Part shown: positions 1 through 64,000 of the stretch, piece after piece
How positions within the stretch are numbered: the stretch's first letter is position 1
How the letters are laid out: every line of letters begins with the position of its first letter
Assembly (NCBI RefSeq): GCF_964212655.1
Contig: NZ_OZ156465.1
Coordinates: forward strand, 4,588,001-4,652,000
Direction of reading: 5' to 3'
DNA from: Candidatus Thiodiazotropha sp. LNASS1
Lineage (GTDB): Bacteria; Pseudomonadota; Gammaproteobacteria; Chromatiales; Chromatiaceae
Length of the DNA: 64,000 bases
The notes under the pieces: model-generated
What the model saw: only the letters and a program-made list of their open reading frames with translations
Told to the model about the DNA's origin: nothing
The model's database searches: none
Made by a program: the position numbers and the translations under genes

Positions 1-140
<140 letters not shown>

Positions 141-176
141 TCAGTCTGTTTCATTTCAATGTCGAGGTGTTTTGCT

Positions 177-2351
177 TCAACCCTCTTGCTTGTGTAACAG
201 GATCGCCCCCAGAGGCGGCAGGGTCAATGCTATCGACTGGCTGCGTCCCATCCAGGGGATATCCTCGGAGATCAATCCGCTGCCGTTGCCCATGTTGCTG
301 CCCCCGTAAAATTCAGAATCGGAATTGAAGATCTCCGAATAGTTTCCGGGGTAGTTGACGCCTATCCGATAGTTCTCGCGCGGTACCGGAGTGAAATTCA
401 GGATGATCAGTATTTCATTACCGTCCCGATCTTTTCTCACATAGCTGAGAATCGACTGTGAGCTGTCATGACAATCGATCCAGTCGAAACCGGGATATTC
501 GAATTCAATCTGGTGCAGTACCGGCTGTTCTCGATAGAGCTTGTTGAGATCGGTCAGAAGTGCGGTTATCCCTTTATGGGAAGGGTGCTCCTGCAGGAAC
601 CAGTCCAGGGCCTCACTATCGTTCCATTCGCGGCCCTGGGCGAACTCACTGCCCATGAACAGGAGCTTTTTCCCGGGGTAGGTGAACATATAGGTATAGA
701 GAAGACGTAAATTAGCAAATTTTTGCCAATCATCCCCGGGCATTTTGTCGATCATCGAGCCTTTGCCGTGGACAACCTCATCATGAGAGAAGGGCAGCAC
801 GAAATTCTCGGTGAAGGCATAGAGAAGCCCGAAGGTCAGCAAATCGTGGTGATAGTGGCGGTAAATTGGATCCTGAGAGGTGTAAGAGAGCGTATCGTGC
901 ATCCAACCCATGTTCCACTTCATGCTGAAACCCAGTCCTCCCAGCCAGGTTGGGCGCGACACCTGAGGCCAGGCAGTGGACTCCTCCGCGATCATCAATG
1001 TTCCCGGGTGGAAGTCATGGGTGACGCTGTTGAGTTCCCGCAGGAAGTCAACCGCCTCAAGATTCTCCCGTCCCCCGTACTGATTGGGCACCCAGTCTCC
1101 GGGTTCTCGGGAGTAATCGAGATAGAGCATGGAGGCAACCGCATCGACACGTAAGCCGTCGATGTGAAACTCCTCCAGCCAGTAGATGGCGCTGGAGATG
1201 AGAAAGTTTCGTACTTCGTTACGGCCGAAATTAAAGATCAAAGTGCCCCAATCCCGGTGCTCACCCTTGCGGGGGTCCTCATGTTCATACAGTGCAGAGC
1301 CATCGAATCTGGCCAGGGCATATCGATCACGGGGGAAATGGGCGGGGACCCAGTCGAGGATGATGCCGATGCCGTTTTGATGCAGGTAATCGATGAAATA
1401 GCGGAAGTCATCGGGTGCGCCGAATCGACTGGTAGGGGCGAAGTAGCCAGTTGTCTGGTAACCCCATGAGCCGTCCAGGGGGTGCTCGGTTATGGGCAAT
1501 AGCTCGATGTGGGTAAAGCCGATCCTTTTGGCATGGTCAGTAAGTTGGTGGGCAAGGTCGCGATAGTTCAGGAATCCTCCCTGGTCGTCTCTCCGCCAGG
1601 ATCCCAGGTGGACCTCATAGATAGACATCGGTTCCTGTTGCCAGTTGGAAGTGGCTCGGTTGTTTATCCACTCCCCGTCACCCCACTCATAGTCACTGTC
1701 AGAGACCACGATGGCCGCTGTGTCAGGGCGGTATTGAAAAAAATTCCCATAGGGGTCTGTACGCAGTGAAATGTGTCCGTCCTGAGTGCGGATTTCGAAT
1801 TTGTACAAACTGCCATGCTCCAGTTCGGGAATGAACAGCTCCCAGACACCGGAGCCTCCCCTTGATCGCATGGGGTGAACCCGTCCGTCCCAATGGTTGA
1901 AATTACCCACCACGGAAACTCTGGCGGCGTTCGGCGCCCAGACGGCAAACAGTATCCCGCTTATCCCGACTGTTTCATACGGGTGGGCGCCAAAGAAGCG
2001 GTAGGCATGACGGTGCTTGCCTTCGCTGAATAGGTGGAGGTCGAACTCCGGCAAAAGGGGTGGAAAACAGTATGGATCGTAGGTTTTACGGATCTGCCCT
2101 GATTTGTCCTGCCACTCCAGCCGATAGTGCTCATCGACCTTGTCAGCCGCTGTCTCCAGCTCAAAAAAATCGGTGCCTTGAAGACGCCTGAAAGGGTGCT
2201 GTCCATCCTCCAAAGTGACTTTTTCCGCCTGTGGCATGAATACCCTGATGCGACAGTCGTCACCATGGACATGTCTGCCCAACACCTCGAATGGATCATG
2301 GTGACGGGCATCAATAATCCGTTTCAACGCCACTGGAATTTTACTCATCAT
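177..2351 (-). CDS. glgB: 1,4-alpha-glucan branching enzyme
   Basis: GlgB cuts alpha-1,4 glucan chains and re-attaches the piece in alpha-1,6 linkage during glycogen synthesis. Visible domains are an N-terminal GlgB-specific domain, a CBM48 carbohydrate module (around [20 protein letters not shown], with NFNHWDG), a GH13 barrel and a C-terminal all-beta domain. Catalytic signatures are present: [10 protein letters not shown] (nucleophile Asp), MIAEES (acid Glu) and SHDEVVHGK (transition-state Asp). The reading frame extends to 2408, but [11 protein letters not shown] at 2351/2348 gives the usual length of about 724 aa, so I start there. It is divergent from glgC; the 213-bp spacer holds a solo copy of repeat family A. 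Confidence 0.95.
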
Positions 2352-2472
2352 AAATTTTAAGAAACCTGCTTTGAACGGTACGCCTTGAAGGGGACATGAT
2401 GTTAACATACCAACACTTCCGTCTCATCAACAGGTTCATTCTCATTTGAGAGCGGGGCACATAATTAAACTA

Positions 2473-2499
2473 GGGCCGATTGGATGAGTGTTAACAGGC
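2473..2499. repeat. Repeat family A, solo end (copy A1)
   Basis: A 27-bp sequence GGGCCGATTGGATG followed by AGTGTTAACAGGC lies in the divergent glgB/glgC spacer. Near-identical copies occur at 31687-31712, 40356-40383 and 58428-58455. This copy has CTAG immediately on both sides (2470-2473 overlapping its first G, and 2501-2504), as if inserted at CTAG. No partner inverted end is visible nearby, so it looks like a single end of the larger element seen at 31506-31712. Confidence 0.75.
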
Positions 2500-2564
2500 G
2501 CTAGCTACTCACGAGTAGGATTTGCAGTAATTTTTGGCCAGCTTTGGCAATGGAGGAGTGATCG

Positions 2565-3830
2565 ATGACTGAACAGAGTCCGCGTTTCGTCAGCCGGCTG
2601 ACTCGCAATACGCTTGCCCTGATACTGGCGGGTGGACGCGGTTCCCGACTCAAGCACCTGACTAAATGGCGTTCGAAGCCTGCGGTACCCTTCGGAGGGA
2701 AGTTCAGGATCGTCGATTTCCCCCTCTCCAACTGTATCAATTCCGGTATTCGCCAGGTGGGGGTACTGACGCAATACAAAGCCCATTCACTGTTGTTGCA
2801 TATTCAGCGTGGTTGGGGCTTTCTGCGGGGTGAATTTGGTGAATTCGTGGAATTGCTCCCGGCCCAGCAGCGCATTGAAAGCAGCTGGTACGAGGGTACG
2901 GCTGATGCGGTCTACCAAAATCTGGACATCCTCCGCAGCCACAACCCGGACTATGTATTGGTCCTGGCGGGAGACCACATCTATAAAATGGATTATGGCA
3001 CCATGATCGCCGAACATGTGGAATCCGGCGCCGATATGACCGTTGGCTGCCTCACGGTCGATCTGGAGAGTGCCAAAGAGTTTGGTGTGATGACGGTGGA
3101 TAGTGACGGATGGGTGGTCGATTTCCATGAGAAACCCGCCAATCCGAAGCCGATTCCAGGTAAGGAGAATGAGGCTCTGGCCTCGATGGGAATCTATGTG
3201 TTTAACCGTAAGTTCTTGTTTGAACAGTTGATAAAAGATGCGGATACGCCCAACTCATCCCACGATTTCGGCAAGGACATCATACCCAAAGTGATCGAGA
3301 AATACCGTGTGATGGCCTATCGTTTCAGAGATGCCACCAGCGGTAAGCAGGCCTACTGGCGGGATGTGGGTACGATTGATGCGTTCTGGACGGCCAATCT
3401 GGAGCTGATTGGCGTTACACCCCCCCTCAATCTCTATGACCGGAGTTGGCCGATCTGGACCTATCAGGAGCAGTTACCGCCCGCAAAGTTTGTTTTTGAT
3501 GACGATGAGCGTAGAGGCATGGCGGTTGATTCCATGGTTTCCGGCGGATGTGTCATATCGGGCGCCAAAGTAACGAACTCACTGCTTTTTTCCAATGTGC
3601 GTGTCAATTCCTACAGTGAAGTGAATGAAACCGTTGTTTTGCCGGATGTTAACATCGGACGCAACTGCCGTATCAGCAAAGCGGTGATTGATCGTGGTTG
3701 TGATATACCGGAGGGCACGGTCATCGGTGAGGACCCGGACCTGGATGCGGAACGCTTTTATGTCAGTGAAAAGGGTGTCGTATTGGTGACGCCGGAAATG
3801 TTAGGCCAGGTAATCCACCATGTCAGATGA
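2565..3830 (+). CDS. glgC: Glucose-1-phosphate adenylyltransferase
   Basis: ADP-glucose pyrophosphorylase converts glucose-1-phosphate and ATP to ADP-glucose, the committed step of bacterial glycogen synthesis. The 421-aa protein has the N-terminal nucleotidyltransferase signature [15 protein letters not shown] with SKPAVPFGG, the substrate region GTADAVYQN, the [11 protein letters not shown] motif and a C-terminal left-handed beta-helix domain ([20 protein letters not shown]). The start at 2565 has an excellent ribosome site, GGAGGAG at 2552-2558. It is the first gene of a three-gene run with the GH57 enzyme (11-bp overlap) and malQ. No glgA is in the window, so glycogen synthase must be encoded elsewhere. 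Confidence 0.96.
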
Positions 3831-5535
3831 TTTAGAGCCGGACAACCGCTTGCAGGTTGTCTTATGCTGGCACATGCATCAGCCCTACTATAAGGGGCCG
3901 GATGATAGTGAGTACCTGTTACCCTGGGTCTATCTGCACGGCATCAAAGACTACTCTGATATGGTGGCCCATCTGGAGCACACGCCGGATGCCAAGGCGG
4001 TGGTGAATTTTGCCCCTGTCTTGTTGGAACAGATCGATGACTATGCTACCCAGATCAAGGCCTGGCTGAATAAAGGTACTTTGATTCGCGATCCGTTACT
4101 GGCGGCGCTCGCCGGACCGGGACTTCCGGTGGATACGGTATCCCGCAAGGCAATTATTTCCGCCTGTCTCAAGGCCAATGAAAACCGCCTCATCAGCCGT
4201 TTCAAGCATTTCAGTGAATTGGCGGCGCTGGCCAAGCATGCATTGGAAAACGAGGCCATGATTGCCTATTTCAATGATCAATATCTGGTCGATCTTTTGA
4301 TCTGGTACCATCTGTCCTGGGTCGGCGAATGCCAGCGGATGAACGATATTCGGGTACGGTCCTTGCAGGCAAAGGGGCATGGTTTCGACCAGGACGACCG
4401 GCGTCGTATGATCGAGTTGATCTGGGAGATTTTGAGCAATCTCACCCAGCGTTACGCAAAACTGGCGGATCAGGGCCAGGTAGAGCTTTCGGTAACACCC
4501 TACGCCCACCCGATCATTCCCCTGCTGACAGATATAAATGCCGCCAAAGAGGCCTTGCCGACTATTGCCATGCCTGGGTTGGAGGAGTATCCAGGTGGTG
4601 AATCCCGGGCCCGTTGGCATATGCGTAAAGGCATCGAGGTATTCGAGAAGCATTTCGGCTTTAAGCCTAAAGGGTGTTGGCCTTCAGAGGGTGGAGTCAG
4701 TGAGGCGACCCTGAAGATGCTGGAGGAGGAGGGCTTTGAATGGGCGGCCACCGGCCAACAGGTTTTGAGTAACAGCCTGATGGCCGGAGGCGGCGATATG
4801 CCCCTTCCCGATAATTGGGTGCATTCGGCCTACTGTGTCCAGGAAGGCCATCTGAATATGTTCTTTCGGGACGATGGCCTCTCCGATCTGATCGGATTCA
4901 CCTACGGTGAGTGGCATTCCGACGACGCGGTGGGGGATTTGATAAACCATCTTGTAAATATCGCCGATGCCTGTCAGGACAATCCTGATGCCGTGGTCTC
5001 GATAATCATGGACGGGGAGAATGCCTGGGAATACTACCCCTACAATGGATGCTACTTTCTACGGGCCATGTACGAACGTCTGTCACAACATCCCCGGTTA
5101 TCTCTAACCACATTCTCTGAGGTACTGGATCGTCAACAGCAGCCGCCTCCCAGACTCTCGAAACTGGTGGCGGGCAGTTGGGTTTACGGCACCTTCACTA
5201 CCTGGATCGGCGACAAGGACAAGAATCGCGCCTGGGATCTGCTGGGGGATGCGAAGAAGGTATATGATCGCGTGTTGGCGCAGAATGAATTCAGCAAGCG
5301 AAAGTTGGCGGAGTTGGAAAAACAGTTAGCGATCTGTGAGGGGTCTGATTGGTTCTGGTGGTTTGGAGACTATAATCCAGGTGAAACCGTCAGCGATTTC
5401 GAACAGCTGTTTCGCAGCCAGCTTTCCTACCTTTTCGACCTGCTGGGAGAACCCAAACCCGACTATCTATCTCAAGTCTTTGCCGTAGGAAGTGGTAATC
5501 CATCCCTGGGTGGGGTAATGAAGAAAAATGATTGA
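3820..5535 (+). CDS. Glycoside hydrolase family 57 (alpha-amylase/glucanotransferase type)
   Basis: A 571-aa GH57 enzyme, expected to act on alpha-glucans. Family motifs are HMHQP at residues 18-22, [10 protein letters not shown] (the Glu of SEGG is the expected nucleophile), [10 protein letters not shown], and [13 protein letters not shown] (the Asp is the expected acid/base). A helical C-terminal part follows. The start overlaps the end of glgC by 11 bp and the end is 17 bp before malQ, so it is very likely co-transcribed and part of glycogen metabolism. Whether it hydrolyses, transfers or branches glucan cannot be read from sequence. Because glgB is also present, a debranching or transferase role is as likely as branching. 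Confidence 0.9.
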
Positions 5536-5552
5536 AGTGATGAGATACGTGA

Positions 5553-7049
5553 ATGAATAATGTTGCCGAAGAAAATTTTCGGCCAGTCCATCAGATTTTG
5601 ACCCGTCGCCGGGCAGGCATTCTTTTACATATCACATCCCTTCCCGGACCGGGTGTGGTTGGGGATCTGGGCAGAGATGCCTATCATTTCGTCGATTTCC
5701 TGGTCTCCTCGGGAGTGAGCGTCTGGCAAATTCTGCCGATCGGGCCCACCATGCATGACAATTCACCCTATCAGAGCAGCTCCGTCTATGCCGGCAATCC
5801 CCGCCTGATAAGTCTGGAGCTGCCACTGCAAAAGGGTTGGCTTGAAGCTATACCCGAAAGCGAGGATGTACTCTCCGACGCAGTGAAAAGCTATGCCATA
5901 AAACTGGCTTGGGAAGGGTTTAAGGAGCGCGCCGATAAGGGTGACAGGGACGATTACCAACGCTTTGTAGCAGAGCAGAAGCATTGGCTTGAGGATTATG
6001 TCCTGTTCCAGGCATTGCACCAGGAAGAGGGGGGCTGTTGGTGGGAATGGCATACCACCCTGAGGGACAGGGAACCACAGGCGATTGCAGAGTCAAGAGC
6101 ACGCTTCACAGAGACCATTGACGTTATTCGTTTTGAACAATATCTGTTTTTTACCGAGTGGATGAATCTGAAGCACTATGCCAATGAGCGTGGGGTACTG
6201 CTATTTGGCGATCTGCCCATCTTCGTGGCTCATGATAGTGCTGAAGTGTGGGCCCATCGCGAGTTCTTTGATCTGCTCGAGGATGGTCATCCCAGGGTGG
6301 TTGCCGGTGTGCCTCCCGACTATTTTTCCGATACCGGGCAGCGCTGGGGTAATCCGCTTTATTGCTGGGAAAGGCTGGAAGCGGATGATTTTTCGTTCTG
6401 GATCGAACGTCTCAGGGCTCAGTCAACCCTGTTCGATTTTTTGCGTATCGATCATTTTCGGGGATTTGAAGCCTATTGGGAGATACCGGCAGAGGAAAAG
6501 ACGGCGGTCAATGGCAGGTGGGTGGAGGCTCCCGGTGAAAGATTGTTCGAACAACTCTATACAGATCTGCCGGATCTGGAGCTGGTGGCAGAGGATCTGG
6601 GCGTGATCACACCGGAGGTGGATGCGTTGCGCAAGGCCTATCATCTGCCCGGCATGAAGATCCTGCAGTTTGCTTTTTCCGGGGGAGCGGATAACCCCTA
6701 CCTCCCGTTCCACCACACCCGCGACTCGGTGGTCTATACCGGAACCCACGACAATGACACCACCCTGGGCTGGTATAGGGGGCTTGATGACGGAACCCGC
6801 GAGTTTGTCGATGACTATCTGGGCAAGCCGCGTGAGGCCATGCCATGGCCTCTGATTCGTGCTGCCCTGTCTTCCAGGGCAAATCTGGCGGTAATCCCTT
6901 TCCAGGATGTGCTGGGTCTTGATGGGGCTCACCGGATGAACACTCCGGGCACCACTGAGGGCAATTGGGATTGGAGATTCGATTGGGAACAGATTAAGCA
7001 CGGCACTGCCGAGCGCCTGTTACGTTCGATCAAGATGTACGGCAGATAA
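5553..7049 (+). CDS. malQ: 4-alpha-glucanotransferase (amylomaltase)
   Basis: MalQ transfers alpha-1,4 glucan segments between maltodextrins (GH77) and recycles the oligosaccharides left by glycogen breakdown. At 498 aa it has the usual length of the short bacterial form. Signatures: RRAGILLHITSLPGP near the N terminus, DNSPYQSSSVYAGNP, LRIDHFRGFEAYW (nucleophile Asp), ELVAEDLG (acid Glu) and YTGTHDNDTT (third carboxylate). It is the last gene of the glgC-GH57-malQ run; the spacer to the upstream gene is only 17 bp. The sequence after its stop contains no terminator on the plus strand that I can see. Confidence 0.95.
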   Translation: MNNVAEENFRPVHQILTRRRAGILLHITSLPGPGVVGDLGRDAYHFVDFLVSSGVSVWQILPIGPTMHDNSPYQSSSVYAGNPRLISLELPLQKGWLEAIPESEDVLSDAVKSYAIKLAWEGFKERADKGDRDDYQRFVAEQKHWLEDYVLFQALHQEEGGCWWEWHTTLRDREPQAIAESRARFTETIDVIRFEQYLFFTEWMNLKHYANERGVLLFGDLPIFVAHDSAEVWAHREFFDLLEDGHPRVVAGVPPDYFSDTGQRWGNPLYCWERLEADDFSFWIERLRAQSTLFDFLRIDHFRGFEAYWEIPAEEKTAVNGRWVEAPGERLFEQLYTDLPDLELVAEDLGVITPEVDALRKAYHLPGMKILQFAFSGGADNPYLPFHHTRDSVVYTGTHDNDTTLGWYRGLDDGTREFVDDYLGKPREAMPWPLIRAALSSRANLAVIPFQDVLGLDGAHRMNTPGTTEGNWDWRFDWEQIKHGTAERLLRSIKMYGR

Positions 7050-7126
7050 CGGTCAATGAGTGATGTATTATCAACACGACATATTTGGTCGCCACGTTAA
7101 TATCATGAGTTGAGAGGGCGATCGCG

Positions 7127-7160
7127 AAAAAAAAACCACTCCGACACCAGGCCGAAGTGG
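7127..7160 (-). terminator. Rho-independent terminator, minus strand
   Basis: Read on the minus strand, CCACTTCG and CGGAGTGG form an imperfect stem (7136-7160) followed directly by nine T residues (A-run 7127-7135 on the plus strand). The orientation fits the short minus-strand gene at 7321-7443, about 160 bp upstream, or antisense transcription toward malQ. Confidence 0.7.
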
Positions 7161-7320
7161 CTATACCAAAGGAGGATGGAGGAGATAAGCCGCCGTCACA
7201 ATGCAGTTTCGGCTGACTTGGCACTATTTCACCATCCACAGACTTTTCTTTCATTGAGAAAAATCAATCCAATCATAATGTAACAATTTGCATAACCGAT
7301 TGGATTGGATTCAACAGCCC

Positions 7321-7443
7321 TTAATCTTCTTCGCTGGGATCCTCCGCGGATGAGGACTTGTGACTGCCGCCGGCGAGAAAGAGTGCGGCGACGCCCAGTG
7401 CGAGGAGGATGATCAATGAGATGGCTATCAGGATATTACTCAT
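7321..7443 (-). CDS. 40-aa single-pass membrane peptide
   Basis: A complete small reading frame from ATG (7441-7443) to TAA (7321-7323). The peptide begins MSNILIAISLIILLALGVAA, a strong transmembrane segment (residues 4-24), and ends with a hydrophilic acidic tail SSSAEDPSEED. The composition of a clean hydrophobic stretch, then Gly-Gly, then an acidic tail is unlikely by chance. A terminator on the same strand lies at 7127-7160. It is divergent from purL. I do not recognise a family; it is too short for standard gene callers. The function is unknown and no clear ribosome site is visible beyond AAGAGAG about 10 nt upstream. Confidence 0.6.
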   Translation of the reverse strand: MSNILIAISLIILLALGVAALFLAGGSHKSSSAEDPSEED

Positions 7444-7517
7444 GGATTACGGTGCTCTCTTAATTGGTGTTTTTCGAGTATCATTGTGCTTTTTCCGACC
7501 TGCAGGATAAAGGCCCA

Positions 7518-10500
7518 ATGTTGATTCTCCGTGGCGCGCCAGCCCTCTCTGAATTTCGTCTACAGAAACTCGCCCAACGTCTCTCAGGCTTGCTAAACGG
7601 AAAAGCGGGTGTTGTCTCGGAGTATCTCCATATTGCCGATGTCAACCAATCCCTCGATGAGAGAGAGAGGGCAGTGCTCGACAATCTGTTGAGCTATGGA
7701 CCCGCCATGCCTGATATACGGCATGATGGCACCCTTTTATTGGTGGTCCCACGACCCGGTACTCTCTCGCCCTGGTCTACCAAGGCCACCGATATCGCCC
7801 ACCACTGCGGCTTACAGAAAATACAACGCCTGGAACGCGGCTTGGCATTCTATCTGACCCTGGATGAAAGGGGGCTTGACAGTAAACAGTATGTGATTGC
7901 GGCCGAACAGTTGCGTGACCGCATGACCGAAATTGTGCTGTCGGATGCTGAGGATGCGACCTGCCTATTCAATCGTGCCGAGCCTAAGCACTACATCCAA
8001 GTGGATATTCTGGGAGGTGGGGAGAGGGCATTACACAATGCCAATACGGAGTTGGGCCTTGCACTGTCGGATGACGAGATCGAATATCTGGTGGAGAGCT
8101 TTCAGTCCCTGCAACGTAATCCCACTGATGTGGAACTGATGATGTTTGCCCAGGCCAATTCAGAACACTGCAGGCATAAGATATTCAACGCAGACTGGAT
8201 TATCGATGGAGAGCATCAGCAGCGATCTCTGTTTGAGATGATTCGCAATACGACCGACAGTTCGCCAGCTGAAGTCCTTTCGGCGTACAAGGACAATGCC
8301 GCAGTCATCAGCGGTCCGAGCGCAGAGCGATTCGTGCTTGATCCGGAAACCAATGTCTACAGCTTCGGCCAGGAGGATATCCACATTCTGATGAAGGTGG
8401 AGACCCACAACCACCCAACGGCGATCTCTCCCGATCCGGGGGCGGCCACAGGTTCCGGGGGTGAGATTCGTGACGAGGGCGCGACTGGAAAGGGCGCCAA
8501 GCCGAAGGCGGGCCTGTGCGGTTTTTCAGTCTCCAATCTGCGTATTCCCGATGGTGAAATGCCTTGGGAGGTCGACTACGGCAAACCCGGCCGCATCGTT
8601 TCCGCCCTGGATATTATGCTGGAGGGTCCGATCGGCGCCGCTTCATTCAATAATGAATTCGGCCGCCCGAACCTGAATGGATATTTCCGCACATATGAGG
8701 CCCGGGTGCCCGGGCCGGTTGGAGAGGAGTTGCGTGGATATCACAAACCGATCATGTTGGCGGGTGGTTTGGGGAATATCCGCGCCGAACATATCGAAAA
8801 GGGTGGCTTTCCCAGCGGATCACCCTTGGTTGTCCTCGGGGGCCCGGCCATGCTGATCGGCCTTGGCGGCGGCGCGGCTTCCAGCATGGCCAGCGGTACT
8901 TCTGCGGAGGATCTCGACTTTGCATCCGTCCAACGCTCAAACCCGGAGATGCAGCGTCGCTGTCAGGAGGTGATCGATGCCTGTTGGGTGCGGGGTGATG
9001 CCAATCCGATTCTGTTTATCCACGATGTGGGTGCCGGTGGCCTCTCCAATGCCTTGCCGGAGCTGGTTCACGACGCCGCATTAGGCGGACGTTTCGAGCT
9101 GCGCACAGTGCCAAATGACGATCCCGGAATGTCACCGATGGAAATCTGGTGCAATGAGTCCCAGGAACGCTATGTCATGGCCGTCGATGTGGATAAACTG
9201 GATGAGTTCAAGGCGATCTGTGAGCGTGAACGCTGCCCCTATGCTATCGTCGGCGAGGCGATGGATGAGGAGCATCTGGTTTTGGGTGATGCCCATTTCG
9301 ACAATAATCCCATCGATATTCCGATGAGCCTGCTGTTCGGTAAACCACCGCGCATGCTGCGGGATGTGCGACGCAAGACCTTTCAAAAACAACAGCTCGA
9401 TTTTTCCGGTGTCGATCTCAAACAGGCTGCCCTGAGGGTGCTGCAGCTGCCGACTGTGGCCAATAAGACTTTCCTGATCACTATCGGCGATCGTTCGATC
9501 ACCGGCATGGTGAATCGTGATCAGATGGTGGGGCCCTGGCAGGTCCCGGTTGCTGATCTGGCAGTGACATCCTCCGGGCTGATGGGCTACACCGGTGAGG
9601 CCATGGCGATGGGAGAGAGGACCCCGCTGGCACTGCTGGATGCCCCTGCATCCGGACGCATGGCGATCGGTGAAGCGATTACCAATATAGCGGCGGCGAG
9701 AATCGAAAAACTCTCCGATATCAAGCTCTCTGCCAATTGGATGGCGCCGGCCGGACATCCCGGTGAGGATGCGAAGCTCTATGAAACGGTGAAGGCGGTG
9801 GGTATGGAGTTGTGTCCGGCCTTGGGTATCGCCATCCCGGTGGGTAAGGACTCTATGTCGATGAAGACGGTGTGGCATGAGGGCGACCAGGAGCTTGCGG
9901 TGACTGCACCCCTTTCCCTGATCGTCTCCGCCTTTGCCCCGGTGATGGATATCAGGTCCACCCAAACGCCGATGTTGCGTAGCGATGCCGGGGATTCCGA
10001 TTTGATTCTGATCGATCTGGGAAAGGGAAAGAACCGCCTGGGGGCCACCGCGTTGGCCCAGGTCTATCAACAGATTGGCCACCATGGCGCCGACCTGGAG
10101 GATCCGGATGCCTTGCGACGCTTTTTCGCACTGATTCAGGAACTCAACCAGAACGATCTGATATTGGCCTATCATGACCGTTCGGACGGTGGACTGTTCA
10201 CAACAATCTGTGAAATGGCATTCGCCGGTCGTTGTGGTGTGAGTGTGGAGATCGATGATCTGGGGGACGATGACCTTGCCATACTCTTCAGTGAGGAGTT
10301 GGGGGCGGTGATACAAGTGCCTCACCGTGATACCGATGAAGTATTGAAGATGTTAAGCGATGATGGGCTGAGACGCTGTAGCCATGTGATCGGAACCCTC
10401 AACGGTGATGACCGGATTGAATTCACACGGGCCGGAAAAAAGGTGCTGAGTGCCACCAGGGTGGAATTACAACAGGCCTGGTCGGAGACCACGCGTCAGA

Positions 10501-11405
10501 TGCAGGCATTGCGCGACAACCCTGACTGCGCTCAGGAGGAGTATGATCGTATCGCTGAGGCGGATCCCGGTATCCAGATAAAACTCAACTTCGATCCCGA
10601 TGAAGATATTGCCTCACCGATGGTGGCCACCGGTATCAGGCCGCCAATGGCGATATTGCGTGAGCAGGGCGTCAACGGGCAGCTGGAGATGGCGGCGGCC
10701 TTCCACCGCGCCGGGTTCGAGTGTGTGGATGTGCATATGTCGGATATCATCGAGGGTCGTGTCGGCCTGAGTGGTTTCAGAGGCCTGGTGGCCTGCGGCG
10801 GTTTTTCATATGGGGATGTATTGGGCGCGGGAGAGGGTTGGGCCAAATCCGCCCTGTTCAATAGCCGGGCCAGGGATGAGTTCGAAGCCTTTTTCAACCG
10901 CCAGGATACCTTCGCGCTTGGGGTCTGCAACGGCTGTCAGATGCTCTCCAATCTGCATCAACTGATTCCGGGCGCCGATTACTGGCCCCATTTCGTGCGT
11001 AACCGATCCGAACAGTTCGAGGCGCGACTTGTCACTGTAGAGATCTGTGACACACCATCCATCCTTTTGAACGGAATGAGCGGTTCCAGAATACCGATCG
11101 TTGTGGCCCATGCCGAGGGGCGCGCCGAGTTCAACGACCCGCAGCATCTGCAGGATGCGGGTGAACTCACGGTGATGCGCTATCTCGAAAACAATGGTGA
11201 AATGGCTAGCCGTTATCCGGCCAATCCAAACGGTTCTCCCGAAGGGGTCGCGGGGCTTTGTAACAAGGATGGCCGGGTGACGATTATGATGCCGCATCCG
11301 GAGCGTGTCACCCGTACGGTTCAGTACTCCTGGCACCCGGATGATTGGGACGAGGACGCCCCATGGCTGCGACTGTTTCGCAATGCCCGGGTCTGGGTGG
11401 ATTGA
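7518..11405 (+). CDS. purL: Phosphoribosylformylglycinamidine synthase
   Basis: PurL makes formylglycinamidine ribonucleotide from FGAR, glutamine and ATP in purine synthesis. The single-chain 1295-aa form is typical of gammaproteobacteria. Visible parts are the N-terminal PurS-like domain, the FGAM linker ([12 protein letters not shown]), two AIR-synthase modules ([22 protein letters not shown]) and a class I glutamine amidotransferase ([11 protein letters not shown], catalytic Cys; MMPHPERV, catalytic His and Glu). The frame is open from TTG 7464, but ATG 7518 ([14 protein letters not shown], preceded by AGGATAAAGG) matches the family start and length exactly. It is monocistronic as far as can be seen. 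Confidence 0.97.
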
Positions 11406-11509
11406 AGGCACTGCAGCGAGCAGTATCCAGTATGTTTTGTTAACGGTGATTGGCACTCATTTACGGCCTCTGTTTCGCTACCCGATCGGGGTGTGAACCA
11501 AACCGGTTT

Positions 11510-12154
11510 TCAGAGAGAGTGTTCATCTCCCAATATACGTGCGGACTTGTGGGTCAATCCTGGATGATTCTTGAGTGCATAACCGGCGAAATGGAGATTT
11601 AGAATCGCCTCCTGGAGGCTGTTACGCAGGGAGGAGTTGGGTGAGTCGAGGTGCTGCGCCAGTGCCTTCAACGGTACCTCAAGATGATGTGGGTGTACCG
11701 CTACCGGCAGATTCAAGCGACCGGCGAGATTCAGGAAGGGATCGAGGGGGGCGACATCCGGTTGGTTGTGATGATGAGCCCGGCAAGAATAGACGAGTTC
11801 CACATCCTCCGGTATCACATTCAGATATTCCCTATAGGTATCAGCAAGGGCTTCACTGATGTCGGTCTCACCGTTGATTACAGATCGGACTATCTGGGTA
11901 ATGCCTCGGGCGGATTGCAGGTTTGGTTCGCATGCAAGTATCGCAGCCATCAGGTGTCGTTGCGTTTTGCTCAGATTGTTGGCCTGGTAACCGGACATAT
12001 TGAATTGGCGTTGATCCGCGAGGTTCCTTAGAAAAGCCTGAGTACAGACAAAATACCTTGATGTATAGTGAAACAACTCTTCGGCACAACCACCCCAGCC
12101 GGCATGGAACTCCGGGTAGTACAAACCATCAACACACTTCAAGTTGCCATTCAT
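11510..12154 (-). CDS. Hypothetical protein, 214 aa
   Basis: I do not recognise a family. The predicted protein is soluble, has no signal peptide or membrane helix, and carries a Cys/Trp/Gly patch near the start (HAGWGGCAEELFHY) and a His-rich stretch (CRAHHHNQPD, then VAVHPHHLEVP). Its second half is helical and Leu-rich. Coding is supported by a complete frame, normal codon use for the window and the lack of a competing frame on the other strand. It converges with purL and stands alone, with a 600-bp gene-free region upstream. A metal-binding role for the histidines is only a guess. Confidence 0.65.
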   Translation of the reverse strand: MNGNLKCVDGLYYPEFHAGWGGCAEELFHYTSRYFVCTQAFLRNLADQRQFNMSGYQANNLSKTQRHLMAAILACEPNLQSARGITQIVRSVINGETDISEALADTYREYLNVIPEDVELVYSCRAHHHNQPDVAPLDPFLNLAGRLNLPVAVHPHHLEVPLKALAQHLDSPNSSLRNSLQEAILNLHFAGYALKNHPGLTHKSARILGDEHSL

Positions 12155-12757
12155 GATGTCTGACCTTTCTCGATGCCGTGTTGTCTATTGGGTGATTACT
12201 GCCGATTTGTCTGTCAGATGTATCAGGCATGAGAGGCCATGGCTCTATATGCGCCTGTCATGCCTCTCGTAGCATAATATAGCTTAAATGTGGGTAATAA
12301 CCCCCCGAAATAGTGTTGTCATCGATGTACTTTTATATTCAATCTATTGATTTTAAATAAAAATTCAATAGATTGGCAGGCGGACTCACCTGGCTGACGG
12401 GGAGGGTCCGTCAGGCGTGGGCTTGATGCCGGATGCATATCCAATCAAGCCATCCAAGCGGAGTGTGTTGTACTCTAAATTAGGGTATATGTCGGAATTC
12501 CCTCCCATCGATGGATTGTGTATCGGGATAATTCCGACAAAGCGGGTTGGAAAGAAGTGAAATCAGCAGGTTGCCACACCGATGAATTGGATGGTATCTA
12601 ATGCTGGATTAGCTGTGTTGGACTATATAGACTGAACGGATGGATAAGGATGAAGTTTCCAGGGACGGTGATTCATCAGGGAATAAAAAACAAAATCAGG
12701 CTTGGCTATGGAATCGAGTGGAAGCGCTGTTAATCATTGCATATTCAACTCAGGTAA
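12155..12757. promoter_or_regulatory. 603-bp gene-free region with consecutive stem-loops before the chain-length gene
   Basis: No gene is seen here. The part nearest the chain-length gene holds three perfect inverted repeats in a row: CTGACGG/CCGTCAG (12394-12400 and 12408-12414), GGCTTGAT/ATCAAGCC (12420-12427 and 12444-12451) and GTCGGAATT/AATTCCGAC (12491-12499 and 12530-12538). A fourth, bulged stem, GAGAGGCCATG/CATGCCTCTC, is at 12231-12268. None is followed by a T-run, so they are not simple terminators. A long structured 5' leader or protein-binding sites are both possible. No riboswitch class was recognised. Confidence 0.45.
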
Positions 12758-14383
12758 ATGAACGATATTATTTTACAGATAAAGAATTATATTCGGTCGG
12801 CATGGCGATTTAGATGGCCGGCGGTTGCGGTTGCATGGGCAGTTGCTTTGGTTGGCTGGGCGGTAATATTCATACTGCCTGATAAATATGAATCCGAAGC
12901 AAAGGTGTATGTGGATACCGAGAGCGTGCTGCGGCCGCTTCTCGAGGGTCTGGCGGTGCAAAACGACATGAATCAACGTCTGCACCTGATGACCAGAACC
13001 CTGCTGAGTCATGAGAATCTACAAAAGCTGATACTCCAAACGGACTTGGATCACCTCGCTACAAACCATGAAGAGCGCGAACAACTTATAGGCTGGCTAA
13101 GGAAAACCATCGTAATCGATGTCGATCGACGACGTATTCCAGGTACACGTGAAACGGAGAATTTCTATACCATCAGGTATATCTATAGTGACCGTTTCAT
13201 GGCGCAAAAAGTGGTACAGGTATTGCTTGACATCTTTGTCGAGAGCGCATTGGGCGATACCCGTATCGAGTCGGATGCCGCGCAAAAGTTTCTGCAACAG
13301 CAGATACGGGAATATGAAACCAGACTTGTCGAGGCCGAAAACAAGCTGACCGAATTCAAACGCAAGAATGTCGATACCTTGCCCCGGGAAGGGGCTGGTA
13401 TATTCCAACGACTTGAAGAGGCCAGGACGGGACTTGAGGAAATTCAGCTGCAACTCAAAGAGGCCCGGATTCGACGTGACGAGCTTAAGCGGCAATACAC
13501 GACAACGCTTGCGGAAGAGGAGCAGAGGAGGGCCAGTCTTGGTGTATCCGCAAATGCCGATTCGCCGACGGCACAGCGTTTGCTCGCGATGCAGACACGC
13601 CTGGATGAACTGCTTCTGCGGTATACGGAAGAGCATCCGGATGTTCAGGAGTTGAAGGAAACCATCGAGGATTTGAAACAGCAGGCGGCTGCGGCACCCC
13701 CCGTGGCGGCGAGTTCCCTTACTGCACCGAGTTCCGTGTCGACGGCGTTAGAGCAGTTGAAACTCTCCTATCGCCAATCAGAGGTCGAATTGAGGACGAT
13801 ACGGCTGCGTCATGATGAGTATCAAGCCCGAGTCAGTGAACTCAAAAAGAAACTGGATACCCTGCCTAAAGTTGAAGCGGAGTTGACCCGGCTGAACCGT
13901 GACTACTCCATCAATAAAGAGAACTACCAGGAATTGGTGCAAAGGCTCGAATCGGCGAGGATGTCGGAACAGGCTGACGAGGCCGGCGACAATCTAAAAT
14001 TCAGAATTGTTGAGCCGCCCAAGGTCCCCATACTCCCCATTGGTCCAAAACGACTGCTGTTGTCCGCCCTGGTCCTGTTGGGTGCATTGGGTATTGGTGG
14101 AGGCCTGGCATTCCTGCTGTCGACAATAAAGCCCGTCTATTTTGATATGCGCACACTCAGAGCGGAGTTGGAGTTTCCTGTTCTGGGACAGGTAACGAGA
14201 ATAATGACGGATGATGTGAGGATGAAGCGGCGGCTTGAAATCGGTGGTTTCGTATCCGTCGTTATTCTGCTGTTTCTGCTGTTCGTCGGTATCGTACTCA
14301 TCCATGTCATGGGAATGAGGGAAGACATCATTATGCTGGTCAAACAATCGGGTCTTCTCTCGCTTCTCGGCAATGGTACGTAA
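12758..14383 (+). CDS. Polysaccharide chain-length determinant (Wzz/GNVR; exosortase-associated type)
   Basis: A 541-aa inner-membrane protein of the Wzz/polysaccharide co-polymerase group. It has one membrane helix near residues 20-40, a long periplasmic coiled coil (about 160-400), the proline-rich motif [13 protein letters not shown] just before a second helix (about 430-452), and a third helix near 492-512. The overall plan and [21 protein letters not shown] resemble the chain-length proteins of exosortase/PEP-CTERM exopolysaccharide loci. Such proteins set polymer length with a tyrosine kinase and a polymerase. None of those partners is nearby: the next gene is glyA. It is therefore an orphan with a structured leader upstream. 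Start ATG 12758 follows CTCAGGTAA. Confidence 0.85.
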
Positions 14384-14493
14384 ATCCCTCCCATAGGGAT
14401 GCTTTGATCGATCAGGCCGCTCTCAATAGCACAGGACTCAGATCCGATATTTTGATATATTTCCGCCCTTCCACTATGGCCGGAGAGAACGAG

Positions 14494-15750
14494 ATGTTCA
14501 AAAAAAGCATGCAGATTCAGGGTTATGACGACGAACTTTGGGCAGCCATAGAGGCGGAGGAGCGGCGTCAGGAAGAGCATATTGAACTCATAGCATCAGA
14601 AAACTACACCAGCCCAAGGGTCATGCAGGCCCAGGGTGGAGTGATGACCAACAAATATGCGGAGGGATATCCGCGGAAGCGCTATTATGGCGGTTGTGAA
14701 AATGTCGATGTTGCCGAGCAGCTGGCCATCGATCGTGCCAAGGCACTGTTCAGTGCGGACTATGCCAATGTGCAGCCCCATTCCGGTTCCCAGGCCAATG
14801 CAGCGGTCTATATGGCATTGTGTGAGCCTGGGGATACCATACTCGGCATGAGTCTGGCGCATGGTGGTCATCTGACCCATGGCGCCAAGCCCAACTTCTC
14901 CGGAAAAATATATCATGCAATCCAATATGGATTGAATCCCGATAGTGGTGAAATCGACTACGACGAAGTTGAGCGCCTGGCCAGAGAGCATAAACCGAAA
15001 ATGATCGTGGCCGGTTTTTCAGCCTATTCAAGGGTTGTCGATTGGCAACGATTTCGCGATATTGCCGATGAAGTGGGTGCCTATCTGTTTGTCGATATGG
15101 CCCACGTTGCCGGCCTGATAGCCGCCGGACATTACCCCAATCCTGTACAGATTGCGGATGTCACCACGACCACCACACATAAGACCCTGCGTGGACCACG
15201 TGGCGGCTTGATCCTGGCCAAGGCAAATCCGGAAATCGAAAAGAAGCTGAATTCTCTGGTCTTTCCAGGCACACAGGGTGGCCCGTTAATGCATGTTATC
15301 GCGGCCAAGGCTGTGGCCTTCAAGGAGGCGATGGAACCTGAATTCAAGGCCTATCAACGGGATGTCATCGAGAATGCGCGTGCCATGGCCAAGGTCTTCA
15401 TGGAACGGGGATATGATGTGGTCTCCAAGGGAACGGATGATCATCTCTTCCTCGTCAGTTTCATCGAGGCAGGCCTGACCGGTAAAGATGTTGATGCCTG
15501 GCTGGGTGCGGCGAATATCACTGTGAACAAGAATGCGGTACCCAATGATCCTCAGTCGCCATTTGTGACATCGGGGATAAGGGTCGGCACACCTGCGGTT
15601 ACAACCCGTGGTTTCAGCGAAAAGGATTGCGTGGAATTGACGGGTTGGATGTGTGATGTGATCGATAGTCGGGGTGATCAGGCGGTTATCGATGAAATCA
15701 GGGCAAAGGTTCTCGCAATCTGTGCCAAATATCCTGTTTATAAGGATTAA
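14494..15750 (+). CDS. glyA: Serine hydroxymethyltransferase
   Basis: GlyA is the PLP enzyme that converts serine and tetrahydrofolate to glycine and methylene-THF. With the start at ATG 14494 ([16 protein letters not shown], preceded by GGAGAG at 14482-14487) the protein is 418 aa, the normal length; an upstream start at 14404 would add an atypical leader. Visible signatures are [11 protein letters not shown], the PLP lysine motif [26 protein letters not shown] and [12 protein letters not shown]. The order glyA-nrdR-ribD-ribE is conserved in many gammaproteobacteria. No glycine or THF riboswitch was recognised in the 110 bp before it. Confidence 0.97.
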
Positions 15751-15871
15751 TGATGATTTTTGAGTACTGAATGCAATGTGCATGCTTCACACGGTTATTA
15801 AGCGATGTAGGTGCGTGCAGAGTGAGCATTAAATTTCAAAACTCAAAATTTAAAATTCAAAATTTATAAAG

Positions 15872-16384
15872 ATGCGTTGTCCATTCTGTGGGGCCCAGGA
15901 TACAAAAGTTATCGACTCCCGACTTGCAGGAGAGGGTGATCAGATTCGCAGGCGTCGCGAGTGCACGGTCTGCAAGGAGCGCTTCACTACCTACGAGACG
16001 GCAGAACTCAATCTTCCCTGGGTGGTAAAACAGGATGGCAGTCGGGTCCATTTCGACGGTCGCAAGCTTCGTGCGGGAATGGCTCGCGCACTGGAAAAGA
16101 GGCCAGTGAGCGCCGAGCACCTGGATACGGCAATCAACCACATTACCCGAAAATTGATGGCAGGTGGTGAGCGGGAGGTCGCTTCGCTGGCGATTGGCGA
16201 ACTGGTTATGGATGAGTTGAAGCGGTTGGATCAGGTTGCCTATGTCAGGTTCGCTTCCGTATATCGTAAATTTGAAGACGTGAATGCCTTTCGCGAAGAG
16301 ATCGAAAAGCTGGAGCAACAACCGAGTCCTGAAGAGCATCGGCGACAGCTTGAACTGTTGCGTGACGAGGAAAAGAAGCGTTGA
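15872..16384 (+). CDS. nrdR: Transcriptional repressor NrdR
   Basis: NrdR is the ATP-cone repressor of ribonucleotide reductase genes. The 170-aa protein shows the N-terminal zinc ribbon ([13 protein letters not shown] with the second Cys pair in [13 protein letters not shown]) and the ATP-cone domain (residues about 50-140, starting [17 protein letters not shown]). The C terminus is charged. Its stop TGA (16382-16384) overlaps the TTG start of ribD. The 120-bp spacer after glyA contains an A/T-rich stretch of imperfect repeats of the CAAAATTTA type (15829-15866), so nrdR may have its own promoter; no NrdR box was identified. Confidence 0.95.
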
Positions 16385-17508
16385 ACAGTGCCCTCGACCA
16401 ACGCTTTATGGCGCGGGCCATTCAACTTGCCAGGCTGGGTTGGTACAGCACTCACCCAAATCCCCGTGTCGGCTGTCTGATCGTCAAAGAGGGTGAGGTC
16501 ATTGCCGAAGGTTACCACCGGCGTGCCGGGGAACCCCATGCCGAGCGTAATGCCCTGGCAAAGGCAGGTGTAGCCGCCAGTGGGGCGACAGCCTATGTAA
16601 CCCTGGAGCCATGCTGCCATCAAGGCAGGACACCCCCGTGCACTGAGGCCCTTATTGAGTCGGGTGTGAAACGTGTCGTGGTGGGGATGCCTGATCCGAA
16701 TCCCTTGGTAGCGGGGCAAGGCCTGGAACTGTTGCGTCAAGCCGGCATCCAGGTCACTGAGGGAGTGATGCGGTCACAGGTGGAGGCACTCAACCCGGGG
16801 TTTATCAAGCGCATGATCCATGGGCTGCCCTATATACGGTGCAAAATGGCTATGAGTCTGGATGGCCGCACAGCTATGGCTGATGGTGAGAGCCAATGGA
16901 TAACCTCACCCGCAGCCCGGGTGGATGTGCAAAGGTTGCGCGCCCAGAGTGCAGCCATACTCACGGGCGTAGGGACCCTGCTGGCCGATGATCCCTCTAT
17001 GAATGTTCGCTTGTCCGCGATGGAGCTGGGTCTCGAGGAAGGTGTTCCGATTCCACACCCGGTTCGGGTTGTGCTGGATCCTGAACTTGCTACACCGGGG
17101 GACGCTAAAATGCTCGGTTTGCCGGGACCCACGCTGATTATCTGCAGTGAAGAGCAACCGGTCCATGGCGCCGCACTGGAGGCTGCCGGCGCGCAAATTG
17201 TGCGGCTGCCGGGAGACAAACAGCGACTCGATCTACACCAGGTAATACGCTTTCTGGGAGAACAGGAGATCAATGAGGTTCTGTTGGAGTCGGGGGCGAC
17301 CCTGGCCGGCGCAATGCTGGAACAGGGTCTGGTGGATGAGTTGATAATCTATCAGGCACCGCATCTGATGGGAAACAAGGGACGAGGCCTCTTCCTTCTC
17401 CCCGGTATTGCGCGAATGGCCGATCGAATCGCATTGCAGGTGACGGATTTACGTCAGGTTGGAACCGATATTCGTATTACCGCAAGACTTAGTGAAACTG
17501 GGGGCTGA
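16381..17508 (+). CDS. ribD: Bifunctional pyrimidine deaminase/reductase of riboflavin synthesis
   Basis: RibD deaminates and then reduces the pyrimidine product of GTP cyclohydrolase II. The N-terminal deaminase has the zinc site HAERNAL and [12 protein letters not shown]; the C-terminal reductase starts at about residue 150 ([35 protein letters not shown]). The start I use is TTG 16381, overlapping the nrdR stop, because [20 protein letters not shown] matches the usual N terminus with the right length (375 aa). ATG 16408 is an alternative that removes nine residues. It is followed by ribE after 2 bp and is clearly translated in one operon with it. Confidence 0.95.
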
Positions 17509-17510
17509 GC

Positions 17511-18173
17511 ATGTTTACCGGTATCATCCAGGCAGTCGGCACGATTGCCGGCATTGAGACCAGACAGGGTGATCTGCGCTTGACAGTCAATGGCTGTCAG
17601 CTCGATATGAGCGATGTGACATTGGGTGACAGCATCGCCACCAACGGTATCTGCCTGACAGTGATCGATTTTTCGCAAGAGGGCTTCAGCGCCGATGTTT
17701 CACGGGAGACACTCTCACTCACCACGCTTGAGAAACTGCAACCCGGGAGTCCGGTGAACCTGGAAAAGGCGTTGACCCTGAGTACCCCCCTGGGGGGGCA
17801 TCTGGTGAGTGGTCATGTGGATGGTGTGGGGCGTGTGGTGGAACGGCGGGATGACGCCCGCTCGATACGTTTCAGGATAGAAGCGCCGGCAGGCCTGGCG
17901 CGCTATATTGCCCATAAAGGATCGATCTGCGTCGATGGTGTAAGCCTGACAGTGAACGGCGTGGCGGGCTCCGGTTTTGATTTGAACATCGTTCCCCATA
18001 CGCTGAGACAGACCATTATGGAAAACTACCGGGTAGGCAGCGAAGTCAATCTTGAAGTCGATCTGGTTGCCCGTTACCTGGAGCGCCTGGTATTGGGTGG
18101 AGAGGAGACAAAACGCAGTGTCTCGGGAGTGACCGAGACACTGCTTAAAAAGTACGGCTTTATGCGAAATTAG
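17511..18173 (+). CDS. ribE: Riboflavin synthase, alpha chain
   Basis: This enzyme dismutates 6,7-dimethyl-8-ribityllumazine to riboflavin (called ribC in E. coli). The 220-aa protein has the start MFTGIIQAVGTI and two tandem lumazine-binding repeats, each with a GDSIATNGICLTV or GSICVDGVSLTV motif, and a C-terminal helix. It follows ribD by 2 bp. Oddity: its last codons contain a perfect 12-bp inverted repeat (18115-18126 with 18133-18144). That stem probably serves as a terminator for the convergent spondin-domain gene ending at 18183. Confidence 0.96.
   Translation: MFTGIIQAVGTIAGIETRQGDLRLTVNGCQLDMSDVTLGDSIATNGICLTVIDFSQEGFSADVSRETLSLTTLEKLQPGSPVNLEKALTLSTPLGGHLVSGHVDGVGRVVERRDDARSIRFRIEAPAGLARYIAHKGSICVDGVSLTVNGVAGSGFDLNIVPHTLRQTIMENYRVGSEVNLEVDLVARYLERLVLGGEETKRSVSGVTETLLKKYGFMRN
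18108..18144 (-). terminator. Probable minus-strand terminator embedded in ribE
   Basis: GCAGTGTCTCGG and CCGAGACACTGC form a perfect 12-bp stem with a 6-nt loop (18115-18144). On the minus strand it is followed by GTTTTGTC. It begins 39 bp beyond the stop codon of the minus-strand spondin-domain gene and lies wholly inside ribE coding sequence. The T-run is short, so efficiency is uncertain. Confidence 0.5.
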
Positions 18174-18182
18174 GCTGCCGTT

Positions 18183-18902
18183 TTAGTCGTCCTTATTGAT
18201 GCGCAGCACCAAACGGGCCACGGGACCCTGCCAGGTATGCACTCTGGCGTCGAGGTCGCTTATGCCGCCCGATGGATCGTCATCGCCGATCACGCCCCGA
18301 TGCAGATGGACTGTCTGATTGTGATCCGCTCCCACTGAGGCAACGCCCCCACTCCCTGCATTACCACCGGGATCGGCCGGTATTCCCGGTGTACCCGGAG
18401 CGCCACCACCGGTAATGATTTCGTCATTCGCTTCGGTACCGGCATCATAGCCGTGCAAGTAGTAGGTGTAAGTCCCTTTTTTCTTGGGGATTCTCAACCC
18501 ATCAAGGCCGACGAAGCCGTCATTGGTGGGTAGAAGCATACCCACGATCGAGAGGTATCGGTTTCTCTTCCTTGGCCTGTCGATGACCGCCTCGGCACTG
18601 GCGCCCGGCGCCAACAGGCCTGACGCCGGATTGGCGATATACTCGCCACCGGCTGCTTCCAGATCGCCTATCAGACCATCGATGTTGCCACCCTCCGCCA
18701 TCGCCTGCAGATTGGCGGAGGCTGGTGCGCTGATCTCAAACAGGTGGGTATTGCGGTTGTGGGCGGCTACCAGCAGTGGCGTGAAGTAGACGGCGTTTGT
18801 CAGATTCGTGACCTCAATACTGATTTTTCTTTCGTCTGCCAAGGTGTTTGCAGAGATAAGCAAGCCGACAGATGCGGCTATGGCGGTCAGGGTTTTTTTC
18901 AT
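18183..18902 (-). CDS. Secreted spondin_N-domain protein
   Basis: A 239-aa exported protein. A Sec signal peptide is obvious (MKKTLTAIAASVGLLISANTLA, cut after about residue 22). The mature part begins ERKISIEVTNLTNAVYFTPLLVAAH, a typical bacterial spondin N-like domain, running through GDLEAAGGEY and LSIVGMLLPTNDGFVGLD to a C-terminal VARLVLRINKD. A Gly/Pro-rich insert (residues about 165-195) may be a linker. Bacterial members are extracellular or periplasmic with little known function; adhesion is often suggested. There is no PEP-CTERM tail. It sits inverted between ribE and ribBX with its own promoter region (18903-19142), so it looks inserted into the riboflavin block. Confidence 0.8.
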   Translation of the reverse strand: MKKTLTAIAASVGLLISANTLADERKISIEVTNLTNAVYFTPLLVAAHNRNTHLFEISAPASANLQAMAEGGNIDGLIGDLEAAGGEYIANPASGLLAPGASAEAVIDRPRKRNRYLSIVGMLLPTNDGFVGLDGLRIPKKKGTYTYYLHGYDAGTEANDEIITGGGAPGTPGIPADPGGNAGSGGVASVGADHNQTVHLHRGVIGDDDPSGGISDLDARVHTWQGPVARLVLRINKDD

Positions 18903-19142
18903 GATCTTCTCCTCTTTGAGATCGGGGTGGTATTTTTACTGTGTATGAGAGTCTGTACCTCTAACTTCCATTTCCGGTCACGAAATCATCACAAATAGAT
19001 CACATGGGAGGAGTCGACCGGCAACTGATCCTGCCACCTGGAATGAATGCACAGGAACCTGGTGGATGAATTTCAGATGCCCTGATCAGATTGCTCTGTT
19101 ACAATAAGCGGTTAACTTTGAACACAATTTCATGGGTAGTAC

Positions 19143-20261
19143 ATGGCGCTTAACACCACAGAAGAGATCATTGACGACCTGAGGCAGGGGAAGATGGTCA
19201 TCATCATGGACGATGAGGATCGTGAAAACGAGGGCGATTTGGTGATGGCGGCTGAGTGCGTGACAGCGGACGCCATCAATTTCATGGCCCGTTATGGGCG
19301 TGGTTTGATCTGTCTGACTCTCACCAAGGAGCGGTGCAGCCAGCTGCGGCTGCCACTGATGGTCACTACCGATGATGAACTTTCTGCCACTAACTTCACG
19401 GTGTCCATTGAGGCGGCGGATGGGGTCACTACAGGGATTTCCGCAGCGGACCGCTCCACTACCATCCGAGCAGCCGTGGCCCAAGATGCAAAACCGCAGG
19501 ATCTCGTCCAGCCGGGACATATCTTTCCTCTGATGGCGCAACCCGGTGGCGTACTGGTGCGTGCCGGTCACACAGAGGCGGGCTGTGATTTGTCGCGTCT
19601 CGCGGGTCATTCGCCGGCTTCGGTTATCGTTGAGATCCTCAATGAGGACGGAACCATGGCCCGTCGTCCCGATCTGGAGAAATTCGCTGCAGACTTTGGT
19701 CTGAAGATTGGGACCATTGCCGATCTGATTCACTACAGAATAAGAAACGAGACCACTATCGAACGGGTGAGTGAGTGTAATTTTCCCACGCAATTTGGCA
19801 ATTTTCGGCTGGTAGCCTACCAGGATATGGTGGATAACGAACTCCATCTGGCGCTCGTCAGGGGGCATCCCGCCGCCGACCGGCCGACGCTGGTCAGGGT
19901 CCACATGCAGAACAGTCTTTGTGATCTCTTCGAAGCTAAATTCAGTGAATGCGGGTGGCCGTTGCGAAATGCCATGAGTATGATCGGCAAGGAGGATGAG
20001 GGTGTCATCGTGGTGCTGAGGAATCACGATACGGCCAGGGAGATCGTGCAGAGAATGATCGACATGCAGGCTTTCGACAACTCGCAGAAAAAGTTTATCA
20101 AGCGAGACAACAGCAAGGAGTTGCGAACCTATGGTGTCGGGGCACAGATACTGTTCGATCTCGGGGTAAGAAAAATGCGGGTGCTCAGTGCGCCCAAGAG
20201 CATCCATGCCCTCTCCGGATTCGATATGGAGGTTACCGAGTACGTGGCGGGTGAACAGTAG
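19143..20261 (+). CDS. ribBX: 3,4-dihydroxy-2-butanone-4-phosphate synthase with degenerate GTP cyclohydrolase II domain (RibBX type)
   Basis: The N-terminal half (residues 1-200) is RibB, which makes the four-carbon unit of riboflavin from ribulose-5-phosphate: [16 protein letters not shown] and [15 protein letters not shown] carry the acidic and His catalytic sites. The C-terminal half aligns with GTP cyclohydrolase II by length and by its end ([24 protein letters not shown]), but the zinc-cysteine and catalytic region is replaced by [20 protein letters not shown]. The expected HSECLTGD and RCDCG motifs are missing. That is the published RibBX arrangement in Proteobacteria, with only the RibB activity expected. 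RibA must be encoded elsewhere. No FMN riboswitch was found upstream. Confidence 0.92.
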
Positions 20262-20429
20262 ATCGCCTGTTGCGAATGCGATCGGCGGCAGCGGCCAATC
20301 GGCACAATATATCGAGAAACAGGGCGGTGAGACGCCAGGATCGTAAAATTATACGTTGTAATGAATGGACTCCGGCTATAGTTTAGAGGCGAACGGTAAA
20401 CATCAGTTTCAACTTCAGGGTAGTGATAG

Positions 20430-20900
20430 ATGAGTATAAAGACAATCGAAGGGGCAATGACTGTCGAGAATGCACGCTTCTGTCTGGTGGTGGCGCGTTT
20501 CAACAGCTTCATTGTAGAAAGTCTGCTGGATGGGGCCGTGGATACCCTGAAGCGACATGGCGCCAGTGAAGACGATATAACCCTGGTACGGGTGCCGGGC
20601 GCATTCGAGATGCCGTTGGCATTGGAGAAATTGGCGGCGAAAGGCGAGTATGACGCCATTATCGCATTGGGTGCTGTGATACGCGGGGGCACACCGCATT
20701 TCGACTACGTCGCCGGTGAGTGCGTGAAAGGCATGGCGCAGGTTACGCTGAAACATGGAGTTCCAATCGCTTTCGGTGTATTGACCGTGGACACTATTGA
20801 GCAGGCTATCGAGCGCGCCGGCACCAAGGCAGGGAACAAGGGAGCAGAGGCAACCCTGTCTGCCATTGAAATGGTTAACCTCTTGCGTCAGATTGGTTGA
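20430..20900 (+). CDS. ribH: 6,7-dimethyl-8-ribityllumazine synthase
   Basis: Lumazine synthase condenses the RibD-derived pyrimidine with the RibB product. The 156-aa protein has the family features [47 protein letters not shown] (catalytic His) and [23 protein letters not shown]. It follows ribBX by 168 bp and overlaps nusB (stop TGA 20898-20900 shares a base with ATG 20900), a classic ribH-nusB coupling. The 168-bp spacer could hold a promoter; I saw no FMN aptamer in it. Confidence 0.97.
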
Positions 20901-21331
20901 TGAGTGAAAAACGCAACCAAGCGCGCAAGCATGCGGTACAGGCTATCTATCAGTGGCAGATAGCCGGTCAGGATATCCCTGATATCATCAATCAGTTTCT
21001 CGAGGAACAGGATCTCAACAGTTTTGAGATTCCCTACTTCCAGGATTTGATGAAGGGCGTGCCGGGCCACCTGGTGGAATTGGATGAATTGCTCAAGCCC
21101 ACCTTGGACCGGGCCATCGAGAGCGTGGATCCAGTCGAACGTGCGATTCTGCGATTAGGTGCCTATGAATTGAGCCACAAGCCGGAAATTCCCTATCGTG
21201 TGGTAATCAATGAGGCAGTGGAGCTGGCCAAGGTGTTTGGCGCGGAGCAGGGCCATAAGTTCGTCAATGGCGTGCTCGATCAGGTGGCTAGAAAGGTACG
21301 TTCCGTTGAGGTCAATGCGGGGCGAAGCTAG
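20900..21331 (+). CDS. nusB: Transcription antitermination factor NusB
   Basis: NusB joins the boxA antitermination complex with NusE (S10), mainly on rRNA operons. The 143-aa helical protein starts [20 protein letters not shown] and carries the conserved VDPVERAILRLGAYEL and PYRVVINEAVELAKVFG segments near the C terminus. A TTG at 20897 is also in frame, but ATG 20900 overlapping the ribH stop is the natural start. The usual next gene thiL is 400 bp away; in between lies an inverted PsiE remnant. Confidence 0.96.
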   Translation: MSEKRNQARKHAVQAIYQWQIAGQDIPDIINQFLEEQDLNSFEIPYFQDLMKGVPGHLVELDELLKPTLDRAIESVDPVERAILRLGAYELSHKPEIPYRVVINEAVELAKVFGAEQGHKFVNGVLDQVARKVRSVEVNAGRS

Positions 21332-21411
21332 GATTACCCGATAGCAGTACCATCGTCATTCTTCATCCTTATATCCATACCGCATATCTGTTTTGGACAA
21401 CTCCAACGGTA

Positions 21412-21738
21412 TTACTCGTTATCTTCTTTCAGCTTGGTATTGGTATAACGCAGGATCAGGATGGCGAGGGTCAACATCAATATCGCACCGGTAACGGTCA
21501 GTATCGTCTTGTCAGGCATCCCCTTGATATCGATGGTCAGCATACGTGTGAGAGCGGTAATTGCGATGTAGATGAGAAATTGAACCGGGAGTCTGCGCGT
21601 CTTGAAGTAGATGCCCACCATCGCACCCAATTCCAGGTAGATGAACAGATATCTCTCCCGAGGAGAATGGTGCTCTTTTTCTTCAACACCCTGAAAGTTA
21701 CACTGGCAATTTACTGGAGACAATAGCCGGCCATCCAA
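21412..21738 (-). pseudogene. PsiE-family membrane protein, N-terminally truncated remnant
   Basis: The frame encodes the C-terminal core of phosphate-starvation-inducible PsiE-family proteins: YLFIYLELGAMVGIYFKTRR, then FLIYIAITALTRMLTIDIKG, then a last hydrophobic helix before RYTNTKLKEDNE. The normal first membrane helix is missing; the 30-odd residues before it (SPVNCQCNFQGVEEKEHHSP) look non-native, and the only start is a TTG at 21738 that overlaps the first codon of thiL. In another frame the same DNA reads SVTFRVLKKKSTILL, so a frameshift plus truncation is likely. It sits inverted between nusB and thiL, probably after a rearrangement. Calling it a pseudogene is inference. Confidence 0.6.
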
Positions 21739-22730
21739 TGAGTAAGCGTAGCGACATCTCTGAATTCGACCTTATCAACGACTATTTCGCCGGCATGACG
21801 TCACAACGCGAGGACGTGGTATTGGGCATTGGTGATGATGCCGCACTGCTGCGGGTACCACAGGGAATGGAGCTGGCCGTGAGCGTGGATACCCTGGTTG
21901 CCGGTGTGCACTTTTTTCCCGACATTTCGCCGTCGGATCTTGGCCACAAGGTGCTGGCGGTCAATCTGAGTGACCTGGCGGCGATGGGGGCCGAGCCGGC
22001 GTGGGCGACCCTGGCGTTGACGCTGCCCGGGGTCGATGGCTTGTGGATCAGCGAATTCTGCCGCGGATTTAGCGAACTGGCGGCACACTATGATCTCCAG
22101 CTTGTGGGGGGGGATACCACTTCGGGGCCATTGAGTATCACCGTACAGGTTCAGGGTCTTTTGCCCATGGGTGAGGGGTTGACCCGCAGCGGTGCCCAAG
22201 TGGGGGATGATATCTATGTCACAGGTACCCTTGGCGATGCCGCATTGGCGCTGGTCTGTAAGCGTGATGGGGACGATCGGCAAGCCATGCCGCAGCTTCT
22301 GGGGCATCTCGACCGGCCAATCCCCAGGGTCGAGGCCGGTATCGCCCTGCGCGGTTTCGCCAGCAGTGCAATCGATATCTCAGACGGACTGGCGGCGGAT
22401 CTCGGCCATATTTTGCAATCGAGCGGGGTTGGCGCCAGAGTGGACCTCGATAGGATACCCTTGTCGCCCTCGGTCACCGCCTCTCTCCAGGAGTCAAATG
22501 ATTGGTCGCTCATCATCGCGGGTGGTGACGACTATGAGCTCTGTTTTACTCTGCCACCTGTACACCGGGATCAGGTGGCGTCGATCTCCCGGCGAATCGG
22601 TGTAACCATGACGCGTATCGGTGTGATTGATGCGCAGTCGGATTTGCGTTGTCTCGTGCCGGATGGGTCTATATGGTCACCTGAGTGTACCGGTTACGAG
22701 CATTTTTCGAGATCAGATGGAGATAATTGA
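21738..22730 (+). CDS. thiL: Thiamine-monophosphate kinase
   Basis: ThiL phosphorylates thiamine monophosphate to thiamine diphosphate. The 330-aa protein starts MSKRSDISEFDLINDYFAG and shows the ATP/Mg sites GIGDDAALL, VSVDTLVAGVHF, AVNLSDLAAMGAEP, LVGGDTTSG, AIDISDGLAADLGHIL and AGGDDYELCFT. It is followed after 39 bp by pgpA, the common thiL-pgpA pair. The stretch before it belongs to the PsiE remnant, so its promoter may have been changed by that rearrangement. Confidence 0.96.
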   Translation: MSKRSDISEFDLINDYFAGMTSQREDVVLGIGDDAALLRVPQGMELAVSVDTLVAGVHFFPDISPSDLGHKVLAVNLSDLAAMGAEPAWATLALTLPGVDGLWISEFCRGFSELAAHYDLQLVGGDTTSGPLSITVQVQGLLPMGEGLTRSGAQVGDDIYVTGTLGDAALALVCKRDGDDRQAMPQLLGHLDRPIPRVEAGIALRGFASSAIDISDGLAADLGHILQSSGVGARVDLDRIPLSPSVTASLQESNDWSLIIAGGDDYELCFTLPPVHRDQVASISRRIGVTMTRIGVIDAQSDLRCLVPDGSIWSPECTGYEHFSRSDGDN

Positions 22731-22769
22731 GTATGGGTTCAGTTCCACTCCCGGGGATGGCTCCGATCG

Positions 22770-23255
22770 ATGAATGAAGAGAAGGCGTCCCCTGACATGA
22801 GCAAGCCGGTGCATCTGCTTGCTTTCGGCTTCGGCAGTGGACTTCTACCCAAGGCGCCCGGCACATACGGCACCCTGGTTGGGGTGCCGCTCTACCTGCT
22901 GTTGCAGCCGTTGTCATTGTCACTCTACATACTCTTCGTGTTGTTGGCATTTCTTGCCGGTCTGTGGATCTGTCAACGCACTTCTGAAGACCTGGGGGTG
23001 CATGATCATAGTGGTATCGTATGGGATGAAATCGTTGGCTACCTGGTCGGGATGACATTCGCCCCATCCGGTTGGCTATGGATTGTGATCGGTTTTATGC
23101 TTTTTCGCCTGTTTGATATCCTCAAACCCTGGCCTATTATCTGGATTGACCATAGGGTGGAGGGCGGATTGGGTATCATGCTTGACGATCTGTTGGCCGG
23201 ACTCTATACAGCAGGCGCTGTTTTTCTGCTTAATCTGACAGGATGGTTCTCATGA
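22770..23255 (+). CDS. pgpA: Phosphatidylglycerophosphatase A
   Basis: PgpA removes the phosphate from phosphatidylglycerophosphate at the inner membrane to give phosphatidylglycerol. The 161-aa membrane protein has the family start HLLAFGFGSGLLPKAPGTYGT, the acidic site DHSGIVWDEIVGYLV, RLFDILKPWPI and LDDLLAGLYT, and about three to four hydrophobic helices. An internal ATG (22797, MSKPVHLLAFG) is a possible start. Its stop overlaps the ATG of the next gene (ATGA at 23252-23255). Confidence 0.93.
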   Translation: MNEEKASPDMSKPVHLLAFGFGSGLLPKAPGTYGTLVGVPLYLLLQPLSLSLYILFVLLAFLAGLWICQRTSEDLGVHDHSGIVWDEIVGYLVGMTFAPSGWLWIVIGFMLFRLFDILKPWPIIWIDHRVEGGLGIMLDDLLAGLYTAGAVFLLNLTGWFS

Positions 23256-23899
23256 GAAAAGGCTGTTTCATGTTGCTGTTTCTGGCCACTATCTACCATG
23301 GCCAGGCCTTTGCGGTTGACCGGGTAGTCGTGGAAGCGCTGTTCACCGATAAGGCGATGGTGACGATTGACGGCGTCAGAAGGCTGCTGAAACTCGACAA
23401 GCCCTCTCCCGAGGGTGTGCGGCTCATCTCAGCAAGCAGCAAGGAGGCGGTACTGGAGGTGGATGGAGAACGTCGAACATATCCCCTCGGCGGGCATATC
23501 ACCACCCGCTTTACCAAACCCGAAGTGATGACGGCCAAGGTATGGCGAAATCAAGCAGGCGCCTATACCACAGTGGGTACGATCAATGGCAGGACGGTCA
23601 ATTTTCTCATCGATACCGGCGCTACGGCCGTCGCCATGCATGCCAACCAAGCCAAGCGCCTGGGTATAGCCTACAAACTGAAAGGAAAACGTATTTTAGT
23701 CAATACGGCCAGTGGCAGCGCAGCTGCGTACGATGTCACGCTCGATAGGGTTCAGGTCGGTGATATCACCCTCAATAATGTCAGAGGGTTCATCATCGAT
23801 AACAATGGTCCCGCACGGGTGCTATTGGGTATGAGTTTTCTCAACCGGGTCAAAATGGAGGACCAGGGGACCGTGTTGCTATTGGAAAAGCGTTTCTGA
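23252..23899 (+). CDS. Secreted retropepsin-like aspartic protease (TIGR02281-like)
   Basis: A 215-aa exported protein with a signal peptide (MRKGCFMLLFLATIYHGQAFA) and a C-terminal single-domain aspartic protease fold. The active-site triad motif is NFLIDTGATAVAMHANQA, followed by a flap-like segment and the closing RVLLGMSFLNRVKMEDQG. The N-terminal part (residues 22-90) is a small beta domain that is often present in this clan. It is probably periplasmic and dimeric like other retropepsins; the substrate is unknown. The start ATG 23252 overlaps the pgpA stop, so it is the last gene of the thiL-pgpA unit. Confidence 0.85.
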   Translation: MRKGCFMLLFLATIYHGQAFAVDRVVVEALFTDKAMVTIDGVRRLLKLDKPSPEGVRLISASSKEAVLEVDGERRTYPLGGHITTRFTKPEVMTAKVWRNQAGAYTTVGTINGRTVNFLIDTGATAVAMHANQAKRLGIAYKLKGKRILVNTASGSAAAYDVTLDRVQVGDITLNNVRGFIIDNNGPARVLLGMSFLNRVKMEDQGTVLLLEKRF

Positions 23900-23930
23900 C
23901 ATACATGTATGGGTGAGCGGCTGATCGGGA

Positions 23931-24755
23931 TTACACCGGATCGGATGTCTTGTCCCGTTCGATCAGGGCGTAGGCGGAGTGGTTGTGGATGGATTCAAAA
24001 TTCTCCGACTCAACAGTGTAGGCGCTGATACGCTGTTCACGATTCAATTGCACCGCGATATCCCGCACAATATCTTCGACGAACTTCGGATTGTCGTAGG
24101 CGTGTTCGGTGACATATTTCTCATCAGGTCTTTTCAGCAGGCCAAAGAGTTCACAGGAGGCCTGTTCCTCCACCATGTCGATAATTTCTTCGATCCAGAT
24201 AAAACCGACAGTCCTTGCCTGCACGGTGACATGAGAGCGTTGGTTGTGGGCGCCACGGTCGGAGATCTTCTTCGAACAGGGACAGAGGCTGGTAACCGGA
24301 ACCACAACCTTGATATCAATGACCGGTTTACCCCCATGGATTTCACCGATCAGCGTTACATCGTAGTCGAGCAGGCTTTTTACACCAGACACTGGTGCCG
24401 TTTTATTGATGAAGAAGGGAAAATTCATCTCAATATGACCCGATTCCGCTTCAAGTCTTTCGGTCATCTCGGCCAGCATATCCTTGAATGATTCGACGGT
24501 AACCTCTGTTTCATGGCTGTTCAGGATCTCCACGAACCTGGACATATGGGTGCCCTTGAAGTTGTGCGGAAGGTTAACGTACATATTGAAGTTGGCAATC
24601 GTATGCTGTTCGCCCTCACTCCGGTCCCTGATTCTCATAGGATGGCGAATGTCTTTGATACCCACCTTGTTGATGGCAATCTGGCGCATATCGGCCGAAT
24701 TCTGTACATCGGCTATTTGAGAACCGCTAAGCGGTGTCTTGTCGAGCATGTTCAT
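23931..24755 (-). CDS. folE2: GTP cyclohydrolase FolE2 (type IB)
   Basis: FolE2 converts GTP to 7,8-dihydroneopterin triphosphate, the entry to folate. It is the metal-flexible alternative to FolE. The 274-aa protein starts [19 protein letters not shown] with AGGA six bases upstream, and has the conserved [27 protein letters not shown] and the active-site Cys motif [20 protein letters not shown]-terminal [13 protein letters not shown] and [11 protein letters not shown] are also family features. It converges with the protease gene. In other bacteria folE2 is often Zur-controlled; I found no convincing Zur box in the 390 bp upstream. Confidence 0.95.
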
Positions 24756-25147
24756 TATTCCTGCCTCACCACCAGGTGAAGGCGTATGGTAAGTGTTGAT
24801 TCAAGGGTATCGTCACCACAGGTCGGGGACAACTGATAGAACATCAGGTATTTGCAACCGAATCCTCGGATTCAGGGCCGGATTGTGATCATTCCCCTGG
24901 AATCAACCGGGTCGAACATACAATTATCTCTAAAACCCTTACCTAGAGTCAAACCGACGGTGTTTACATGAATGCCTCGATGGTTCTTATTAACCATTTA
25001 TAAAACAATTACTTAGCAATCCCAATTGACAGCGCACTCAATTGTCGTCAAATAGCCTTATGTTGTCGAAGTCAGGCAGGGTTCCAGCTCGCTGGAACTG
25101 GCTGCACTTCAGGCAAGAGCTCCCACATCAAGCTAATAGTCTTAAAA
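24756..25147. other. 392-bp spacer between folE2 and ispA with a long stem-loop
   Basis: No gene is seen. The region should hold the folE2 promoter and the 3' end of the xseB-ispA transcript. At 25081-25098 GTTCCAGC and GCTGGAAC form a perfect 8-bp stem with a 2-nt loop. It can be extended with gaps to GAAGT (25068-25072) and ACTTC (25106-25110). Without a T-run on either strand it is not a standard terminator; an RNA-processing stem behind ispA is possible. Confidence 0.4.
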
Positions 25148-26044
25148 TCAGTGTTTTCTGGCTGTAATATAGTGTCCTAGCCAACGTAGCGGATCTGCCT
25201 CATTATCGAAGGCATCCAGGCTCTGTAATGCCTCATGTATGAGTTCTTGTGCCTTCTCTTTGGCGCCGGCGAGTCCGAGTAGCGAGGGGTAGGTCGGTTT
25301 TTCCTGGACCAGATCCTTGCCTTGGGTCTTTCCCAGAGTTTCAGTGTCGCCTTCGATATCGAGGATATCGTCCTGAATCTGAAACGCCAGCCCAATACAC
25401 TTGGCGTAGTGATCGAGATGATGGGTGAGGGCCTTATCGGCGTCAGGATCGAGCAAGGCACCCAAGCGTACCGCAGCACGGATCAATGCGCCGGTTTTAT
25501 GTATGTGCAGATTCTCCAACTCTGCCAGGTTGAGTTCCCTCCCCACAGCCTCCAGGTCGATCGCCTGTCCTCCTGCCATACCGCGAGAACCACTGGCCCG
25601 CGCAAGGGTTTCCACCATTGAGAGCCTGATCCGGGCGTCCGCCTGCATACACGGGTCGCAACAGAGGGATTTGAAGGCCAGGGATTGCAAGGCGTCCCCC
25701 ACCAGGATTGCCGTCGCCTCATCATAGGCGCGGTGACAGGTTGGTTGATTCCGTCTCAAATCATCATCGTCCATTGCAGGCAGATCGTCATGAACGAGGG
25801 AATAGGCGTGGATCAGTTCGACAGCGGTGGCAGGGGTGTCGAGTCTTTCCCAGGAGACATTCAGTGCCTGACCGGCTGCATACACCAGCAGGGGCCGGAT
25901 TCGCTTGCCGCCGTTCAGGGTGGCGTATCGCATGGCCTCATGCAGGCGTGTTGGCAGGGTGGTGGAGGGGGGTAGAATTCGGTCAAGGGCCTGCTCCACA
26001 CGCTGTTGGCATTTGAGGGTGAAGGCCTTCAGGCCGTCATTCAT
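25148..26044 (-). CDS. ispA: Farnesyl diphosphate synthase
   Basis: IspA adds two isopentenyl units to dimethylallyl diphosphate, supplying precursors for ubiquinone, undecaprenol and heme O. The protein has the two Asp-rich motifs LVHDDLPAMDDDDLRR (first, with the DDxxxxD spacing) and QIQDDILD (second), plus NGGKRIRPLL and HKTGALI. I start at ATG 26044 (MNDGLKAFTLKC); ATG 26050 adds two residues. Both overlap the end of xseB, so the pair is translationally coupled. The usual third partner, dxs, is not adjacent. The product feeds cyoE (heme O synthase) at 43.8 kb. Confidence 0.95.
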   Translation of the reverse strand: MNDGLKAFTLKCQQRVEQALDRILPPSTTLPTRLHEAMRYATLNGGKRIRPLLVYAAGQALNVSWERLDTPATAVELIHAYSLVHDDLPAMDDDDLRRNQPTCHRAYDEATAILVGDALQSLAFKSLCCDPCMQADARIRLSMVETLARASGSRGMAGGQAIDLEAVGRELNLAELENLHIHKTGALIRAAVRLGALLDPDADKALTHHLDHYAKCIGLAFQIQDDILDIEGDTETLGKTQGKDLVQEKPTYPSLLGLAGAKEKAQELIHEALQSLDAFDNEADPLRWLGHYITARKH

Positions 26045-26276
26045 TGTCATCGGTGAAGGATTCCAGCTCGGGTGTTTGTGTCTCGCCGTTGAGAATGCGT
26101 ATTTTCTGTTCAGCCTCTTGCAGTGATGCTTGGCAGATTCGGGTCAGTGCTACCCCACGTTCAAATGATTTCAGTGACGCCTCGAGCGACAAATCGCCCT
26201 GCTCAAGAGTGTCTATCAGGCTTTCCAGCTCTTTCATCGCCTCTTCGAAGGTGGGTGTTTTCGGTTTTCTTGGCAC
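26037..26276 (-). CDS. xseB: Exodeoxyribonuclease VII small subunit
   Basis: XseB is the small helical subunit of exonuclease VII, a single-strand DNA nuclease. The 79-aa protein shows the family core TFEEAMKELESLIDTLEQG, then LSLEASLKSFERGVAL and the coiled-coil CQASLQEAEQKIRIL. It starts at ATG 26276, right after a basic MPRKPKTP leader, and overlaps ispA by 8 to 14 bp, the classic xseB-ispA arrangement. Confidence 0.93.
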   Translation of the reverse strand: MPRKPKTPTFEEAMKELESLIDTLEQGDLSLEASLKSFERGVALTRICQASLQEAEQKIRILNGETQTPELESFTDDNE

Positions 26277-26483
26277 TTTCTTTTATCGCTTTAATTGAAG
26301 GCTTCCCGGGAAGCCAGGGCATCAGAGGTAACCTACCCTACCCCTTATACGCCGGTCAATGATAGAGATACACTGGATCTGCTACGGAACGAGGGGGGTG
26401 ATCTAGATGAGACTCGCCAGCACTCTTCCAGATGTGTAAACTCCCGCCGTTGATAACCATTAGCATAGGATCGACAGAGAAAG

Positions 26484-28370
26484 ATGAGTGGTAGTTACGA
26501 CGCTTCTGATATCGAAGTCCTCAGCGGTCTGCAACCGGTTCGAAAGCGACCAGGGATGTACACCGATACCACCCGGCCCAATCATCTTGCCCAGGAGGTT
26601 ATAGACAACAGTGTTGACGAGGCGGTTGCCGGTTATGCCAAATCGATCGACGTCACGCTGCATAAGGACGATTCACTGGAGGTTGTGGATGACGGTCGCG
26701 GCATGCCTGTGGATATCCACCCCCAGCAGGGAGTGCCAGGAGTCGAGGTGATCCTGACCAAACTGCATGCCGGCGGCAAGTTCTCCAACAAAAGTTACCG
26801 TTTCTCCGGCGGTCTGCATGGTGTTGGCGTATCTGTCGTCAATGCGCTCTCGAAGCACCTGGAGGTATGGGTACGACGGGGCGGCAAGGAGTATAATATG
26901 GCTTTCGCCGATGGTCATAAGGTCTCCGACCTGGAGATCGTCGGTAAAGTGGGCCGTAACAATACCGGCACCCGGGTGCGTTTCTGGCCGGATCCGGGCT
27001 ATTTTGACTCCTCTCGCTTCTCTACGCGTCAATTGCGCCATGTTCTCAGGGCGAAAGCGGTCCTCTGTCCCGGTCTGAAAGTCTCATTTTTCGATGAGAA
27101 GAGCGGTGAAAAGGAGGCATGGATCTACCAGGATGGGTTGAGAGACTACTTGCTGGATGCCTTGCAGGGCGTGGCAAAAATCCCGCAACAGGCATTTGTG
27201 GGCGAGATGTCAGGGAATACCGAAACCGCCACTTGGGCTGTGCTCTGGTTGCCGGAAGGCGGTGAACTGGTGACCGAGAGCTATGTCAATCTGATTCCTA
27301 CCTCCCAGGGTGGAACTCATGTGAACGGTCTGCGCACAGGTCTTACGGACGCGGTCAGAGAATTCTGCGAATTCAGGAATTTAATTCCCCGCGGGGTCAA
27401 GCTGACGCCAGAAGATGTATGGAATCGGGTCTGCTATGTGCTCTCCGTCAAATTACAGGACCCTCAATTTTCCGGACAAACCAAAGAGCGTCTATCTTCA
27501 AGGGAGTGTGCCACCTTCGTCTCCGGGGTGGTCAAGGACTCATTCAGTCTTTGGCTGAATCAACACACGGATATGGGCGAGCAGATTGCCGAGATGGCGA
27601 TCTCATCTGCACAGAGCCGAATGCGAGCCGGACGCAAGGTGGCCAGAAAAAAGGTGACTCAGGGACCGGCGTTGCCTGGGAAGTTGGCGGATTGCAGTTC
27701 GGTGGATCCGCTAAGAAGCGAACTGTTTCTGGTAGAGGGTGATTCAGCCGGTGGATCGGCAAAACAGGCGAGGGATAGGGAGTTTCAGGCGATCATGCCG
27801 TTACGGGGCAAGATCCTCAACACCTGGGAGGTTGAGCATGGTGATGTGCTGGCCTCGCAGGAGGTACATGACATTTCCGTTGCCATCGGTGTTGAACCCG
27901 GCAGCAGCGACCTGTCAAAACTGAGATTCGGTAAAATCTGCATTCTTGCCGATGCGGATTCAGATGGACTGCATATTGCAACTCTTTTGTGTGCCCTGTT
28001 CCTGCGTCATTTCAAGCAACTTGTGGAGCAGGGACATGTCTACATAGCCATGCCGCCGCTTTACAGGATCGATGTGGGAAAACAGGTCTTCTATGCATTG
28101 GATGACTCGGAAAAACAGGGGGTGTTGGATCGCATTGAAGCGGAGAAATTACGTGGCAAAATCAATGTGCAACGATTTAAAGGTCTGGGTGAAATGAATC
28201 CTCTACAGCTACGGGAAACGACTATTCATCCGGATACCCGGCGCCTGATACAGTTGACGATAGAACATGGTGACAACACAAACCGTATCATGGATATGAT
28301 GCTTGCCAAGAAAAGGGCGTCTGATCGTAAAAAGTGGCTGGAAAAGAAAGGGGATTTGGCTGAGATATGA
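26484..28370 (+). CDS. parE: DNA topoisomerase IV subunit B
   Basis: ParE is the ATPase subunit of topoisomerase IV, which decatenates sister chromosomes. The 628-aa protein has the GHKL ATPase motifs (QEVIDNSVDEAVAG, DDGRGMPVD, GGLHGVGVSVVNALS), the transducer region, and the TOPRIM domain (LFLVEGDSAGGSAKQ, LADADSDGLHI) with the type II C-terminal signature RFKGLGEMNP. Length and lack of the GyrB insert identify ParE rather than GyrB. ParC is not in the window. A small exported-protein gene follows 16 bp downstream. Confidence 0.96.
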   Translation: MSGSYDASDIEVLSGLQPVRKRPGMYTDTTRPNHLAQEVIDNSVDEAVAGYAKSIDVTLHKDDSLEVVDDGRGMPVDIHPQQGVPGVEVILTKLHAGGKFSNKSYRFSGGLHGVGVSVVNALSKHLEVWVRRGGKEYNMAFADGHKVSDLEIVGKVGRNNTGTRVRFWPDPGYFDSSRFSTRQLRHVLRAKAVLCPGLKVSFFDEKSGEKEAWIYQDGLRDYLLDALQGVAKIPQQAFVGEMSGNTETATWAVLWLPEGGELVTESYVNLIPTSQGGTHVNGLRTGLTDAVREFCEFRNLIPRGVKLTPEDVWNRVCYVLSVKLQDPQFSGQTKERLSSRECATFVSGVVKDSFSLWLNQHTDMGEQIAEMAISSAQSRMRAGRKVARKKVTQGPALPGKLADCSSVDPLRSELFLVEGDSAGGSAKQARDREFQAIMPLRGKILNTWEVEHGDVLASQEVHDISVAIGVEPGSSDLSKLRFGKICILADADSDGLHIATLLCALFLRHFKQLVEQGHVYIAMPPLYRIDVGKQVFYALDDSEKQGVLDRIEAEKLRGKINVQRFKGLGEMNPLQLRETTIHPDTRRLIQLTIEHGDNTNRIMDMMLAKKRASDRKKWLEKKGDLAEI

Positions 28371-28386
28371 CAATCGAGATCTAAGA

Positions 28387-28968
28387 ATGAGGTGGAATTG
28401 CAATTGTTTTTACAAGGCTAAGTTTGTAGTGAGTGGCTTTTTATTGGTCTTCGGCCTGGTTTTGGCCAGTGGCTGGCCGAAACCCGTGTGCGCGGCTGAT
28501 TTCGAACCTCTCGATGAGATTGCCCTCATGAGTATGATTGAGCACTTGAGGGCCATGCAGCAGCTGGCGCCGCAATTACGCATACAATTGAGAAGCGTAC
28601 GCATGAATATGAAGTTCGATGTCAGGGAGATTCACAACATCGAACGCAGTATTGGAAAAGCGCAAACCGATATCGAGCGTTTGATCGCGATGCATGAAAC
28701 TAATCGTGTCAACTCCATCAGGGCCCACTTTCTGGTGGATGATCTTCGTCGCAAGGCCTCTACCTTGGATCAGGGCCTGTCGCATGTAACGCAACGGATC
28801 ATGAAGAAATATGGTGTGTCGGAGGAAAAAGAGCTTCAGAACATCGAAATCAATGAGGAAGACAGTCAACTGCTCTCTCTGCTTCAAGATTACAGTCAAT
28901 TGATGGATCAGAGTTTACAACTGGTGTCTGGGGCATCGCGGGAAGAATCCCCGCAAGCAACGGAGTAA
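28387..28968 (+). CDS. Exported helical protein of unknown function
   Basis: A 194-aa protein I do not recognise. The chosen start ATG 28387 gives a signal sequence with a strong hydrophobic core (FVVSGFLLVFGLVLASGWP, ending VCAADF). The frame is open upstream into parE but those residues are implausible. The mature part is almost entirely helical, with heptad-like stretches (ALMSMIEHLRAMQQLAPQL; IHNIERSIGKAQTDIERLI), and ends in a polar tail. A periplasmic coiled coil is the safe description. It lies 16 bp after parE, so it may share that transcript. A small stem (28992-28999 with 29004-29011) follows the stop. Confidence 0.65.
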   Translation: MRWNCNCFYKAKFVVSGFLLVFGLVLASGWPKPVCAADFEPLDEIALMSMIEHLRAMQQLAPQLRIQLRSVRMNMKFDVREIHNIERSIGKAQTDIERLIAMHETNRVNSIRAHFLVDDLRRKASTLDQGLSHVTQRIMKKYGVSEEKELQNIEINEEDSQLLSLLQDYSQLMDQSLQLVSGASREESPQATE

Positions 28969-29212
28969 CAATACTCGGTCGACGTATCTGAGGCAAATCC
29001 AGTGATTTGCCATATATCAATGATTGACCTGTAAACACCATGCATCATTGCCACCCTTATCCACTGACCCGGTAACCAAGTCGATCTATTCGGTTGCTGG
29101 ATTGATGGTCAGTGGCAATACACCAACTGCCATGGCCTGTTGACAGGCTTTTGATCACCGTGACGGACGGGTTGCAGTTTGACCACAGTATTCAGGTGAT
29201 AGAGTTTTAGAA

Positions 29213-29833
29213 ATGCAAAGAACAGCACTTTATACAGCCATCGCGTTGGCGGGTGGTGTACTCATATGGCTGCTTTTGTTCTGGAGTCCTGTCGCTCAGG
29301 AAGAGCATGTTATTATCGAACCAAAGATTGCCCCGGAACCGACAGGTGGTGATTTTTCCTTAACCTCGTATCGCGGTCCAGTGAGTCTGAGCGACTACCG
29401 TGGCAGGGTCGTACTGCTCTATTTCGGCTATACCTGGTGTCCGGATATTTGTCCGACCAATCTTGCACTGATGAGTACAGCCCTGTCTGCAATGAATGAT
29501 GTTGATCGAGATCGGATACAACCGTTGTTTGTGAGTGTCGATCCGGAACGCGATACCCCGCAACGCCTGAGGGAGTATGTGGAGTATTTCCATCCTTCAA
29601 TACTCGGTCTGACAGGCAGTAAGCATATGATTGACGATATCGTCGAACGTTATGGCGGCGCATACCGTATCGTGAACAAAAAGGATGACGAACCCTATGT
29701 CGTCGACCACACGGCAGACACCTATATCATCGATAGTCAGGGCAAGCTGGTACGCAGGATGGCCCATGGATCCAGCGTCGAGGAGTTGCTCGGCGCAATA
29801 CAACCCCTGCTTCAGGAAAACCTGAGCAGATAA
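29213..29833 (+). CDS. SCO1/SenC-family copper chaperone
   Basis: SCO proteins deliver copper and reduce the CuA site of cytochrome oxidase subunit II. The 206-aa protein has an N-terminal membrane anchor (residues 7-26), a thioredoxin-like fold with the copper motif YTWCPDICPTNLALMS (CxxxC), the conserved PLFVSVDPERDTP and the distal His in YVVDHTADTYIID. All metal ligands are present, unlike the SCO-like protein at 44727-45371. The 3' end overlaps the convergent ppx gene by 22 bp. The target is probably the caa3 oxidase encoded at 46-51 kb. Confidence 0.93.
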   Translation: MQRTALYTAIALAGGVLIWLLLFWSPVAQEEHVIIEPKIAPEPTGGDFSLTSYRGPVSLSDYRGRVVLLYFGYTWCPDICPTNLALMSTALSAMNDVDRDRIQPLFVSVDPERDTPQRLREYVEYFHPSILGLTGSKHMIDDIVERYGGAYRIVNKKDDEPYVVDHTADTYIIDSQGKLVRRMAHGSSVEELLGAIQPLLQENLSR

Positions 29834-31323
29834 CCCGCCGATTTCAGATAGTCCGCCTCCTGTTCCAGTTCCTTACGAGTCAATGGATGGTGTGCAATCC
29901 ACTCTTCGGGAAATACCAGGGATATCTTGTGATATTCCACCTCCAGTCGCGGCACGGGTTTTGCCGCAGCGGATCTTGCACGATGGGTCAGTACCGAAAG
30001 TCGTAACAGAATGCAGAGCTGTTTGGTGCAGCTCACGACATCCTCGGGTAGTGCCTCGAATATGGTTGTTGGAAATTTCCGTCGATGTCCTCTGACCAAG
30101 GCAGCGAGAACCTTCTGTTCCTGCAGGGAGAAGCCGGAAAGGTCGGATTTTTCCAGCAGATAGGCGCCGTGTTTCTGAAATTGACTGTGGGATACGGTCA
30201 ATCCCATCTCATGCACCTTGGCTGACCATGAGAGCATTGCTTTATGACGCGGTTCTAGCAGATTCCAGGGCCTTTTGGCCTGTTCCAGGAGCGCCAGGGC
30301 GGTATTCTCCACCCGATCCACCTGTTCCTGATCCACGTCGTATCGACGCATCAGGGTCTTAAGGGTCCGCTCACGGGCATCCTCCTGTTGATTACGCCCG
30401 ACCATGTCGTATATCAAGCCTTCGCGCAAGGCTTCGGAGGAGACTTCCATATGTCCGATGCCAATTTGATCGAATATAGCCGATAGCACAGCCAGACCTC
30501 CGGCAAATACCGGTTTTCTTTCTTCTGACAAACCCTTCAGGTCGAGCTTGTCGATGCTGCCGGCTTCAATCAATGTTCGTTTGAGACGCTCCAGTGATTC
30601 AAGATTAATCCCGGTTTCACTCCATCCCTGTTGCAGGACTACATTACCGATCGATTTGATACTGCCCGAACTGCCGATTGCCCGCGTCCAATCTCCATCT
30701 CTGAATTCATACCTCACCGGACGAATCTCCAAGCTGCAGGCAAGCTCCGCATCACGCATGGCTTGTGCCGTTATCTTACCGTCGGCAAAGAACCTGCGGC
30801 TTATACTGACACACCCCATATGCAGACTTTCCCGCTCATGAGATTGATAACCTTGACCGGTGATCAACTCAGTACTGCCGCCGCCGATATCGACCACCAG
30901 CCGCGTTTCATCGCCTGCGGCAAGTCCATGCGCCACACCAAGATAGATCAAGCGTGCTTCTTCTCGTCCGGCGATAATTTCAATAGGATGCAGCAATGCC
31001 TTTTCGGCCAGACCGTGAAAGTTGTCATCAGGATGGATCTGGCGCATGGTGTTGGTGCCGACGACACGGATATTTTCAGCCGGCAACGGACGTAGACGCT
31101 GCGCATATCTTCGTAAACACTCAAGGGCACGCTCTGCAACGTGGGGCATGAGATGCTTGTCTGCAGTCAGCCCTTCACCGAGCCGGACCGTCTCTTTCAT
31201 TCTGTCAATGATCTGCAGATGACCATCGATGACCCGCGCAACAATCAGGTGAAAGCTGTTTGAACCGAGGTCAATGGCTGCGATCGCTTCATTGAGATTG
31301 GCCTCTGGGGTCTGTTCCGGCAT
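29812..31323 (-). CDS. ppx: Exopolyphosphatase (Ppx/GppA family)
   Basis: Ppx releases phosphate from polyphosphate chains. It has the ASKHA-fold phosphate motifs AAIDLGSNSFHLIVA, VVGTNTMRQ, IIAGREEARLIYLG and VVDIGGGSTELI, followed by GSSGSIKSIG and the C-terminal HD-like domain (SAKVHEMGLTVSH). The open frame extends to 31473, but MPEQTPEANLNEAIAAIDLG at 31323 gives 503 aa, close to family length. An ATG at 31344 is another option. Polyphosphate turnover fits a sulfur oxidiser with storage granules, but no ppk is in the window. GppA activity cannot be excluded. Confidence 0.93.
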   Translation of the reverse strand: MPEQTPEANLNEAIAAIDLGSNSFHLIVARVIDGHLQIIDRMKETVRLGEGLTADKHLMPHVAERALECLRRYAQRLRPLPAENIRVVGTNTMRQIHPDDNFHGLAEKALLHPIEIIAGREEARLIYLGVAHGLAAGDETRLVVDIGGGSTELITGQGYQSHERESLHMGCVSISRRFFADGKITAQAMRDAELACSLEIRPVRYEFRDGDWTRAIGSSGSIKSIGNVVLQQGWSETGINLESLERLKRTLIEAGSIDKLDLKGLSEERKPVFAGGLAVLSAIFDQIGIGHMEVSSEALREGLIYDMVGRNQQEDARERTLKTLMRRYDVDQEQVDRVENTALALLEQAKRPWNLLEPRHKAMLSWSAKVHEMGLTVSHSQFQKHGAYLLEKSDLSGFSLQEQKVLAALVRGHRRKFPTTIFEALPEDVVSCTKQLCILLRLSVLTHRARSAAAKPVPRLEVEYHKISLVFPEEWIAHHPLTRKELEQEADYLKSAGYLLRFS

Positions 31324-31505
31324 TTTCTGTCTTGACTCCTGCATTATGTGATTCTGAGCGCTCGTTATACTTTGATGAGGATCTTTAGCCTTGTTTAAAA
31401 GGTCAGACATCATATCAGGAATTACTGGCTGGAACCTGTTAACAGCCCATGAACGATAGTACTCTGGACGCAACTTTCATCAATCGGTGACAATAGTGAC
31501 TGAGA

Positions 31506-31712
31506 GCCTGTTAACACACATCCAATTGGCTCAGTTGCCCCTGTAAAAGCGCCAATCAAGGTGCGAGGAGAGAGGTTTGGTGATTCCAACTGAACGACGA
31601 GCAACGCCGAGTGGCACTATTGTTCGCATATGCAGAATAACTACCCATCGCTCACGCTGCCTTGCCGGACAAAAAAGTCCCGGCAGGGCCGATTGGATGA
31701 GTGTTAACAGGC
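31506..31712. mobile_element. MITE-like element with terminal inverted repeats (family A, copy A2)
   Basis: The left end GCCTGTTAACACACATCC followed by AATTGGC (31506-31530) is the inverted copy of the right end GCCGATTGGATG followed by AGTGTTAACAGGC (31688-31712), matching at 23 of 25 positions. The roughly 207-bp element has no coding frame of note. Its right half (31621-31712) is closely similar to 58361-58455. It sits between ppx and the NUDIX gene, ending 13 bp before that gene's ATG, so the gene's leader is partly element-derived. No transposase is nearby, so it would depend on a trans-acting enzyme. A further half palindrome CCTGTTAACAG lies at 31436-31446. Confidence 0.7.
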
Positions 31713-31725
31713 CTTAGGATTTGAA

Positions 31726-32301
31726 ATGAAGTATTGCAGCCACTGCGGCGCTGAGGTCGAAGTCAGGGTTCCCGAAGGTGATAACAGGCCAAGACATGTA
31801 TGTATTATCTGTAGTACCGTTCATTATCAAAATCCCAAGATCGTGGTCGGATGCATCCCCGTGTGGGAACAACAGATCCTCTTATGTCGCCGCGCCATAG
31901 AGCCCCGCTACGGTTTGTGGACCGTGCCGGCGGGGTTCATGGAAAATGGTGAGACGAGTCAACAAGGCGCCGCCCGGGAAACCTGGGAAGAGGCATGTGC
32001 GCGGGTGGAAGTGGAGGGGCTCTATACGCTATTCAATCTTCCACATATCAACCAGGTATATCTGTTGTTTCGCAGCCGGTTGCTCGATCTCGATGTTGCG
32101 GCGGGGGAGGAGAGCCTGGAGGTCAAGTTATTCGATGAACAGGAGATACCTTGGGAAAAGCTGGCTTTTCCGGTGATTAAGGAGTCGTTAAAGCTCTATT
32201 ACGCCGATCGCGAAACCGGGACATATCCTTTACGCAGCGGCACTATAACCCGCGCTGCGGGTACAGCCGGAAGTTACCGTATTATCCTCGATCCGAGTTA
32301 A
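31726..32301 (+). CDS. NUDIX hydrolase with N-terminal zinc ribbon
   Basis: A 191-aa NUDIX enzyme, cleaving a nucleoside diphosphate linked to another group. The N terminus carries a zinc ribbon (YCSHCGAEV, then HVCIICSTVHY), and the NUDIX box reads GFMENGETSQQGAARETWEE, a full GX5EX7REUXEE match. The architecture resembles NudC-like and ADP-ribose/NAD-type hydrolases, but the substrate is not readable from sequence. A good ribosome site (TAGGATTTGAA) lies just inside the boundary of the MITE-like element, whose end is 13 bp before the start codon. Confidence 0.88.
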   Translation: MKYCSHCGAEVEVRVPEGDNRPRHVCIICSTVHYQNPKIVVGCIPVWEQQILLCRRAIEPRYGLWTVPAGFMENGETSQQGAARETWEEACARVEVEGLYTLFNLPHINQVYLLFRSRLLDLDVAAGEESLEVKLFDEQEIPWEKLAFPVIKESLKLYYADRETGTYPLRSGTITRAAGTAGSYRIILDPS

Positions 32302-32363
32302 GGAATAAATTCACGGCAGTTGCCTGGTACGTCCCTGTACATAATTTATAGTGTAGGACGATT

Positions 32364-32389
32364 GTAGCCGGATGGGTGTTAACAGGACC
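32364..32389. repeat. Repeat family A, degenerate solo end (copy A3)
   Basis: GTAGCCGGATGGGTG followed by TTAACAGGACC matches the family A end but lacks the four bases ATTG after GCCG. It lies between the NUDIX gene and the NYN gene and touches the stop codon of the latter (CTA 32389-32391, TAG on the minus strand). Confidence 0.6.
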
Positions 32390-33228
32390 TAGAGTCCCGT
32401 GCCGCCATAGCTTGGTACCAGGCGTACATTATTGGCCACGTAGCCGTCATCCTTATCACTCTTTTGGATATAGAATTCGAGTATGGAGTCCCGATTTGAC
32501 ATTACTTCATCCGTGACTTCGTCAGCCAGTTCATTGGCGTGGCAAAAGACACTCTCGTAAGGAGAGCCATCCTGGCGGGGATCGATAATCCACATATTAG
32601 GATCGATACGTTTGAGAAAACGTAAAAAGCCATAACCCTTTTCCGGAAACCACTTCGCACAGACCCCTCGGACACAGGAACCCGGTTCTCCCCAATCATT
32701 GCGCGGTTCATATGAGATCGGCAACAGATCGGGGATCAGAAAACCCGAATAGTAATCGTCTACAAGTCTGCGCAATTCCTGCGAAACATTGCGGAACCCG
32801 AGCAATTCAACCCGACAGCCGCGATCCTGCAGGGCGGTCACGACCTGCAGAAAATCGCCGTCACCTGTGACGAGAAGCAACAGGTCGAGTTTCTCCGATT
32901 GCAACATGGCATCAACGGCCATATCCAGATCTGCATTGGCTTTGGTGGTGACGTTACCCTCTTCATCCGTATAGCGGCGGACATTCTTCACAATGACTTT
33001 CCAGCCGTACTCTCTGACCATTTGCTGATAGGTCATGGCACGACGACGATACTCGGGATCCTCCTTGGCGCGTTCCTGGTCGAAGGCTATGTAGGTATTG
33101 AGCCTGAGAAGGGATCCGCCATATCGCGCTGCGAACATCCTCAGGATGTCGTAGCGCAGCTGGTATCCGCCGTTATATCTGACATTTTCTGCGTCGACAA
33201 ATACGCCAATTTTAATATCTTGATGCAA
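32389..33228 (-). CDS. NYN (PIN-like) domain protein with C-terminal cold-shock-like domain
   Basis: The N-terminal 165 residues are a NYN/LabA-type domain with the acidic site residues IGVFVDAENVRYN, KANADLDMAVDAML and LLVTGDGDFLQVV, suggesting an RNA nuclease. The C-terminal part (residues about 185-279) reads VCAKWFPEKGYGFLRF, ESVFCHANEL and LEFYIQKSDKDDGYVANNV, the pattern of an RNA-binding cold-shock beta-barrel. Together this suggests a structured-RNA nuclease; the fusion reading is inference. The start appears to be TTG 33228 with AGGT nine bases upstream; no in-frame ATG precedes the domain. It stands alone, with repeat A3 against its stop. Confidence 0.82.
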   Translation of the reverse strand: MHQDIKIGVFVDAENVRYNGGYQLRYDILRMFAARYGGSLLRLNTYIAFDQERAKEDPEYRRRAMTYQQMVREYGWKVIVKNVRRYTDEEGNVTTKANADLDMAVDAMLQSEKLDLLLLVTGDGDFLQVVTALQDRGCRVELLGFRNVSQELRRLVDDYYSGFLIPDLLPISYEPRNDWGEPGSCVRGVCAKWFPEKGYGFLRFLKRIDPNMWIIDPRQDGSPYESVFCHANELADEVTDEVMSNRDSILEFYIQKSDKDDGYVANNVRLVPSYGGTGL

Positions 33229-33264
33229 TGTGTTGTACCTGAACTATAAAAATACAAAAAGTGT

Positions 33265-33462
33265 TTAGGCATTGTGAGATGAAGCGACATCCCCACGATT
33301 GAGGGTCGTTGACGGTGCGTTTATCCCTGCAAGTCCGATGGCGTTGGTCACGCCGATTGTACGCCCAATGGGTCGAATAGCTCGATCAATAGCCTGATTT
33401 ATTAAAGATGGGAAACCAACCAAAAAATAATATAGATAGTTAAGTGATAAAAATCGTTTCAT
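33265..33462 (-). CDS. Possible 65-aa protein
   Basis: A weakly supported frame in the 555-bp spacer before zwf. It begins MKRFLSLNYLYYFLVGFPSL, an aromatic hydrophobic stretch, followed by INQAIDRAIRPIGRTIGV, which could be amphipathic. An A/T-rich promoter-like stretch lies upstream. I do not recognise it and cannot exclude chance. Confidence 0.25.
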   Translation of the reverse strand: MKRFLSLNYLYYFLVGFPSLINQAIDRAIRPIGRTIGVTNAIGLAGINAPSTTLNRGDVASSHNA

Positions 33463-33783
33463 TCATCTTTATTCTCGAAAGTATATTAATTATACAACGG
33501 TTTTGGGAATATTTTTAATGGCGAGCTAAACTAAGACTCATAAAAAATGCGGGATATTTCGCGATTTCCCCAGGTTTCCAATGTCGGGCCGTAAGTCAGA
33601 ACCGATACGACTGGATGCCTGATATTTATGCGTGGCAGCAGTATTGGAAGATGAAATGCCCCCCCGCACTATGAGATATTGCCGATGCATCGGGAAAGAG
33701 GAATCCATTATTAACGCAAGTCTTGCATTTAAACATGCTATAAGATAGAGCAAAACAATAACAGAAACCCAAAGGCGGATAAT
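33463..33783. promoter_or_regulatory. Upstream region of zwf, possible extended -10 promoter
   Basis: No convincing gene lies in this stretch; a minus-strand frame here overlaps zwf and is a shadow. The sequence TGCTATAAG at 33736-33744 fits an extended -10 element, placed about 40 bp before the zwf ATG at 33784. There is no good -35 hexamer. Nothing else was recognised. Confidence 0.35.
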
Positions 33784-35319
33784 ATGACGTCCACCGATAT
33801 TCCGGTACATCAACGTTTTAACGCGCATGAACTGTTTCTGCAGGCAGATCGATTAGAGCCATGTGTATTGGTGATATTCGGTGCTGCTGGTGATTTGACA
33901 CGACGCAAGCTCATACCTGCACTCTATAATTTGGTGCACGAACAGGCACTGGATGAACGTTTTGCGGTTATCGGCTACAGTCGCAGGCCTCAAAGTGATG
34001 AACAATATCGCGCCATCCTTTTTGACGGCCTGAAGACCTACTCGCGATCTCAACCCATTGATGACGGTGTCTGGCAGGCATTCAGCAAGCGCATCAGCTA
34101 TGTGGAAGGTAATTTTGAAGACCCGGAAGGTTATGTTGCCCTGCGCGGGGCATTGGAAGCTATCGAACAAGTAATCGGCAGCGAAGGAAATCGTCTATTC
34201 TATTTCGCCACACCCCCCTCCGCAGCACCGGTGATACTGCATCGCCTGAGTGAAGCCGGTTTACTGCAATCTGGAGGTGCAGCTGCACCCTGGACGAGGG
34301 TTATCATGGAAAAACCCTATGGCCGGGATCTCGAATCGGCAAGCGAACTGAACCGGATCGTCGCTGAAGTGTTGCAGGAGGATCAGGTCTACCGGATCGA
34401 CCACTATTTGGGTAAGGAGACGGTCCAGAATATTCTGGTGGCCCGATTGGGAAACACCATATTCGAACCCTTGTGGAACCGAAAGTATATCGATCACATC
34501 CAGATCACTGCAGCCGAGTCCATCGGCGTGGAAGGCCGGGGTAGATTCTATGATAAAACTGGCGTGATAAGGGATATGGTACAGAGTCATCTGCTGCAGG
34601 TCCTCTCCCTCTGCGCCATGGAACCGCCGGTCTCTTTCGCCGCTGACGATATTCGGGATAAACGGGTCGAGGTATTGCGTTCACTGCGTCAATTCTCATC
34701 TCAGGAGGTTTTGCAGCATCTGGTCTTTGGTCAATATCGTGGTTACCGCGATGAGGAGAACGTGGATCCGCAGTCGCGGACGCCAACCTACGCTGCCATT
34801 AAATGCTATATCGATAACTGGCGATGGCAGGGGGTTCCATTCTTTCTTCGGGTCGGTAAGCATCTGGCGCAGCGAATGACAGAAATCTCTGTGGTGTTCC
34901 GCCCTGTGCCGCTATGCCTGTTCGGACGCGATGATGTCTGTCAGGATCTTGAACCGAACGTATTGACCATCCGTATCCAACCGGATGAGGGCATGGCCCT
35001 TAAAATATCCAGTAAGCGGCCGGGTGGTGAGATGGAGGTGGGTTCGGTGGAGATGGACTTCAGTTATTCCGAGACCTACACCCATCCCATCAAAGATGCC
35101 TACGAAAGATTGCTGCTGGATGCGGTGAAAGGGGATGCCACACTGTTCGCCAGACGGGATGAAGTGGAGTTCGCCTGGCGTTTCGTGACCCCCATTCTGA
35201 ATAACTGGGAAAGCGCGGTAAAACGTCAACCGGTATTCTATGCCGAGGGCAGCGAAGGCCCTGAGGAAGCGGAGAAACTGATGGATCGCTATAGCCGGCA
35301 ATGGCGGGAGATTATTTGA
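33784..35319 (+). CDS. zwf: Glucose-6-phosphate 1-dehydrogenase
   Basis: Zwf oxidises glucose-6-phosphate to 6-phosphogluconolactone and makes NADPH. The 511-aa protein has the dinucleotide-binding start LVIFGAAGDLTRRKLIPALY, the substrate motif YRIDHYLGKETVQNI with the catalytic His, and EKPYGRDL. It is the first gene of zwf-pgl-gnd; the stop TGA 35317-35319 overlaps the pgl start. The whole oxidative pentose phosphate branch is therefore in one operon, a source of NADPH for biosynthesis in an autotroph or mixotroph. Confidence 0.97.
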   Translation: MTSTDIPVHQRFNAHELFLQADRLEPCVLVIFGAAGDLTRRKLIPALYNLVHEQALDERFAVIGYSRRPQSDEQYRAILFDGLKTYSRSQPIDDGVWQAFSKRISYVEGNFEDPEGYVALRGALEAIEQVIGSEGNRLFYFATPPSAAPVILHRLSEAGLLQSGGAAAPWTRVIMEKPYGRDLESASELNRIVAEVLQEDQVYRIDHYLGKETVQNILVARLGNTIFEPLWNRKYIDHIQITAAESIGVEGRGRFYDKTGVIRDMVQSHLLQVLSLCAMEPPVSFAADDIRDKRVEVLRSLRQFSSQEVLQHLVFGQYRGYRDEENVDPQSRTPTYAAIKCYIDNWRWQGVPFFLRVGKHLAQRMTEISVVFRPVPLCLFGRDDVCQDLEPNVLTIRIQPDEGMALKISSKRPGGEMEVGSVEMDFSYSETYTHPIKDAYERLLLDAVKGDATLFARRDEVEFAWRFVTPILNNWESAVKRQPVFYAEGSEGPEEAEKLMDRYSRQWREII

Positions 35320-36008
35320 TGGATAGATTCATTGTCGATCCAGTTGAGTTTGCAGCTCAGGCTGAGCGGTGGATAGGTGACAAAATCCAGCGGGTGCTTG
35401 AGTCATCCATGCGATGCCACCTCATGCTGGCCGGTGGGGCGACCCCTCTGCCTATCTACCGGCGCCTGGCGATGCGCAAGGATATACCCTGGTCGCGCAT
35501 CGATCTCTATTTCGGCGATGAGCGTTGTGTGCCGGTGAACACATCGGAGAACAATTACACCACGGTTATGCGCAGCTTGTTTCCGGATGGTGACAGGCCC
35601 GATGGTATGAATGTCTATCGCATGTGCGGCGAAGAGGATCCGGACAAGGCGGCGGAAGTGTACGAACTGGTATTACCGGAGAGGGTCGACATCCTTCTCC
35701 TGGGAGTCGGTGATGACGGTCACACGGCATCGATCTTCCCCGGGTCGGCCGCGTTGGATGAAGAGAAGCGACGTGTAATGCCTGCGATTGCCGCAAAGCC
35801 ACCGCTACAAAGGTTGACGATTACCCCACCCGTTATTCAAAGCGCCAGATATCTGTTGGTTATGGTCCAGGGTGAGGAGAAGGCGGATGCCGTTCGCAGG
35901 GCGTTGGTCGATCGCAGCGTGCCGGCAGCCATAGCATTGGACGGGGATTGGTTGATGGACATCCAGGCGGCCCGTGCGTTGCCGGAAGAGCAAAGACTGG
36001 GTTTCTAG
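35319..36008 (+). CDS. pgl: 6-phosphogluconolactonase
   Basis: Pgl hydrolyses 6-phosphogluconolactone. The 229-aa protein shows the SOL/DevB family motifs LAGGATPLPIYRRLA, IDLYFGDERCVP, SENNYTTVMRSLF and LLGVGDDGHTASIFPG. The frame opens at 35301, but ATG 35319 overlaps the zwf stop in the ATGA style and gives the normal N terminus MDRFIVDPVEF. It is followed by gnd after 39 bp. Confidence 0.95.
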   Translation: MDRFIVDPVEFAAQAERWIGDKIQRVLESSMRCHLMLAGGATPLPIYRRLAMRKDIPWSRIDLYFGDERCVPVNTSENNYTTVMRSLFPDGDRPDGMNVYRMCGEEDPDKAAEVYELVLPERVDILLLGVGDDGHTASIFPGSAALDEEKRRVMPAIAAKPPLQRLTITPPVIQSARYLLVMVQGEEKADAVRRALVDRSVPAAIALDGDWLMDIQAARALPEEQRLGF

Positions 36009-36047
36009 AGGCTGTAGACGACAGGCCTTAACTGACAGGAACAGACC

Positions 36048-37466
36048 ATGACTGAAATCAAACATTTTCATATCGGCCTGATCGGATTGGGTGTCATGGG
36101 ACGCAATCTGGCGCTTAACATGGAAGAGAAGGGATTTCCGGTTGCGGTGTGGAATCGCCGCAGCGCCGCAATCACTGAGTTTTTAGATGAGCATCGTGGT
36201 AAGGGGTTTGGCGGGGATCCCGAGATGGCCCGGTTTATAGACCTGCTGGAGCGGCCAAGAAGGATCCTGCTGATGGTCAAGGCGGGAGACCCCGTGGATC
36301 AGGTGATCGAACAGTTGATCCCGTTGTTGGAGCCCGGTGATATCATCATGGATGGCGGCAACTCATGGTTTGAGGATACCCGGCGCCGGGAAAGCTATCT
36401 GCGCGAGAAAGGACTTCACTTCGTCGGTGTCGGCATATCCGGTGGTGAGGAGGGGGCGCGCCACGGTCCCTCGATGATGCCGGGCGGTTCCAGCGACTCC
36501 TATGCGGAGGTTCGTGCGGTGTTTGAGGCGATCACCGCCCAGACCGAGGCGGGTGCCTGTGTCACTCATGTGGGGCCGGACGGTGCCGGCCATTTCGTCA
36601 AGATGGTCCATAATGGGATCGAATACGCGGATATGCAGCTGCTTGCTGAGGTCTATGACCTGATGCATCGAGGTCTGGGCCTAAGTGAGATTGAGATGGC
36701 CGAGCGGTTCGACAGTTGGAATCAAGGCCCGATGGAATCTTTCCTTGTGGAATTGACCGCCCAGGTGATGAAGGTTGTGGATCGGGATAGCGGCTCACCC
36801 CTGGTGAGTCTGGTGATGGATAAGGCAGGGCAGAAGGGGACCGGCCGTTGGACGGTACAGGCCGCACTCGAGCAGGGTGTAGCGGTGCCTGGCATCGCTG
36901 CCGCAGTGGATGCCAGGCTGCTCTCTGCAATGAAAGCCCAGCGCGTGGCGGCATCCCCACTGCTACATGGGCCTGAAGTCAGCGATACAACTGAAAAGGA
37001 AGCCTTGCTGGCGGATCTCCACGGCGCCATATACGCCTCTCGGATCACTGCGTACGCCCAGGGATTGGATCTGATTCAAAGCGCTTCGGAACGCTATCAG
37101 TGGTCGATCGATCTGGCCGAAACAGCGCGTATCTGGAAGGGAGGGTGTATTATCAGGGCGCGACTGCTCGATCCCATCCGCAACGCCTTTTCCAATCACC
37201 CGAAACCGATAAATCTGATGGTCGATCCTGCATTGGGAGCTCAGTTACAAGGGTTGCAGGTTGCCTGGCGAAAAGTGGTCTGTTTTGCCTGCGGTGCCGG
37301 GATCCCGGTTCCGGTGATGAGCGCCTGTCTCAACTATTTCGACAGTTACCGGACCGACCGGTTGCCGCAAAACCTGATCCAGGCCCAGCGGGACGCCTTC
37401 GGCGCCCATACCTACGAACGAGTGGATCACCCGGAATGGGGTTTCATCCACTCGGACTGGCGGTAA
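36048..37466 (+). CDS. gnd: 6-phosphogluconate dehydrogenase (decarboxylating)
   Basis: Gnd converts 6-phosphogluconate to ribulose-5-phosphate, CO2 and NADPH. The 472-aa protein begins with the Rossmann motif GLIGLGVMGRNLALNMEEKG, followed by VWNRRS, which suggests NADP use, then DGGNSWFEDTRRRE, GVGISGGEEGARHGPS, the catalytic region HFVKMVHNGIEYADMQL, and KGTGRWT. It is last in the zwf-pgl-gnd operon. The ribulose-5-phosphate it makes is also the RibBX substrate. A 170-bp inverted-repeat element (family B) lies 100 bp downstream. Confidence 0.97.
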   Translation: MTEIKHFHIGLIGLGVMGRNLALNMEEKGFPVAVWNRRSAAITEFLDEHRGKGFGGDPEMARFIDLLERPRRILLMVKAGDPVDQVIEQLIPLLEPGDIIMDGGNSWFEDTRRRESYLREKGLHFVGVGISGGEEGARHGPSMMPGGSSDSYAEVRAVFEAITAQTEAGACVTHVGPDGAGHFVKMVHNGIEYADMQLLAEVYDLMHRGLGLSEIEMAERFDSWNQGPMESFLVELTAQVMKVVDRDSGSPLVSLVMDKAGQKGTGRWTVQAALEQGVAVPGIAAAVDARLLSAMKAQRVAASPLLHGPEVSDTTEKEALLADLHGAIYASRITAYAQGLDLIQSASERYQWSIDLAETARIWKGGCIIRARLLDPIRNAFSNHPKPINLMVDPALGAQLQGLQVAWRKVVCFACGAGIPVPVMSACLNYFDSYRTDRLPQNLIQAQRDAFGAHTYERVDHPEWGFIHSDWR

Positions 37467-37568
37467 AAAAAATATCCTGATTGCCCACAATACTCAGCCA
37501 CTGTATAGGTGACTTGGTGATCGTGGGTTGTATAAGCAAACCGCGAATAGTCGCGAATGATTTTTCTG

Positions 37569-37740
37569 TCCGCAAATGAACGCGAATGAACGCAAATATA
37601 TTTATTTACTGTACAACAGGATGTAACACAGACTCTAACCTACCGCGAGGGAGAGGTAGGGTGAGAGCGGATAGCTGACAATGGTGGGTAACCAGGAAAA
37701 ATATTAAAGCTATTTGCGTTTATTCGCGTTCATTTGCGGA
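37569..37740. repeat. Repeat family B element with 30-bp inverted arms (copy B1)
   Basis: The left arm TCCGCAAATGAACGC followed by GAATGAACGCAAATA (37569-37598) and the right arm (37711-37740) are inverted copies with one mismatch in 30. A further related sequence CCGCGAATAGTCGCGAATGA precedes the left arm at 37541-37560. The 112-bp core has no coding frame and is unlike the cores of the other B copies. The element fills most of the spacer between gnd and the membrane protein gene at 37789. Confidence 0.75.
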
Positions 37741-37788
37741 CTTTACTTTTTAAATAAAGTGCCTGCCACACAAAAAGATTGCCTTGCG

Positions 37789-38577
37789 CTACAGGTCCTG
37801 CCAGTCGGTCAATAGAAGCCCCGATCCGACACCGGCCAGGCCGGCGCCGATGAGGCCCCCGACAACAGCACCCGGCAGATTCCCGTGGATAACCTCCAAT
37901 GCGGCGGAGAGCGGCCCCGCTACACTGTCGTCAATAGAACCGATCATGACGAAAAAACAGAGTGCGATAAACCCCGATACCCCCACGCCCACCATCAAAC
38001 CATCCCCCACCGGTGGCAGCAGATTGTCGTAGAGCTTGATAAATCCGGGGACCAGGGCGACATAGAGGATACCGGTAAGGGGGCAGAGGAGGGCCACTAG
38101 GGTACTGATTGAAAGCGGAGCAGTGAGGTTGACAGCCAGCAGATAGGTAAGTGAGGCCAACCAGCCGGCGCTGAATCCAGCCAGGGTTTTCGCATCTGCG
38201 CGATTTACCCGTGAACCCATGGAGAAGACGCCATACAGCGCACCGACAATCGCTCCCACAACGGAGACCAATATCACTAACATCAAGAGATCGACCGGGT
38301 GATCTGTAAGGATGAAATAGAAAATGGAAATAGGTGAAATAATGGTCGTCATCAAAACCGCAAGACGCATACTGCTGTATATCAGCGCGCCAAGGGTTCC
38401 GGCGAGTACGCCGGCGAACAGGTAGGGATCGATCGGCAGTTGCCAATAGTCGGCGAAAGCGGCCGAGAAGACAAACAGCATGGCGTAAAGCAATCCGATA
38501 AACGCCCAGATTGCGCCCCGAATCAGGGCTTCTTTAAGTCGCTGCTGTGACATCGCTGATGGATGCTGATTCTGCAT
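37789..38577 (-). CDS. Multi-pass membrane protein of unknown function
   Basis: A 262-aa integral membrane protein with about seven or eight hydrophobic helices and almost no soluble domain. Its C-terminal half contains Gly-rich helix packing stretches (LPGAVVGGLIGAGLAGVGSG). There is no signal peptide and no motif of a known transporter family that I recognise. It is followed upstream on the same strand by a second membrane protein (38584-38958) whose stop is 6 bp before this start, so the two are probably co-expressed. Confidence 0.65.
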   Translation of the reverse strand: MQNQHPSAMSQQRLKEALIRGAIWAFIGLLYAMLFVFSAAFADYWQLPIDPYLFAGVLAGTLGALIYSSMRLAVLMTTIISPISIFYFILTDHPVDLLMLVILVSVVGAIVGALYGVFSMGSRVNRADAKTLAGFSAGWLASLTYLLAVNLTAPLSISTLVALLCPLTGILYVALVPGFIKLYDNLLPPVGDGLMVGVGVSGFIALCFFVMIGSIDDSVAGPLSAALEVIHGNLPGAVVGGLIGAGLAGVGSGLLLTDWQDL

Positions 38578-38583
38578 GATACC

Positions 38584-38958
38584 TTATGTTCTGTGATTGC
38601 TCATGCCGTACATCTCACGTCCCTCGGAGAGTCTCAGCCAGCCCTTGATGATGCGATAGATCAACCACACCATATTAACCAAAAGCACCGGGTAGCCAAT
38701 CAGGATAAAGATTGTGAGGTAGCCGATCACTATCCACAGGAGACTGAACCAGAAGGTGCGGATCTGCCATCTGTAGTGTGATTCAAGCCAACTGTTCCTG
38801 ACATCGTCGCGCTTGACGTAGTTGATAATGACGGCAATCAGAAAGGTAATGACGAACAGGAAAGAAAGGGCCTGCAGTGCATATACCGCCATTGCGATGG
38901 TTTTTTCCCGATCATTATGGATGTTGTTGATCGCCTTCGTCGAACCGTTCATCATCAC
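38584..38958 (-). CDS. Small membrane protein, DUF4870-like
   Basis: A protein of about 124 aa with three hydrophobic helices. The segment NSWLESHYRWQIRTFWFSLL, followed by IGYLTIFILIGYPVLLVN and WLIYRIIKGWLRLSEG, matches a conserved group of small gammaproteobacterial membrane proteins related to DUF4870. Three Met codons cluster at the start (38958, 38955, 38952). It lies directly upstream of the larger membrane protein gene on the same strand. Function is unknown. Confidence 0.7.
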   Translation of the reverse strand: MMMNGSTKAINNIHNDREKTIAMAVYALQALSFLFVITFLIAVIINYVKRDDVRNSWLESHYRWQIRTFWFSLLWIVIGYLTIFILIGYPVLLVNMVWLIYRIIKGWLRLSEGREMYGMSNHRT

Positions 38959-39086
38959 ATCATGTCACTGATTCATGCCACATGCCAGAGCATGGCCGCA
39001 TTGATACACATAGAATAAGCCGGCAGTATTCGTGGGTTAGATATTCAATCACAATAAATTATTCTTTTTCAGTCGTTGTTCCATAC

Positions 39087-39092
39087 TATAAT
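39087..39092 (+). promoter_or_regulatory. Candidate -10 element upstream of the CofD-like gene
   Basis: A perfect TATAAT lies 70 bp before ATG 39163, in A/T-rich DNA. The matching -35 position is T-rich (TTTTTC) rather than consensus, so an activator may be needed. It is the only clear promoter hexamer in this spacer. Confidence 0.4.
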
Positions 39093-39162
39093 TAGTTCGG
39101 TTGGCGAATAATAGAAGACAATATTCTGCTCAACAATCGGTAGCTGATCGAATGGGCACTTC

Positions 39163-40356
39163 ATGAAAGACATCTTTGTTACACGCACTGTACGCATACC
39201 CGATCCGCTCCGCATCAGCCGTTATCAAAAAAGCCCTGAACTCGGACCAAGGATACTCTTCTTCAGCGGTGGCAGCGCCCTCAATGACGTTAGCCGGGTC
39301 TTGAAAGGCTACACCCATAATTCAATACATCTGGTAACCCCATTCGACTCCGGCGGCAGTTCCGCCAAACTACGTCAGGCATTCGACATGCCCTCTATTG
39401 GAGATTTGCGCAGTCGACTCGTTGCATTGGCGGATGAAACAGTGACCGGACATCCGGAGGTCTATGAACTACTGATCTACCGTTTTCCCCTTAAGGCAGA
39501 GAAGGGTGAGCTGCTACATCAGCTCGAGTCAATGATCAGAGGCAGACACCCGCTGGTGGAACCGGTAAACAATCCCATCAGGCGTATCATCCGCTATCAG
39601 TTGGGTTATTTCTATGACGCCATGCCGGCAAAGTTCGATCTGCGTGGAGCCAGCATCGGTAATCTGATTCTCAGTGGCGGTTATCTCAATAACCATGAAC
39701 ATCTCGATCCGATCATCTTTCTGTTCGAAAAGCTGTTGGGGGTTCAGGGACTGGTGCGTGCGGTCGTAAATGATAAATTCCATCTCACGGCAGAGTTGGA
39801 AGATGGCAGTCGTATAGTCGGTCAACATCTGCTGACCGGCAAGGAGGTTTCGCCCCTTGAGAGTCCGGTGAAAGAGATCTCTCTCTCCAGACGCTTGGAT
39901 AAATACACACCGGTGAAATCGCAATTACGCAAAAAAAACCATAAGCTGATACAAAAAGCGGAGTTGATTGTCTATCCCCCCGGCAGTTTTTACACCAGTC
40001 TGGTGGCCAATCTACTGCCTCAAGGTGTCGGGGCCTCGATAGCGGAAAATGATTGCCCTAAGGTCTACGTACCAAATCTGGGTGCAGATCCGGAACAGCT
40101 GGGTATGAATCTGAACGATGCGGTGCGGCGGTTGATGCACTATTTGCGTAAAAATTTGTCGGGTAATGCCGCAAAAGGAAGGCAATTGAATTTCATACTC
40201 CTCGACAGTAGAAATGGGCAATACCCATCGAAACTCTCTGCCAAGCTTGTCGAGGAACTTGATATTCAGGTAATCGATACAACGCTTATCAGTAGACGCA
40301 GCGCACCCTACTACGATTCGAAACTGCTGGTCTCGGCCCTGCTCTCCCTTACCTAG
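39163..40356 (+). CDS. CofD/UPF0052-like protein (GAK-system type)
   Basis: A 397-aa protein of the CofD/YvcK fold, which binds a phosphorylated ligand or transfers a phospholactyl-type group. Family signs: RILFFSGGSALNDVSRVL at the N terminus, LVTPFDSGGSSAKLRQAF, GDLRSRLVALAD, DLRGASIGNLILSGGY and VYPPGSFYTSLVANLLP. The N terminus IFVTRTVRIPDPLRISRY resembles the CofD-like member of the uncharacterised three-gene GAK system. Its expected partners (an ATP-grasp enzyme and an XXXCH-type protein) are not adjacent, so it is an orphan here. The stop TAG (40354-40356) is formed at the junction with a family A repeat. Confidence 0.8.
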   Translation: MKDIFVTRTVRIPDPLRISRYQKSPELGPRILFFSGGSALNDVSRVLKGYTHNSIHLVTPFDSGGSSAKLRQAFDMPSIGDLRSRLVALADETVTGHPEVYELLIYRFPLKAEKGELLHQLESMIRGRHPLVEPVNNPIRRIIRYQLGYFYDAMPAKFDLRGASIGNLILSGGYLNNHEHLDPIIFLFEKLLGVQGLVRAVVNDKFHLTAELEDGSRIVGQHLLTGKEVSPLESPVKEISLSRRLDKYTPVKSQLRKKNHKLIQKAELIVYPPGSFYTSLVANLLPQGVGASIAENDCPKVYVPNLGADPEQLGMNLNDAVRRLMHYLRKNLSGNAAKGRQLNFILLDSRNGQYPSKLSAKLVEELDIQVIDTTLISRRSAPYYDSKLLVSALLSLT

Positions 40357-40383
40357 GGCCGATTGGATGAGTGTTAACAGGCC
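40356..40383. repeat. Repeat family A, solo end (copy A4)
   Basis: GGGCCGATTGGATG followed by AGTGTTAACAGGCC is identical over 26 bases to copy A1. Its first base is the last base of the TAG stop codon of the CofD-like gene, in the context CCTAGGGCC. Confidence 0.75.
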
Positions 40384-40838
40384 CCAGGGTCCAGCATTTG
40401 GATAGCCGATTGTTTGCGGATAATAAGAAATGGCCGCAAATGAACGCCAATCATGAAAAATTTACGCAAATTACCAATTGGTCGAATGTAGGATGAATGA
40501 TAACCAAAGAATTAACTTCATGGGTGTAGTTAACCGTGTAAATGCCTTCTGAGTAAGCCGGGTCTGTCCAGATAGGGCATACTTGCCGGGTGCGTTATTG
40601 TAAAATACCGATTATCCCTTTATTTTAAATGGCTTATGCAATTCGGCTGAGCACCGGACATAAGTGTAATGTCTATCTAGACTGCAGGGGTCTGCAAACC
40701 GGTATACAGTGTATATACTATTGGGATATTCTCGCTGAACATAGTATCCAGCGACGATCCGTTAGTGAATGGGGACACCCTTACCAATCACACACTTGCC
40801 ATATTTGGTAAAGCATCAATGATGCCAGCAGGTTTTTC
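40357..40838. other. 482-bp spacer before desA with solo repeats
   Basis: The stretch holds a solo family A end (40356-40383) and a solo family B arm (40433-40470, GCCGCAAATGAACGC, then CAATCATG and TTTACGCAAA). The rest is A/T-rich. A 60-codon frame at 40629-40811 has no recognisable features and I do not call it. The desA promoter must lie in the right part, but no strong hexamers were seen. Confidence 0.5.
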
Positions 40839-42020
40839 ATGACACTCAATGGCTTATTCGATTTATCACTGTCAGATTTTATTATTCTGATCCTGGTTCT
40901 CACCCATATCACCATCGTTTCGGTGACAGTCTTTCTTCATCGTCATCAGGCCCACCGGGCGCTCTGGTTACATCCTGTGCTGAGCCATTTCTTTCGATTC
41001 TGGCTCTGGTTGACGACCGGTATGGTGACCCGTGAATGGGTGTCCATCCATCGCAAGCACCATGCGAAGTGTGAAATGGAGGACGATCCCCACAGTCCCC
41101 AGATCCAGGGATTGAGCAAAGTGTTGTGGCAGGGTGCAGAGCTTTACCAGCAGGAGGCAAAGAATCAGGAGACCCTGGAACGCTACGGTAAGGGAACACC
41201 GGACGATTGGCTGGAACGCCATCTCTATACACGCTACAACTATTTGGGCATCGCACTGCTGTTTGTCGTTGAGTTGATACTGCTGGGCCCTGCAGGCATT
41301 ACGGTCTGGGCTATCCAGATGATATGGATACCGTTCTGGGCTGCGGGGGTGATCAATGGTATCGGCCACTATTGGGGCTATCGCAATTTCGAGATCCCCA
41401 ATGCGGCGACCAACATTGTTCCCTGGGGAATCTTTATCGGTGGAGAGGAGTTGCACAACAACCATCACGCCTTCGGCAGCTCCGCCAAGCTGTCAAACCG
41501 GTGGTGGGAGTTTGATCTGGGCTGGTTCTATATCAAGTTGTTCACTTTTTTACGATTGGCAAGAGTGCTCAAGATTGCACCCAAGCGCGCCTTGATCGCA
41601 GAGCGTTCACAACTGGACATAGATGCGATTAAGGCGCTGACTGTCAATCGGCTGCAATTGTTGAGTGATTATCGTCGCAAGGTGTTGAAGCCGGTGTTCA
41701 GATATGAGATCAGGCATGCCCAACGTCCGCTGCGAAGTCTATATCGCAGTGCCCAGCGCCTGGTGCGCCGGGACAGCATGCTGCTGAGCGATAGCGACCT
41801 GTTACAGCTGAAAGAGATTCTCGATACCAATGCGGCCCTGGACAAGGTCTATCAGTTCAAATTGAAGCTGCAGGCGATCTGGGAACAGCAGGCCTCCAGC
41901 CACGAAAAACGTCTTGAAGCCCTGAGTCTATGGTGTGCCCAGGCGGAAGCGAGCGGAGTGGAGGCGTTACAGGAGTTTGTCTCCATCCTCCGATCCTACG
42001 GGATGACGCCGGTGCGGTGA
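40839..42020 (+). CDS. desA: Acyl-lipid/acyl-CoA fatty acid desaturase with transposase-like C-terminal extension
   Basis: A 393-aa membrane di-iron desaturase, expected to put a cis double bond into fatty acyl chains in response to oxygen or cold. The three His boxes are present: HRHQAHRA, HRKHHAK and HNNHHAF, with EWVSIHRKHHAKCEMEDDPH typical of the delta-9 type. Helices flank them. From about residue 250 the protein continues for 140 residues of charged helices (AERSQLDIDAIKALTVNRL to WCAQAEASGVEALQEFVSIL). This tail is also present in Pseudomonas DesA and resembles the C-terminal part of some transposases. Length and all motifs match DesA. Confidence 0.9.
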   Translation: MTLNGLFDLSLSDFIILILVLTHITIVSVTVFLHRHQAHRALWLHPVLSHFFRFWLWLTTGMVTREWVSIHRKHHAKCEMEDDPHSPQIQGLSKVLWQGAELYQQEAKNQETLERYGKGTPDDWLERHLYTRYNYLGIALLFVVELILLGPAGITVWAIQMIWIPFWAAGVINGIGHYWGYRNFEIPNAATNIVPWGIFIGGEELHNNHHAFGSSAKLSNRWWEFDLGWFYIKLFTFLRLARVLKIAPKRALIAERSQLDIDAIKALTVNRLQLLSDYRRKVLKPVFRYEIRHAQRPLRSLYRSAQRLVRRDSMLLSDSDLLQLKEILDTNAALDKVYQFKLKLQAIWEQQASSHEKRLEALSLWCAQAEASGVEALQEFVSILRSYGMTPVR

Positions 42021-42095
42021 CACCTTGCGCTGCTAAACAAGGAGGTTTTCAACATCTTCGTGCGGGGGGCGGACGGTAACAGACGGGGGTTTTGC

Positions 42096-42368
42096 ATGAC
42101 CGACTCGTTCAACAAGCTGTGGCTCAAGGGACAGGCGGAAGAGGATATCTATTTCGCCAAGCGCGATCGTGAATTGATCGAGGCGCTGAGGAAGAAGAAG
42201 CTGCGTAAGAAACTTGAAGACACCAACAGGAAAACGCGTAATCGGGCCAGGAAATACGAGGATCGTTTCGTCAAGATCTCCGATAAACACGGTAAAAAAC
42301 CTAAAAAAATGCGTAAGGAAATAAGCAAGCTTTTAGTAAAGATCAGGAAACGGTTTAGCGCTAAATAA
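42096..42368 (+). CDS. Small, strongly basic protein of unknown function
   Basis: A 90-aa Lys/Arg-rich protein. With the start at ATG 42096 (MTDSFNKLWLKGQAEEDIYF, preceded by GGGGG) it has an acidic-aromatic N-terminal patch followed by a long basic helix (LRKKKLRKKLEDTNRKTRNR, then RKEISKLLVKIRKRF). I recognise no family. Nucleic-acid binding or ribosome association would fit the charge, but this is inference. It lies 75 bp after desA and converges with the DUF2333 gene, 2 bp apart. Confidence 0.6.
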   Translation: MTDSFNKLWLKGQAEEDIYFAKRDRELIEALRKKKLRKKLEDTNRKTRNRARKYEDRFVKISDKHGKKPKKMRKEISKLLVKIRKRFSAK

Positions 42369-42370
42369 CC

Positions 42371-43444
42371 CTACCCCTGGCTTAGTAAACTCCGCAGATC
42401 GATGACTGCCGCATTGGCCCGTGATATGTAAGAGGCCATGACCAGTGAGTAGTTGGCGAAGATCCCCAATCCACTGCCGTTCAATACCACCGGACTGCTG
42501 ATGGAGCCCTGGGTGGCTTCCAGTTCGCGGATGATCTGACGCAGACTCACCAGGGCATTTTTCTTCCTCAATATATCCTGAAAATCGATCTCTACTGCAT
42601 GCAGAAAGTGAATCAGGGCCCAGGTGGCGCCGCGGGCCTCGAAGAAGACATCATCTATCTCGAGCCATGGTGTCTGTACCCTGACATTGTCAGAGGTGGC
42701 GGTCGATTGTGCGGCGTCAGGGTCGCCTGCGAGGTCGGTATTGATGCGCTCCTGCCCCACGCTGGCGCTCAAGCGTTGGGAGAGGCTTCCCAGACGCTTC
42801 TCGACTATCGCCAGCCAGTCACGCAGATTATCGGCACGGGCAAAGAACTGGGTACTCGTCTCGCCTTGTTGGGAGAGGCCGCTTAGATAGCGTCTGAGTG
42901 CCTCGAGACCCTTATGGTACTCACCCTCGGTCGAAGGGAATATCCAGGAGTCGTTACTGTAGTTGAATTGAGGCTCGGTGATGGCCAGATCCTCGTTTTC
43001 CAACGACTGGGATTGAGAGCGGCTCATATCATTGCGTAACGAGCGGGCCAGATCGCGGGCCTGGGTGAGGGCACCGAACTCCCAGTTGGGAATATTGTCC
43101 AGAAAAACGCTCGGCGGCGTGATGTCATTACTCAGATAACCTCCCGGTTTTTGCAACAGGGTTTCCATGACAGTGACTAGGGCGGTGGTGGTGTAGGAAC
43201 CGGTGACCGGTTTCAGGCTCATCTCCTGCAGCATGTTGTGGGTGTTGTTGCGTACATCGAAGGGTTCGGGCACGCTGCTCCAATAGAGTCCGAGTAGAAA
43301 AAGCAATACGGAAAGGGTGACAACGCCGAGCATACTGCCCCAAATCCAACCCTTTTCCCGCAGGGTACGGGGATGATAAAGCCGGGCAATCCGGTTTATC
43401 AGAGAGGTTGTAGCGCGAAGTAGTTTTTCGAAAAGCGTTTTCAC
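42371..43444 (-). CDS. DUF2333 family inner-membrane protein
   Basis: A 357-aa protein with one membrane anchor (residues about 34-54, WGSMLGVVTLSVLLFLLGLY) and a large periplasmic domain. The conserved DUF2333 pattern is visible: DITPPSVFLDNIPNWEFGAL, then DDVFFEARGATWALIHFLHA, then EATQGSISSPVVLNGSGLG and SLVMASYISRANAAVIDLR. The family is widespread in gammaproteobacteria without a known role. It is a single gene, converging with the small basic protein. Confidence 0.9.
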   Translation of the reverse strand: MKTLFEKLLRATTSLINRIARLYHPRTLREKGWIWGSMLGVVTLSVLLFLLGLYWSSVPEPFDVRNNTHNMLQEMSLKPVTGSYTTTALVTVMETLLQKPGGYLSNDITPPSVFLDNIPNWEFGALTQARDLARSLRNDMSRSQSQSLENEDLAITEPQFNYSNDSWIFPSTEGEYHKGLEALRRYLSGLSQQGETSTQFFARADNLRDWLAIVEKRLGSLSQRLSASVGQERINTDLAGDPDAAQSTATSDNVRVQTPWLEIDDVFFEARGATWALIHFLHAVEIDFQDILRKKNALVSLRQIIRELEATQGSISSPVVLNGSGLGIFANYSLVMASYISRANAAVIDLRSLLSQG

Positions 43445-43656
43445 CCGTAGTTTCCCTGCCTTGAATAGATCAGAAACACATCAGGATAGAATGAACCATC
43501 ACAGATGATAATCATGTCTTGCCGCTCAATACCACAGCTTATCGTAAGACACTATCTGACGAAGTAGGGTCAAGGCAAGCTTTGAAATTGTCTAGGGCGA
43601 GGCTTGCCGCACCATGATCGATCAATATCCTTCAGAACGCTGTATCATACTGGCCT

Positions 43657-43756
43657 CGTTCCCGCGCTCCTGTGCTGGAACGTGACGGTCAAGCTCCTCA
43701 TGGGAGCCCATAGTTCGCTCAACCGATGTATGCATTCCCACGCAGAGCATGGGAAC
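43657..43756. repeat. Short palindromic repeat cluster (GTTCCCACGC type)
   Basis: Two imperfect inverted repeats lie about 75 bp apart: CGTTCC ... GGAACG (43657-43682, spacer containing GCGCTCC) and ATTCCCACGCAGAGC followed by ATGGGAACG (43733-43757). This GTTCCCACGC/GCGTGGGAAC design is a common extragenic palindrome in gammaproteobacterial genomes. It occupies the 375-bp spacer between DUF2333 and cyoE, where no gene is seen. Confidence 0.55.
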
Positions 43757-43819
43757 GGGACGGGGCGCTGCGTTGTGCTAAGGGTTACCTATACGGATTT
43801 CCAGAAGGCCCTGCCGTTA

Positions 43820-44740
43820 TCAGCTTGTGATGCCCGATGGCAACAACAGGCTCAAATAGTGATCGGCCAGCAGCAGGGTGAACAGCAGACTGAGGTAGAG
43901 AATCGAGAAGGCGAAGGTCTTCATGGCGTGATCGCGTCCCTTGCTCTGCAACAGTCTGACGGCATGGTAGACAAAGGTACACCCCAGCACAAACGCGCCG
44001 ATAAGATAGAGATAACCGCTCATCCGGATCACAAAGGGCAGTAGTGAGACCGCCAGCAGCATGATGGCATAGATTAAAACCTGCTGCTTGGTGAAGTCGA
44101 TGCCATGGGTAACGGGCAGCATGGGTATGTCGGCCTTGGCGTAATCGTCGCGGCGGTGTATCGCCAGGGGCCAGAAATGGGGCGGTGTCCAGACAAATAT
44201 GATCAACAACAACAGAAAGGCCTCAATAGTGACCTCACCGGTAACCGCACACCAGCCCAATAACGGAGGTGCCGCCCCGGCCAATCCACCCCAGACGATG
44301 TTTTGCGGAGTATTGCGTTTCAGGTAGAGGGTGTAGATCACGGCATAACCGATCAGGGCGAAAAAGGTAAGCAGTGCCGTCAACGGGTTGACCAGGAGAT
44401 AGAGCAGCAACATCGAGAGGCCGCCCAATAACAGGGCAAAGCTGATTGCGTGAGGGGTATCCATATGCCCGCTGGGTATGGGGCGCCAACTGGTCCTGTC
44501 CATCATGGCATCGATACGCTGGTCTATGACATGGTTGATCACCGCACCCGAGGCAGCCGCCAGGGAGATACCAAGCAGGCCGAACAGAAGTGGCTGCCAG
44601 GGCACTAGACCTTCCCGCGACAACAGCATGCCGACCAGGGCGGTAAAGGCGATAAGCAGAACGACCTTGGGTTTGGTCATCTCATAATAGTGGCGCCAGG
44701 CAAAACCGACTTGCTGTGCAGAAACATTACTGATGGCCAT
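43820..44740 (-). CDS. cyoE: Protoheme IX farnesyltransferase (heme O synthase)
   Basis: CyoE (CtaB) attaches farnesyl to heme B to make heme O, the first step to heme A for aa3/caa3 oxidase. The 306-aa UbiA-family protein has about eight or nine helices and the prenyl diphosphate motifs NHVIDQRIDAMMDRT (NxxxDxxxD) and WTPPHFWPLAIHRRDDYAKA. It overlaps the SCO-like gene upstream by 14 bp and ends the oxidase block. Heme A synthase (ctaA), which would usually sit here, is not in the block and must be elsewhere if heme A is used. Confidence 0.96.
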   Translation of the reverse strand: MAISNVSAQQVGFAWRHYYEMTKPKVVLLIAFTALVGMLLSREGLVPWQPLLFGLLGISLAAASGAVINHVIDQRIDAMMDRTSWRPIPSGHMDTPHAISFALLLGGLSMLLLYLLVNPLTALLTFFALIGYAVIYTLYLKRNTPQNIVWGGLAGAAPPLLGWCAVTGEVTIEAFLLLLIIFVWTPPHFWPLAIHRRDDYAKADIPMLPVTHGIDFTKQQVLIYAIMLLAVSLLPFVIRMSGYLYLIGAFVLGCTFVYHAVRLLQSKGRDHAMKTFAFSILYLSLLFTLLLADHYLSLLLPSGITS

Positions 44741-45371
44741 AGCGACCTCCTTGAGCCCAGTTTTCCGAGGCTTTAAGTAGTTTTTCCAGATCCTGCAGGA
44801 TCTCTTTCGAGCTGATCTTCGTGGTGTCGTGCTTCATCATCAGATCACCCCGGGGGTCGATGAGAAAGATGGGGATAGCCTGCTCCGACAACTGTAGTGG
44901 AAACAGGGACTCGAGGGCGGCGCGCTGCCCGTTGTCCGCGATCAGCAACTCAGTGCCTTCAAGTCCACCCATGTTGGGCAGTTCGAGGCGACCGGCCTGG
45001 TCGGGCATCAGGATCAGCAAGCGGGCGATACGCTGACGATTCGCAGCGGTGGCGCGGCGGATCTGGCGTACCTTGATCAACATCTCGATGCAGGCTGCAT
45101 CACAGCCACCTTCGCTGACCAGGGTCATGGCCCACATGTCCTGCAAGGATTGCCAGTCAAACCATTCGCCATCCGCTGTCTGCAATCTAAGTGACTGAAC
45201 AGGTCTCGGCGGATCGATCAATTCGCCATTATTGGTACGCCCCGCCGGCAGCCACTGCGGATTGAGAAAGAACACCCAGGCAGCGATCATCGGCAGCGCG
45301 AACAATGCGATCAATAGCCAAAGAGAGGCGAGTGTGCGCGGTTTGGCGTTGCTGTCTGCGACACTGGTCAT
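44727..45371 (-). CDS. SCO-like membrane-anchored thioredoxin-fold protein
   Basis: A 214-aa protein with an N-terminal anchor (SLWLLIALFALPMIAAWVFF) and a degenerate thioredoxin fold. A CxxxC motif is present (GGCDAACIEML), as in SCO copper chaperones, but the distal His of true SCO proteins is missing at the usual place (AIPIFLIDPRGDLMM). This is the short oxidase-assembly protein commonly found between surf1 and cyoE in gammaproteobacteria. The frame extends upstream to 45452; I use ATG 45371 because AGAGG precedes it and its ATG overlaps the surf1 stop (45368-45371). A copper or redox role in CuA assembly is likely. Confidence 0.85.
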   Translation of the reverse strand: MTSVADSNAKPRTLASLWLLIALFALPMIAAWVFFLNPQWLPAGRTNNGELIDPPRPVQSLRLQTADGEWFDWQSLQDMWAMTLVSEGGCDAACIEMLIKVRQIRRATAANRQRIARLLILMPDQAGRLELPNMGGLEGTELLIADNGQRAALESLFPLQLSEQAIPIFLIDPRGDLMMKHDTTKISSKEILQDLEKLLKASENWAQGGRYGHQ

Positions 45372-46105
45372 ACTGCAACCTCTTTTGCGTCGCGTTTGTG
45401 CAGCGATAGACGAATCCAGATCAGGAGGGTGATGATGGCAAACGCAAACCACTGAATGGCGTAGCCGATATGCATTATGTCACTGACGCGTGGGTGGGGC
45501 CATTGACGGACGAAACCATGAGCGTCCTGCGGAGATTGCAGCACCACGAAAGGAGCGATATCCAAGCCGGACCAATCTCTGAAGTGCTTCAGAGTGAGAA
45601 ATGGCCAACGGGGCGTGGTGTCTGCACTTGCTGCACCCTTCTGCTTGAGCTCGATGGCAGGTGGTTGTGGGATCCTGACTTCACCGTGGACGGTGAGTGT
45701 TTCACCTACATCGACTGCAGCCAGGGCTTGATCAATCTGATCATGGGCAATCCAGCCCCGGTTGACCAGCAGCGTCCTGCCGCTCCCCTGGAGTCGCAAG
45801 GGAGTGACCAGATGAAAACCTGTCTTACCCTGATGCTTGCGGTTTTCGATCAACACGCTTTTATCGATGAGATAGCGTCCATGTGCCACCACCTGGCGGA
45901 AGCGCAATTGCTCGGCATCCGGGTGGGGACCATTCAGCGAGACTGGAGGCTGTTTACGCCTCATCTCCAGCGATGAACCCTGATTTCGTTTCTGTTCGGC
46001 ACGATCCAGCTGCCAGAGACCGAGTCCGATGAACAGGGGCGTCAGGATTACCATTATTATTGTGGGGATTGCCTGGGCGCGAAATTGACGGGTGTTGCTG
46101 GTCAT
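45368..46105 (-). CDS. SURF1 family cytochrome oxidase assembly protein
   Basis: Surf1 helps insert heme A into oxidase subunit I. The 245-aa protein has the two-helix layout of the family: an N-terminal membrane helix (PTIIMVILTPLFIGLGLWQL, then DRAEQK) and a C-terminal one (HIGYAIQWFAFAIITLLIWI), with a periplasmic domain containing FRQVVAHGRY, LVNRGWIAHD and HGEVRIP. It is coupled to the SCO-like gene by an ATGA overlap. It is divergent from the small DUF2909 gene. Confidence 0.93.
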   Translation of the reverse strand: MTSNTRQFRAQAIPTIIMVILTPLFIGLGLWQLDRAEQKRNQGSSLEMRRKQPPVSLNGPHPDAEQLRFRQVVAHGRYLIDKSVLIENRKHQGKTGFHLVTPLRLQGSGRTLLVNRGWIAHDQIDQALAAVDVGETLTVHGEVRIPQPPAIELKQKGAASADTTPRWPFLTLKHFRDWSGLDIAPFVVLQSPQDAHGFVRQWPHPRVSDIMHIGYAIQWFAFAIITLLIWIRLSLHKRDAKEVAV

Positions 46106-46185
46106 AAGGGCTATAGTGGAATTATCTGTTCCTGTTAGTGCAGTATAGGCAGGCTAACCTTATCAAATCCGGATCGGGAGAGATC

Positions 46186-46410
46186 ATGGACATCATATTC
46201 AAGCTACCGGTGTTGCTGGTATTGGCCTTCATTATCTTCAGTCTGTTTCAGGGGATGTACTATATGGCCAAGGATGATGGCAGGAACGAAAGTACCCGCG
46301 TGGTACGCGCGCTGACCCTTCGGGTTGTCCTCTCGCTTCTGTTGTTCATCCTGCTCATGGTTGGTTACTACTTCGGTCTTCTCCAGCCGCACAGCCTATT
46401 GCCGCAATAG
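46186..46410 (+). CDS. DUF2909 twin-helix membrane protein
   Basis: A 74-aa protein with two membrane helices (residues 7-22 and 44-63) and a short basic loop containing AKDDGRNESTRVVRALTLRV. The pattern MDIIFKLPVLLVLAFIIFSL and the KDDG loop match the DUF2909 family, which is regularly found inside gammaproteobacterial oxidase clusters. The start ATG 46186 has GGGAGAG just upstream; an in-frame upstream ATG at 46138 is less likely. It is the only plus-strand gene in the block and faces ctaE tail to tail (4 bp apart). The function is unknown. Confidence 0.85.
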   Translation: MDIIFKLPVLLVLAFIIFSLFQGMYYMAKDDGRNESTRVVRALTLRVVLSLLLFILLMVGYYFGLLQPHSLLPQ

Positions 46411-46414
46411 GCGG

Positions 46415-47287
46415 TCAGAGCCAGTATACGAAGACAAAAAGCCCCAACCAGACCACATCGACAAAGTGCCAGTACCAGGCAACCGCTTCGAAGGCGAAGT
46501 GGTTGTGGGCACTGAAGTGGCTTTTCATACTGCGTCCCAGTATTGCCATCAACATCACCGCACCCATGGTAACGTGGAAGCCGTGAAATCCGGTCAACAT
46601 GTAAAATGTTGATCCATATGCGCCCGATTCCAGGGTGAGATTCAAATCAGAATAGGCGTGACCGTATTCATAAGCCTGCAGGGCTACGAACAGCAGGCCC
46701 AAGGCAATAGTTGCGATCAGGCCCCAGACCAGCTGCTTTTGATTATCGAGTTTCAATCCCCAGTGGGCCCAGGTAATGGTAGCACCACTGGTGAGCAGGA
46801 TCAGGGTGTTCATCGCCGGAATGCCCCACGCGCCCATCGGTTGGAAATCGCCGCCAAGTTCACCTGGACCATGGGATGGCCATGCTGCCTCGAATCCGTT
46901 ATAGAGCAGCTCATTGGTTACCCCCAGGTAGCCTTCGCCGCCGAGCCAGGGCAGGGCGATATTGCGGATATAATAGAGCGAGCCGAAAAAGCTTAGAAAG
47001 AAAAAGACCTCCGAGGCAATGAACCAGAACATGCCCATGCGGAAAGAGGTATCGACCTGTTTATTGTAACAGTCGTTCAGATTCTCCCCGATGACATCCC
47101 GAAACCAGCCAAACAGCAGAAAGAAGAACAGCAGCAGGCCGGCGGTAACTATATAACTGCCGATGGCGACCCCATTCATGGCCAGTACTCCACCGAACAG
47201 GGTAGTCAGCAGTGATACCATGCCAATAATAGGCCAGGGACTGGGGTCGGGTATAAAATAATCCCCGCTGTGTTCCTTTACCGACAT
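46415..47287 (-). CDS. ctaE: Cytochrome c oxidase subunit III
   Basis: Subunit III stabilises the oxidase core and its proton uptake. The 290-aa protein has seven hydrophobic helices and the family segments GMFWFIASEVFFFLSFFGSL, TSGATITWAHWGL, TFYMLTGFHGFHVTMGAVML and AVAWYWHFVDVVWLGLFVFV. It is encoded after ctaG on the same strand with a 67-bp spacer. Length and motifs are standard for aa3/caa3 oxidases. Confidence 0.96.
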   Translation of the reverse strand: MSVKEHSGDYFIPDPSPWPIIGMVSLLTTLFGGVLAMNGVAIGSYIVTAGLLLFFFLLFGWFRDVIGENLNDCYNKQVDTSFRMGMFWFIASEVFFFLSFFGSLYYIRNIALPWLGGEGYLGVTNELLYNGFEAAWPSHGPGELGGDFQPMGAWGIPAMNTLILLTSGATITWAHWGLKLDNQKQLVWGLIATIALGLLFVALQAYEYGHAYSDLNLTLESGAYGSTFYMLTGFHGFHVTMGAVMLMAILGRSMKSHFSAHNHFAFEAVAWYWHFVDVVWLGLFVFVYWL

Positions 47288-47354
47288 GCTGATACTCCTC
47301 TTGATGTTGATCTTTTTGTCATAGTCATAGTGGTTGCTTTGCTAGCTCTACTTA

Positions 47355-47963
47355 TTATTGATCCGGGGTTGACGCAATCATCGGCGGAAGCGCGCTCTCC
47401 CGGTCGTTGCTATCCACCTCTTTCAGGCGCATGAAACTGTATGAGAGTGTCAACGAGTTGATCTCTGCTGGCAGTTCCGTCGAAACCATGAATTGCAGCG
47501 GCATGATGGTCTTTTCACTGCCATCGAGTCTCTGTTTGTTGAAACAGAAACATTCCAGTTTGCTGAAAAAGGGTGTTGCCTGCCAGGGTGCCACGCTTGG
47601 TATGGCCTGCCCGGTAACGGCGCTATGGCTGCGGTTGCGGGCGTGGAAATTGACCTCATAGGTCTGACCGGGATGGACACGCATCTTATTCGTCTCGGCA
47701 ACGAACTCCCAGGGCAGGTTTGGGTTGACCGTGGTGTCGAATTTGACAGTGACCCAGCGGGCCTGATCCACCCGCTCGGAGGTTGGAGTGGCCAGGCCGA
47801 TTTGGCTACGTTGGGAAAGTGACTGTGTTCCCGTGATCTGGCAGAAGAGGTTGTACAGGGGCACCAGAGCGAAGCCGAAACCAAACATCGCCACGACCAG
47901 TCCGGACAACAGCAGGGTTGTGCGGCGGTTCTTGCGATGCTTGTCCGGTACACTTTGATTCAT
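47355..47963 (-). CDS. ctaG: Cytochrome c oxidase assembly protein CtaG/Cox11
   Basis: Cox11 delivers copper to the CuB site of subunit I. The 202-aa protein has one N-terminal membrane helix (LLLSGLVVAMFGFGFALVPL) followed by the conserved YNLFCQITG, then PWEFVAETNKMRVHPGQTYE, and the copper motif KLECFCFNKQ. The final beta-strand (NSLTLSYSFM) is also present. Its ATG overlaps the stop of the preceding 50-aa gene. Confidence 0.96.
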   Translation of the reverse strand: MNQSVPDKHRKNRRTTLLLSGLVVAMFGFGFALVPLYNLFCQITGTQSLSQRSQIGLATPTSERVDQARWVTVKFDTTVNPNLPWEFVAETNKMRVHPGQTYEVNFHARNRSHSAVTGQAIPSVAPWQATPFFSKLECFCFNKQRLDGSEKTIMPLQFMVSTELPAEINSLTLSYSFMRLKEVDSNDRESALPPMIASTPDQ

Positions 47964-48112
47964 TGTATCGCCTGTGTGCCGACAATTCGAAAGATACCGG
48001 TCCAGAAGGGGAATGAGGTCACGAGAAAGAACAGTGCAAGTCCGGCCAGTCCCCAGGCCAGGCGTACATTCTTACGCCTCAGTTCGGCTGTTTGATAATC
48101 AGGAATACGCAT
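47960..48112 (-). CDS. 50-aa cytochrome oxidase small assembly protein
   Basis: A short gene from ATG 48110-48112 to TGA 47960-47962, easily missed by length filters. It encodes MRIPDYQTAELRRKNVRLAW, then one membrane helix (GLAGLALFFLVTSFPFW) and TGIFRIVGTQAIQ. A basic amphipathic N terminus plus one helix ending in a W-T-G motif between subunit I and Cox11 is typical of the small assembly proteins annotated at this position in other proteobacteria. Its stop overlaps the ctaG ATG, and ctaD ends 15 bp after its upstream neighbour boundary, so the order ctaD-this-ctaG is contiguous. The SD-like AGGAG is only 2 nt from the ATG. Confidence 0.75.
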   Translation of the reverse strand: MRIPDYQTAELRRKNVRLAWGLAGLALFFLVTSFPFWTGIFRIVGTQAIQ

Positions 48113-48127
48113 AACTCCTCATGGCTC

Positions 48128-49723
48128 CTATTTGATTTGAGGGGCAACCGTCCAGGTATGGAAGGCCGGTGGAGAGTCCAGCTCCCACTCGAGACCCTTC
48201 GCGCCTTCCCAGGATCTGCCCTCAGCCTTCTTACCGCCGCGGATGGTCTTGATGATGATGTAGAGAAACAGCAGATGGCTGAGACCGAAGATCATCGCGC
48301 CGATGCTCGATACCACATTAAATTCGGTAAAGATCATGTTGTAGTCGACGATCCTTCGCGGCATTCCCGCCAGGCCGAGAAAGTGTTGTGGAAAGAAGGT
48401 GATGTTGAAACTGATGACGTTGGTCCAGAAAAAGAGTTTTCCCAGCTTCTCGTCATACATGTGTCCGGTCCATTTCGGCAGCCAGAAGAAGACACCGGCA
48501 AACAGGCCGAATACCGCGCCGGGCATCAATACGTAGTGGAAATGCGCGACGACGAACATACTGTCGTGATACTGCATATCGGCAGGCACCACCGCCAGCA
48601 TGACGCCGCTCAATCCGCCGAAGGTGAACATCAGGACGATACCCACCGCGAACAGCATCGGGGTTTCAAAGGTCATGGCGCCGCGCCACATGGTAGCGAT
48701 GAAGTTGAAGACCATCAGACCCACCGGTATGGAGATCAGAATAGTGCCGATCATGAAATAGGTGACCGCCCCAAGGGACATGCCAACAGTGTATTGATGA
48801 TGCGCCCATACCACCATGCCGATGGTGGCCACGGCAAGCATGGCGCCGACCATCGATTTGTAACCGAACAGCGGCTTGCGCGCGAAGGTCGGTATTACAT
48901 GGGAGAGTACCCCGATGGAAGGCAGCAGCAGGATGTAGACTTCGGGATGTCCGAAGAACCAGAACAGGTGTTGAAACAGGACCGGGTCACCGCCACCGGC
49001 CGCATCGAAGAAACTGGTACCGAAATGGCGGTCGAACAGCAGCATGGTGACGCCGCCGGCCAAGACAGGTATTACCAGGATCAGCAGAAAGGCTGTGACC
49101 AGCCAGGTCCAGCAGAACATCGGCATCTTCATCAGGGTCATCCCCGGCGCACGCATGTTCAGCAGGGTGACGATGATGTTGATCGAAGCCAGTACCGAGG
49201 AGATACCCAGCAGGTGGATGGCGAAGATCAGGAAGTCCATCGACATGCCAACCTGCACCGAGAGTGGCGGGTAGATGGTCCAGCCGGTATTGATCTGGGT
49301 ACCGCCACCTGGGAAGAAGGGCACCACAAAGGAGAGGATCAGCATGGTCGCTGCCGCCGGCAATACCCAGAAACTGAGATTGTTCATCCGTGGCAGGGCC
49401 ATGTCCGGGGCGCCGATCATCATCGGGATCATCCAGTTGGCCAGACCCGCTGCTGCAGGCATAACCGCACCGAAAATCATGATGAGGGCGTGGTTGGTTA
49501 CCAGATTGTTGTACAGATCTGGATCGAGCAGCTGGATGCCGGGTTGGAACAGCTCCATGCGGATCAGCATGGCGCTGGCGCCGCCGAGGAAGAGCATAAT
49601 CAGTGCGAAAAGCAGATAGAGGGTACCGATATCCTTGTGGTTGGTGCTGAAGAGCCAGCGCTTCCAGCCTTTCGGCGCCTCGTGATGGTGTGCCTCATCA
49701 TGGGTCAGAGTGGTTGTACTCAT
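48128..49723 (-). CDS. ctaD: Cytochrome c oxidase subunit I
   Basis: The catalytic subunit, carrying heme a, heme a3 and CuB. The 531-aa protein has 12 helices and the expected ligands: NHALIMIFG (heme a His), the CuB/Tyr motif WFFGHPEVYILLLPSIGVLS, WAHHQYTVG (two CuB His) and VVAHFHYVLMPGAVFGLF (heme a3 and heme a His). The strong N terminus is AHHHEAPKGWKRWLFSTNHK. A 545-codon frame on the opposite strand (48092-49729) is only its shadow. Confidence 0.98.
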   Translation of the reverse strand: MSTTTLTHDEAHHHEAPKGWKRWLFSTNHKDIGTLYLLFALIMLFLGGASAMLIRMELFQPGIQLLDPDLYNNLVTNHALIMIFGAVMPAAAGLANWMIPMMIGAPDMALPRMNNLSFWVLPAAATMLILSFVVPFFPGGGTQINTGWTIYPPLSVQVGMSMDFLIFAIHLLGISSVLASINIIVTLLNMRAPGMTLMKMPMFCWTWLVTAFLLILVIPVLAGGVTMLLFDRHFGTSFFDAAGGGDPVLFQHLFWFFGHPEVYILLLPSIGVLSHVIPTFARKPLFGYKSMVGAMLAVATIGMVVWAHHQYTVGMSLGAVTYFMIGTILISIPVGLMVFNFIATMWRGAMTFETPMLFAVGIVLMFTFGGLSGVMLAVVPADMQYHDSMFVVAHFHYVLMPGAVFGLFAGVFFWLPKWTGHMYDEKLGKLFFWTNVISFNITFFPQHFLGLAGMPRRIVDYNMIFTEFNVVSSIGAMIFGLSHLLFLYIIIKTIRGGKKAEGRSWEGAKGLEWELDSPPAFHTWTVAPQIK

Positions 49724-49737
49724 GTTTGAATTCTCCT

Positions 49738-50922
49738 CTATCTGGCCTGTTTGACGTCTGCAGGCTGCACGACATCACCCGTTTTGTTATCCCAGGCATT
49801 GCGTTCATAGGTCACGATTGCTGCGATCTCAAGATCGTTAAGTGAACCCCATGGCTGCATCGCAGTCCCTTCTTTACCCTTGATGACGATATCCAGGTGA
49901 TCGGCAATGGCCCCGATGGCAATCGCCGATCCGCTAAGCGGTGGGAAGGCAGGCGGCAGACCTACACCGGTAACCTGATGACAGGCCGCGCATTTTGTAT
50001 CGTAGAGTGTTTTGCCCTTGGCCATCAGTTCGTCCATGCTCCAGGTCTTATCGACGCTTGCCTCAGCCGCGGCAGCCAACTTGATCGTATTTTGATCGTC
50101 TACCCATGCCGCGAACTTCTCTTGTGAAACCGACTCCACAACGATGGGCATGCGGGAGTGCCATGTGCCGCAGATTTCTGCGCACTGGCCGCGAAAGACC
50201 CCTTCCCGGTTGAGTTCGGCCCAGGTCTCGGTGACGTAGCCGGGAATGGCATCCTTCTTCACCGCCAGTTCAGGTACCCAGAAGGCGTGGAGGACGTCCG
50301 CAGAGGTGTGCAGAAAGCGGATCTTGACACCGGTGGGCAGGACCAGGCGGTTGTCGACTTCCCGCAGATAGAGGTCCCCGGACTCCTCTGCCGGTACAAA
50401 ACGACTCTCCACCTTGATACCGTGATCCAGATAGTCGAACTCCCACCACCACTGGTGGCCGGTCACCTTTACGTCCATGATGTTCTCTTCCTTCGGTACA
50501 TCCCAGACCTTTTTTAAAACCGCATCCGCCTTACCTGCAATGGTCAGGTCTACACCCAACACCATCACCGGCACGATAACCCAGGACCAGTTGCCGAACC
50601 ATGAATTGTGAAACTCCTGGTCGGCTTCGTAGCCGCGGCTTTTGCGATGAAAATAGAGCGAGTAGAAGACGATCGCGAAGACGACTATCAGCAGGAATGT
50701 GGCGATGCCCATCGTCATCATATGGATATCGAAGATCTCCTGGGCCACATTGGCTGCCGGTTCGGGGAAATTGAGACCGTATTCAGCCGCAGCATCGCCC
50801 ATTACCAGGGATAGTGGTGCAAAAAGCCAAAATCCGGGTAGGCGTGAACGGTTGGTCTGAATCACTCTACAAATAGAGTCGGGTTTAAAGTTCCGTGTTT
50901 CTGTCTTTTGATTATTATGCAT
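49738..50922 (-). CDS. ctaC: Cytochrome c oxidase subunit II with fused cytochrome c (caa3 type)
   Basis: A 394-aa subunit II. After a signal/anchor region there are two membrane helices (around IATFLLIVVFAIVFYSLYF and WSWVIVPVMVLGVDLTIAG), then the CuA cupredoxin domain: TGHQWWWEFDY, LHTSADVLHAFWVPELAVK and GQCAEICGTWHSRMPIVV give the two Cys, His, Glu and Met ligands. The last 100 residues are a cytochrome c domain with YDTKCAACHQVTG (heme c) and the axial Met in GTAMQPWG. The fused cytochrome makes this a caa3-type oxidase. It starts 5 bp after the DUF2244 gene ends, so they share a transcript. Confidence 0.96.
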   Translation of the reverse strand: MHNNQKTETRNFKPDSICRVIQTNRSRLPGFWLFAPLSLVMGDAAAEYGLNFPEPAANVAQEIFDIHMMTMGIATFLLIVVFAIVFYSLYFHRKSRGYEADQEFHNSWFGNWSWVIVPVMVLGVDLTIAGKADAVLKKVWDVPKEENIMDVKVTGHQWWWEFDYLDHGIKVESRFVPAEESGDLYLREVDNRLVLPTGVKIRFLHTSADVLHAFWVPELAVKKDAIPGYVTETWAELNREGVFRGQCAEICGTWHSRMPIVVESVSQEKFAAWVDDQNTIKLAAAAEASVDKTWSMDELMAKGKTLYDTKCAACHQVTGVGLPPAFPPLSGSAIAIGAIADHLDIVIKGKEGTAMQPWGSLNDLEIAAIVTYERNAWDNKTGDVVQPADVKQAR

Positions 50923-50927
50923 ACCGA

Positions 50928-51407
50928 TCAGAAGCCCTCGATTGCGTTTCTAAGATTGTTGGCGAGCATCTCGCGCTCCTCTTCCAACAGATTTTTGCCT
51001 ACTTCGATATATTCGCCATGAGACCCGATCAAAAGACGGCTTGGATACCAGCCCTTGGGATCTTGGTTCTGAATGATTTTCAGCCAGGCCTTGTGAAAAC
51101 ACTTAACTGCCTGACGGTTGCGGTTGTCGCTGACCCTCACATAGGTGTCATCAATATGGATGATTTCCTGCGAATGGGCACAAAAGCTGTGACAGTAGAT
51201 GGCGATGCCGACAATGCAGATCTCAAGCCCCGTGAAAGGCAGGACCAACCAGGCGCCAAGCGAAAGGAAGTAGAGACCAACCAGGCCGATACACAACGCA
51301 AGCAACAGAAATAGCCACTTGGATTGGTTCCAGGTCAGACTTCTGTTGGGTTGGACGACGAGTACAGCTTCATCACTGTTACTATTTTGTGGTGCTCTAA
51401 AGACCAT
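50928..51407 (-). CDS. DUF2244 membrane protein, first gene of the oxidase block
   Basis: A 159-aa protein with two membrane helices in the middle (WLFLLLALCIGLVGLYFLSL and AWLVLPFTGLEICIVGIAIY) and the DUF2244 features NRSLTWNQSKW, HSFCAHSQEIIHIDDTYVRV and the C-terminal LIGSHGEYIEVGKNLLEEER. The family is commonly found beside coxB in proteobacteria; its job is not known. Upstream, at 51458-51493, lie two FNR-type palindromes, so this gene probably heads the ctaCD operon and reports its control. Confidence 0.88.
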   Translation of the reverse strand: MVFRAPQNSNSDEAVLVVQPNRSLTWNQSKWLFLLLALCIGLVGLYFLSLGAWLVLPFTGLEICIVGIAIYCHSFCAHSQEIIHIDDTYVRVSDNRNRQAVKCFHKAWLKIIQNQDPKGWYPSRLLIGSHGEYIEVGKNLLEEEREMLANNLRNAIEGF

Positions 51408-51457
51408 TTGCCATCCTGCAGTTAGCTCTGACGGCCGATACTGCCTGGCGTCTAGTA

Positions 51458-51493
51458 TTGATCTAAATCAGTTTTTTTATTGATCTGGGTCAA
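51458..51493 (-). promoter_or_regulatory. Two FNR/ANR-type boxes upstream of the oxidase operon
   Basis: TTGATCTAAATCAG (51458-51471) and TTGATCTGGGTCAA (51480-51493) each match the FNR-family consensus TTGAT-N4-ATCAA at 9 of 10 positions. Their centres are 22 bp apart, two helical turns, so two dimers would bind one face of the DNA. They lie 51 and 73 bp upstream of the DUF2244 start codon (51407, minus strand). Known FNR/ANR proteins often repress aerobic oxidases from such sites; the sign of control here is inferred. Confidence 0.65.
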
Positions 51494-51727
51494 AAGAATA
51501 TGACAAAGACGGGGCATAAAGCAATAACTAAGTCAATTTCTCGACTATTTATAAGATACTGATAATTAATTAGAATTATAGAATATAGCGATTTTATTAC
51601 GTGCTATCCCTGAATGCGTGTCTATTCGGATCCTCAGTAAGTATCCATTGATCAAGCCCAGTTATATATATGTCTATGAAAAGCTGGAATCCCTGCCGGC
51701 AACAGGCGGTTCAGGCTTTAGGGCCTG
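51494..51727. other. Gene-free A/T-rich stretch
   Basis: The rest of the spacer between the oxidase operon promoter region and the FmdE-like gene is A/T-rich and holds no gene. At its left border with the gene at 51728 is a compact family A palindrome (51722-51738). Confidence 0.5.
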
Positions 51728-51738
51728 TTAACAGGACC
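51722..51738. repeat. Repeat family A, palindromic end (copy A5)
   Basis: GGCCTGTTAACAGGACC contains the perfect 12-bp palindrome CCTGTTAACAGG and is flanked by TAG on the left and CTA on the right. It forms the last codons and the TAA stop of the FmdE-like gene. Confidence 0.6.
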
Positions 51739-52258
51739 TAATAAGCCGTGCATCCGGAAAGGCCTGCTCGAGATCAAGGGACCAGATCTTCTCCGTCATG
51801 GCCTTTTTGAGTGATTCCAGGTGCTCATAGTGATGCTCGTTTGCCTCATTCCGGTTGATGATGTCGAGCAGCTGAAGAAACTCGGATGAGACTATGCCGT
51901 CTGCCAGTCTCAGCGTTAGATACTGCTTGCCGTCGTTTACCCGCCAGCTGTAGTCCATATCACTTACACAACGGGTCTCGCCGGTAGTGCAGGTCAGTTG
52001 AAAACGTCCAGCGGATACGCAACCGGTGACATATTCGATCGTATCTTTCACGCCGGGCCCGGGATGTCCGCTTTCGATGGTGAGATCCTGCCACTCCCAG
52101 GTCTTCTCCCGGGAGAGCAGTTGTGCCGCGTATTGCAACATTCTAAAGGCAAGTGCGCAGCCCCAGTAGGCATTACCCCTGTGGAACTTAAGCGCCTCCT
52201 CGAAACTGCGCGTCAGTAGCACACCATTATCGATGATATGAATGTCAGTGGTTTTCAT
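51728..52258 (-). CDS. FmdE-like protein
   Basis: A soluble protein of 176 aa from ATG 52258 (MKTTDIHIIDNGVLLTRSFE); the frame extends to 52300 but the shorter start is better placed. The segment HRGNAYWGCALAFRMLQYAA and the later GPGVKDTIEYVTGCVSAGRF match the layout of FmdE-type domains (related to formylmethanofuran dehydrogenase subunit E), where a His/Cys pair binds metal. In this protein the usual HGH motif is altered to HRGN. The C terminus IRSC and the stop come from repeat A5, so the natural end may have been changed by the insertion. It is a lone gene. Confidence 0.55.
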   Translation of the reverse strand: MKTTDIHIIDNGVLLTRSFEEALKFHRGNAYWGCALAFRMLQYAAQLLSREKTWEWQDLTIESGHPGPGVKDTIEYVTGCVSAGRFQLTCTTGETRCVSDMDYSWRVNDGKQYLTLRLADGIVSSEFLQLLDIINRNEANEHHYEHLESLKKAMTEKIWSLDLEQAFPDARLIRSC

Positions 52259-52421
52259 CACCGTCCGCACCTCAGTCGGATTTATTATAATTGAAAACAT
52301 GTGATTTTGAGTGCATGAGCATTGTGCAAGTGAGTCGGCAGATTTTATCGTGGACTGCCGGTTGTGCCGCGTAACGTAGCATTAGCGTATTTACGTCACA
52401 TCGGATGTTGAGTTTAGCGGG

Positions 52422-53201
52422 ATGCCGACTGTGCACACACATGATGCCATTCCTGACTCGACCCTGACGTCTTGGCATGCCGTCGATGCCAAGGCCCTGT
52501 TACAGCGTATTTCATACCGTTCTTATCTATGTTCTGATGATTGTCGGTATTCTGGTGATCGCACTGTTTACCTTCTTCTATGGTGTAGTGCTGCAGGACT
52601 ATCGTATGACGGAGATGTTTCTCGCCTCCATCAGTTTGGTGGTGGCGGCAATCCCTGAGGAATTATCTGCAACCATGACTACCACGCCGGCTATCGGTGT
52701 CCAGCGTATGGCGTATACATGGTGATCCAATGAAAGGCGCGCTGGTGATAGCCGGGATGAAGGCCGGGTTGACTATCGACATTATCAAAAAACAACATCC
52801 CCGTAATGACCTCATACCCTTTGAATCTGAACACCGTTTCATGGCGACACTGCACTATAGTCATAGCGGGAACGCCTTTATTGATATAAAAGGCGCCCCG
52901 GAGCAGTTACTGAAGCGCTGGTCATCTTGACCGCAATTGTGCTTGGATTTCATCTACTACCTCTGACACCGGTACAGATCCTGTGGGTCAATATGATAAC
53001 AGTGGTAACCCTGGTATTGGCTCTCGAACCCCGGAAGTGAATGTTATGAGTCGCTTGACCATAGATTCGGATGCACCCTTGCTGACAGCACATCTGCAGT
53101 GGCGTATTGCATTCGTTTCCACGATTTTAGCCATCGGTATGATTGGTCTTTTAGATGAGTTTCACTTATCAATCCCATCTGCAGATCTTGTTCGGTACTA
53201 G
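52422..53201 (+). pseudogene. Cation-transporting P-type ATPase relic
   Basis: Pieces of one gene remain in order but in different frames. First an N-terminal cation-ATPase domain piece (TSWHAVDAKALLQRI, from 52422). Then the TM3-TM4 region (LIYVLMIVGILVIALFTFFY, then MFLASISLVVAAIPEELSAT and GVQRMA, from about 52515). Then part of the nucleotide-binding domain (GDPMKGALVIAGMKAGL, IPFESEHRFMATLHYSH, IKGAPEQLLKRW). Then TM5-TM6 (LLPLTPVQILWVNMITVVTL) and a last fragment (PLLTAHLQWRIAFVSTILA). The phosphorylation motif DKTGT and the hinge motif GDGxND are gone. Several large deletions and frameshifts make it non-functional. A strong terminator follows at 53341-53374. Confidence 0.85.
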
Positions 53202-53340
53202 TGGAATTGACATTTCAATCTGACTTCGAATCATCATGGTCTCCACATCCTTTCTCTTGCTGGTAGAGACGGAGAGAATGATAATTCGCAATTCTGTTGA
53301 AAAGAAAATCCGGATGGAAGAGAGGGCAGAGGACCAGATA

Positions 53341-53374
53341 CTCTGTCTTGGCAGGTTTACCAAGACAGAGTTTT
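53341..53374 (+). terminator. Rho-independent terminator behind the ATPase relic
   Basis: CTCTGTCTTGG (53341-53351) and CCAAGACAGAG (53360-53370) form a perfect 11-bp stem with an 8-nt loop, followed by TTTT. It points along the plus strand, so it probably ended the former ATPase transcript. It may also act on the minus strand for the histone-like gene, though no T-run follows there. Confidence 0.75.
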
Positions 53375-53401
53375 AACGGTAACTACCTAAGAGCCGGTAG
53401 T

Positions 53402-53893
53402 TTATGCAGAGGAAGCTGCTTTCTTCTTGCTTCTACGGCGACGACGAGTCCTTTTGTCAACGGACTTTTCGAGTGATTTTGCCGCTTTTTCAAACTCTTT
53501 AACCATCTTGCCGCGCGCTTTCTGCATCGCCGTATAGAGACCCTTGGCCAGACGTTCTGCCTTGCGTTGCTCAGCGGCAGCAGCTGTGCGGGCCGCCTTG
53601 ACCTCTTTCAGTTTGGCCTGGGCAGCAGCAAGACGCTCTTTAGCCTTTTCCTTGCTGACCGGGGTTTTCGCTTTGGCAACGGCAGCGCGTGCCTTGGTTA
53701 CTCTTTCGCCGGTACTTTCCACTAACTTGTCCTGGCGGTCTACAGCTTTTCCGGCTGAGTTCAATCTGCTCAGGGCGCGTTTATTGGAAGAGGATAAGGT
53801 GATTTCAGCCTGCAGAGCTTCGACAATAGTCTCCATTGAGACTACTTTTCTTTTTGCTCTACGACGCTTTTTCACAGTTTTCTTTAAGGCCAT
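53402..53893 (-). CDS. Ala/Lys-rich histone H1-like protein
   Basis: A 163-aa very basic protein. It starts MALKKTVKKRRRAKRKVVSM with AAGGAG upstream, has a middle coiled coil rich in Ala and Lys (AKAKTPVSKEKAKERLAAAQ, then AKLKEVKAARTAAAAEQRKA), and ends KSVDKRTRRRRRSKKKAASS. It resembles bacterial H1-like or AlgP-like DNA-binding proteins in composition, but low-complexity proteins are hard to assign and no domain is certain. It stands alone behind a long A/T-rich promoter region (53894-54234). Confidence 0.6.
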   Translation of the reverse strand: MALKKTVKKRRRAKRKVVSMETIVEALQAEITLSSSNKRALSRLNSAGKAVDRQDKLVESTGERVTKARAAVAKAKTPVSKEKAKERLAAAQAKLKEVKAARTAAAAEQRKAERLAKGLYTAMQKARGKMVKEFEKAAKSLEKSVDKRTRRRRRSKKKAASSA

Positions 53894-54234
53894 TGGTACT
53901 CCTTAGTGATTGAACAAACATGCACAATATAGTTGCACTTTAGTATAAGAACAACTCTTAAAGCTTTAATTATGTATAAAATTACTATTTTTTTTACTTT
54001 TTATCTCAATTTTATGCGATTTAATGGAAATGCAGAGGCAAGTTAAAAACTTTTAGACATGCTATAAGTTTGAGATGACACTGCAGTTAGAACAGTAAAT
54101 CGTTTGATTTTGTATTTTCTTTAGAAAAAGTTTAAGTGAACTTTACCCCGATGGATTCAAATACCGGATTATTTTGTTTTATTGTAAACCTCTTCCATAG
54201 AATGCAGCTATACTGGCCAAAAAAGGCTTGATCC
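53894..54234. promoter_or_regulatory. A/T-rich divergent promoter region
   Basis: The 341-bp spacer separates the histone-like gene (minus) and the SLC13 transporter (plus). It is very A/T-rich with several T tracts, consistent with promoters for both, but I see no strong hexamer pair and no gene. Confidence 0.4.
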
Positions 54235-56064
54235 ATGTTAGATAATGGAGTGACAAATCCACACACCCTGGCGGTCTTATCGCTCACCGTTGTTGCATTA
54301 ATACTCTTCAGTCGTGAAAAGATCCCTTTAGAGACATCATCACTATTGGTACTGACACTGCTTGCAGTGGGATTCGAATTATTTCCCTATCAAGGTGTGG
54401 CTGGGAAGATCAGCGCAATCGATTTTTTCCGAGGATTCGGTCATGAAGCTTTGATTGCGGTTTGTGCATTGATGGTGGCTGGGCATGGATTGGTGCGTTC
54501 CGGTGCGCTTGAACCGGTGGGTAGAGTATTGGCGAGATTGTGGAGTGCCAGTCCGAGCCTATCGTTTTTGGCAACCCTGCTGATTGCGGGAATTCTCAGT
54601 GCATTCATCAATAATACACCGATCGTCATACTGTTGCTGCCGATTCTGGTCAGTGTGTCACTACAGACCAATTCCAATGCATCATCTCTGCTGATGCCGA
54701 TGGGCTTTGCGACCCTGATCGGTGGTATGAGCACAACCATTGGGACTTCAACGAATTTGTTGGTGGTTGGTGTGGCTGCAGACCTGGGATTGCGTAAGAT
54801 GGAAATGTTCGATTTCCTTGTGCCCGCACTGATCGCCAACGCATTTGGACTACTCTATCTCTGGCTTATTGCACCGCGAATACTACCGAAACGCGAGCTG
54901 GTACTGGCGGATAGCTCGCCGAGGGTATTTACTGCTCAATTGGTTATCAAGGAAGATAGCACGGCGGCGGGTATGAAATTGTCGGAAGCGATTGCGCTTA
55001 CCCACAATGTCATGAATGTAGACAGAGTTCGGCGCAGTGAGACGACTTACATAATGCCCCTGCCCGATGCGGTGATCTATCCGGGTGACAGGCTGTTGGT
55101 GCATGATACGCCTGCGCATCTGAAAGAGTTTGAACAGCAGCTGGGCGCAACCCTCTACTCCGCAGGCGACGAAGTCGATGAAGACCATCCGTTACAGGCC
55201 CATGATCAACAACTCGCGGAGGCGATTATATTTCGGGGATCACCGTTGCAGAACAGGACTCTGAATGAGGTTCGTTTTGCCGACAGCTATCAACTTGTCG
55301 TTTTGGCAATTCACCGGGCCAATGAACGTATCAAGGCGTTGCCGCAAGGATTGGGGAATCTCAATCTGAGAATTGGCGATGTCTTGCTGGTACAGGGTAA
55401 AAGGAGTCATATCAACGAATTGAAACAGCAGTCTATCGTGATGGTGCTCGATTCCACCACCGATCTGCCCCATACCAGGAAGGCGCCCTATTCACTGTTG
55501 ATAATGTTGGGTGTAATCTTGTTGGCCGCATTCGGTCTCCTTCCCATCGCAGTAAGTGCGATTGGCGGGGTATTGCTGATGCTGTTCTGCGGATGCCTCT
55601 CCTGGCGTGATGTCGGTCGTGCACTGAACGCACAGGTGATCCTGATCATCGTTGCAAGTCTGGCGCTGGGTAACGCCTTGCTGATGACCGGGGGCAGTGA
55701 TTTTCTGGCGCACCTGTTTCTCAATGCCACCCAAGGCGCCTCATCAACTGTGATATTGAGCAGCCTGATCCTGGTGATGGCGTTATTAACGAATGTTGTA
55801 TCCAATAACGCAGCGGCGGTTATCGGCACACCCATTGCCATCAGCATTGCGCATTCCCTGCAACTGCCGGCGGAGCCTTTCGTACTGGCGGTGCTGTTCG
55901 GTGCGAATATGAGCTATGCCACGCCAATGGCCTACCAGACTAACCTGTTGGTCATGAGTGCGGGAAACTACAAATTTTCCGACTTTGCCCGCGTGGGGTT
56001 GCCACTCATTGTTGTCATGTGGTTCGCCTACAGCTGGTTGCTACCCACCCTGTACCAGATTTGA
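54235..56064 (+). CDS. SLC13/DASS-family transporter with two RCK_C (TrkA-C) domains
   Basis: A 609-aa inner-membrane transporter. Twelve or so helices are split by a cytoplasmic region of about residues 230-410 that contains two TrkA-C-type domains (AQLVIKEDSTAAGMKLSEAI, DAVIYPGDRLLVHD; IIFRGSPLQNRTLNEVRF, NLRIGDVLLVQG). The sodium/anion signature GGMSTTIGTSTNLLVVGVAA and its C-terminal repeat NVVSNNAAAVIGTPIAIS identify the divalent-anion symporter group. In sulfur oxidisers such proteins may carry sulfate, dicarboxylates or other anions; substrate is unknown. A DUF1287 gene converges on it. Confidence 0.9.
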   Translation: MLDNGVTNPHTLAVLSLTVVALILFSREKIPLETSSLLVLTLLAVGFELFPYQGVAGKISAIDFFRGFGHEALIAVCALMVAGHGLVRSGALEPVGRVLARLWSASPSLSFLATLLIAGILSAFINNTPIVILLLPILVSVSLQTNSNASSLLMPMGFATLIGGMSTTIGTSTNLLVVGVAADLGLRKMEMFDFLVPALIANAFGLLYLWLIAPRILPKRELVLADSSPRVFTAQLVIKEDSTAAGMKLSEAIALTHNVMNVDRVRRSETTYIMPLPDAVIYPGDRLLVHDTPAHLKEFEQQLGATLYSAGDEVDEDHPLQAHDQQLAEAIIFRGSPLQNRTLNEVRFADSYQLVVLAIHRANERIKALPQGLGNLNLRIGDVLLVQGKRSHINELKQQSIVMVLDSTTDLPHTRKAPYSLLIMLGVILLAAFGLLPIAVSAIGGVLLMLFCGCLSWRDVGRALNAQVILIIVASLALGNALLMTGGSDFLAHLFLNATQGASSTVILSSLILVMALLTNVVSNNAAAVIGTPIAISIAHSLQLPAEPFVLAVLFGANMSYATPMAYQTNLLVMSAGNYKFSDFARVGLPLIVVMWFAYSWLLPTLYQI

Positions 56065-56083
56065 GACATACCAATCCTACTCG

Positions 56084-56674
56084 CTAATTCCGGGGTGAAT
56101 AGCGATAATGGCCGGTAATCGGATAGTCAAATAGCATATCCTCCAGCTTTGGGCCTGAACCGATGTTGTGGATGATGAGAGGCGACCTTGTCCGTTGATC
56201 GATCTTATCGCTGACAATACCGATATGAGGCAGGTTGCCAGGCAGCATCCAGGTAACTATTTCACCGGGTTTGTAGTCACTCCCATGGTGGGTTACGGGC
56301 AGGCTTTTTCCCTGACGTGTGAAAAAACGTTGTAGATTCGGCACACGCCGATGATCGATGTTTTTGTCGGTTTGTGTCAGGCCCCATATCCGCCGTGATG
56401 GGTAGAGATCAAAATGAGATGCCATATCCTCATGAACCAGCTGTTGTAGATCAACACCTAGTACACGATAAGAACGGATCAAAACATCGGTACAGACACC
56501 AATATTGTTCGGTATATCGCCATTAGGATATGCAATTGGTATGTAAGAGCCGTCGTATCTGACAGTATGTTTAGTGCGTTCCATTGCCGCAGCTACGAGT
56601 CTAACCTCGAACTGTCCCGCCAGGCAGTAGACAGGCAACTGTAGCAATATTACGGTAAATAGTCTTCTCAGCAT
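56084..56674 (-). CDS. DUF1287 exported protein
   Basis: A 196-aa protein with a short signal peptide (MLRRLFTVILLQLPVYCLAG). The mature part has the DUF1287 pattern: AAAMERTKHTVRYDGSYIPI, PNNIGVCTDVLIRSYR, GVDLQQLVHEDM, DHRRVPNLQRFFTRQGKSLP and HIGIVSDKI. The motif VCTDV together with a later His (LPHIGIVSD) resembles an NlpC/P60-like cysteine site, so a peptidoglycan-related activity is possible, but it is not established. It is convergent with the transporter gene, 20 bp apart. Confidence 0.85.
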   Translation of the reverse strand: MLRRLFTVILLQLPVYCLAGQFEVRLVAAAMERTKHTVRYDGSYIPIAYPNGDIPNNIGVCTDVLIRSYRVLGVDLQQLVHEDMASHFDLYPSRRIWGLTQTDKNIDHRRVPNLQRFFTRQGKSLPVTHHGSDYKPGEIVTWMLPGNLPHIGIVSDKIDQRTRSPLIIHNIGSGPKLEDMLFDYPITGHYRYSPRN

Positions 56675-56700
56675 GAAGTTAAGGATATCAAATAGCCTGT

Positions 56701-56901
56701 TTAAGGCACACTATTTATCGATCCTGTATTCACTATGGATGATGACTGACCAAACCGCTTAATCACAAGGTTGTTACATTCAGGAAAGGCCTGTTCAGCG
56801 ACGAGATGAATCGATTTGTTCAGTTCAGGGTAGGCAGGAGCCGAATCACACGATTGCGAACGAACCCAAACAGGTTGCGCCATTGCAGAAGCACTTTGCA
56901 T
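56701..56901 (-). CDS. Possible small secreted protein or remnant
   Basis: A 66-aa frame from ATG 56901. The start MQSASAMAQPVWVRSQSCDS looks like the end of a signal peptide, and the frame continues upstream past the ATG as SLFSDAAISASMQ, so the true start may be at a non-ATG codon near 56940 or the gene may be damaged. No family is recognised. The DUF1287 gene is 27 bp away on the same strand. Confidence 0.3.
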   Translation of the reverse strand: MQSASAMAQPVWVRSQSCDSAPAYPELNKSIHLVAEQAFPECNNLVIKRFGQSSSIVNTGSINSVP

Positions 56902-56974
56902 GGATGCCGATATGGCTGCATCGGAAAACAGACTGACATGAATCCGCCTGTAACCCGATGGATTGGGAAGATAG

Positions 56975-57223
56975 CTATTTCTTGATCAGTCCAACGATAA
57001 ACAGCAATATTGCAGCACCTGCAACCGCAGTAATCAATGATCCGATCAGCCCGTTAACAGAAAGTCCAAGGAGTCCGAAAACCCAACCACCGATAAATGC
57101 CCCAATCACGCCAACAATAATATTGCCGAGCAGACCGAAACCGCCGCCTTTCATAATGGTGCCTGCCAGCCAACCCGCAACCGCACCGATTGCCAGAAAA
57201 ATTAACAGAGAAGTTAAATCCAT
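56975..57223 (-). CDS. GlsB/YeaQ/YmgE family membrane protein
   Basis: An 82-aa protein with three hydrophobic helices in the Gly-rich pattern of the transglycosylase-associated / general stress family: LLIFLAIGAVAGWLAGTIMK, GGGFGLLGNIIVGVIGAFIG, then the last helix and GLIKK. The start ATG 57223 has a perfect ribosome site (AAAGGAG). These small proteins respond to envelope or acid stress in other bacteria; the molecular role is unclear. It stands alone. Confidence 0.93.
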   Translation of the reverse strand: MDLTSLLIFLAIGAVAGWLAGTIMKGGGFGLLGNIIVGVIGAFIGGWVFGLLGLSVNGLIGSLITAVAGAAILLFIVGLIKK

Positions 57224-57566
57224 TATGGGCTCCTTTTATAAAAAAATTGTGTTTGGCCAAGTCAGTCGCTTTACATTACGCGCCAGTCACGTTTGTTTTT
57301 TATAGTAAATTCATACACCGTTGCTCGCAGCCGATTCAACCAGAACAGGCAACAGGCAAATGAAAATCAGTACGTCTAAACCCAGTCAACTAGGATCGCA
57401 AACATATTTCTGTAACGCATGTTATTGTTGAAACAACTAACGATTGCATACATGAAAAGCGCAAAACACTTAGCTGGTTAACGCATGCAAGGAGTCTAGC
57501 AAGTAAGGATGCTGTCAAGTAGATGTGAAATGATAACTATTGTGAAAACAGGGGTAATTTCATCCG
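57224..57566. other. 343-bp spacer without a gene
   Basis: The stretch between the GlsB-like gene and the end of the Gly-rich gene contains A/T-rich DNA that should include the promoter of the GlsB-like gene. No repeat, RNA gene or reading frame of note was found. Confidence 0.4.
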
Positions 57567-58279
57567 TTACCCACTACAACCACCGCAACCGGCACAACCG
57601 CCACAACCACTACCGCCACTACCTGAGTTTCTTCCCCCTCCGGAGCCAAGCCATTTCAAGACTCGATAGAGGATGTAGATACCAAATACCAGCTTCAGCC
57701 AAAACCAGATATCGGTATCGGAAAGGTCATCGCTGCAAGAGATGAGAAAAAAGGGCAGTGAGGCAATGAGTGCGATGTTGGTGACAAGCGGAGAAGGTCT
57801 GGGTATGAGTAACCGTCTTTCAGTATTGACCCGAACGAACGATTCGACAGCATCGAAGCGTCTGTCGACCGATGGCCAGATATCATCGGGTGGTGGTTCT
57901 TTGAATGTGACTTGATACAGCTCTAGTGTGTATTGATATTGATCTCTGAATCTCTGAATCTCTGCTGCTCTGCGATACCTCCTTTGGTCGGTAGATGATG
58001 TAACTCGACGCCGAGTATCTCTTTACATAGGATATTCCAATAGGATTCGGTATACATCAGATGGAGATGCCAGGCCTGATCGACCTGATCGGATGGGGTG
58101 ACTTCGCTTTTCGAGATGGCAGCCAGATAGATGAATCGTCTGTATTCCGCGATAACCCTTTCCGAATACCTGATAGACCAGTCATTTTCCCGTGACAGGC
58201 GCTTACAAAAGCTCAGTGAGGCTTCACCGTCGTCGATTTGAAATGATTCAATATTATCCCAAAGTTGAGTTTCAACCAT
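57567..58279 (-). pseudogene. TIGR04222-like Gly-rich membrane protein, frameshifted by an 8-bp duplication
   Basis: The first part (58279 to about 57960) encodes the family N terminus: LWDNIESFQIDDGEASLSFC, WSIRYSERVIAEYRRFIYLA, TPSDQVDQAWHLHLMYTESY and GVELHHLPTKGGIAEQQRF. It then stops at 57923. A second frame continues in the same gene: YQYTLELYQVTFKEPPPDDI, WPSVDRRFDAVESF, a membrane helix (LVTNIALIASLPFFLISC), another (IWFWLKLVFGIYILYRVLKW) and a Gly/Cys tail ending GCGGCAGCGGCSG at TAA 57567-57569. The junction lies in CTCTGAAT repeated twice (57944-57959). Removing one copy restores a continuous protein of about 235 aa. It could be a real mutation, a phase-variable switch or a sequencing error. 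Confidence 0.8.
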
Positions 58280-58360
58280 AGATCGTTCTCATTTTCACAA
58301 GATGATTAGTATTGACAGGTCCTTGTAATAAGGTCTTTTTTTCCGTCCAGCTGCGTTATC

Positions 58361-58455
58361 ATTCGCTCATGTAGAACAACTACACATCACTCATTCTGCC
58401 TTGCCGGACAAAAAAATAGACCCAGCAGGGCCGATTGGATTAGTGTTAACAGGCC
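58361..58455. mobile_element. Partial family A element (copy A6)
   Basis: This stretch aligns with the right half of the MITE-like element at 31621-31713, including TGCCTTGCCGGACAAAAAA, and ends with the right inverted end GGGCCGATTGGATTAG, then TGTTAACAGGCC. The left inverted end is absent. It lies upstream of the DUF924 gene. Confidence 0.7.
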
Positions 58456-58540
58456 CATAGCTTATAGCTCTCTTTAAGTCGGCCTTGGCCCTATAGTTAC
58501 TTGACCAGCGGGGAATCGTCAAATCCGTTAGTGCATTGAG

Positions 58541-59092
58541 ATGAGCGACAAAGAAGTAAACGAGATCATCGAATTTTGGTTTTCCGGCCGGGTTGAACCG
58601 CTGCGCTTCAATTCAACAGCGGAATTCGATCTGGAGATCAGGGATCGCTATTTGAGACTCTGGCACCGAGGGCGTAAGGGCGAGTTGGATCATTGGAAAG
58701 AAACAAAAGAGGGTTGCCTTGCATTGGTCATCCTTCTCGATCAATTTCCCTTGAATATGTTTCGTCACCAGTCTGAAGCCTTTTCCACGGAACAGCAGTC
58801 CCGTGACGTGGCCGGTTTTGCCATCGATGCCGGATTCGACAAACAGATGCCTGGTGAATGGCAGGCTTTTCTCTACCTGCCGTTCATGCACAGCGAGTCC
58901 CTCACCGATCAGGATAGATCGATTTCACTGTTCGAATCAGCGGGCTTGCATGAGAATCTCAAATGGGCCGAACACCATCGAGCGCTGATAAGGCGATTCG
59001 GCCGCTTTCCCCACAGAAATGAGATATTGGACCGTGAGAGCACAACAGACGAGCTGGCCTATCTGAATTCAAATCAAGCGTTTACCGGATAG
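58541..59092 (+). CDS. DUF924 family protein
   Basis: A 183-aa soluble helical protein. It has the conserved DUF924 pattern EIIEFWFSG near the start, ALVILLDQFPLNMFRHQSEA in the middle, FLYLPFMHSESLTDQDRSI, and RFGRFPHRNEILDRESTTDE near the end. The family is very common in proteobacteria and has no settled function. The start ATG 58541 follows a family A remnant by about 85 bp; a family B element lies behind the stop. Confidence 0.9.
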   Translation: MSDKEVNEIIEFWFSGRVEPLRFNSTAEFDLEIRDRYLRLWHRGRKGELDHWKETKEGCLALVILLDQFPLNMFRHQSEAFSTEQQSRDVAGFAIDAGFDKQMPGEWQAFLYLPFMHSESLTDQDRSISLFESAGLHENLKWAEHHRALIRRFGRFPHRNEILDRESTTDELAYLNSNQAFTG

Positions 59093-59121
59093 CGTGTTGT
59101 CGGATATGGAAAAAAATATTT

Positions 59122-59337
59122 AGCCGCGAATGGACGCTAATCACCGCAAATTTACGCAAAAGATATTTCAATCGCTTGATTCGCCATAAAAATAACCGTT
59201 CAACCCTCCGCACTTATCAGGCATGCACTAGGCTGTTTAGGCCAAAGGAATTGATTTCGATTGATCACGTTTAATCAGCCACGAAATCCCCATCCTTGTT
59301 TGCCAATATTTACGGTGATTAGTGCCCATTCACGGCT
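59122..59337. repeat. Repeat family B element (copy B3)
   Basis: Left arm AGCCGCGAATGGACGC followed by TAATCACCGCAAAT (59122-59153) and an inverted right arm (59305-59337) match with about four mismatches in 30. The core is unrelated to the cores of the other copies. It fills the spacer between the DUF924 gene and the end of the EF-G gene. Confidence 0.7.
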
Positions 59338-59367
59338 TGTTATTTCCCGCCATTGCCAAGTCAGTAG

Positions 59368-61440
59368 CTAGCGCCCCAGAGATTTCATAATTGTTGCCGG
59401 CACTGCTGCGAAATGGTCGATCTCCATGGTGAACGAACCGCGGCCGTGGGTTGCGGAGCGCAGTTCCGTCGCGTAGCCGAACATCTCGGAAAGGGGTACC
59501 TGGTTACGAATCGCCTTGATCTGGCCCGGCCGGTCAGAGACACCGTCGATCTCGGCGCGCCGATTGGCCAATTGCGCCAGCACATCGCCCAGGTGTTCTT
59601 CGGGGGTGATCACCTCACATCGAACAATCGGCTCGAGCAATACCGGCACGCCTTTCTCCAGGCCGCTGCGCAGTGCCATGCCTGCCGCTATTTGGTAGGC
59701 CATAGGATTGGAGTCCACGCTGTGTTCGGAACCGTCTGTCAGGGCTACTTTGATGTCGGTAACGGGATAACCGCCGATGACCCCGCTCCGGGCCGCCTCA
59801 CGGATGCCGCTCTCCACTGCCGGGATATAAGCGGCGGGAATTGCGCCACCGCTGATCCGGTTTTCAAATAGCAGCCCTGAACCCGTCACCCCCGGCGTTA
59901 TCTCGATGACCACATGGCCGTATTGTCCATGGCCTCCTGTCTGTCTGACAAAGCGGCCTTCGACCCCCGTAGCAGTTTGAGTGATGGTCTCTTTATAGGC
60001 CACCTTGGGATTGCCGGTGCGGACATTGACGCCTTGCTCGCGTTGCAGCCTGTCCAGCAGTACCTCCAGGTGAAGCTCGCCCATGCCGGAGAGGATCGTC
60101 TGTCCGGTCTCTTCATCGGTTTCGGCCTTGAAGGTCGGGTCATCTTCCGCAAGGTGGTGCAGGGCATCAGCCAGGCGTTCATTATCCTGCGCTGTAATCG
60201 GCGCCACCGTGATCTTGATGACAGGGTCGGGAAAACTGATCGATTCGAGCAACATTGGATGTTTTGGGTCGCAGAGAGTGTCGCCGGTGACTGCGTCCTT
60301 CATACCCAACAGGGCGGCAATGTCTCCGGCATGGATGACTTCGATATCTTCCCGATGCTCGGCATACATCCGTTCCAGTCGTCCAACCCGTTGGTTGCGC
60401 TTGTGGCGCGGGTTGAGCACCATGGCACCCGTTTGTAAACTGCCTGAGTAGACGCGGACATAGCAGAGACGCCCGGCATAGGGATCGGTGACGGTCTTGA
60501 ACAGGAGTGCACAGAGGGGGCTGCCATTACTCGGAGCGCGCATGATCGCTTCACCCTTCACCGGGTGAACGCCCTGGATTTCACCGATATCGAGGGGGGA
60601 AGGCAGATAGCGGATCAGTGCGTCGAGCAGAGGCTGAACGCCCCGGTTTCTCAGTGCACTGCCGCAAAGGACAGGCACGATTGCATTATCCAGCGTGGCG
60701 CGACGCAGGGCATCGTGGATCATCTCTTCATCGGCCTCACCGCCTTCCAACCAGATCGACAGCAGTGTGTCATCCTGTTCGGCTATTTGCTCGATCATCG
60801 TTGCACGGGCAGATTCCGCATCAGCTAGGTGTTGTGCCGGTATCTCTTCGTACTCCCTGTGTGCACCCAGTTCATCGTGCCAGCGGATGAGTTGCATGCT
60901 GATCAGGTCTATCACACCTTCGAAATCCGCTTCCACGCCCAGGGGTAGCTGCAGGGGGATCGGGTTGGCGCCAAGCTGCTCGCGAATGGTATTGACCGCA
61001 TGCTTGAAGTCGGCGCCGATGCGATCCATTTTATTGATAAAACAGAGGCGGGGAACGCGATAACGGTCCGCTTGCCGCCAAACCGTTTCGCTTTGAGGTT
61101 CCACGCCCTGGGAGGCATCAAACACCACCACAGCCCCATCCAGTACCCGCAAAGCCCGCTGCACCTCAGCGGTAAAGTCGATATGCCCGGGTGTATCGAT
61201 AAGGTTGATTTGATGATCATTCCAAAAGGCGGAGACGGCTGCATCCACAATGGTGATTCCACGCTCGCGCTCCTGATCCATCCAATCGGTGACGGTGGTG
61301 CCGCTGTCCACCGAGCCCAACTGATGGGTACGACCCGCATAATAGAGTATGCGTTCCGTAGTGGTGGTCTTGCCGGCGTCTATATGGGCGATCAAACCGA
61401 TATTGCGTAAACGCTCAATGGGGACAGCTTTGGCGGTCAT
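59368..61440 (-). CDS. fusA: Elongation factor G (stand-alone paralogue)
   Basis: EF-G is the GTPase that drives ribosomal translocation. The 690-aa protein has the G domain motifs AHIDAGKTTTTERI (P loop), ERERGITI, DTPGHIDF, NKMD and GSALRNRG, then domain II (GSLQTGAMVLNPRH), the domain III/IV region (GMGELHLEVLLDRLQ, QTGGHGQYGHVVIE) and a C-terminal domain V. The usual rpsL-rpsG-fusA-tuf context is absent; the gene is alone. It is bracketed by family B elements (59122-59337 and 61569-61780), suggesting a moved or duplicated copy. Whether it replaces or supplements the main EF-G needs the rest of the genome. Confidence 0.93.
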   Translation of the reverse strand: MTAKAVPIERLRNIGLIAHIDAGKTTTTERILYYAGRTHQLGSVDSGTTVTDWMDQERERGITIVDAAVSAFWNDHQINLIDTPGHIDFTAEVQRALRVLDGAVVVFDASQGVEPQSETVWRQADRYRVPRLCFINKMDRIGADFKHAVNTIREQLGANPIPLQLPLGVEADFEGVIDLISMQLIRWHDELGAHREYEEIPAQHLADAESARATMIEQIAEQDDTLLSIWLEGGEADEEMIHDALRRATLDNAIVPVLCGSALRNRGVQPLLDALIRYLPSPLDIGEIQGVHPVKGEAIMRAPSNGSPLCALLFKTVTDPYAGRLCYVRVYSGSLQTGAMVLNPRHKRNQRVGRLERMYAEHREDIEVIHAGDIAALLGMKDAVTGDTLCDPKHPMLLESISFPDPVIKITVAPITAQDNERLADALHHLAEDDPTFKAETDEETGQTILSGMGELHLEVLLDRLQREQGVNVRTGNPKVAYKETITQTATGVEGRFVRQTGGHGQYGHVVIEITPGVTGSGLLFENRISGGAIPAAYIPAVESGIREAARSGVIGGYPVTDIKVALTDGSEHSVDSNPMAYQIAAGMALRSGLEKGVPVLLEPIVRCEVITPEEHLGDVLAQLANRRAEIDGVSDRPGQIKAIRNQVPLSEMFGYATELRSATHGRGSFTMEIDHFAAVPATIMKSLGR

Positions 61441-61520
61441 AGGTTAGTGTCTTATTGTTGTATCAAAGTGGATTTCATCGAACACAACTCATTCTAGTCT
61501 ACCCGAGCGTGTTGCGGTAA

Positions 61521-61543
61521 TGGATGGGGGGGTTAACAGGGGC
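61521..61543. repeat. Degenerate family A end (copy A7)
   Basis: TGGATGGGGGGGTTAACAGG followed by GGC resembles the GGATGAGTGTTAACAGGCC end of the family with several changes. It lies just upstream of the EF-G gene and left of element B4. Confidence 0.4.
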
Positions 61544-61568
61544 TTGGTGATGAATCTATTGGGAGATT

Positions 61569-61780
61569 AACCGCAAATGAACGCTAATCACAGCAAAATT
61601 ATCGCGAATAGTCTGATTAAGTATTTCAACCGGATCAGGGCATACTAGAGATCACGAATGAGAAAGAACTTGATATCTGGGCGATTGGCACTGTGTTGAT
61701 AGTCTCAACAATATCTCATGACATGGATCGGCAAAAAGATTCGCGTATATTTGCGGTGATTAGCGTTCATTCGCGGCTTG
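61569..61780. repeat. Repeat family B element (copy B4)
   Basis: Left arm AACCGCAAATGAACGC followed by TAATCACAGCAAAATT (61569-61600) and an inverted right arm (about 61747-61780, in the inverted sense AAGCCGCGAATGAACGC then TAATCACCGC) share the family B pattern. The left arm runs on to ATCGCGAATA. The element separates dsrB (ending 61799) from the EF-G gene. It is in the position where dsrE would follow in a contiguous dsr operon. Confidence 0.7.
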
Positions 61781-61798
61781 AGTCTCTAAACCCTGTCA

Positions 61799-62875
61799 TC
61801 AAAAACGCAGATGGCTCGAGGCGTTCAGACTCTTTTGCTGGCCGCGCCAGTTATCGATATGGAATTTGGTGAACGGCAGTTCGGTAAGTTCGAAGAAGCG
61901 CGGCCAACCGATGCGTTCCACCCAATCGTTAATTCGTTCCCAATCCTTTGCGTCCTGCCGATAGACTGCCAATATCCGCTTTACAATGGCCGTAGCCTCC
62001 GGCCAGCGTGGTGGATTGTTGGGGATGCCTGCAGCCACCAGTTTCTGAAAGCTCGGTCTGCCACGTGCATTGGAGTGATTGCCGCCGATCCAGACAGCCA
62101 GTTTCGAGTGTTGCGGATCATTGATCTGCATCGGTGGGCAGGGGGGGTAACAGGCGCCGCAGCAGACGCACTTGCGTTCATCGACCTCCAAGGAGGGTTT
62201 GCCATTCACCATCGCCGGGCGAATGGCGGCGACAGGACAGCGGGCGACCACCGAGGGGCGTTCACAGACATTCGCCACCTGATCATGGTTGATCTTCGGC
62301 GGTTTGGTGTGTTGGATATTGATGGCGATATCCCCCTGTCCGCCACAGTTGATCTGGCAGCAGGAGGTGGTGATATGGACCCGGTTCGGCATATTCCAGG
62401 CGCGGAATTCGCCGATCAGCTGGTCCATCATCGATTTCACCACGCCGGAGGCGTCGGTGGCGGGGATGTCGCAGTGGAGCCAGCCCTGGGTATGGGAGAT
62501 CGAGGTAACAGAGTTCCTGGTGCCGCCGACGATAAAGCCGTTGCGCTCCAGCTCGTCGATCAGCGGGTCAACCCTGGCACCGTCCGCCAGCATGAATTCG
62601 ATATTGCTGCGAATGGTGAAGCGTACATAGCCATCCGCATAGCGGTCGCCGATCTCGCAAAGCTTGCGCAGGGTGAACAGGTCGAGGATGCGTTGCGTGC
62701 CCACGCGCACTGTCCAGATCTCGTCACCGTCATGGGCGACATGCTTCAGTACACCGGGTTTGGGATCTTCATGGTATTTCCATTGTCCGAAGTTTTTCTG
62801 CATCACGGGATGCATATATTGCATGCCATCGGGACAACCGCTTTCAATCGGGACTCTGCGTTGTTTGGCTGGCAT
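61799..62875 (-). CDS. dsrB: Dissimilatory sulfite reductase beta subunit
   Basis: DsrB forms the alpha2beta2 siroheme sulfite reductase with DsrA. The 358-aa protein has the N-terminal pattern PIESGCPDGMQYMHPVMQKN, a siroheme/4Fe4S cysteine region (TTSCCQINCGGQGDIAINIQ), a ferredoxin insert (KCVCCGACYPPCPPMQIND) and the C-terminal WPRFFELTELPFTKFHIDNW. It starts 11 bp after the dsrA stop with AGGAG in the gap. In gammaproteobacterial sulfur oxidisers the enzyme runs toward sulfite (rDsr), which is assumed here. Element B4 lies 19 bp behind its stop. Confidence 0.96.
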   Translation of the reverse strand: MPAKQRRVPIESGCPDGMQYMHPVMQKNFGQWKYHEDPKPGVLKHVAHDGDEIWTVRVGTQRILDLFTLRKLCEIGDRYADGYVRFTIRSNIEFMLADGARVDPLIDELERNGFIVGGTRNSVTSISHTQGWLHCDIPATDASGVVKSMMDQLIGEFRAWNMPNRVHITTSCCQINCGGQGDIAINIQHTKPPKINHDQVANVCERPSVVARCPVAAIRPAMVNGKPSLEVDERKCVCCGACYPPCPPMQINDPQHSKLAVWIGGNHSNARGRPSFQKLVAAGIPNNPPRWPEATAIVKRILAVYRQDAKDWERINDWVERIGWPRFFELTELPFTKFHIDNWRGQQKSLNASSHLRF

Positions 62876-62886
62876 CGAATCGGCTC

Positions 62887-64000
62887 CTAGGCTGCATTGG
62901 CATCGCTGCTGTTTTTACGCTCTGTCCACTTCGCGGCCTCATGCTCCCAATTGTCGGTTCGGATATAGGAGTTCTCCCGCGGATGAACGATCATGTTGGG
63001 ATCCATTTCAATATTCAATGCATCGAGAAAGTTGACCAGGCCGATGCGCTCGATCATCTCCCCGATGCGCTCATGTTCCAATGCGTTCTCGGCGAAGAAA
63101 TCGATCACCTCTTCAGCGAGTTCCACCAAACGCTCATAATCCGCTTCCGTCTCCACCTTCATGAAAGGCACGATGACGGTGCCGAATCGGTCGCCTATCT
63201 TGAGTGTGCGCTTGCCGCCGATGAGCACGCTGATGCCGCGGTCATTTCCCGGTGAGAGGGCCTTCGGCATCACGTTCAGGCAGTGCATGCAACGTACGCA
63301 GTTGCGGTTGTCCACACTGAGAGTATCGTCGTCATTGAGGGACAAGGCATGGGTCGGGCAGCGGGCGATGACATTGTCCACCAGATACTTCCGCCCTTTG
63401 TCGGCGACATATTCCCGCACCGCCTCCTGATCCACCTGCATCTCATCGCGCCAGGTACCGATTACCGCAAAATCGGCCCGCTCGATGGCGTTCATGCAAT
63501 CGTTGGGACAACCGGAGACCTTGAACTTGAACTTGTAGGGCAGGGCGGGGCGGTGCATCTCGTCAAGAAAGTTGTTGACCAGGCTACGGTGGATATCGTG
63601 CTCATTAGTACAGGACTGTTCGCATCGGCCAGAGCCGACACAGGATTGTGCCGTCCTGACACAGGGGCCGGCCCCTCCCAGATCGAAGCCATAGTCATTG
63701 ATCTCATCGAAAAATCGCTGGGTGTTCTCCGTGGTGGCGCCGATGAACATGATGTTACCCGTCTGGCCATGAAAGGTGACCAGGCCCGAGCCCCATTTCT
63801 CCCAACTGTTCGCAAGCTGCCGCAGGCAGTCGGTGGTGTAGTAGTTGCCCGCGGGCGGTTGAACCCGCAGGGTGTGAAACTCCTTCGATTTCGGGTACAG
63901 GTGGCCGATTTCGGAAAAGCGCGGGATGATCCCGCCGCCATAGCCGAAGACACTGACGGTTCCCCCTTTCCAGTAGCCTTTGATCGTCTCATAAGAGTGT
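62887..64000 (-). CDS. dsrA: Dissimilatory sulfite reductase alpha subunit (partial, 5' end beyond the window)
   Basis: The frame is open through the right edge. From the edge it reads HSYETIKGYWKGGTVSVFGY, then GGIIPRFSEIGHLYP, KEFHTLRVQPPAGNYYTTDC and GSGLVTFHGQTGNIMFIGAT, matching DsrA. Downstream come the siroheme and iron-sulfur cysteines (GPCVRTAQSCVGSGRCEQSC, VSGCPNDCMNAIERAD), the ferredoxin domain (NRNCVRCMHCLNVMPKAL) and the end FLDALNIEMDPNMIVHPREN. About 371 codons are present of an expected 415-440. An internal ATG at 63750 is not the start. Sulfite production from stored sulfur is the likely role. Confidence 0.96.
   Translation of the reverse strand, partial: HSYETIKGYWKGGTVSVFGYGGGIIPRFSEIGHLYPKSKEFHTLRVQPPAGNYYTTDCLRQLANSWEKWGSGLVTFHGQTGNIMFIGATTENTQRFFDEINDYGFDLGGAGPCVRTAQSCVGSGRCEQSCTNEHDIHRSLVNNFLDEMHRPALPYKFKFKVSGCPNDCMNAIERADFAVIGTWRDEMQVDQEAVREYVADKGRKYLVDNVIARCPTHALSLNDDDTLSVDNRNCVRCMHCLNVMPKALSPGNDRGISVLIGGKRTLKIGDRFGTVIVPFMKVETEADYERLVELAEEVIDFFAENALEHERIGEMIERIGLVNFLDALNIEMDPNMIVHPRENSYIRTDNWEHEAAKWTERKNSSDANAA

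Follow-up and report, generated by a model that had tools for sequence, protein, structure and literature searches.

What is the short sequence that recurs across this stretch of the Candidatus Thiodiazotropha sp. LNASS1 genome, and how do some of its copies come to lie at stop codons? The initial annotation of the window (the whole 64,000-nucleotide stretch analysed here) listed at least seven copies, all of which are present where it placed them and belong to one dispersed family. Of the two motifs held to be common to them, GTTAACAGG occurs in all seven, and GGCCGATT is missing from three (those starting at 32364, 51722, and 61521). The string TGTTAACAGG is found nine times in the window, where 0.03 would be expected, a count that none of 100 shuffles reaches, and the genome contains 228 matches to GGATGNGTGTTAACAGG with up to three mismatches versus 9 for the reversed pattern. 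The repeat unit extends past the ends first quoted by GGG/CCC and is bordered by TA or an altered TA.

Only one copy, at 31506-31712, had been taken for a full element, and the others for solo or partial units. The former (31504..31714, 211 bp, no strand assigned, common to G056) has two arms but an internal deletion of its own; its left border TA has decayed to GA, and it holds partial arm matches at 31545-31621 (+, 48.7 bits) and 31605-31671 (-, 21.2 bits). Most of the others retain the outer end on either side and resemble complete insertions that have shrunk to internal-deletion scars. Collapsed copies of 29 bp lie at 2473..2501 (+; GGGCCGATTGGATGAGTGTTAACAGGCGC), between TA 2471-2472 and TA 2502-2503, and at 40356..40384 (+), where the right border TA has changed to CA; the first is common to G056 and missing at the aligned site in G015, G019, G005, and G020, and the second is present in G056 and G009. 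A degenerate collapsed copy occupies 32367..32389 (+), between TA 32365-32366 and TA 32390-32391, and an 18-bp scar, GGGCCTGTTAACAGGACC, sits between two TAs at 51721..51738 (no strand assigned). The copy at 58322..58456, likewise unstranded, is truncated and one-armed, with a right end, an arm match at 58328-58426 (-, 78.8 bits), and a further degenerate end at about 58303-58321. The last, at 61528..61543 (+; first noted as 61521-61543), is a doubtful degenerate copy with the GTTAACAGG core only.

Three genes had been described as touched by the repeat or supplied by it with a stop codon, and one of them owes its stop to it. The first, a CofD-like gene at 39163-40356 (TIGR04357, 7.8e-160; PF01933), ends in a TAG made of the left TA of copy 40356..40384 and its first G, but this TAG is already present in four relatives (G015, G020, G019, and G005) with no recognisable repeat there. 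Likewise, the right border of copy 32367..32389 is the TAG stop of the minus-strand NYN gene (PF01936), whose CTAG occurs in G015 and G020 without the repeat. The TAA of scar 51721..51738 is the stop of the third gene, minus-strand ORF 51728-52300 (‘FmdE-like’ in the initial annotation; no Pfam or NCBIfam family matched at 0.001), which ends in RLIRSC-TAA with the repeat versus RFIRA-TGA at the sister species’ empty site; the G009 site is empty. The proposal of insertion at CTAG-like sites is borne out, as is an excess of stop codons among them: C or T precedes TA at 43 of the 44 borders used in this genome, and at 10 of the 44 an open frame of 100 codons or more stops precisely at the border, compared with 116 of 2036 YTAR control sites drawn from the window and one 200-kb block (Fisher p=0.0002). 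The duplicated target itself is TA within YTAR and not the four-base CTAG, since left borders of CTA or TTA are combined with right borders of TAG or TAA. Orthologous empty sites have a TA target in YTAR, a pattern that includes TAG and TAA stops; YTA/TAR borders flank 37 of 45 distinct elements and, in species genomes, 109 of 119 exact 18-bp scars (TA makes up 14% in the same loci).

A complete copy measures ~265 bp. Inside a TA on either side, it opens with GGGCCTGTTAACACT and closes with AGTGTTAACAGGCCC, and between these ends two hairpin arms of 99 nt, the second inverted, flank a short centre. As in MITEs, the ends are terminal inverted repeats, paired over ~30 bp, TA is duplicated at pairs of empty and filled sites, the ends and arms fill the element with no transposase inside, and the ends are common to autonomous IS5-family insertion sequences in L399 and on plasmids. 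Unlike an IS5-family member, the element codes for no DDE transposase, and it is IS5-like in its ends only. Probably, the repeats are a non-autonomous MITE-like element served in trans by IS5-family transposases and decaying inside to footprints via short repeats. The outer ~15 bp would be the ends of an IS5-family insertion sequence, and a transposase of that family, suggested by the shared ends, would insert the element at YTAR and duplicate TA; surviving insertions would be intergenic or fall within stop codons, the TA and the element’s G together making TAG.

The duplication is directly visible at position 2887091 of this genome, where a full copy faces an empty site in the sister species, and further TA duplications with empty partners lie at 1867664, 3519900, and 3640512 of this genome and at C3:89075 and 159291 of G009. 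Copy positions differ between species, and therefore the same positions in all relatives, which the initial annotation had named as grounds for rejecting insertion, were not found. That the palindromes are regulatory or terminator sites selected at gene ends, and not mobile DNA, is extremely improbable: they are indeed commoner in stop codons than control sites, but their presence varies between close species, they have TA footprints, and the empty sites speak strongly against it.

The arms keep their pairing despite sequence change, with both sides changed in 26 of 26 pairs and a covariation of 0.920 versus 0.237 when shuffled (0 of 500 shuffles). On this evidence, the paired ends and the two arms in inverted order can form a predicted T-shaped fold. 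Correction toward perfect symmetry is known for long quasi-palindromes, and the stems are near-perfect, as they would be if complementarity came only from template-switch correction, with no selection on structure. That account is unlikely, as such correction should erase unpaired motifs, whereas C24, A26-C29, A70-C72, and G76 do not vary among the 15 arms aligned, which come from six genera. The arm model matches 88 of 369 sampled genomes of the class. One full element scanned against Rfam gave no credible match, its four miRNA-model matches (E 0.025-0.73) falling far below gathering scores, and no gene was found to recur convincingly beside the elements in other genera.

In the MITE-like reading, the fold would bring short direct repeats together and lead to deletion from inside, presumably by slippage. 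The 18-bp scar joins at TGTTAACA of both ends, the 29-bp scar fits GGGCC microhomology, and the 37-bp scar in Achromobacter fits GGGCCTGT, and each would be the product of deletion at that repeat. Products of 29 and 37 bp are what the direct repeats in full copies would yield, and both lengths are observed. Against this, only 3 of the 10 full copies checked have a repeat of at least 4 bp that would lead to a ~29- or 37-bp product, and a 24-bp Pusillimonas single would need a repeat of only 2-3 bp. In nearly precise excision of Tn10 and Tn5, deletion between short repeats in the inverted ends likewise leaves a small remnant, whereas here there are many scars per genome in many genera. Four loci have a longer form in one Thiodiazotropha species versus a shorter remnant in a sister: 3064078 (full here, full minus 27 bp in G056, and an 18-bp scar in G009), 2904875 (360 versus 93 bp), G009 C1:43815 (full versus a ~9-bp remnant here), and G009 C3:222871 (177 bp versus a remnant here). 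The first is the one locus with a long form against an 18-bp scar, and none was found with full versus 29-bp forms. These loci argue against the 18- and 29-bp units being mobile themselves, as very short inserts placed directly at YTAR and not the remains of long copies, and so do scar lengths, which track the repeats within full copies from the same genome (29 in Thiodiazotropha, 37 in Achromobacter). We give that alternative a small chance, slightly below that of template-switch correction; it draws on G009 units with empty partner sites (29 bp at C2:45672, C40:14763, and C3:60389; 18 bp at C2:74391), on nine 18-bp palindromes of Variovorax ISL-79 (from 18 of 20 exact matches listed), and on an age gradient that is not significant by locus.

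That gradient comes from a hand tally of comparisons between this genome and G009, in which full copies make up 8 of 16 young versus 4 of 34 old alleles (p=0.010; by locus, p=0.157). Window copies were counted only inside the 19-kb overlap with G009 C40. Omitted as unclear, unpaired, or probably non-family were G009 C2:2958, 17536, 150252, 155694, and 157513, C1:70481, and C3:2389, 20065, 29915, 68520, 76489, 79720, 224172, 225342, and 255467; positions 3008470, 3011420, 3021817, 3025686, 3026598, 3510157, 3553920, 3594778, 3715581, and 1797496 of this genome; and coding-region pattern matches such as 2946109, 2984179, and 3027847. A gene tried as an anchor, which we take to be homocitrate-synthase-like, has a close orthologue in only three relatives.

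IS5-family transposases flanked by ends of this type plus TA occur in L399 and on plasmids of Polaromonas, Variovorax, Cupriavidus, Caballeronia, and Paracoccus. In the complete genome studied here, DDE_Tnp_1 and DDE_3 profiles found no cognate transposase; the one DDE_Tnp_1 match, L070, is an IS1182-family protein with no matching end in its stretch. An IS630/mariner partner, which the TA might suggest, gave no DDE_3 match in this genome, where no other partner came to light either; the insertion sequences with matching ends are IS5-family. Three candidate pairs of repeat ends that might have enclosed an autonomous copy contained ordinary genes. Exact GGGCCTGTTAACA in 12 other genomes gave no transposase-sized pair among the matches listed (with places for 7 of the 12), no insertion sequence with the longer GGGCCTGTTAACACTAATCC end was seen, scans of viral contigs for three other end types gave no convincing inverted partner, and no insertion sequence was found for end types E and D on plasmids. 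That this genome yielded no cognate transposase, although the element moved after the sister-species split, counts against the MITE-like reading, as do arms exceeding what an IS5 enzyme should need and the failure to find an insertion sequence with the GGGCCTGTTAACACTAATCC end or a locus with full versus 29-bp forms.

REPINs and BIMEs, associated with RAYT, resemble the present elements in comprising inverted hairpin pairs plus singles. Movement of REPIN/BIME-like elements by a host Y1 (RAYT) transposase would fit these inverted pairs, singles, and hairpins, their abundance across the genus, and six Y1_Tnp matches in the genome, four of them intact. It is nevertheless very improbable: both borders are TA, mixing YTA and TAR, the ends are symmetric over ~30 bp, and IS5-family sequences share them. 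The TA on either side fits duplication, and an insert that carried its own TA and entered without duplication, next to a tetranucleotide as expected of REPINs, would read identically. The four intact Y1 stretches have one and the same DNA sequence, and they match the IS200/IS605 model far better (2.9e-41) than the REP-associated one (4.2e-10, below cut-off). REPINs and BIMEs also differ from the present elements in that the latter have TA borders, a length of ~265 bp, and IS5-type ends.

Among known systems, the IS5-family sequences of the NCBIfam NF033580 group (transposase PF13340 + PF01609), which we take to be the IS427-like subgroup, resemble the element in their ends, GGGC(C/G)TGTT(A/C)ACAC, and TA borders mostly inside CTAG, but are about 815-832 bp long and transposase-coding, and L399 has no arm-model match. 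ISPa67 (IS5-like) is bounded by CTAGGGTCTGTTGCCGTTT, which resembles the CTAGGGTCTGTTGACGTTT end of the Azotobacter plasmid copy, but it codes for its own transposase and is about 860 bp long. Correia elements and ERIC are bacterial MITEs with a TA target. These and MITEAba12 are like the present element in being short, with inverted ends and no transposase gene, and unlike it in that here the interior forms two covarying arms, common to different genera and end types. Titles and abstract openings of open-access literature held no description of the element, nor was the string GGGCCTGTTAACA found in that literature.

One two-armed core occurs with several end types, two of which match IS5-family insertion sequence ends. 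Tentatively, and with less confidence than in the MITE-like reading itself, we suggest that this core may itself be the conserved unit, a selfish module defined by its structure and found in Gammaproteobacteria (the former Betaproteobacteria included), which works as single-stranded DNA or RNA in folded form and has acquired ends from several IS5 subgroups so as to use their transposases; in logic, it would be the bacterial counterpart of a SINE. A covarying two-hairpin core with differing transposon ends in so many genomes would be a large mobile family, and one that tests directly whether selection acts on DNA secondary structure when bacterial elements transpose. Searches for the palindromic 18-bp scar can trace earlier insertions, and the collapse of the element supplies many natural replicates with which to study nearly precise excision. 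Whole elements gave no match in two plasmid searches and one phage search, and three partial matches in another plasmid search.

The repeat sites described for the window in the initial annotation were confirmed as present, and their number is far beyond chance: TGTTAACAGG occurs nine times compared with 0.03 expected. In the complete 4.75-Mb LNASS1 genome, the 17-base end pattern occurs 228 times and its reversed counterpart nine times. Candidatus Thiodiazotropha are symbionts of lucinid clams, placed in the family Sedimenticolaceae, and the end is present in all 21 genus genomes searched for it (LNASS1 included), in one of 14 genomes from other genera of the family, and in none of 21 from other families. 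A scar of 18 bp that keeps both outer ends (up to three mismatches) was found in 22/22 genus genomes, with none for the reversed control, as was a 29-bp pattern, whose counts include the ends of full copies. Among genomes of GTDB species, the exact 22-mer scar TAGGGCCTGTTAACAGGCCCTA occurs in 116 stretches (~0.015 expected by chance), mostly in records titled as Gammaproteobacteria or former Betaproteobacteria, with single Mariprofundaceae and Acidobacteriaceae records. A pyrimidine precedes and a purine follows the scar at 109 of 119 sites, compared with 14% for TA within the same loci.

Complete copies, which we call T-elements, are laid out as TA|GGGCCTGTTAACAC…GTGTTAACAGGCCC|TA. The loci collected at that stage gave 45 different sequences with two ends and a length of 60–400 bp; 14 are exactly 265 bp long, 21 fall between 264 and 267 bp, and 37 have YTA/TAR borders. 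Folding with RNA parameters predicts exactly two long arms above an end-paired base in 29/45; the two-arm junction is missing in ten, which include deleted or one-armed copies as well as three of 264–265 bp. A typical arm spans 99 nt and combines a stem of 21 bp and a tip hairpin of 5 bp with the motifs C(A/T)AGGC and YAAC, one on each side. Several elements (L055–L058, and L106 against L105) carry a 27-bp insert of the CACCCCAAGGGCACTTCCTTCGGGGCG type within an arm or near the centre, and two genomes belonging to a single species differ in it. Tandem or neighbouring copies (L189 and LNASS1 3519900–3520187) include an element adjoining a degenerate end; at the latter site, a full element and a neighbouring 18-bp scar have one TA in common.

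The initial annotation had suggested insertion at CTAG, a site where TAG stops are common. Y precedes TA at 43 of 44 borders. With borders located by pattern (at most two mismatches), frames called mechanically and a control that includes element sites, an open frame 100 or more codons long ends exactly at the border in 10/44 cases compared with 116/2036 in the control (p = 0.0002), and other frames are open across the border in 4/44 compared with 23% (p = 0.028). This pattern fits insertion at YTAR combined with the loss of gene-breaking insertions. One gene with a copy in its stop codon (window 39163–40356) hits TIGR04357, the model of the ‘GAK system CofD-like protein’ (7.8e-160).

The arms are conserved as structures. 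In 15 gap-free aligned arms from six genera (one a Chromatiales MAG), all 26 pairs vary on both sides. These arms were picked from 26 non-redundant ones, nine of the 15 come from Thiodiazotropha, and the structure was defined only once they had been inspected. Paired cells make up 96.7% compared with 61.4% after shuffling, and the covariation score is 0.920 compared with 0.237 (reached by none of 500 shuffles), falling to 0.25–0.27 after a one-column slide. In a wider set, 23/27 arms have the standard spacing, with 96.3% of stem cells paired compared with 55.6% for shuffled partners (maximum 69.7%), and the remaining four are one shorter in spacing and pair more weakly (12 to 16 of 20). Motif invariance in that set is partly by construction, as the script demanded AAC and an AGGC-like motif; with the 3' motif left free, AAC(G/A) was still recovered in 22/26 arms. 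The reading we prefer is that the arms would be needed, as folded single-stranded DNA or RNA, for mobility or persistence.

A covariance model built from these arms gave putative matches in 88 of the 369 genomes sampled in the class, representing 70 of 271 genera (E ≤ 0.001), in a survey with rough E-values that sampled genomes evenly from a larger group and scored at most 11 candidates per genome. Both arms, inverted and 7–11 nt apart, are found at 10 of 15 loci with an arm match. At the loci with readable ends (all but L364, L366, and L374), the ends are GGGCCTGTTAACACT and close variants, GGGGCTGTTCTCAA, GGCTCTGTTGACG, GGGCGTGTCGTCAT, or GAGCCTATCCATGAA, and an Azotobacter plasmid copy has the end GGGTCTGTTGACGTTT; matched arms bear differing ends, so one core occurs with several end types. 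T-elements also lie within viral or prophage contigs (L392, L394, L396), a possible route of spread.

We compared LNASS1 with the sister species T. endolucinida over 0.2 Mb, 19 kb of the window, and 0.4 Mb, tallying alleles by hand. Alignable empty sites lie opposite eight full copies (LNASS1 2887091, 1867664, 3519900, 3640512; T. endolucinida contigs C40:1976 and C3:89075, 103017, 159291), four 29-bp copies (T. endolucinida C2:45672, C40:14763, C3:60389; LNASS1 3652650), and four 18-bp copies (LNASS1 window 51719 and beside 3519900; T. endolucinida C2:55628, 74391); the TA itself is altered at three of these empty sites. Loci occupied in both genomes comprise 13 short/short (ten 29-bp-like, three 18-bp-like) and four longer versus shorter, and none is full in both. 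In this tally, full alleles are more frequent among young (8/16) than old alleles (4/34; Fisher p = 0.010), with p = 0.157 when counted by locus (8/16 versus 4/17). At LNASS1 3064078, the element is full in LNASS1, lacks an inner 27 bp in another genome of the species (G056), and is an 18-bp scar in T. endolucinida; the aligned rows of relatives G019, G020, G005, and G003 show no copy.

The interior would be lost by slippage between short repeats. Because TGTTAACA is a palindrome, the inverted ends also contain it as a direct repeat, and deletion leaves 18 bp. In 3/10 full copies checked, the left end shares a repeat of 4 bp or more with the inner part of the right one; the other seven lack such a repeat and yield no predicted product. 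Repeats in L003 (GGGCC) and L018 (GGGC) predict 29 bp, and the GGGCCTGT repeat of the full Achromobacter copy L340 predicts 37 bp, a form seen in the Achromobacter single copies L332 and L320 (one change), while other Achromobacter singles differ. L053 (LNASS1 2199987–2200024), a 42-bp palindrome of two ends without interior and with TTA/TAA flanks, is another deletion form.

The element ends and the TA duplication are clear, and the ends are shared with insertion sequences of the IS5 family. Scanning viral contigs with the end pattern led to L399, an ~815-bp insertion sequence (TA|GGGCCTGTTAACACCAC…GTAGTGTTAACAAGCCC|TA) whose two frames match PF13340 (6.7e-20) and PF01609 (1.6e-8); its fragments match the ‘IS5 family transposase’ model NF033580 at 8.4e-23 and 5.9e-26, each under the whole-protein cut-off. 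Eight relatives were retrieved from plasmids, and the same kind of end with CTAG or TAG borders can be read in six of them (Polaromonas, C. oxalaticus, C. necator, Variovorax, Caballeronia, and Paracoccus), the other two being P. phymatum and Pediococcus ISLpl3. A second end type, present on plasmids of Azotobacter, is similar to ISPa67 at both ends and to a Paracoccus IS5 at one; the opposite end of this Paracoccus IS5 was not found. Searches with PF01609 and PF13358 returned no transposase of this IS5 kind in LNASS1. We consider it likely that this is a MITE-like element mobilized in trans by an IS5-family enzyme and then collapsing by short-repeat deletion, with a confidence lowered slightly because microhomology was seen in only three of the ten full copies.

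LNASS1 also has four IS200/IS605-family transposase stretches (462613, 960087, 1966754, 2569526), identical over 357 bases, one of which adjoins a full T-element, along with another two Y1 copies that are broken. A different dispersed repeat family, CCGCAAATGAACGCTAATCACCGCAAA with its variants, occurs in part as inverted pairs and lies at window 37567–37741, 40431–40470, 59121–59164, and 61568–61778, and similar sequence is found at aligned sites in relatives.
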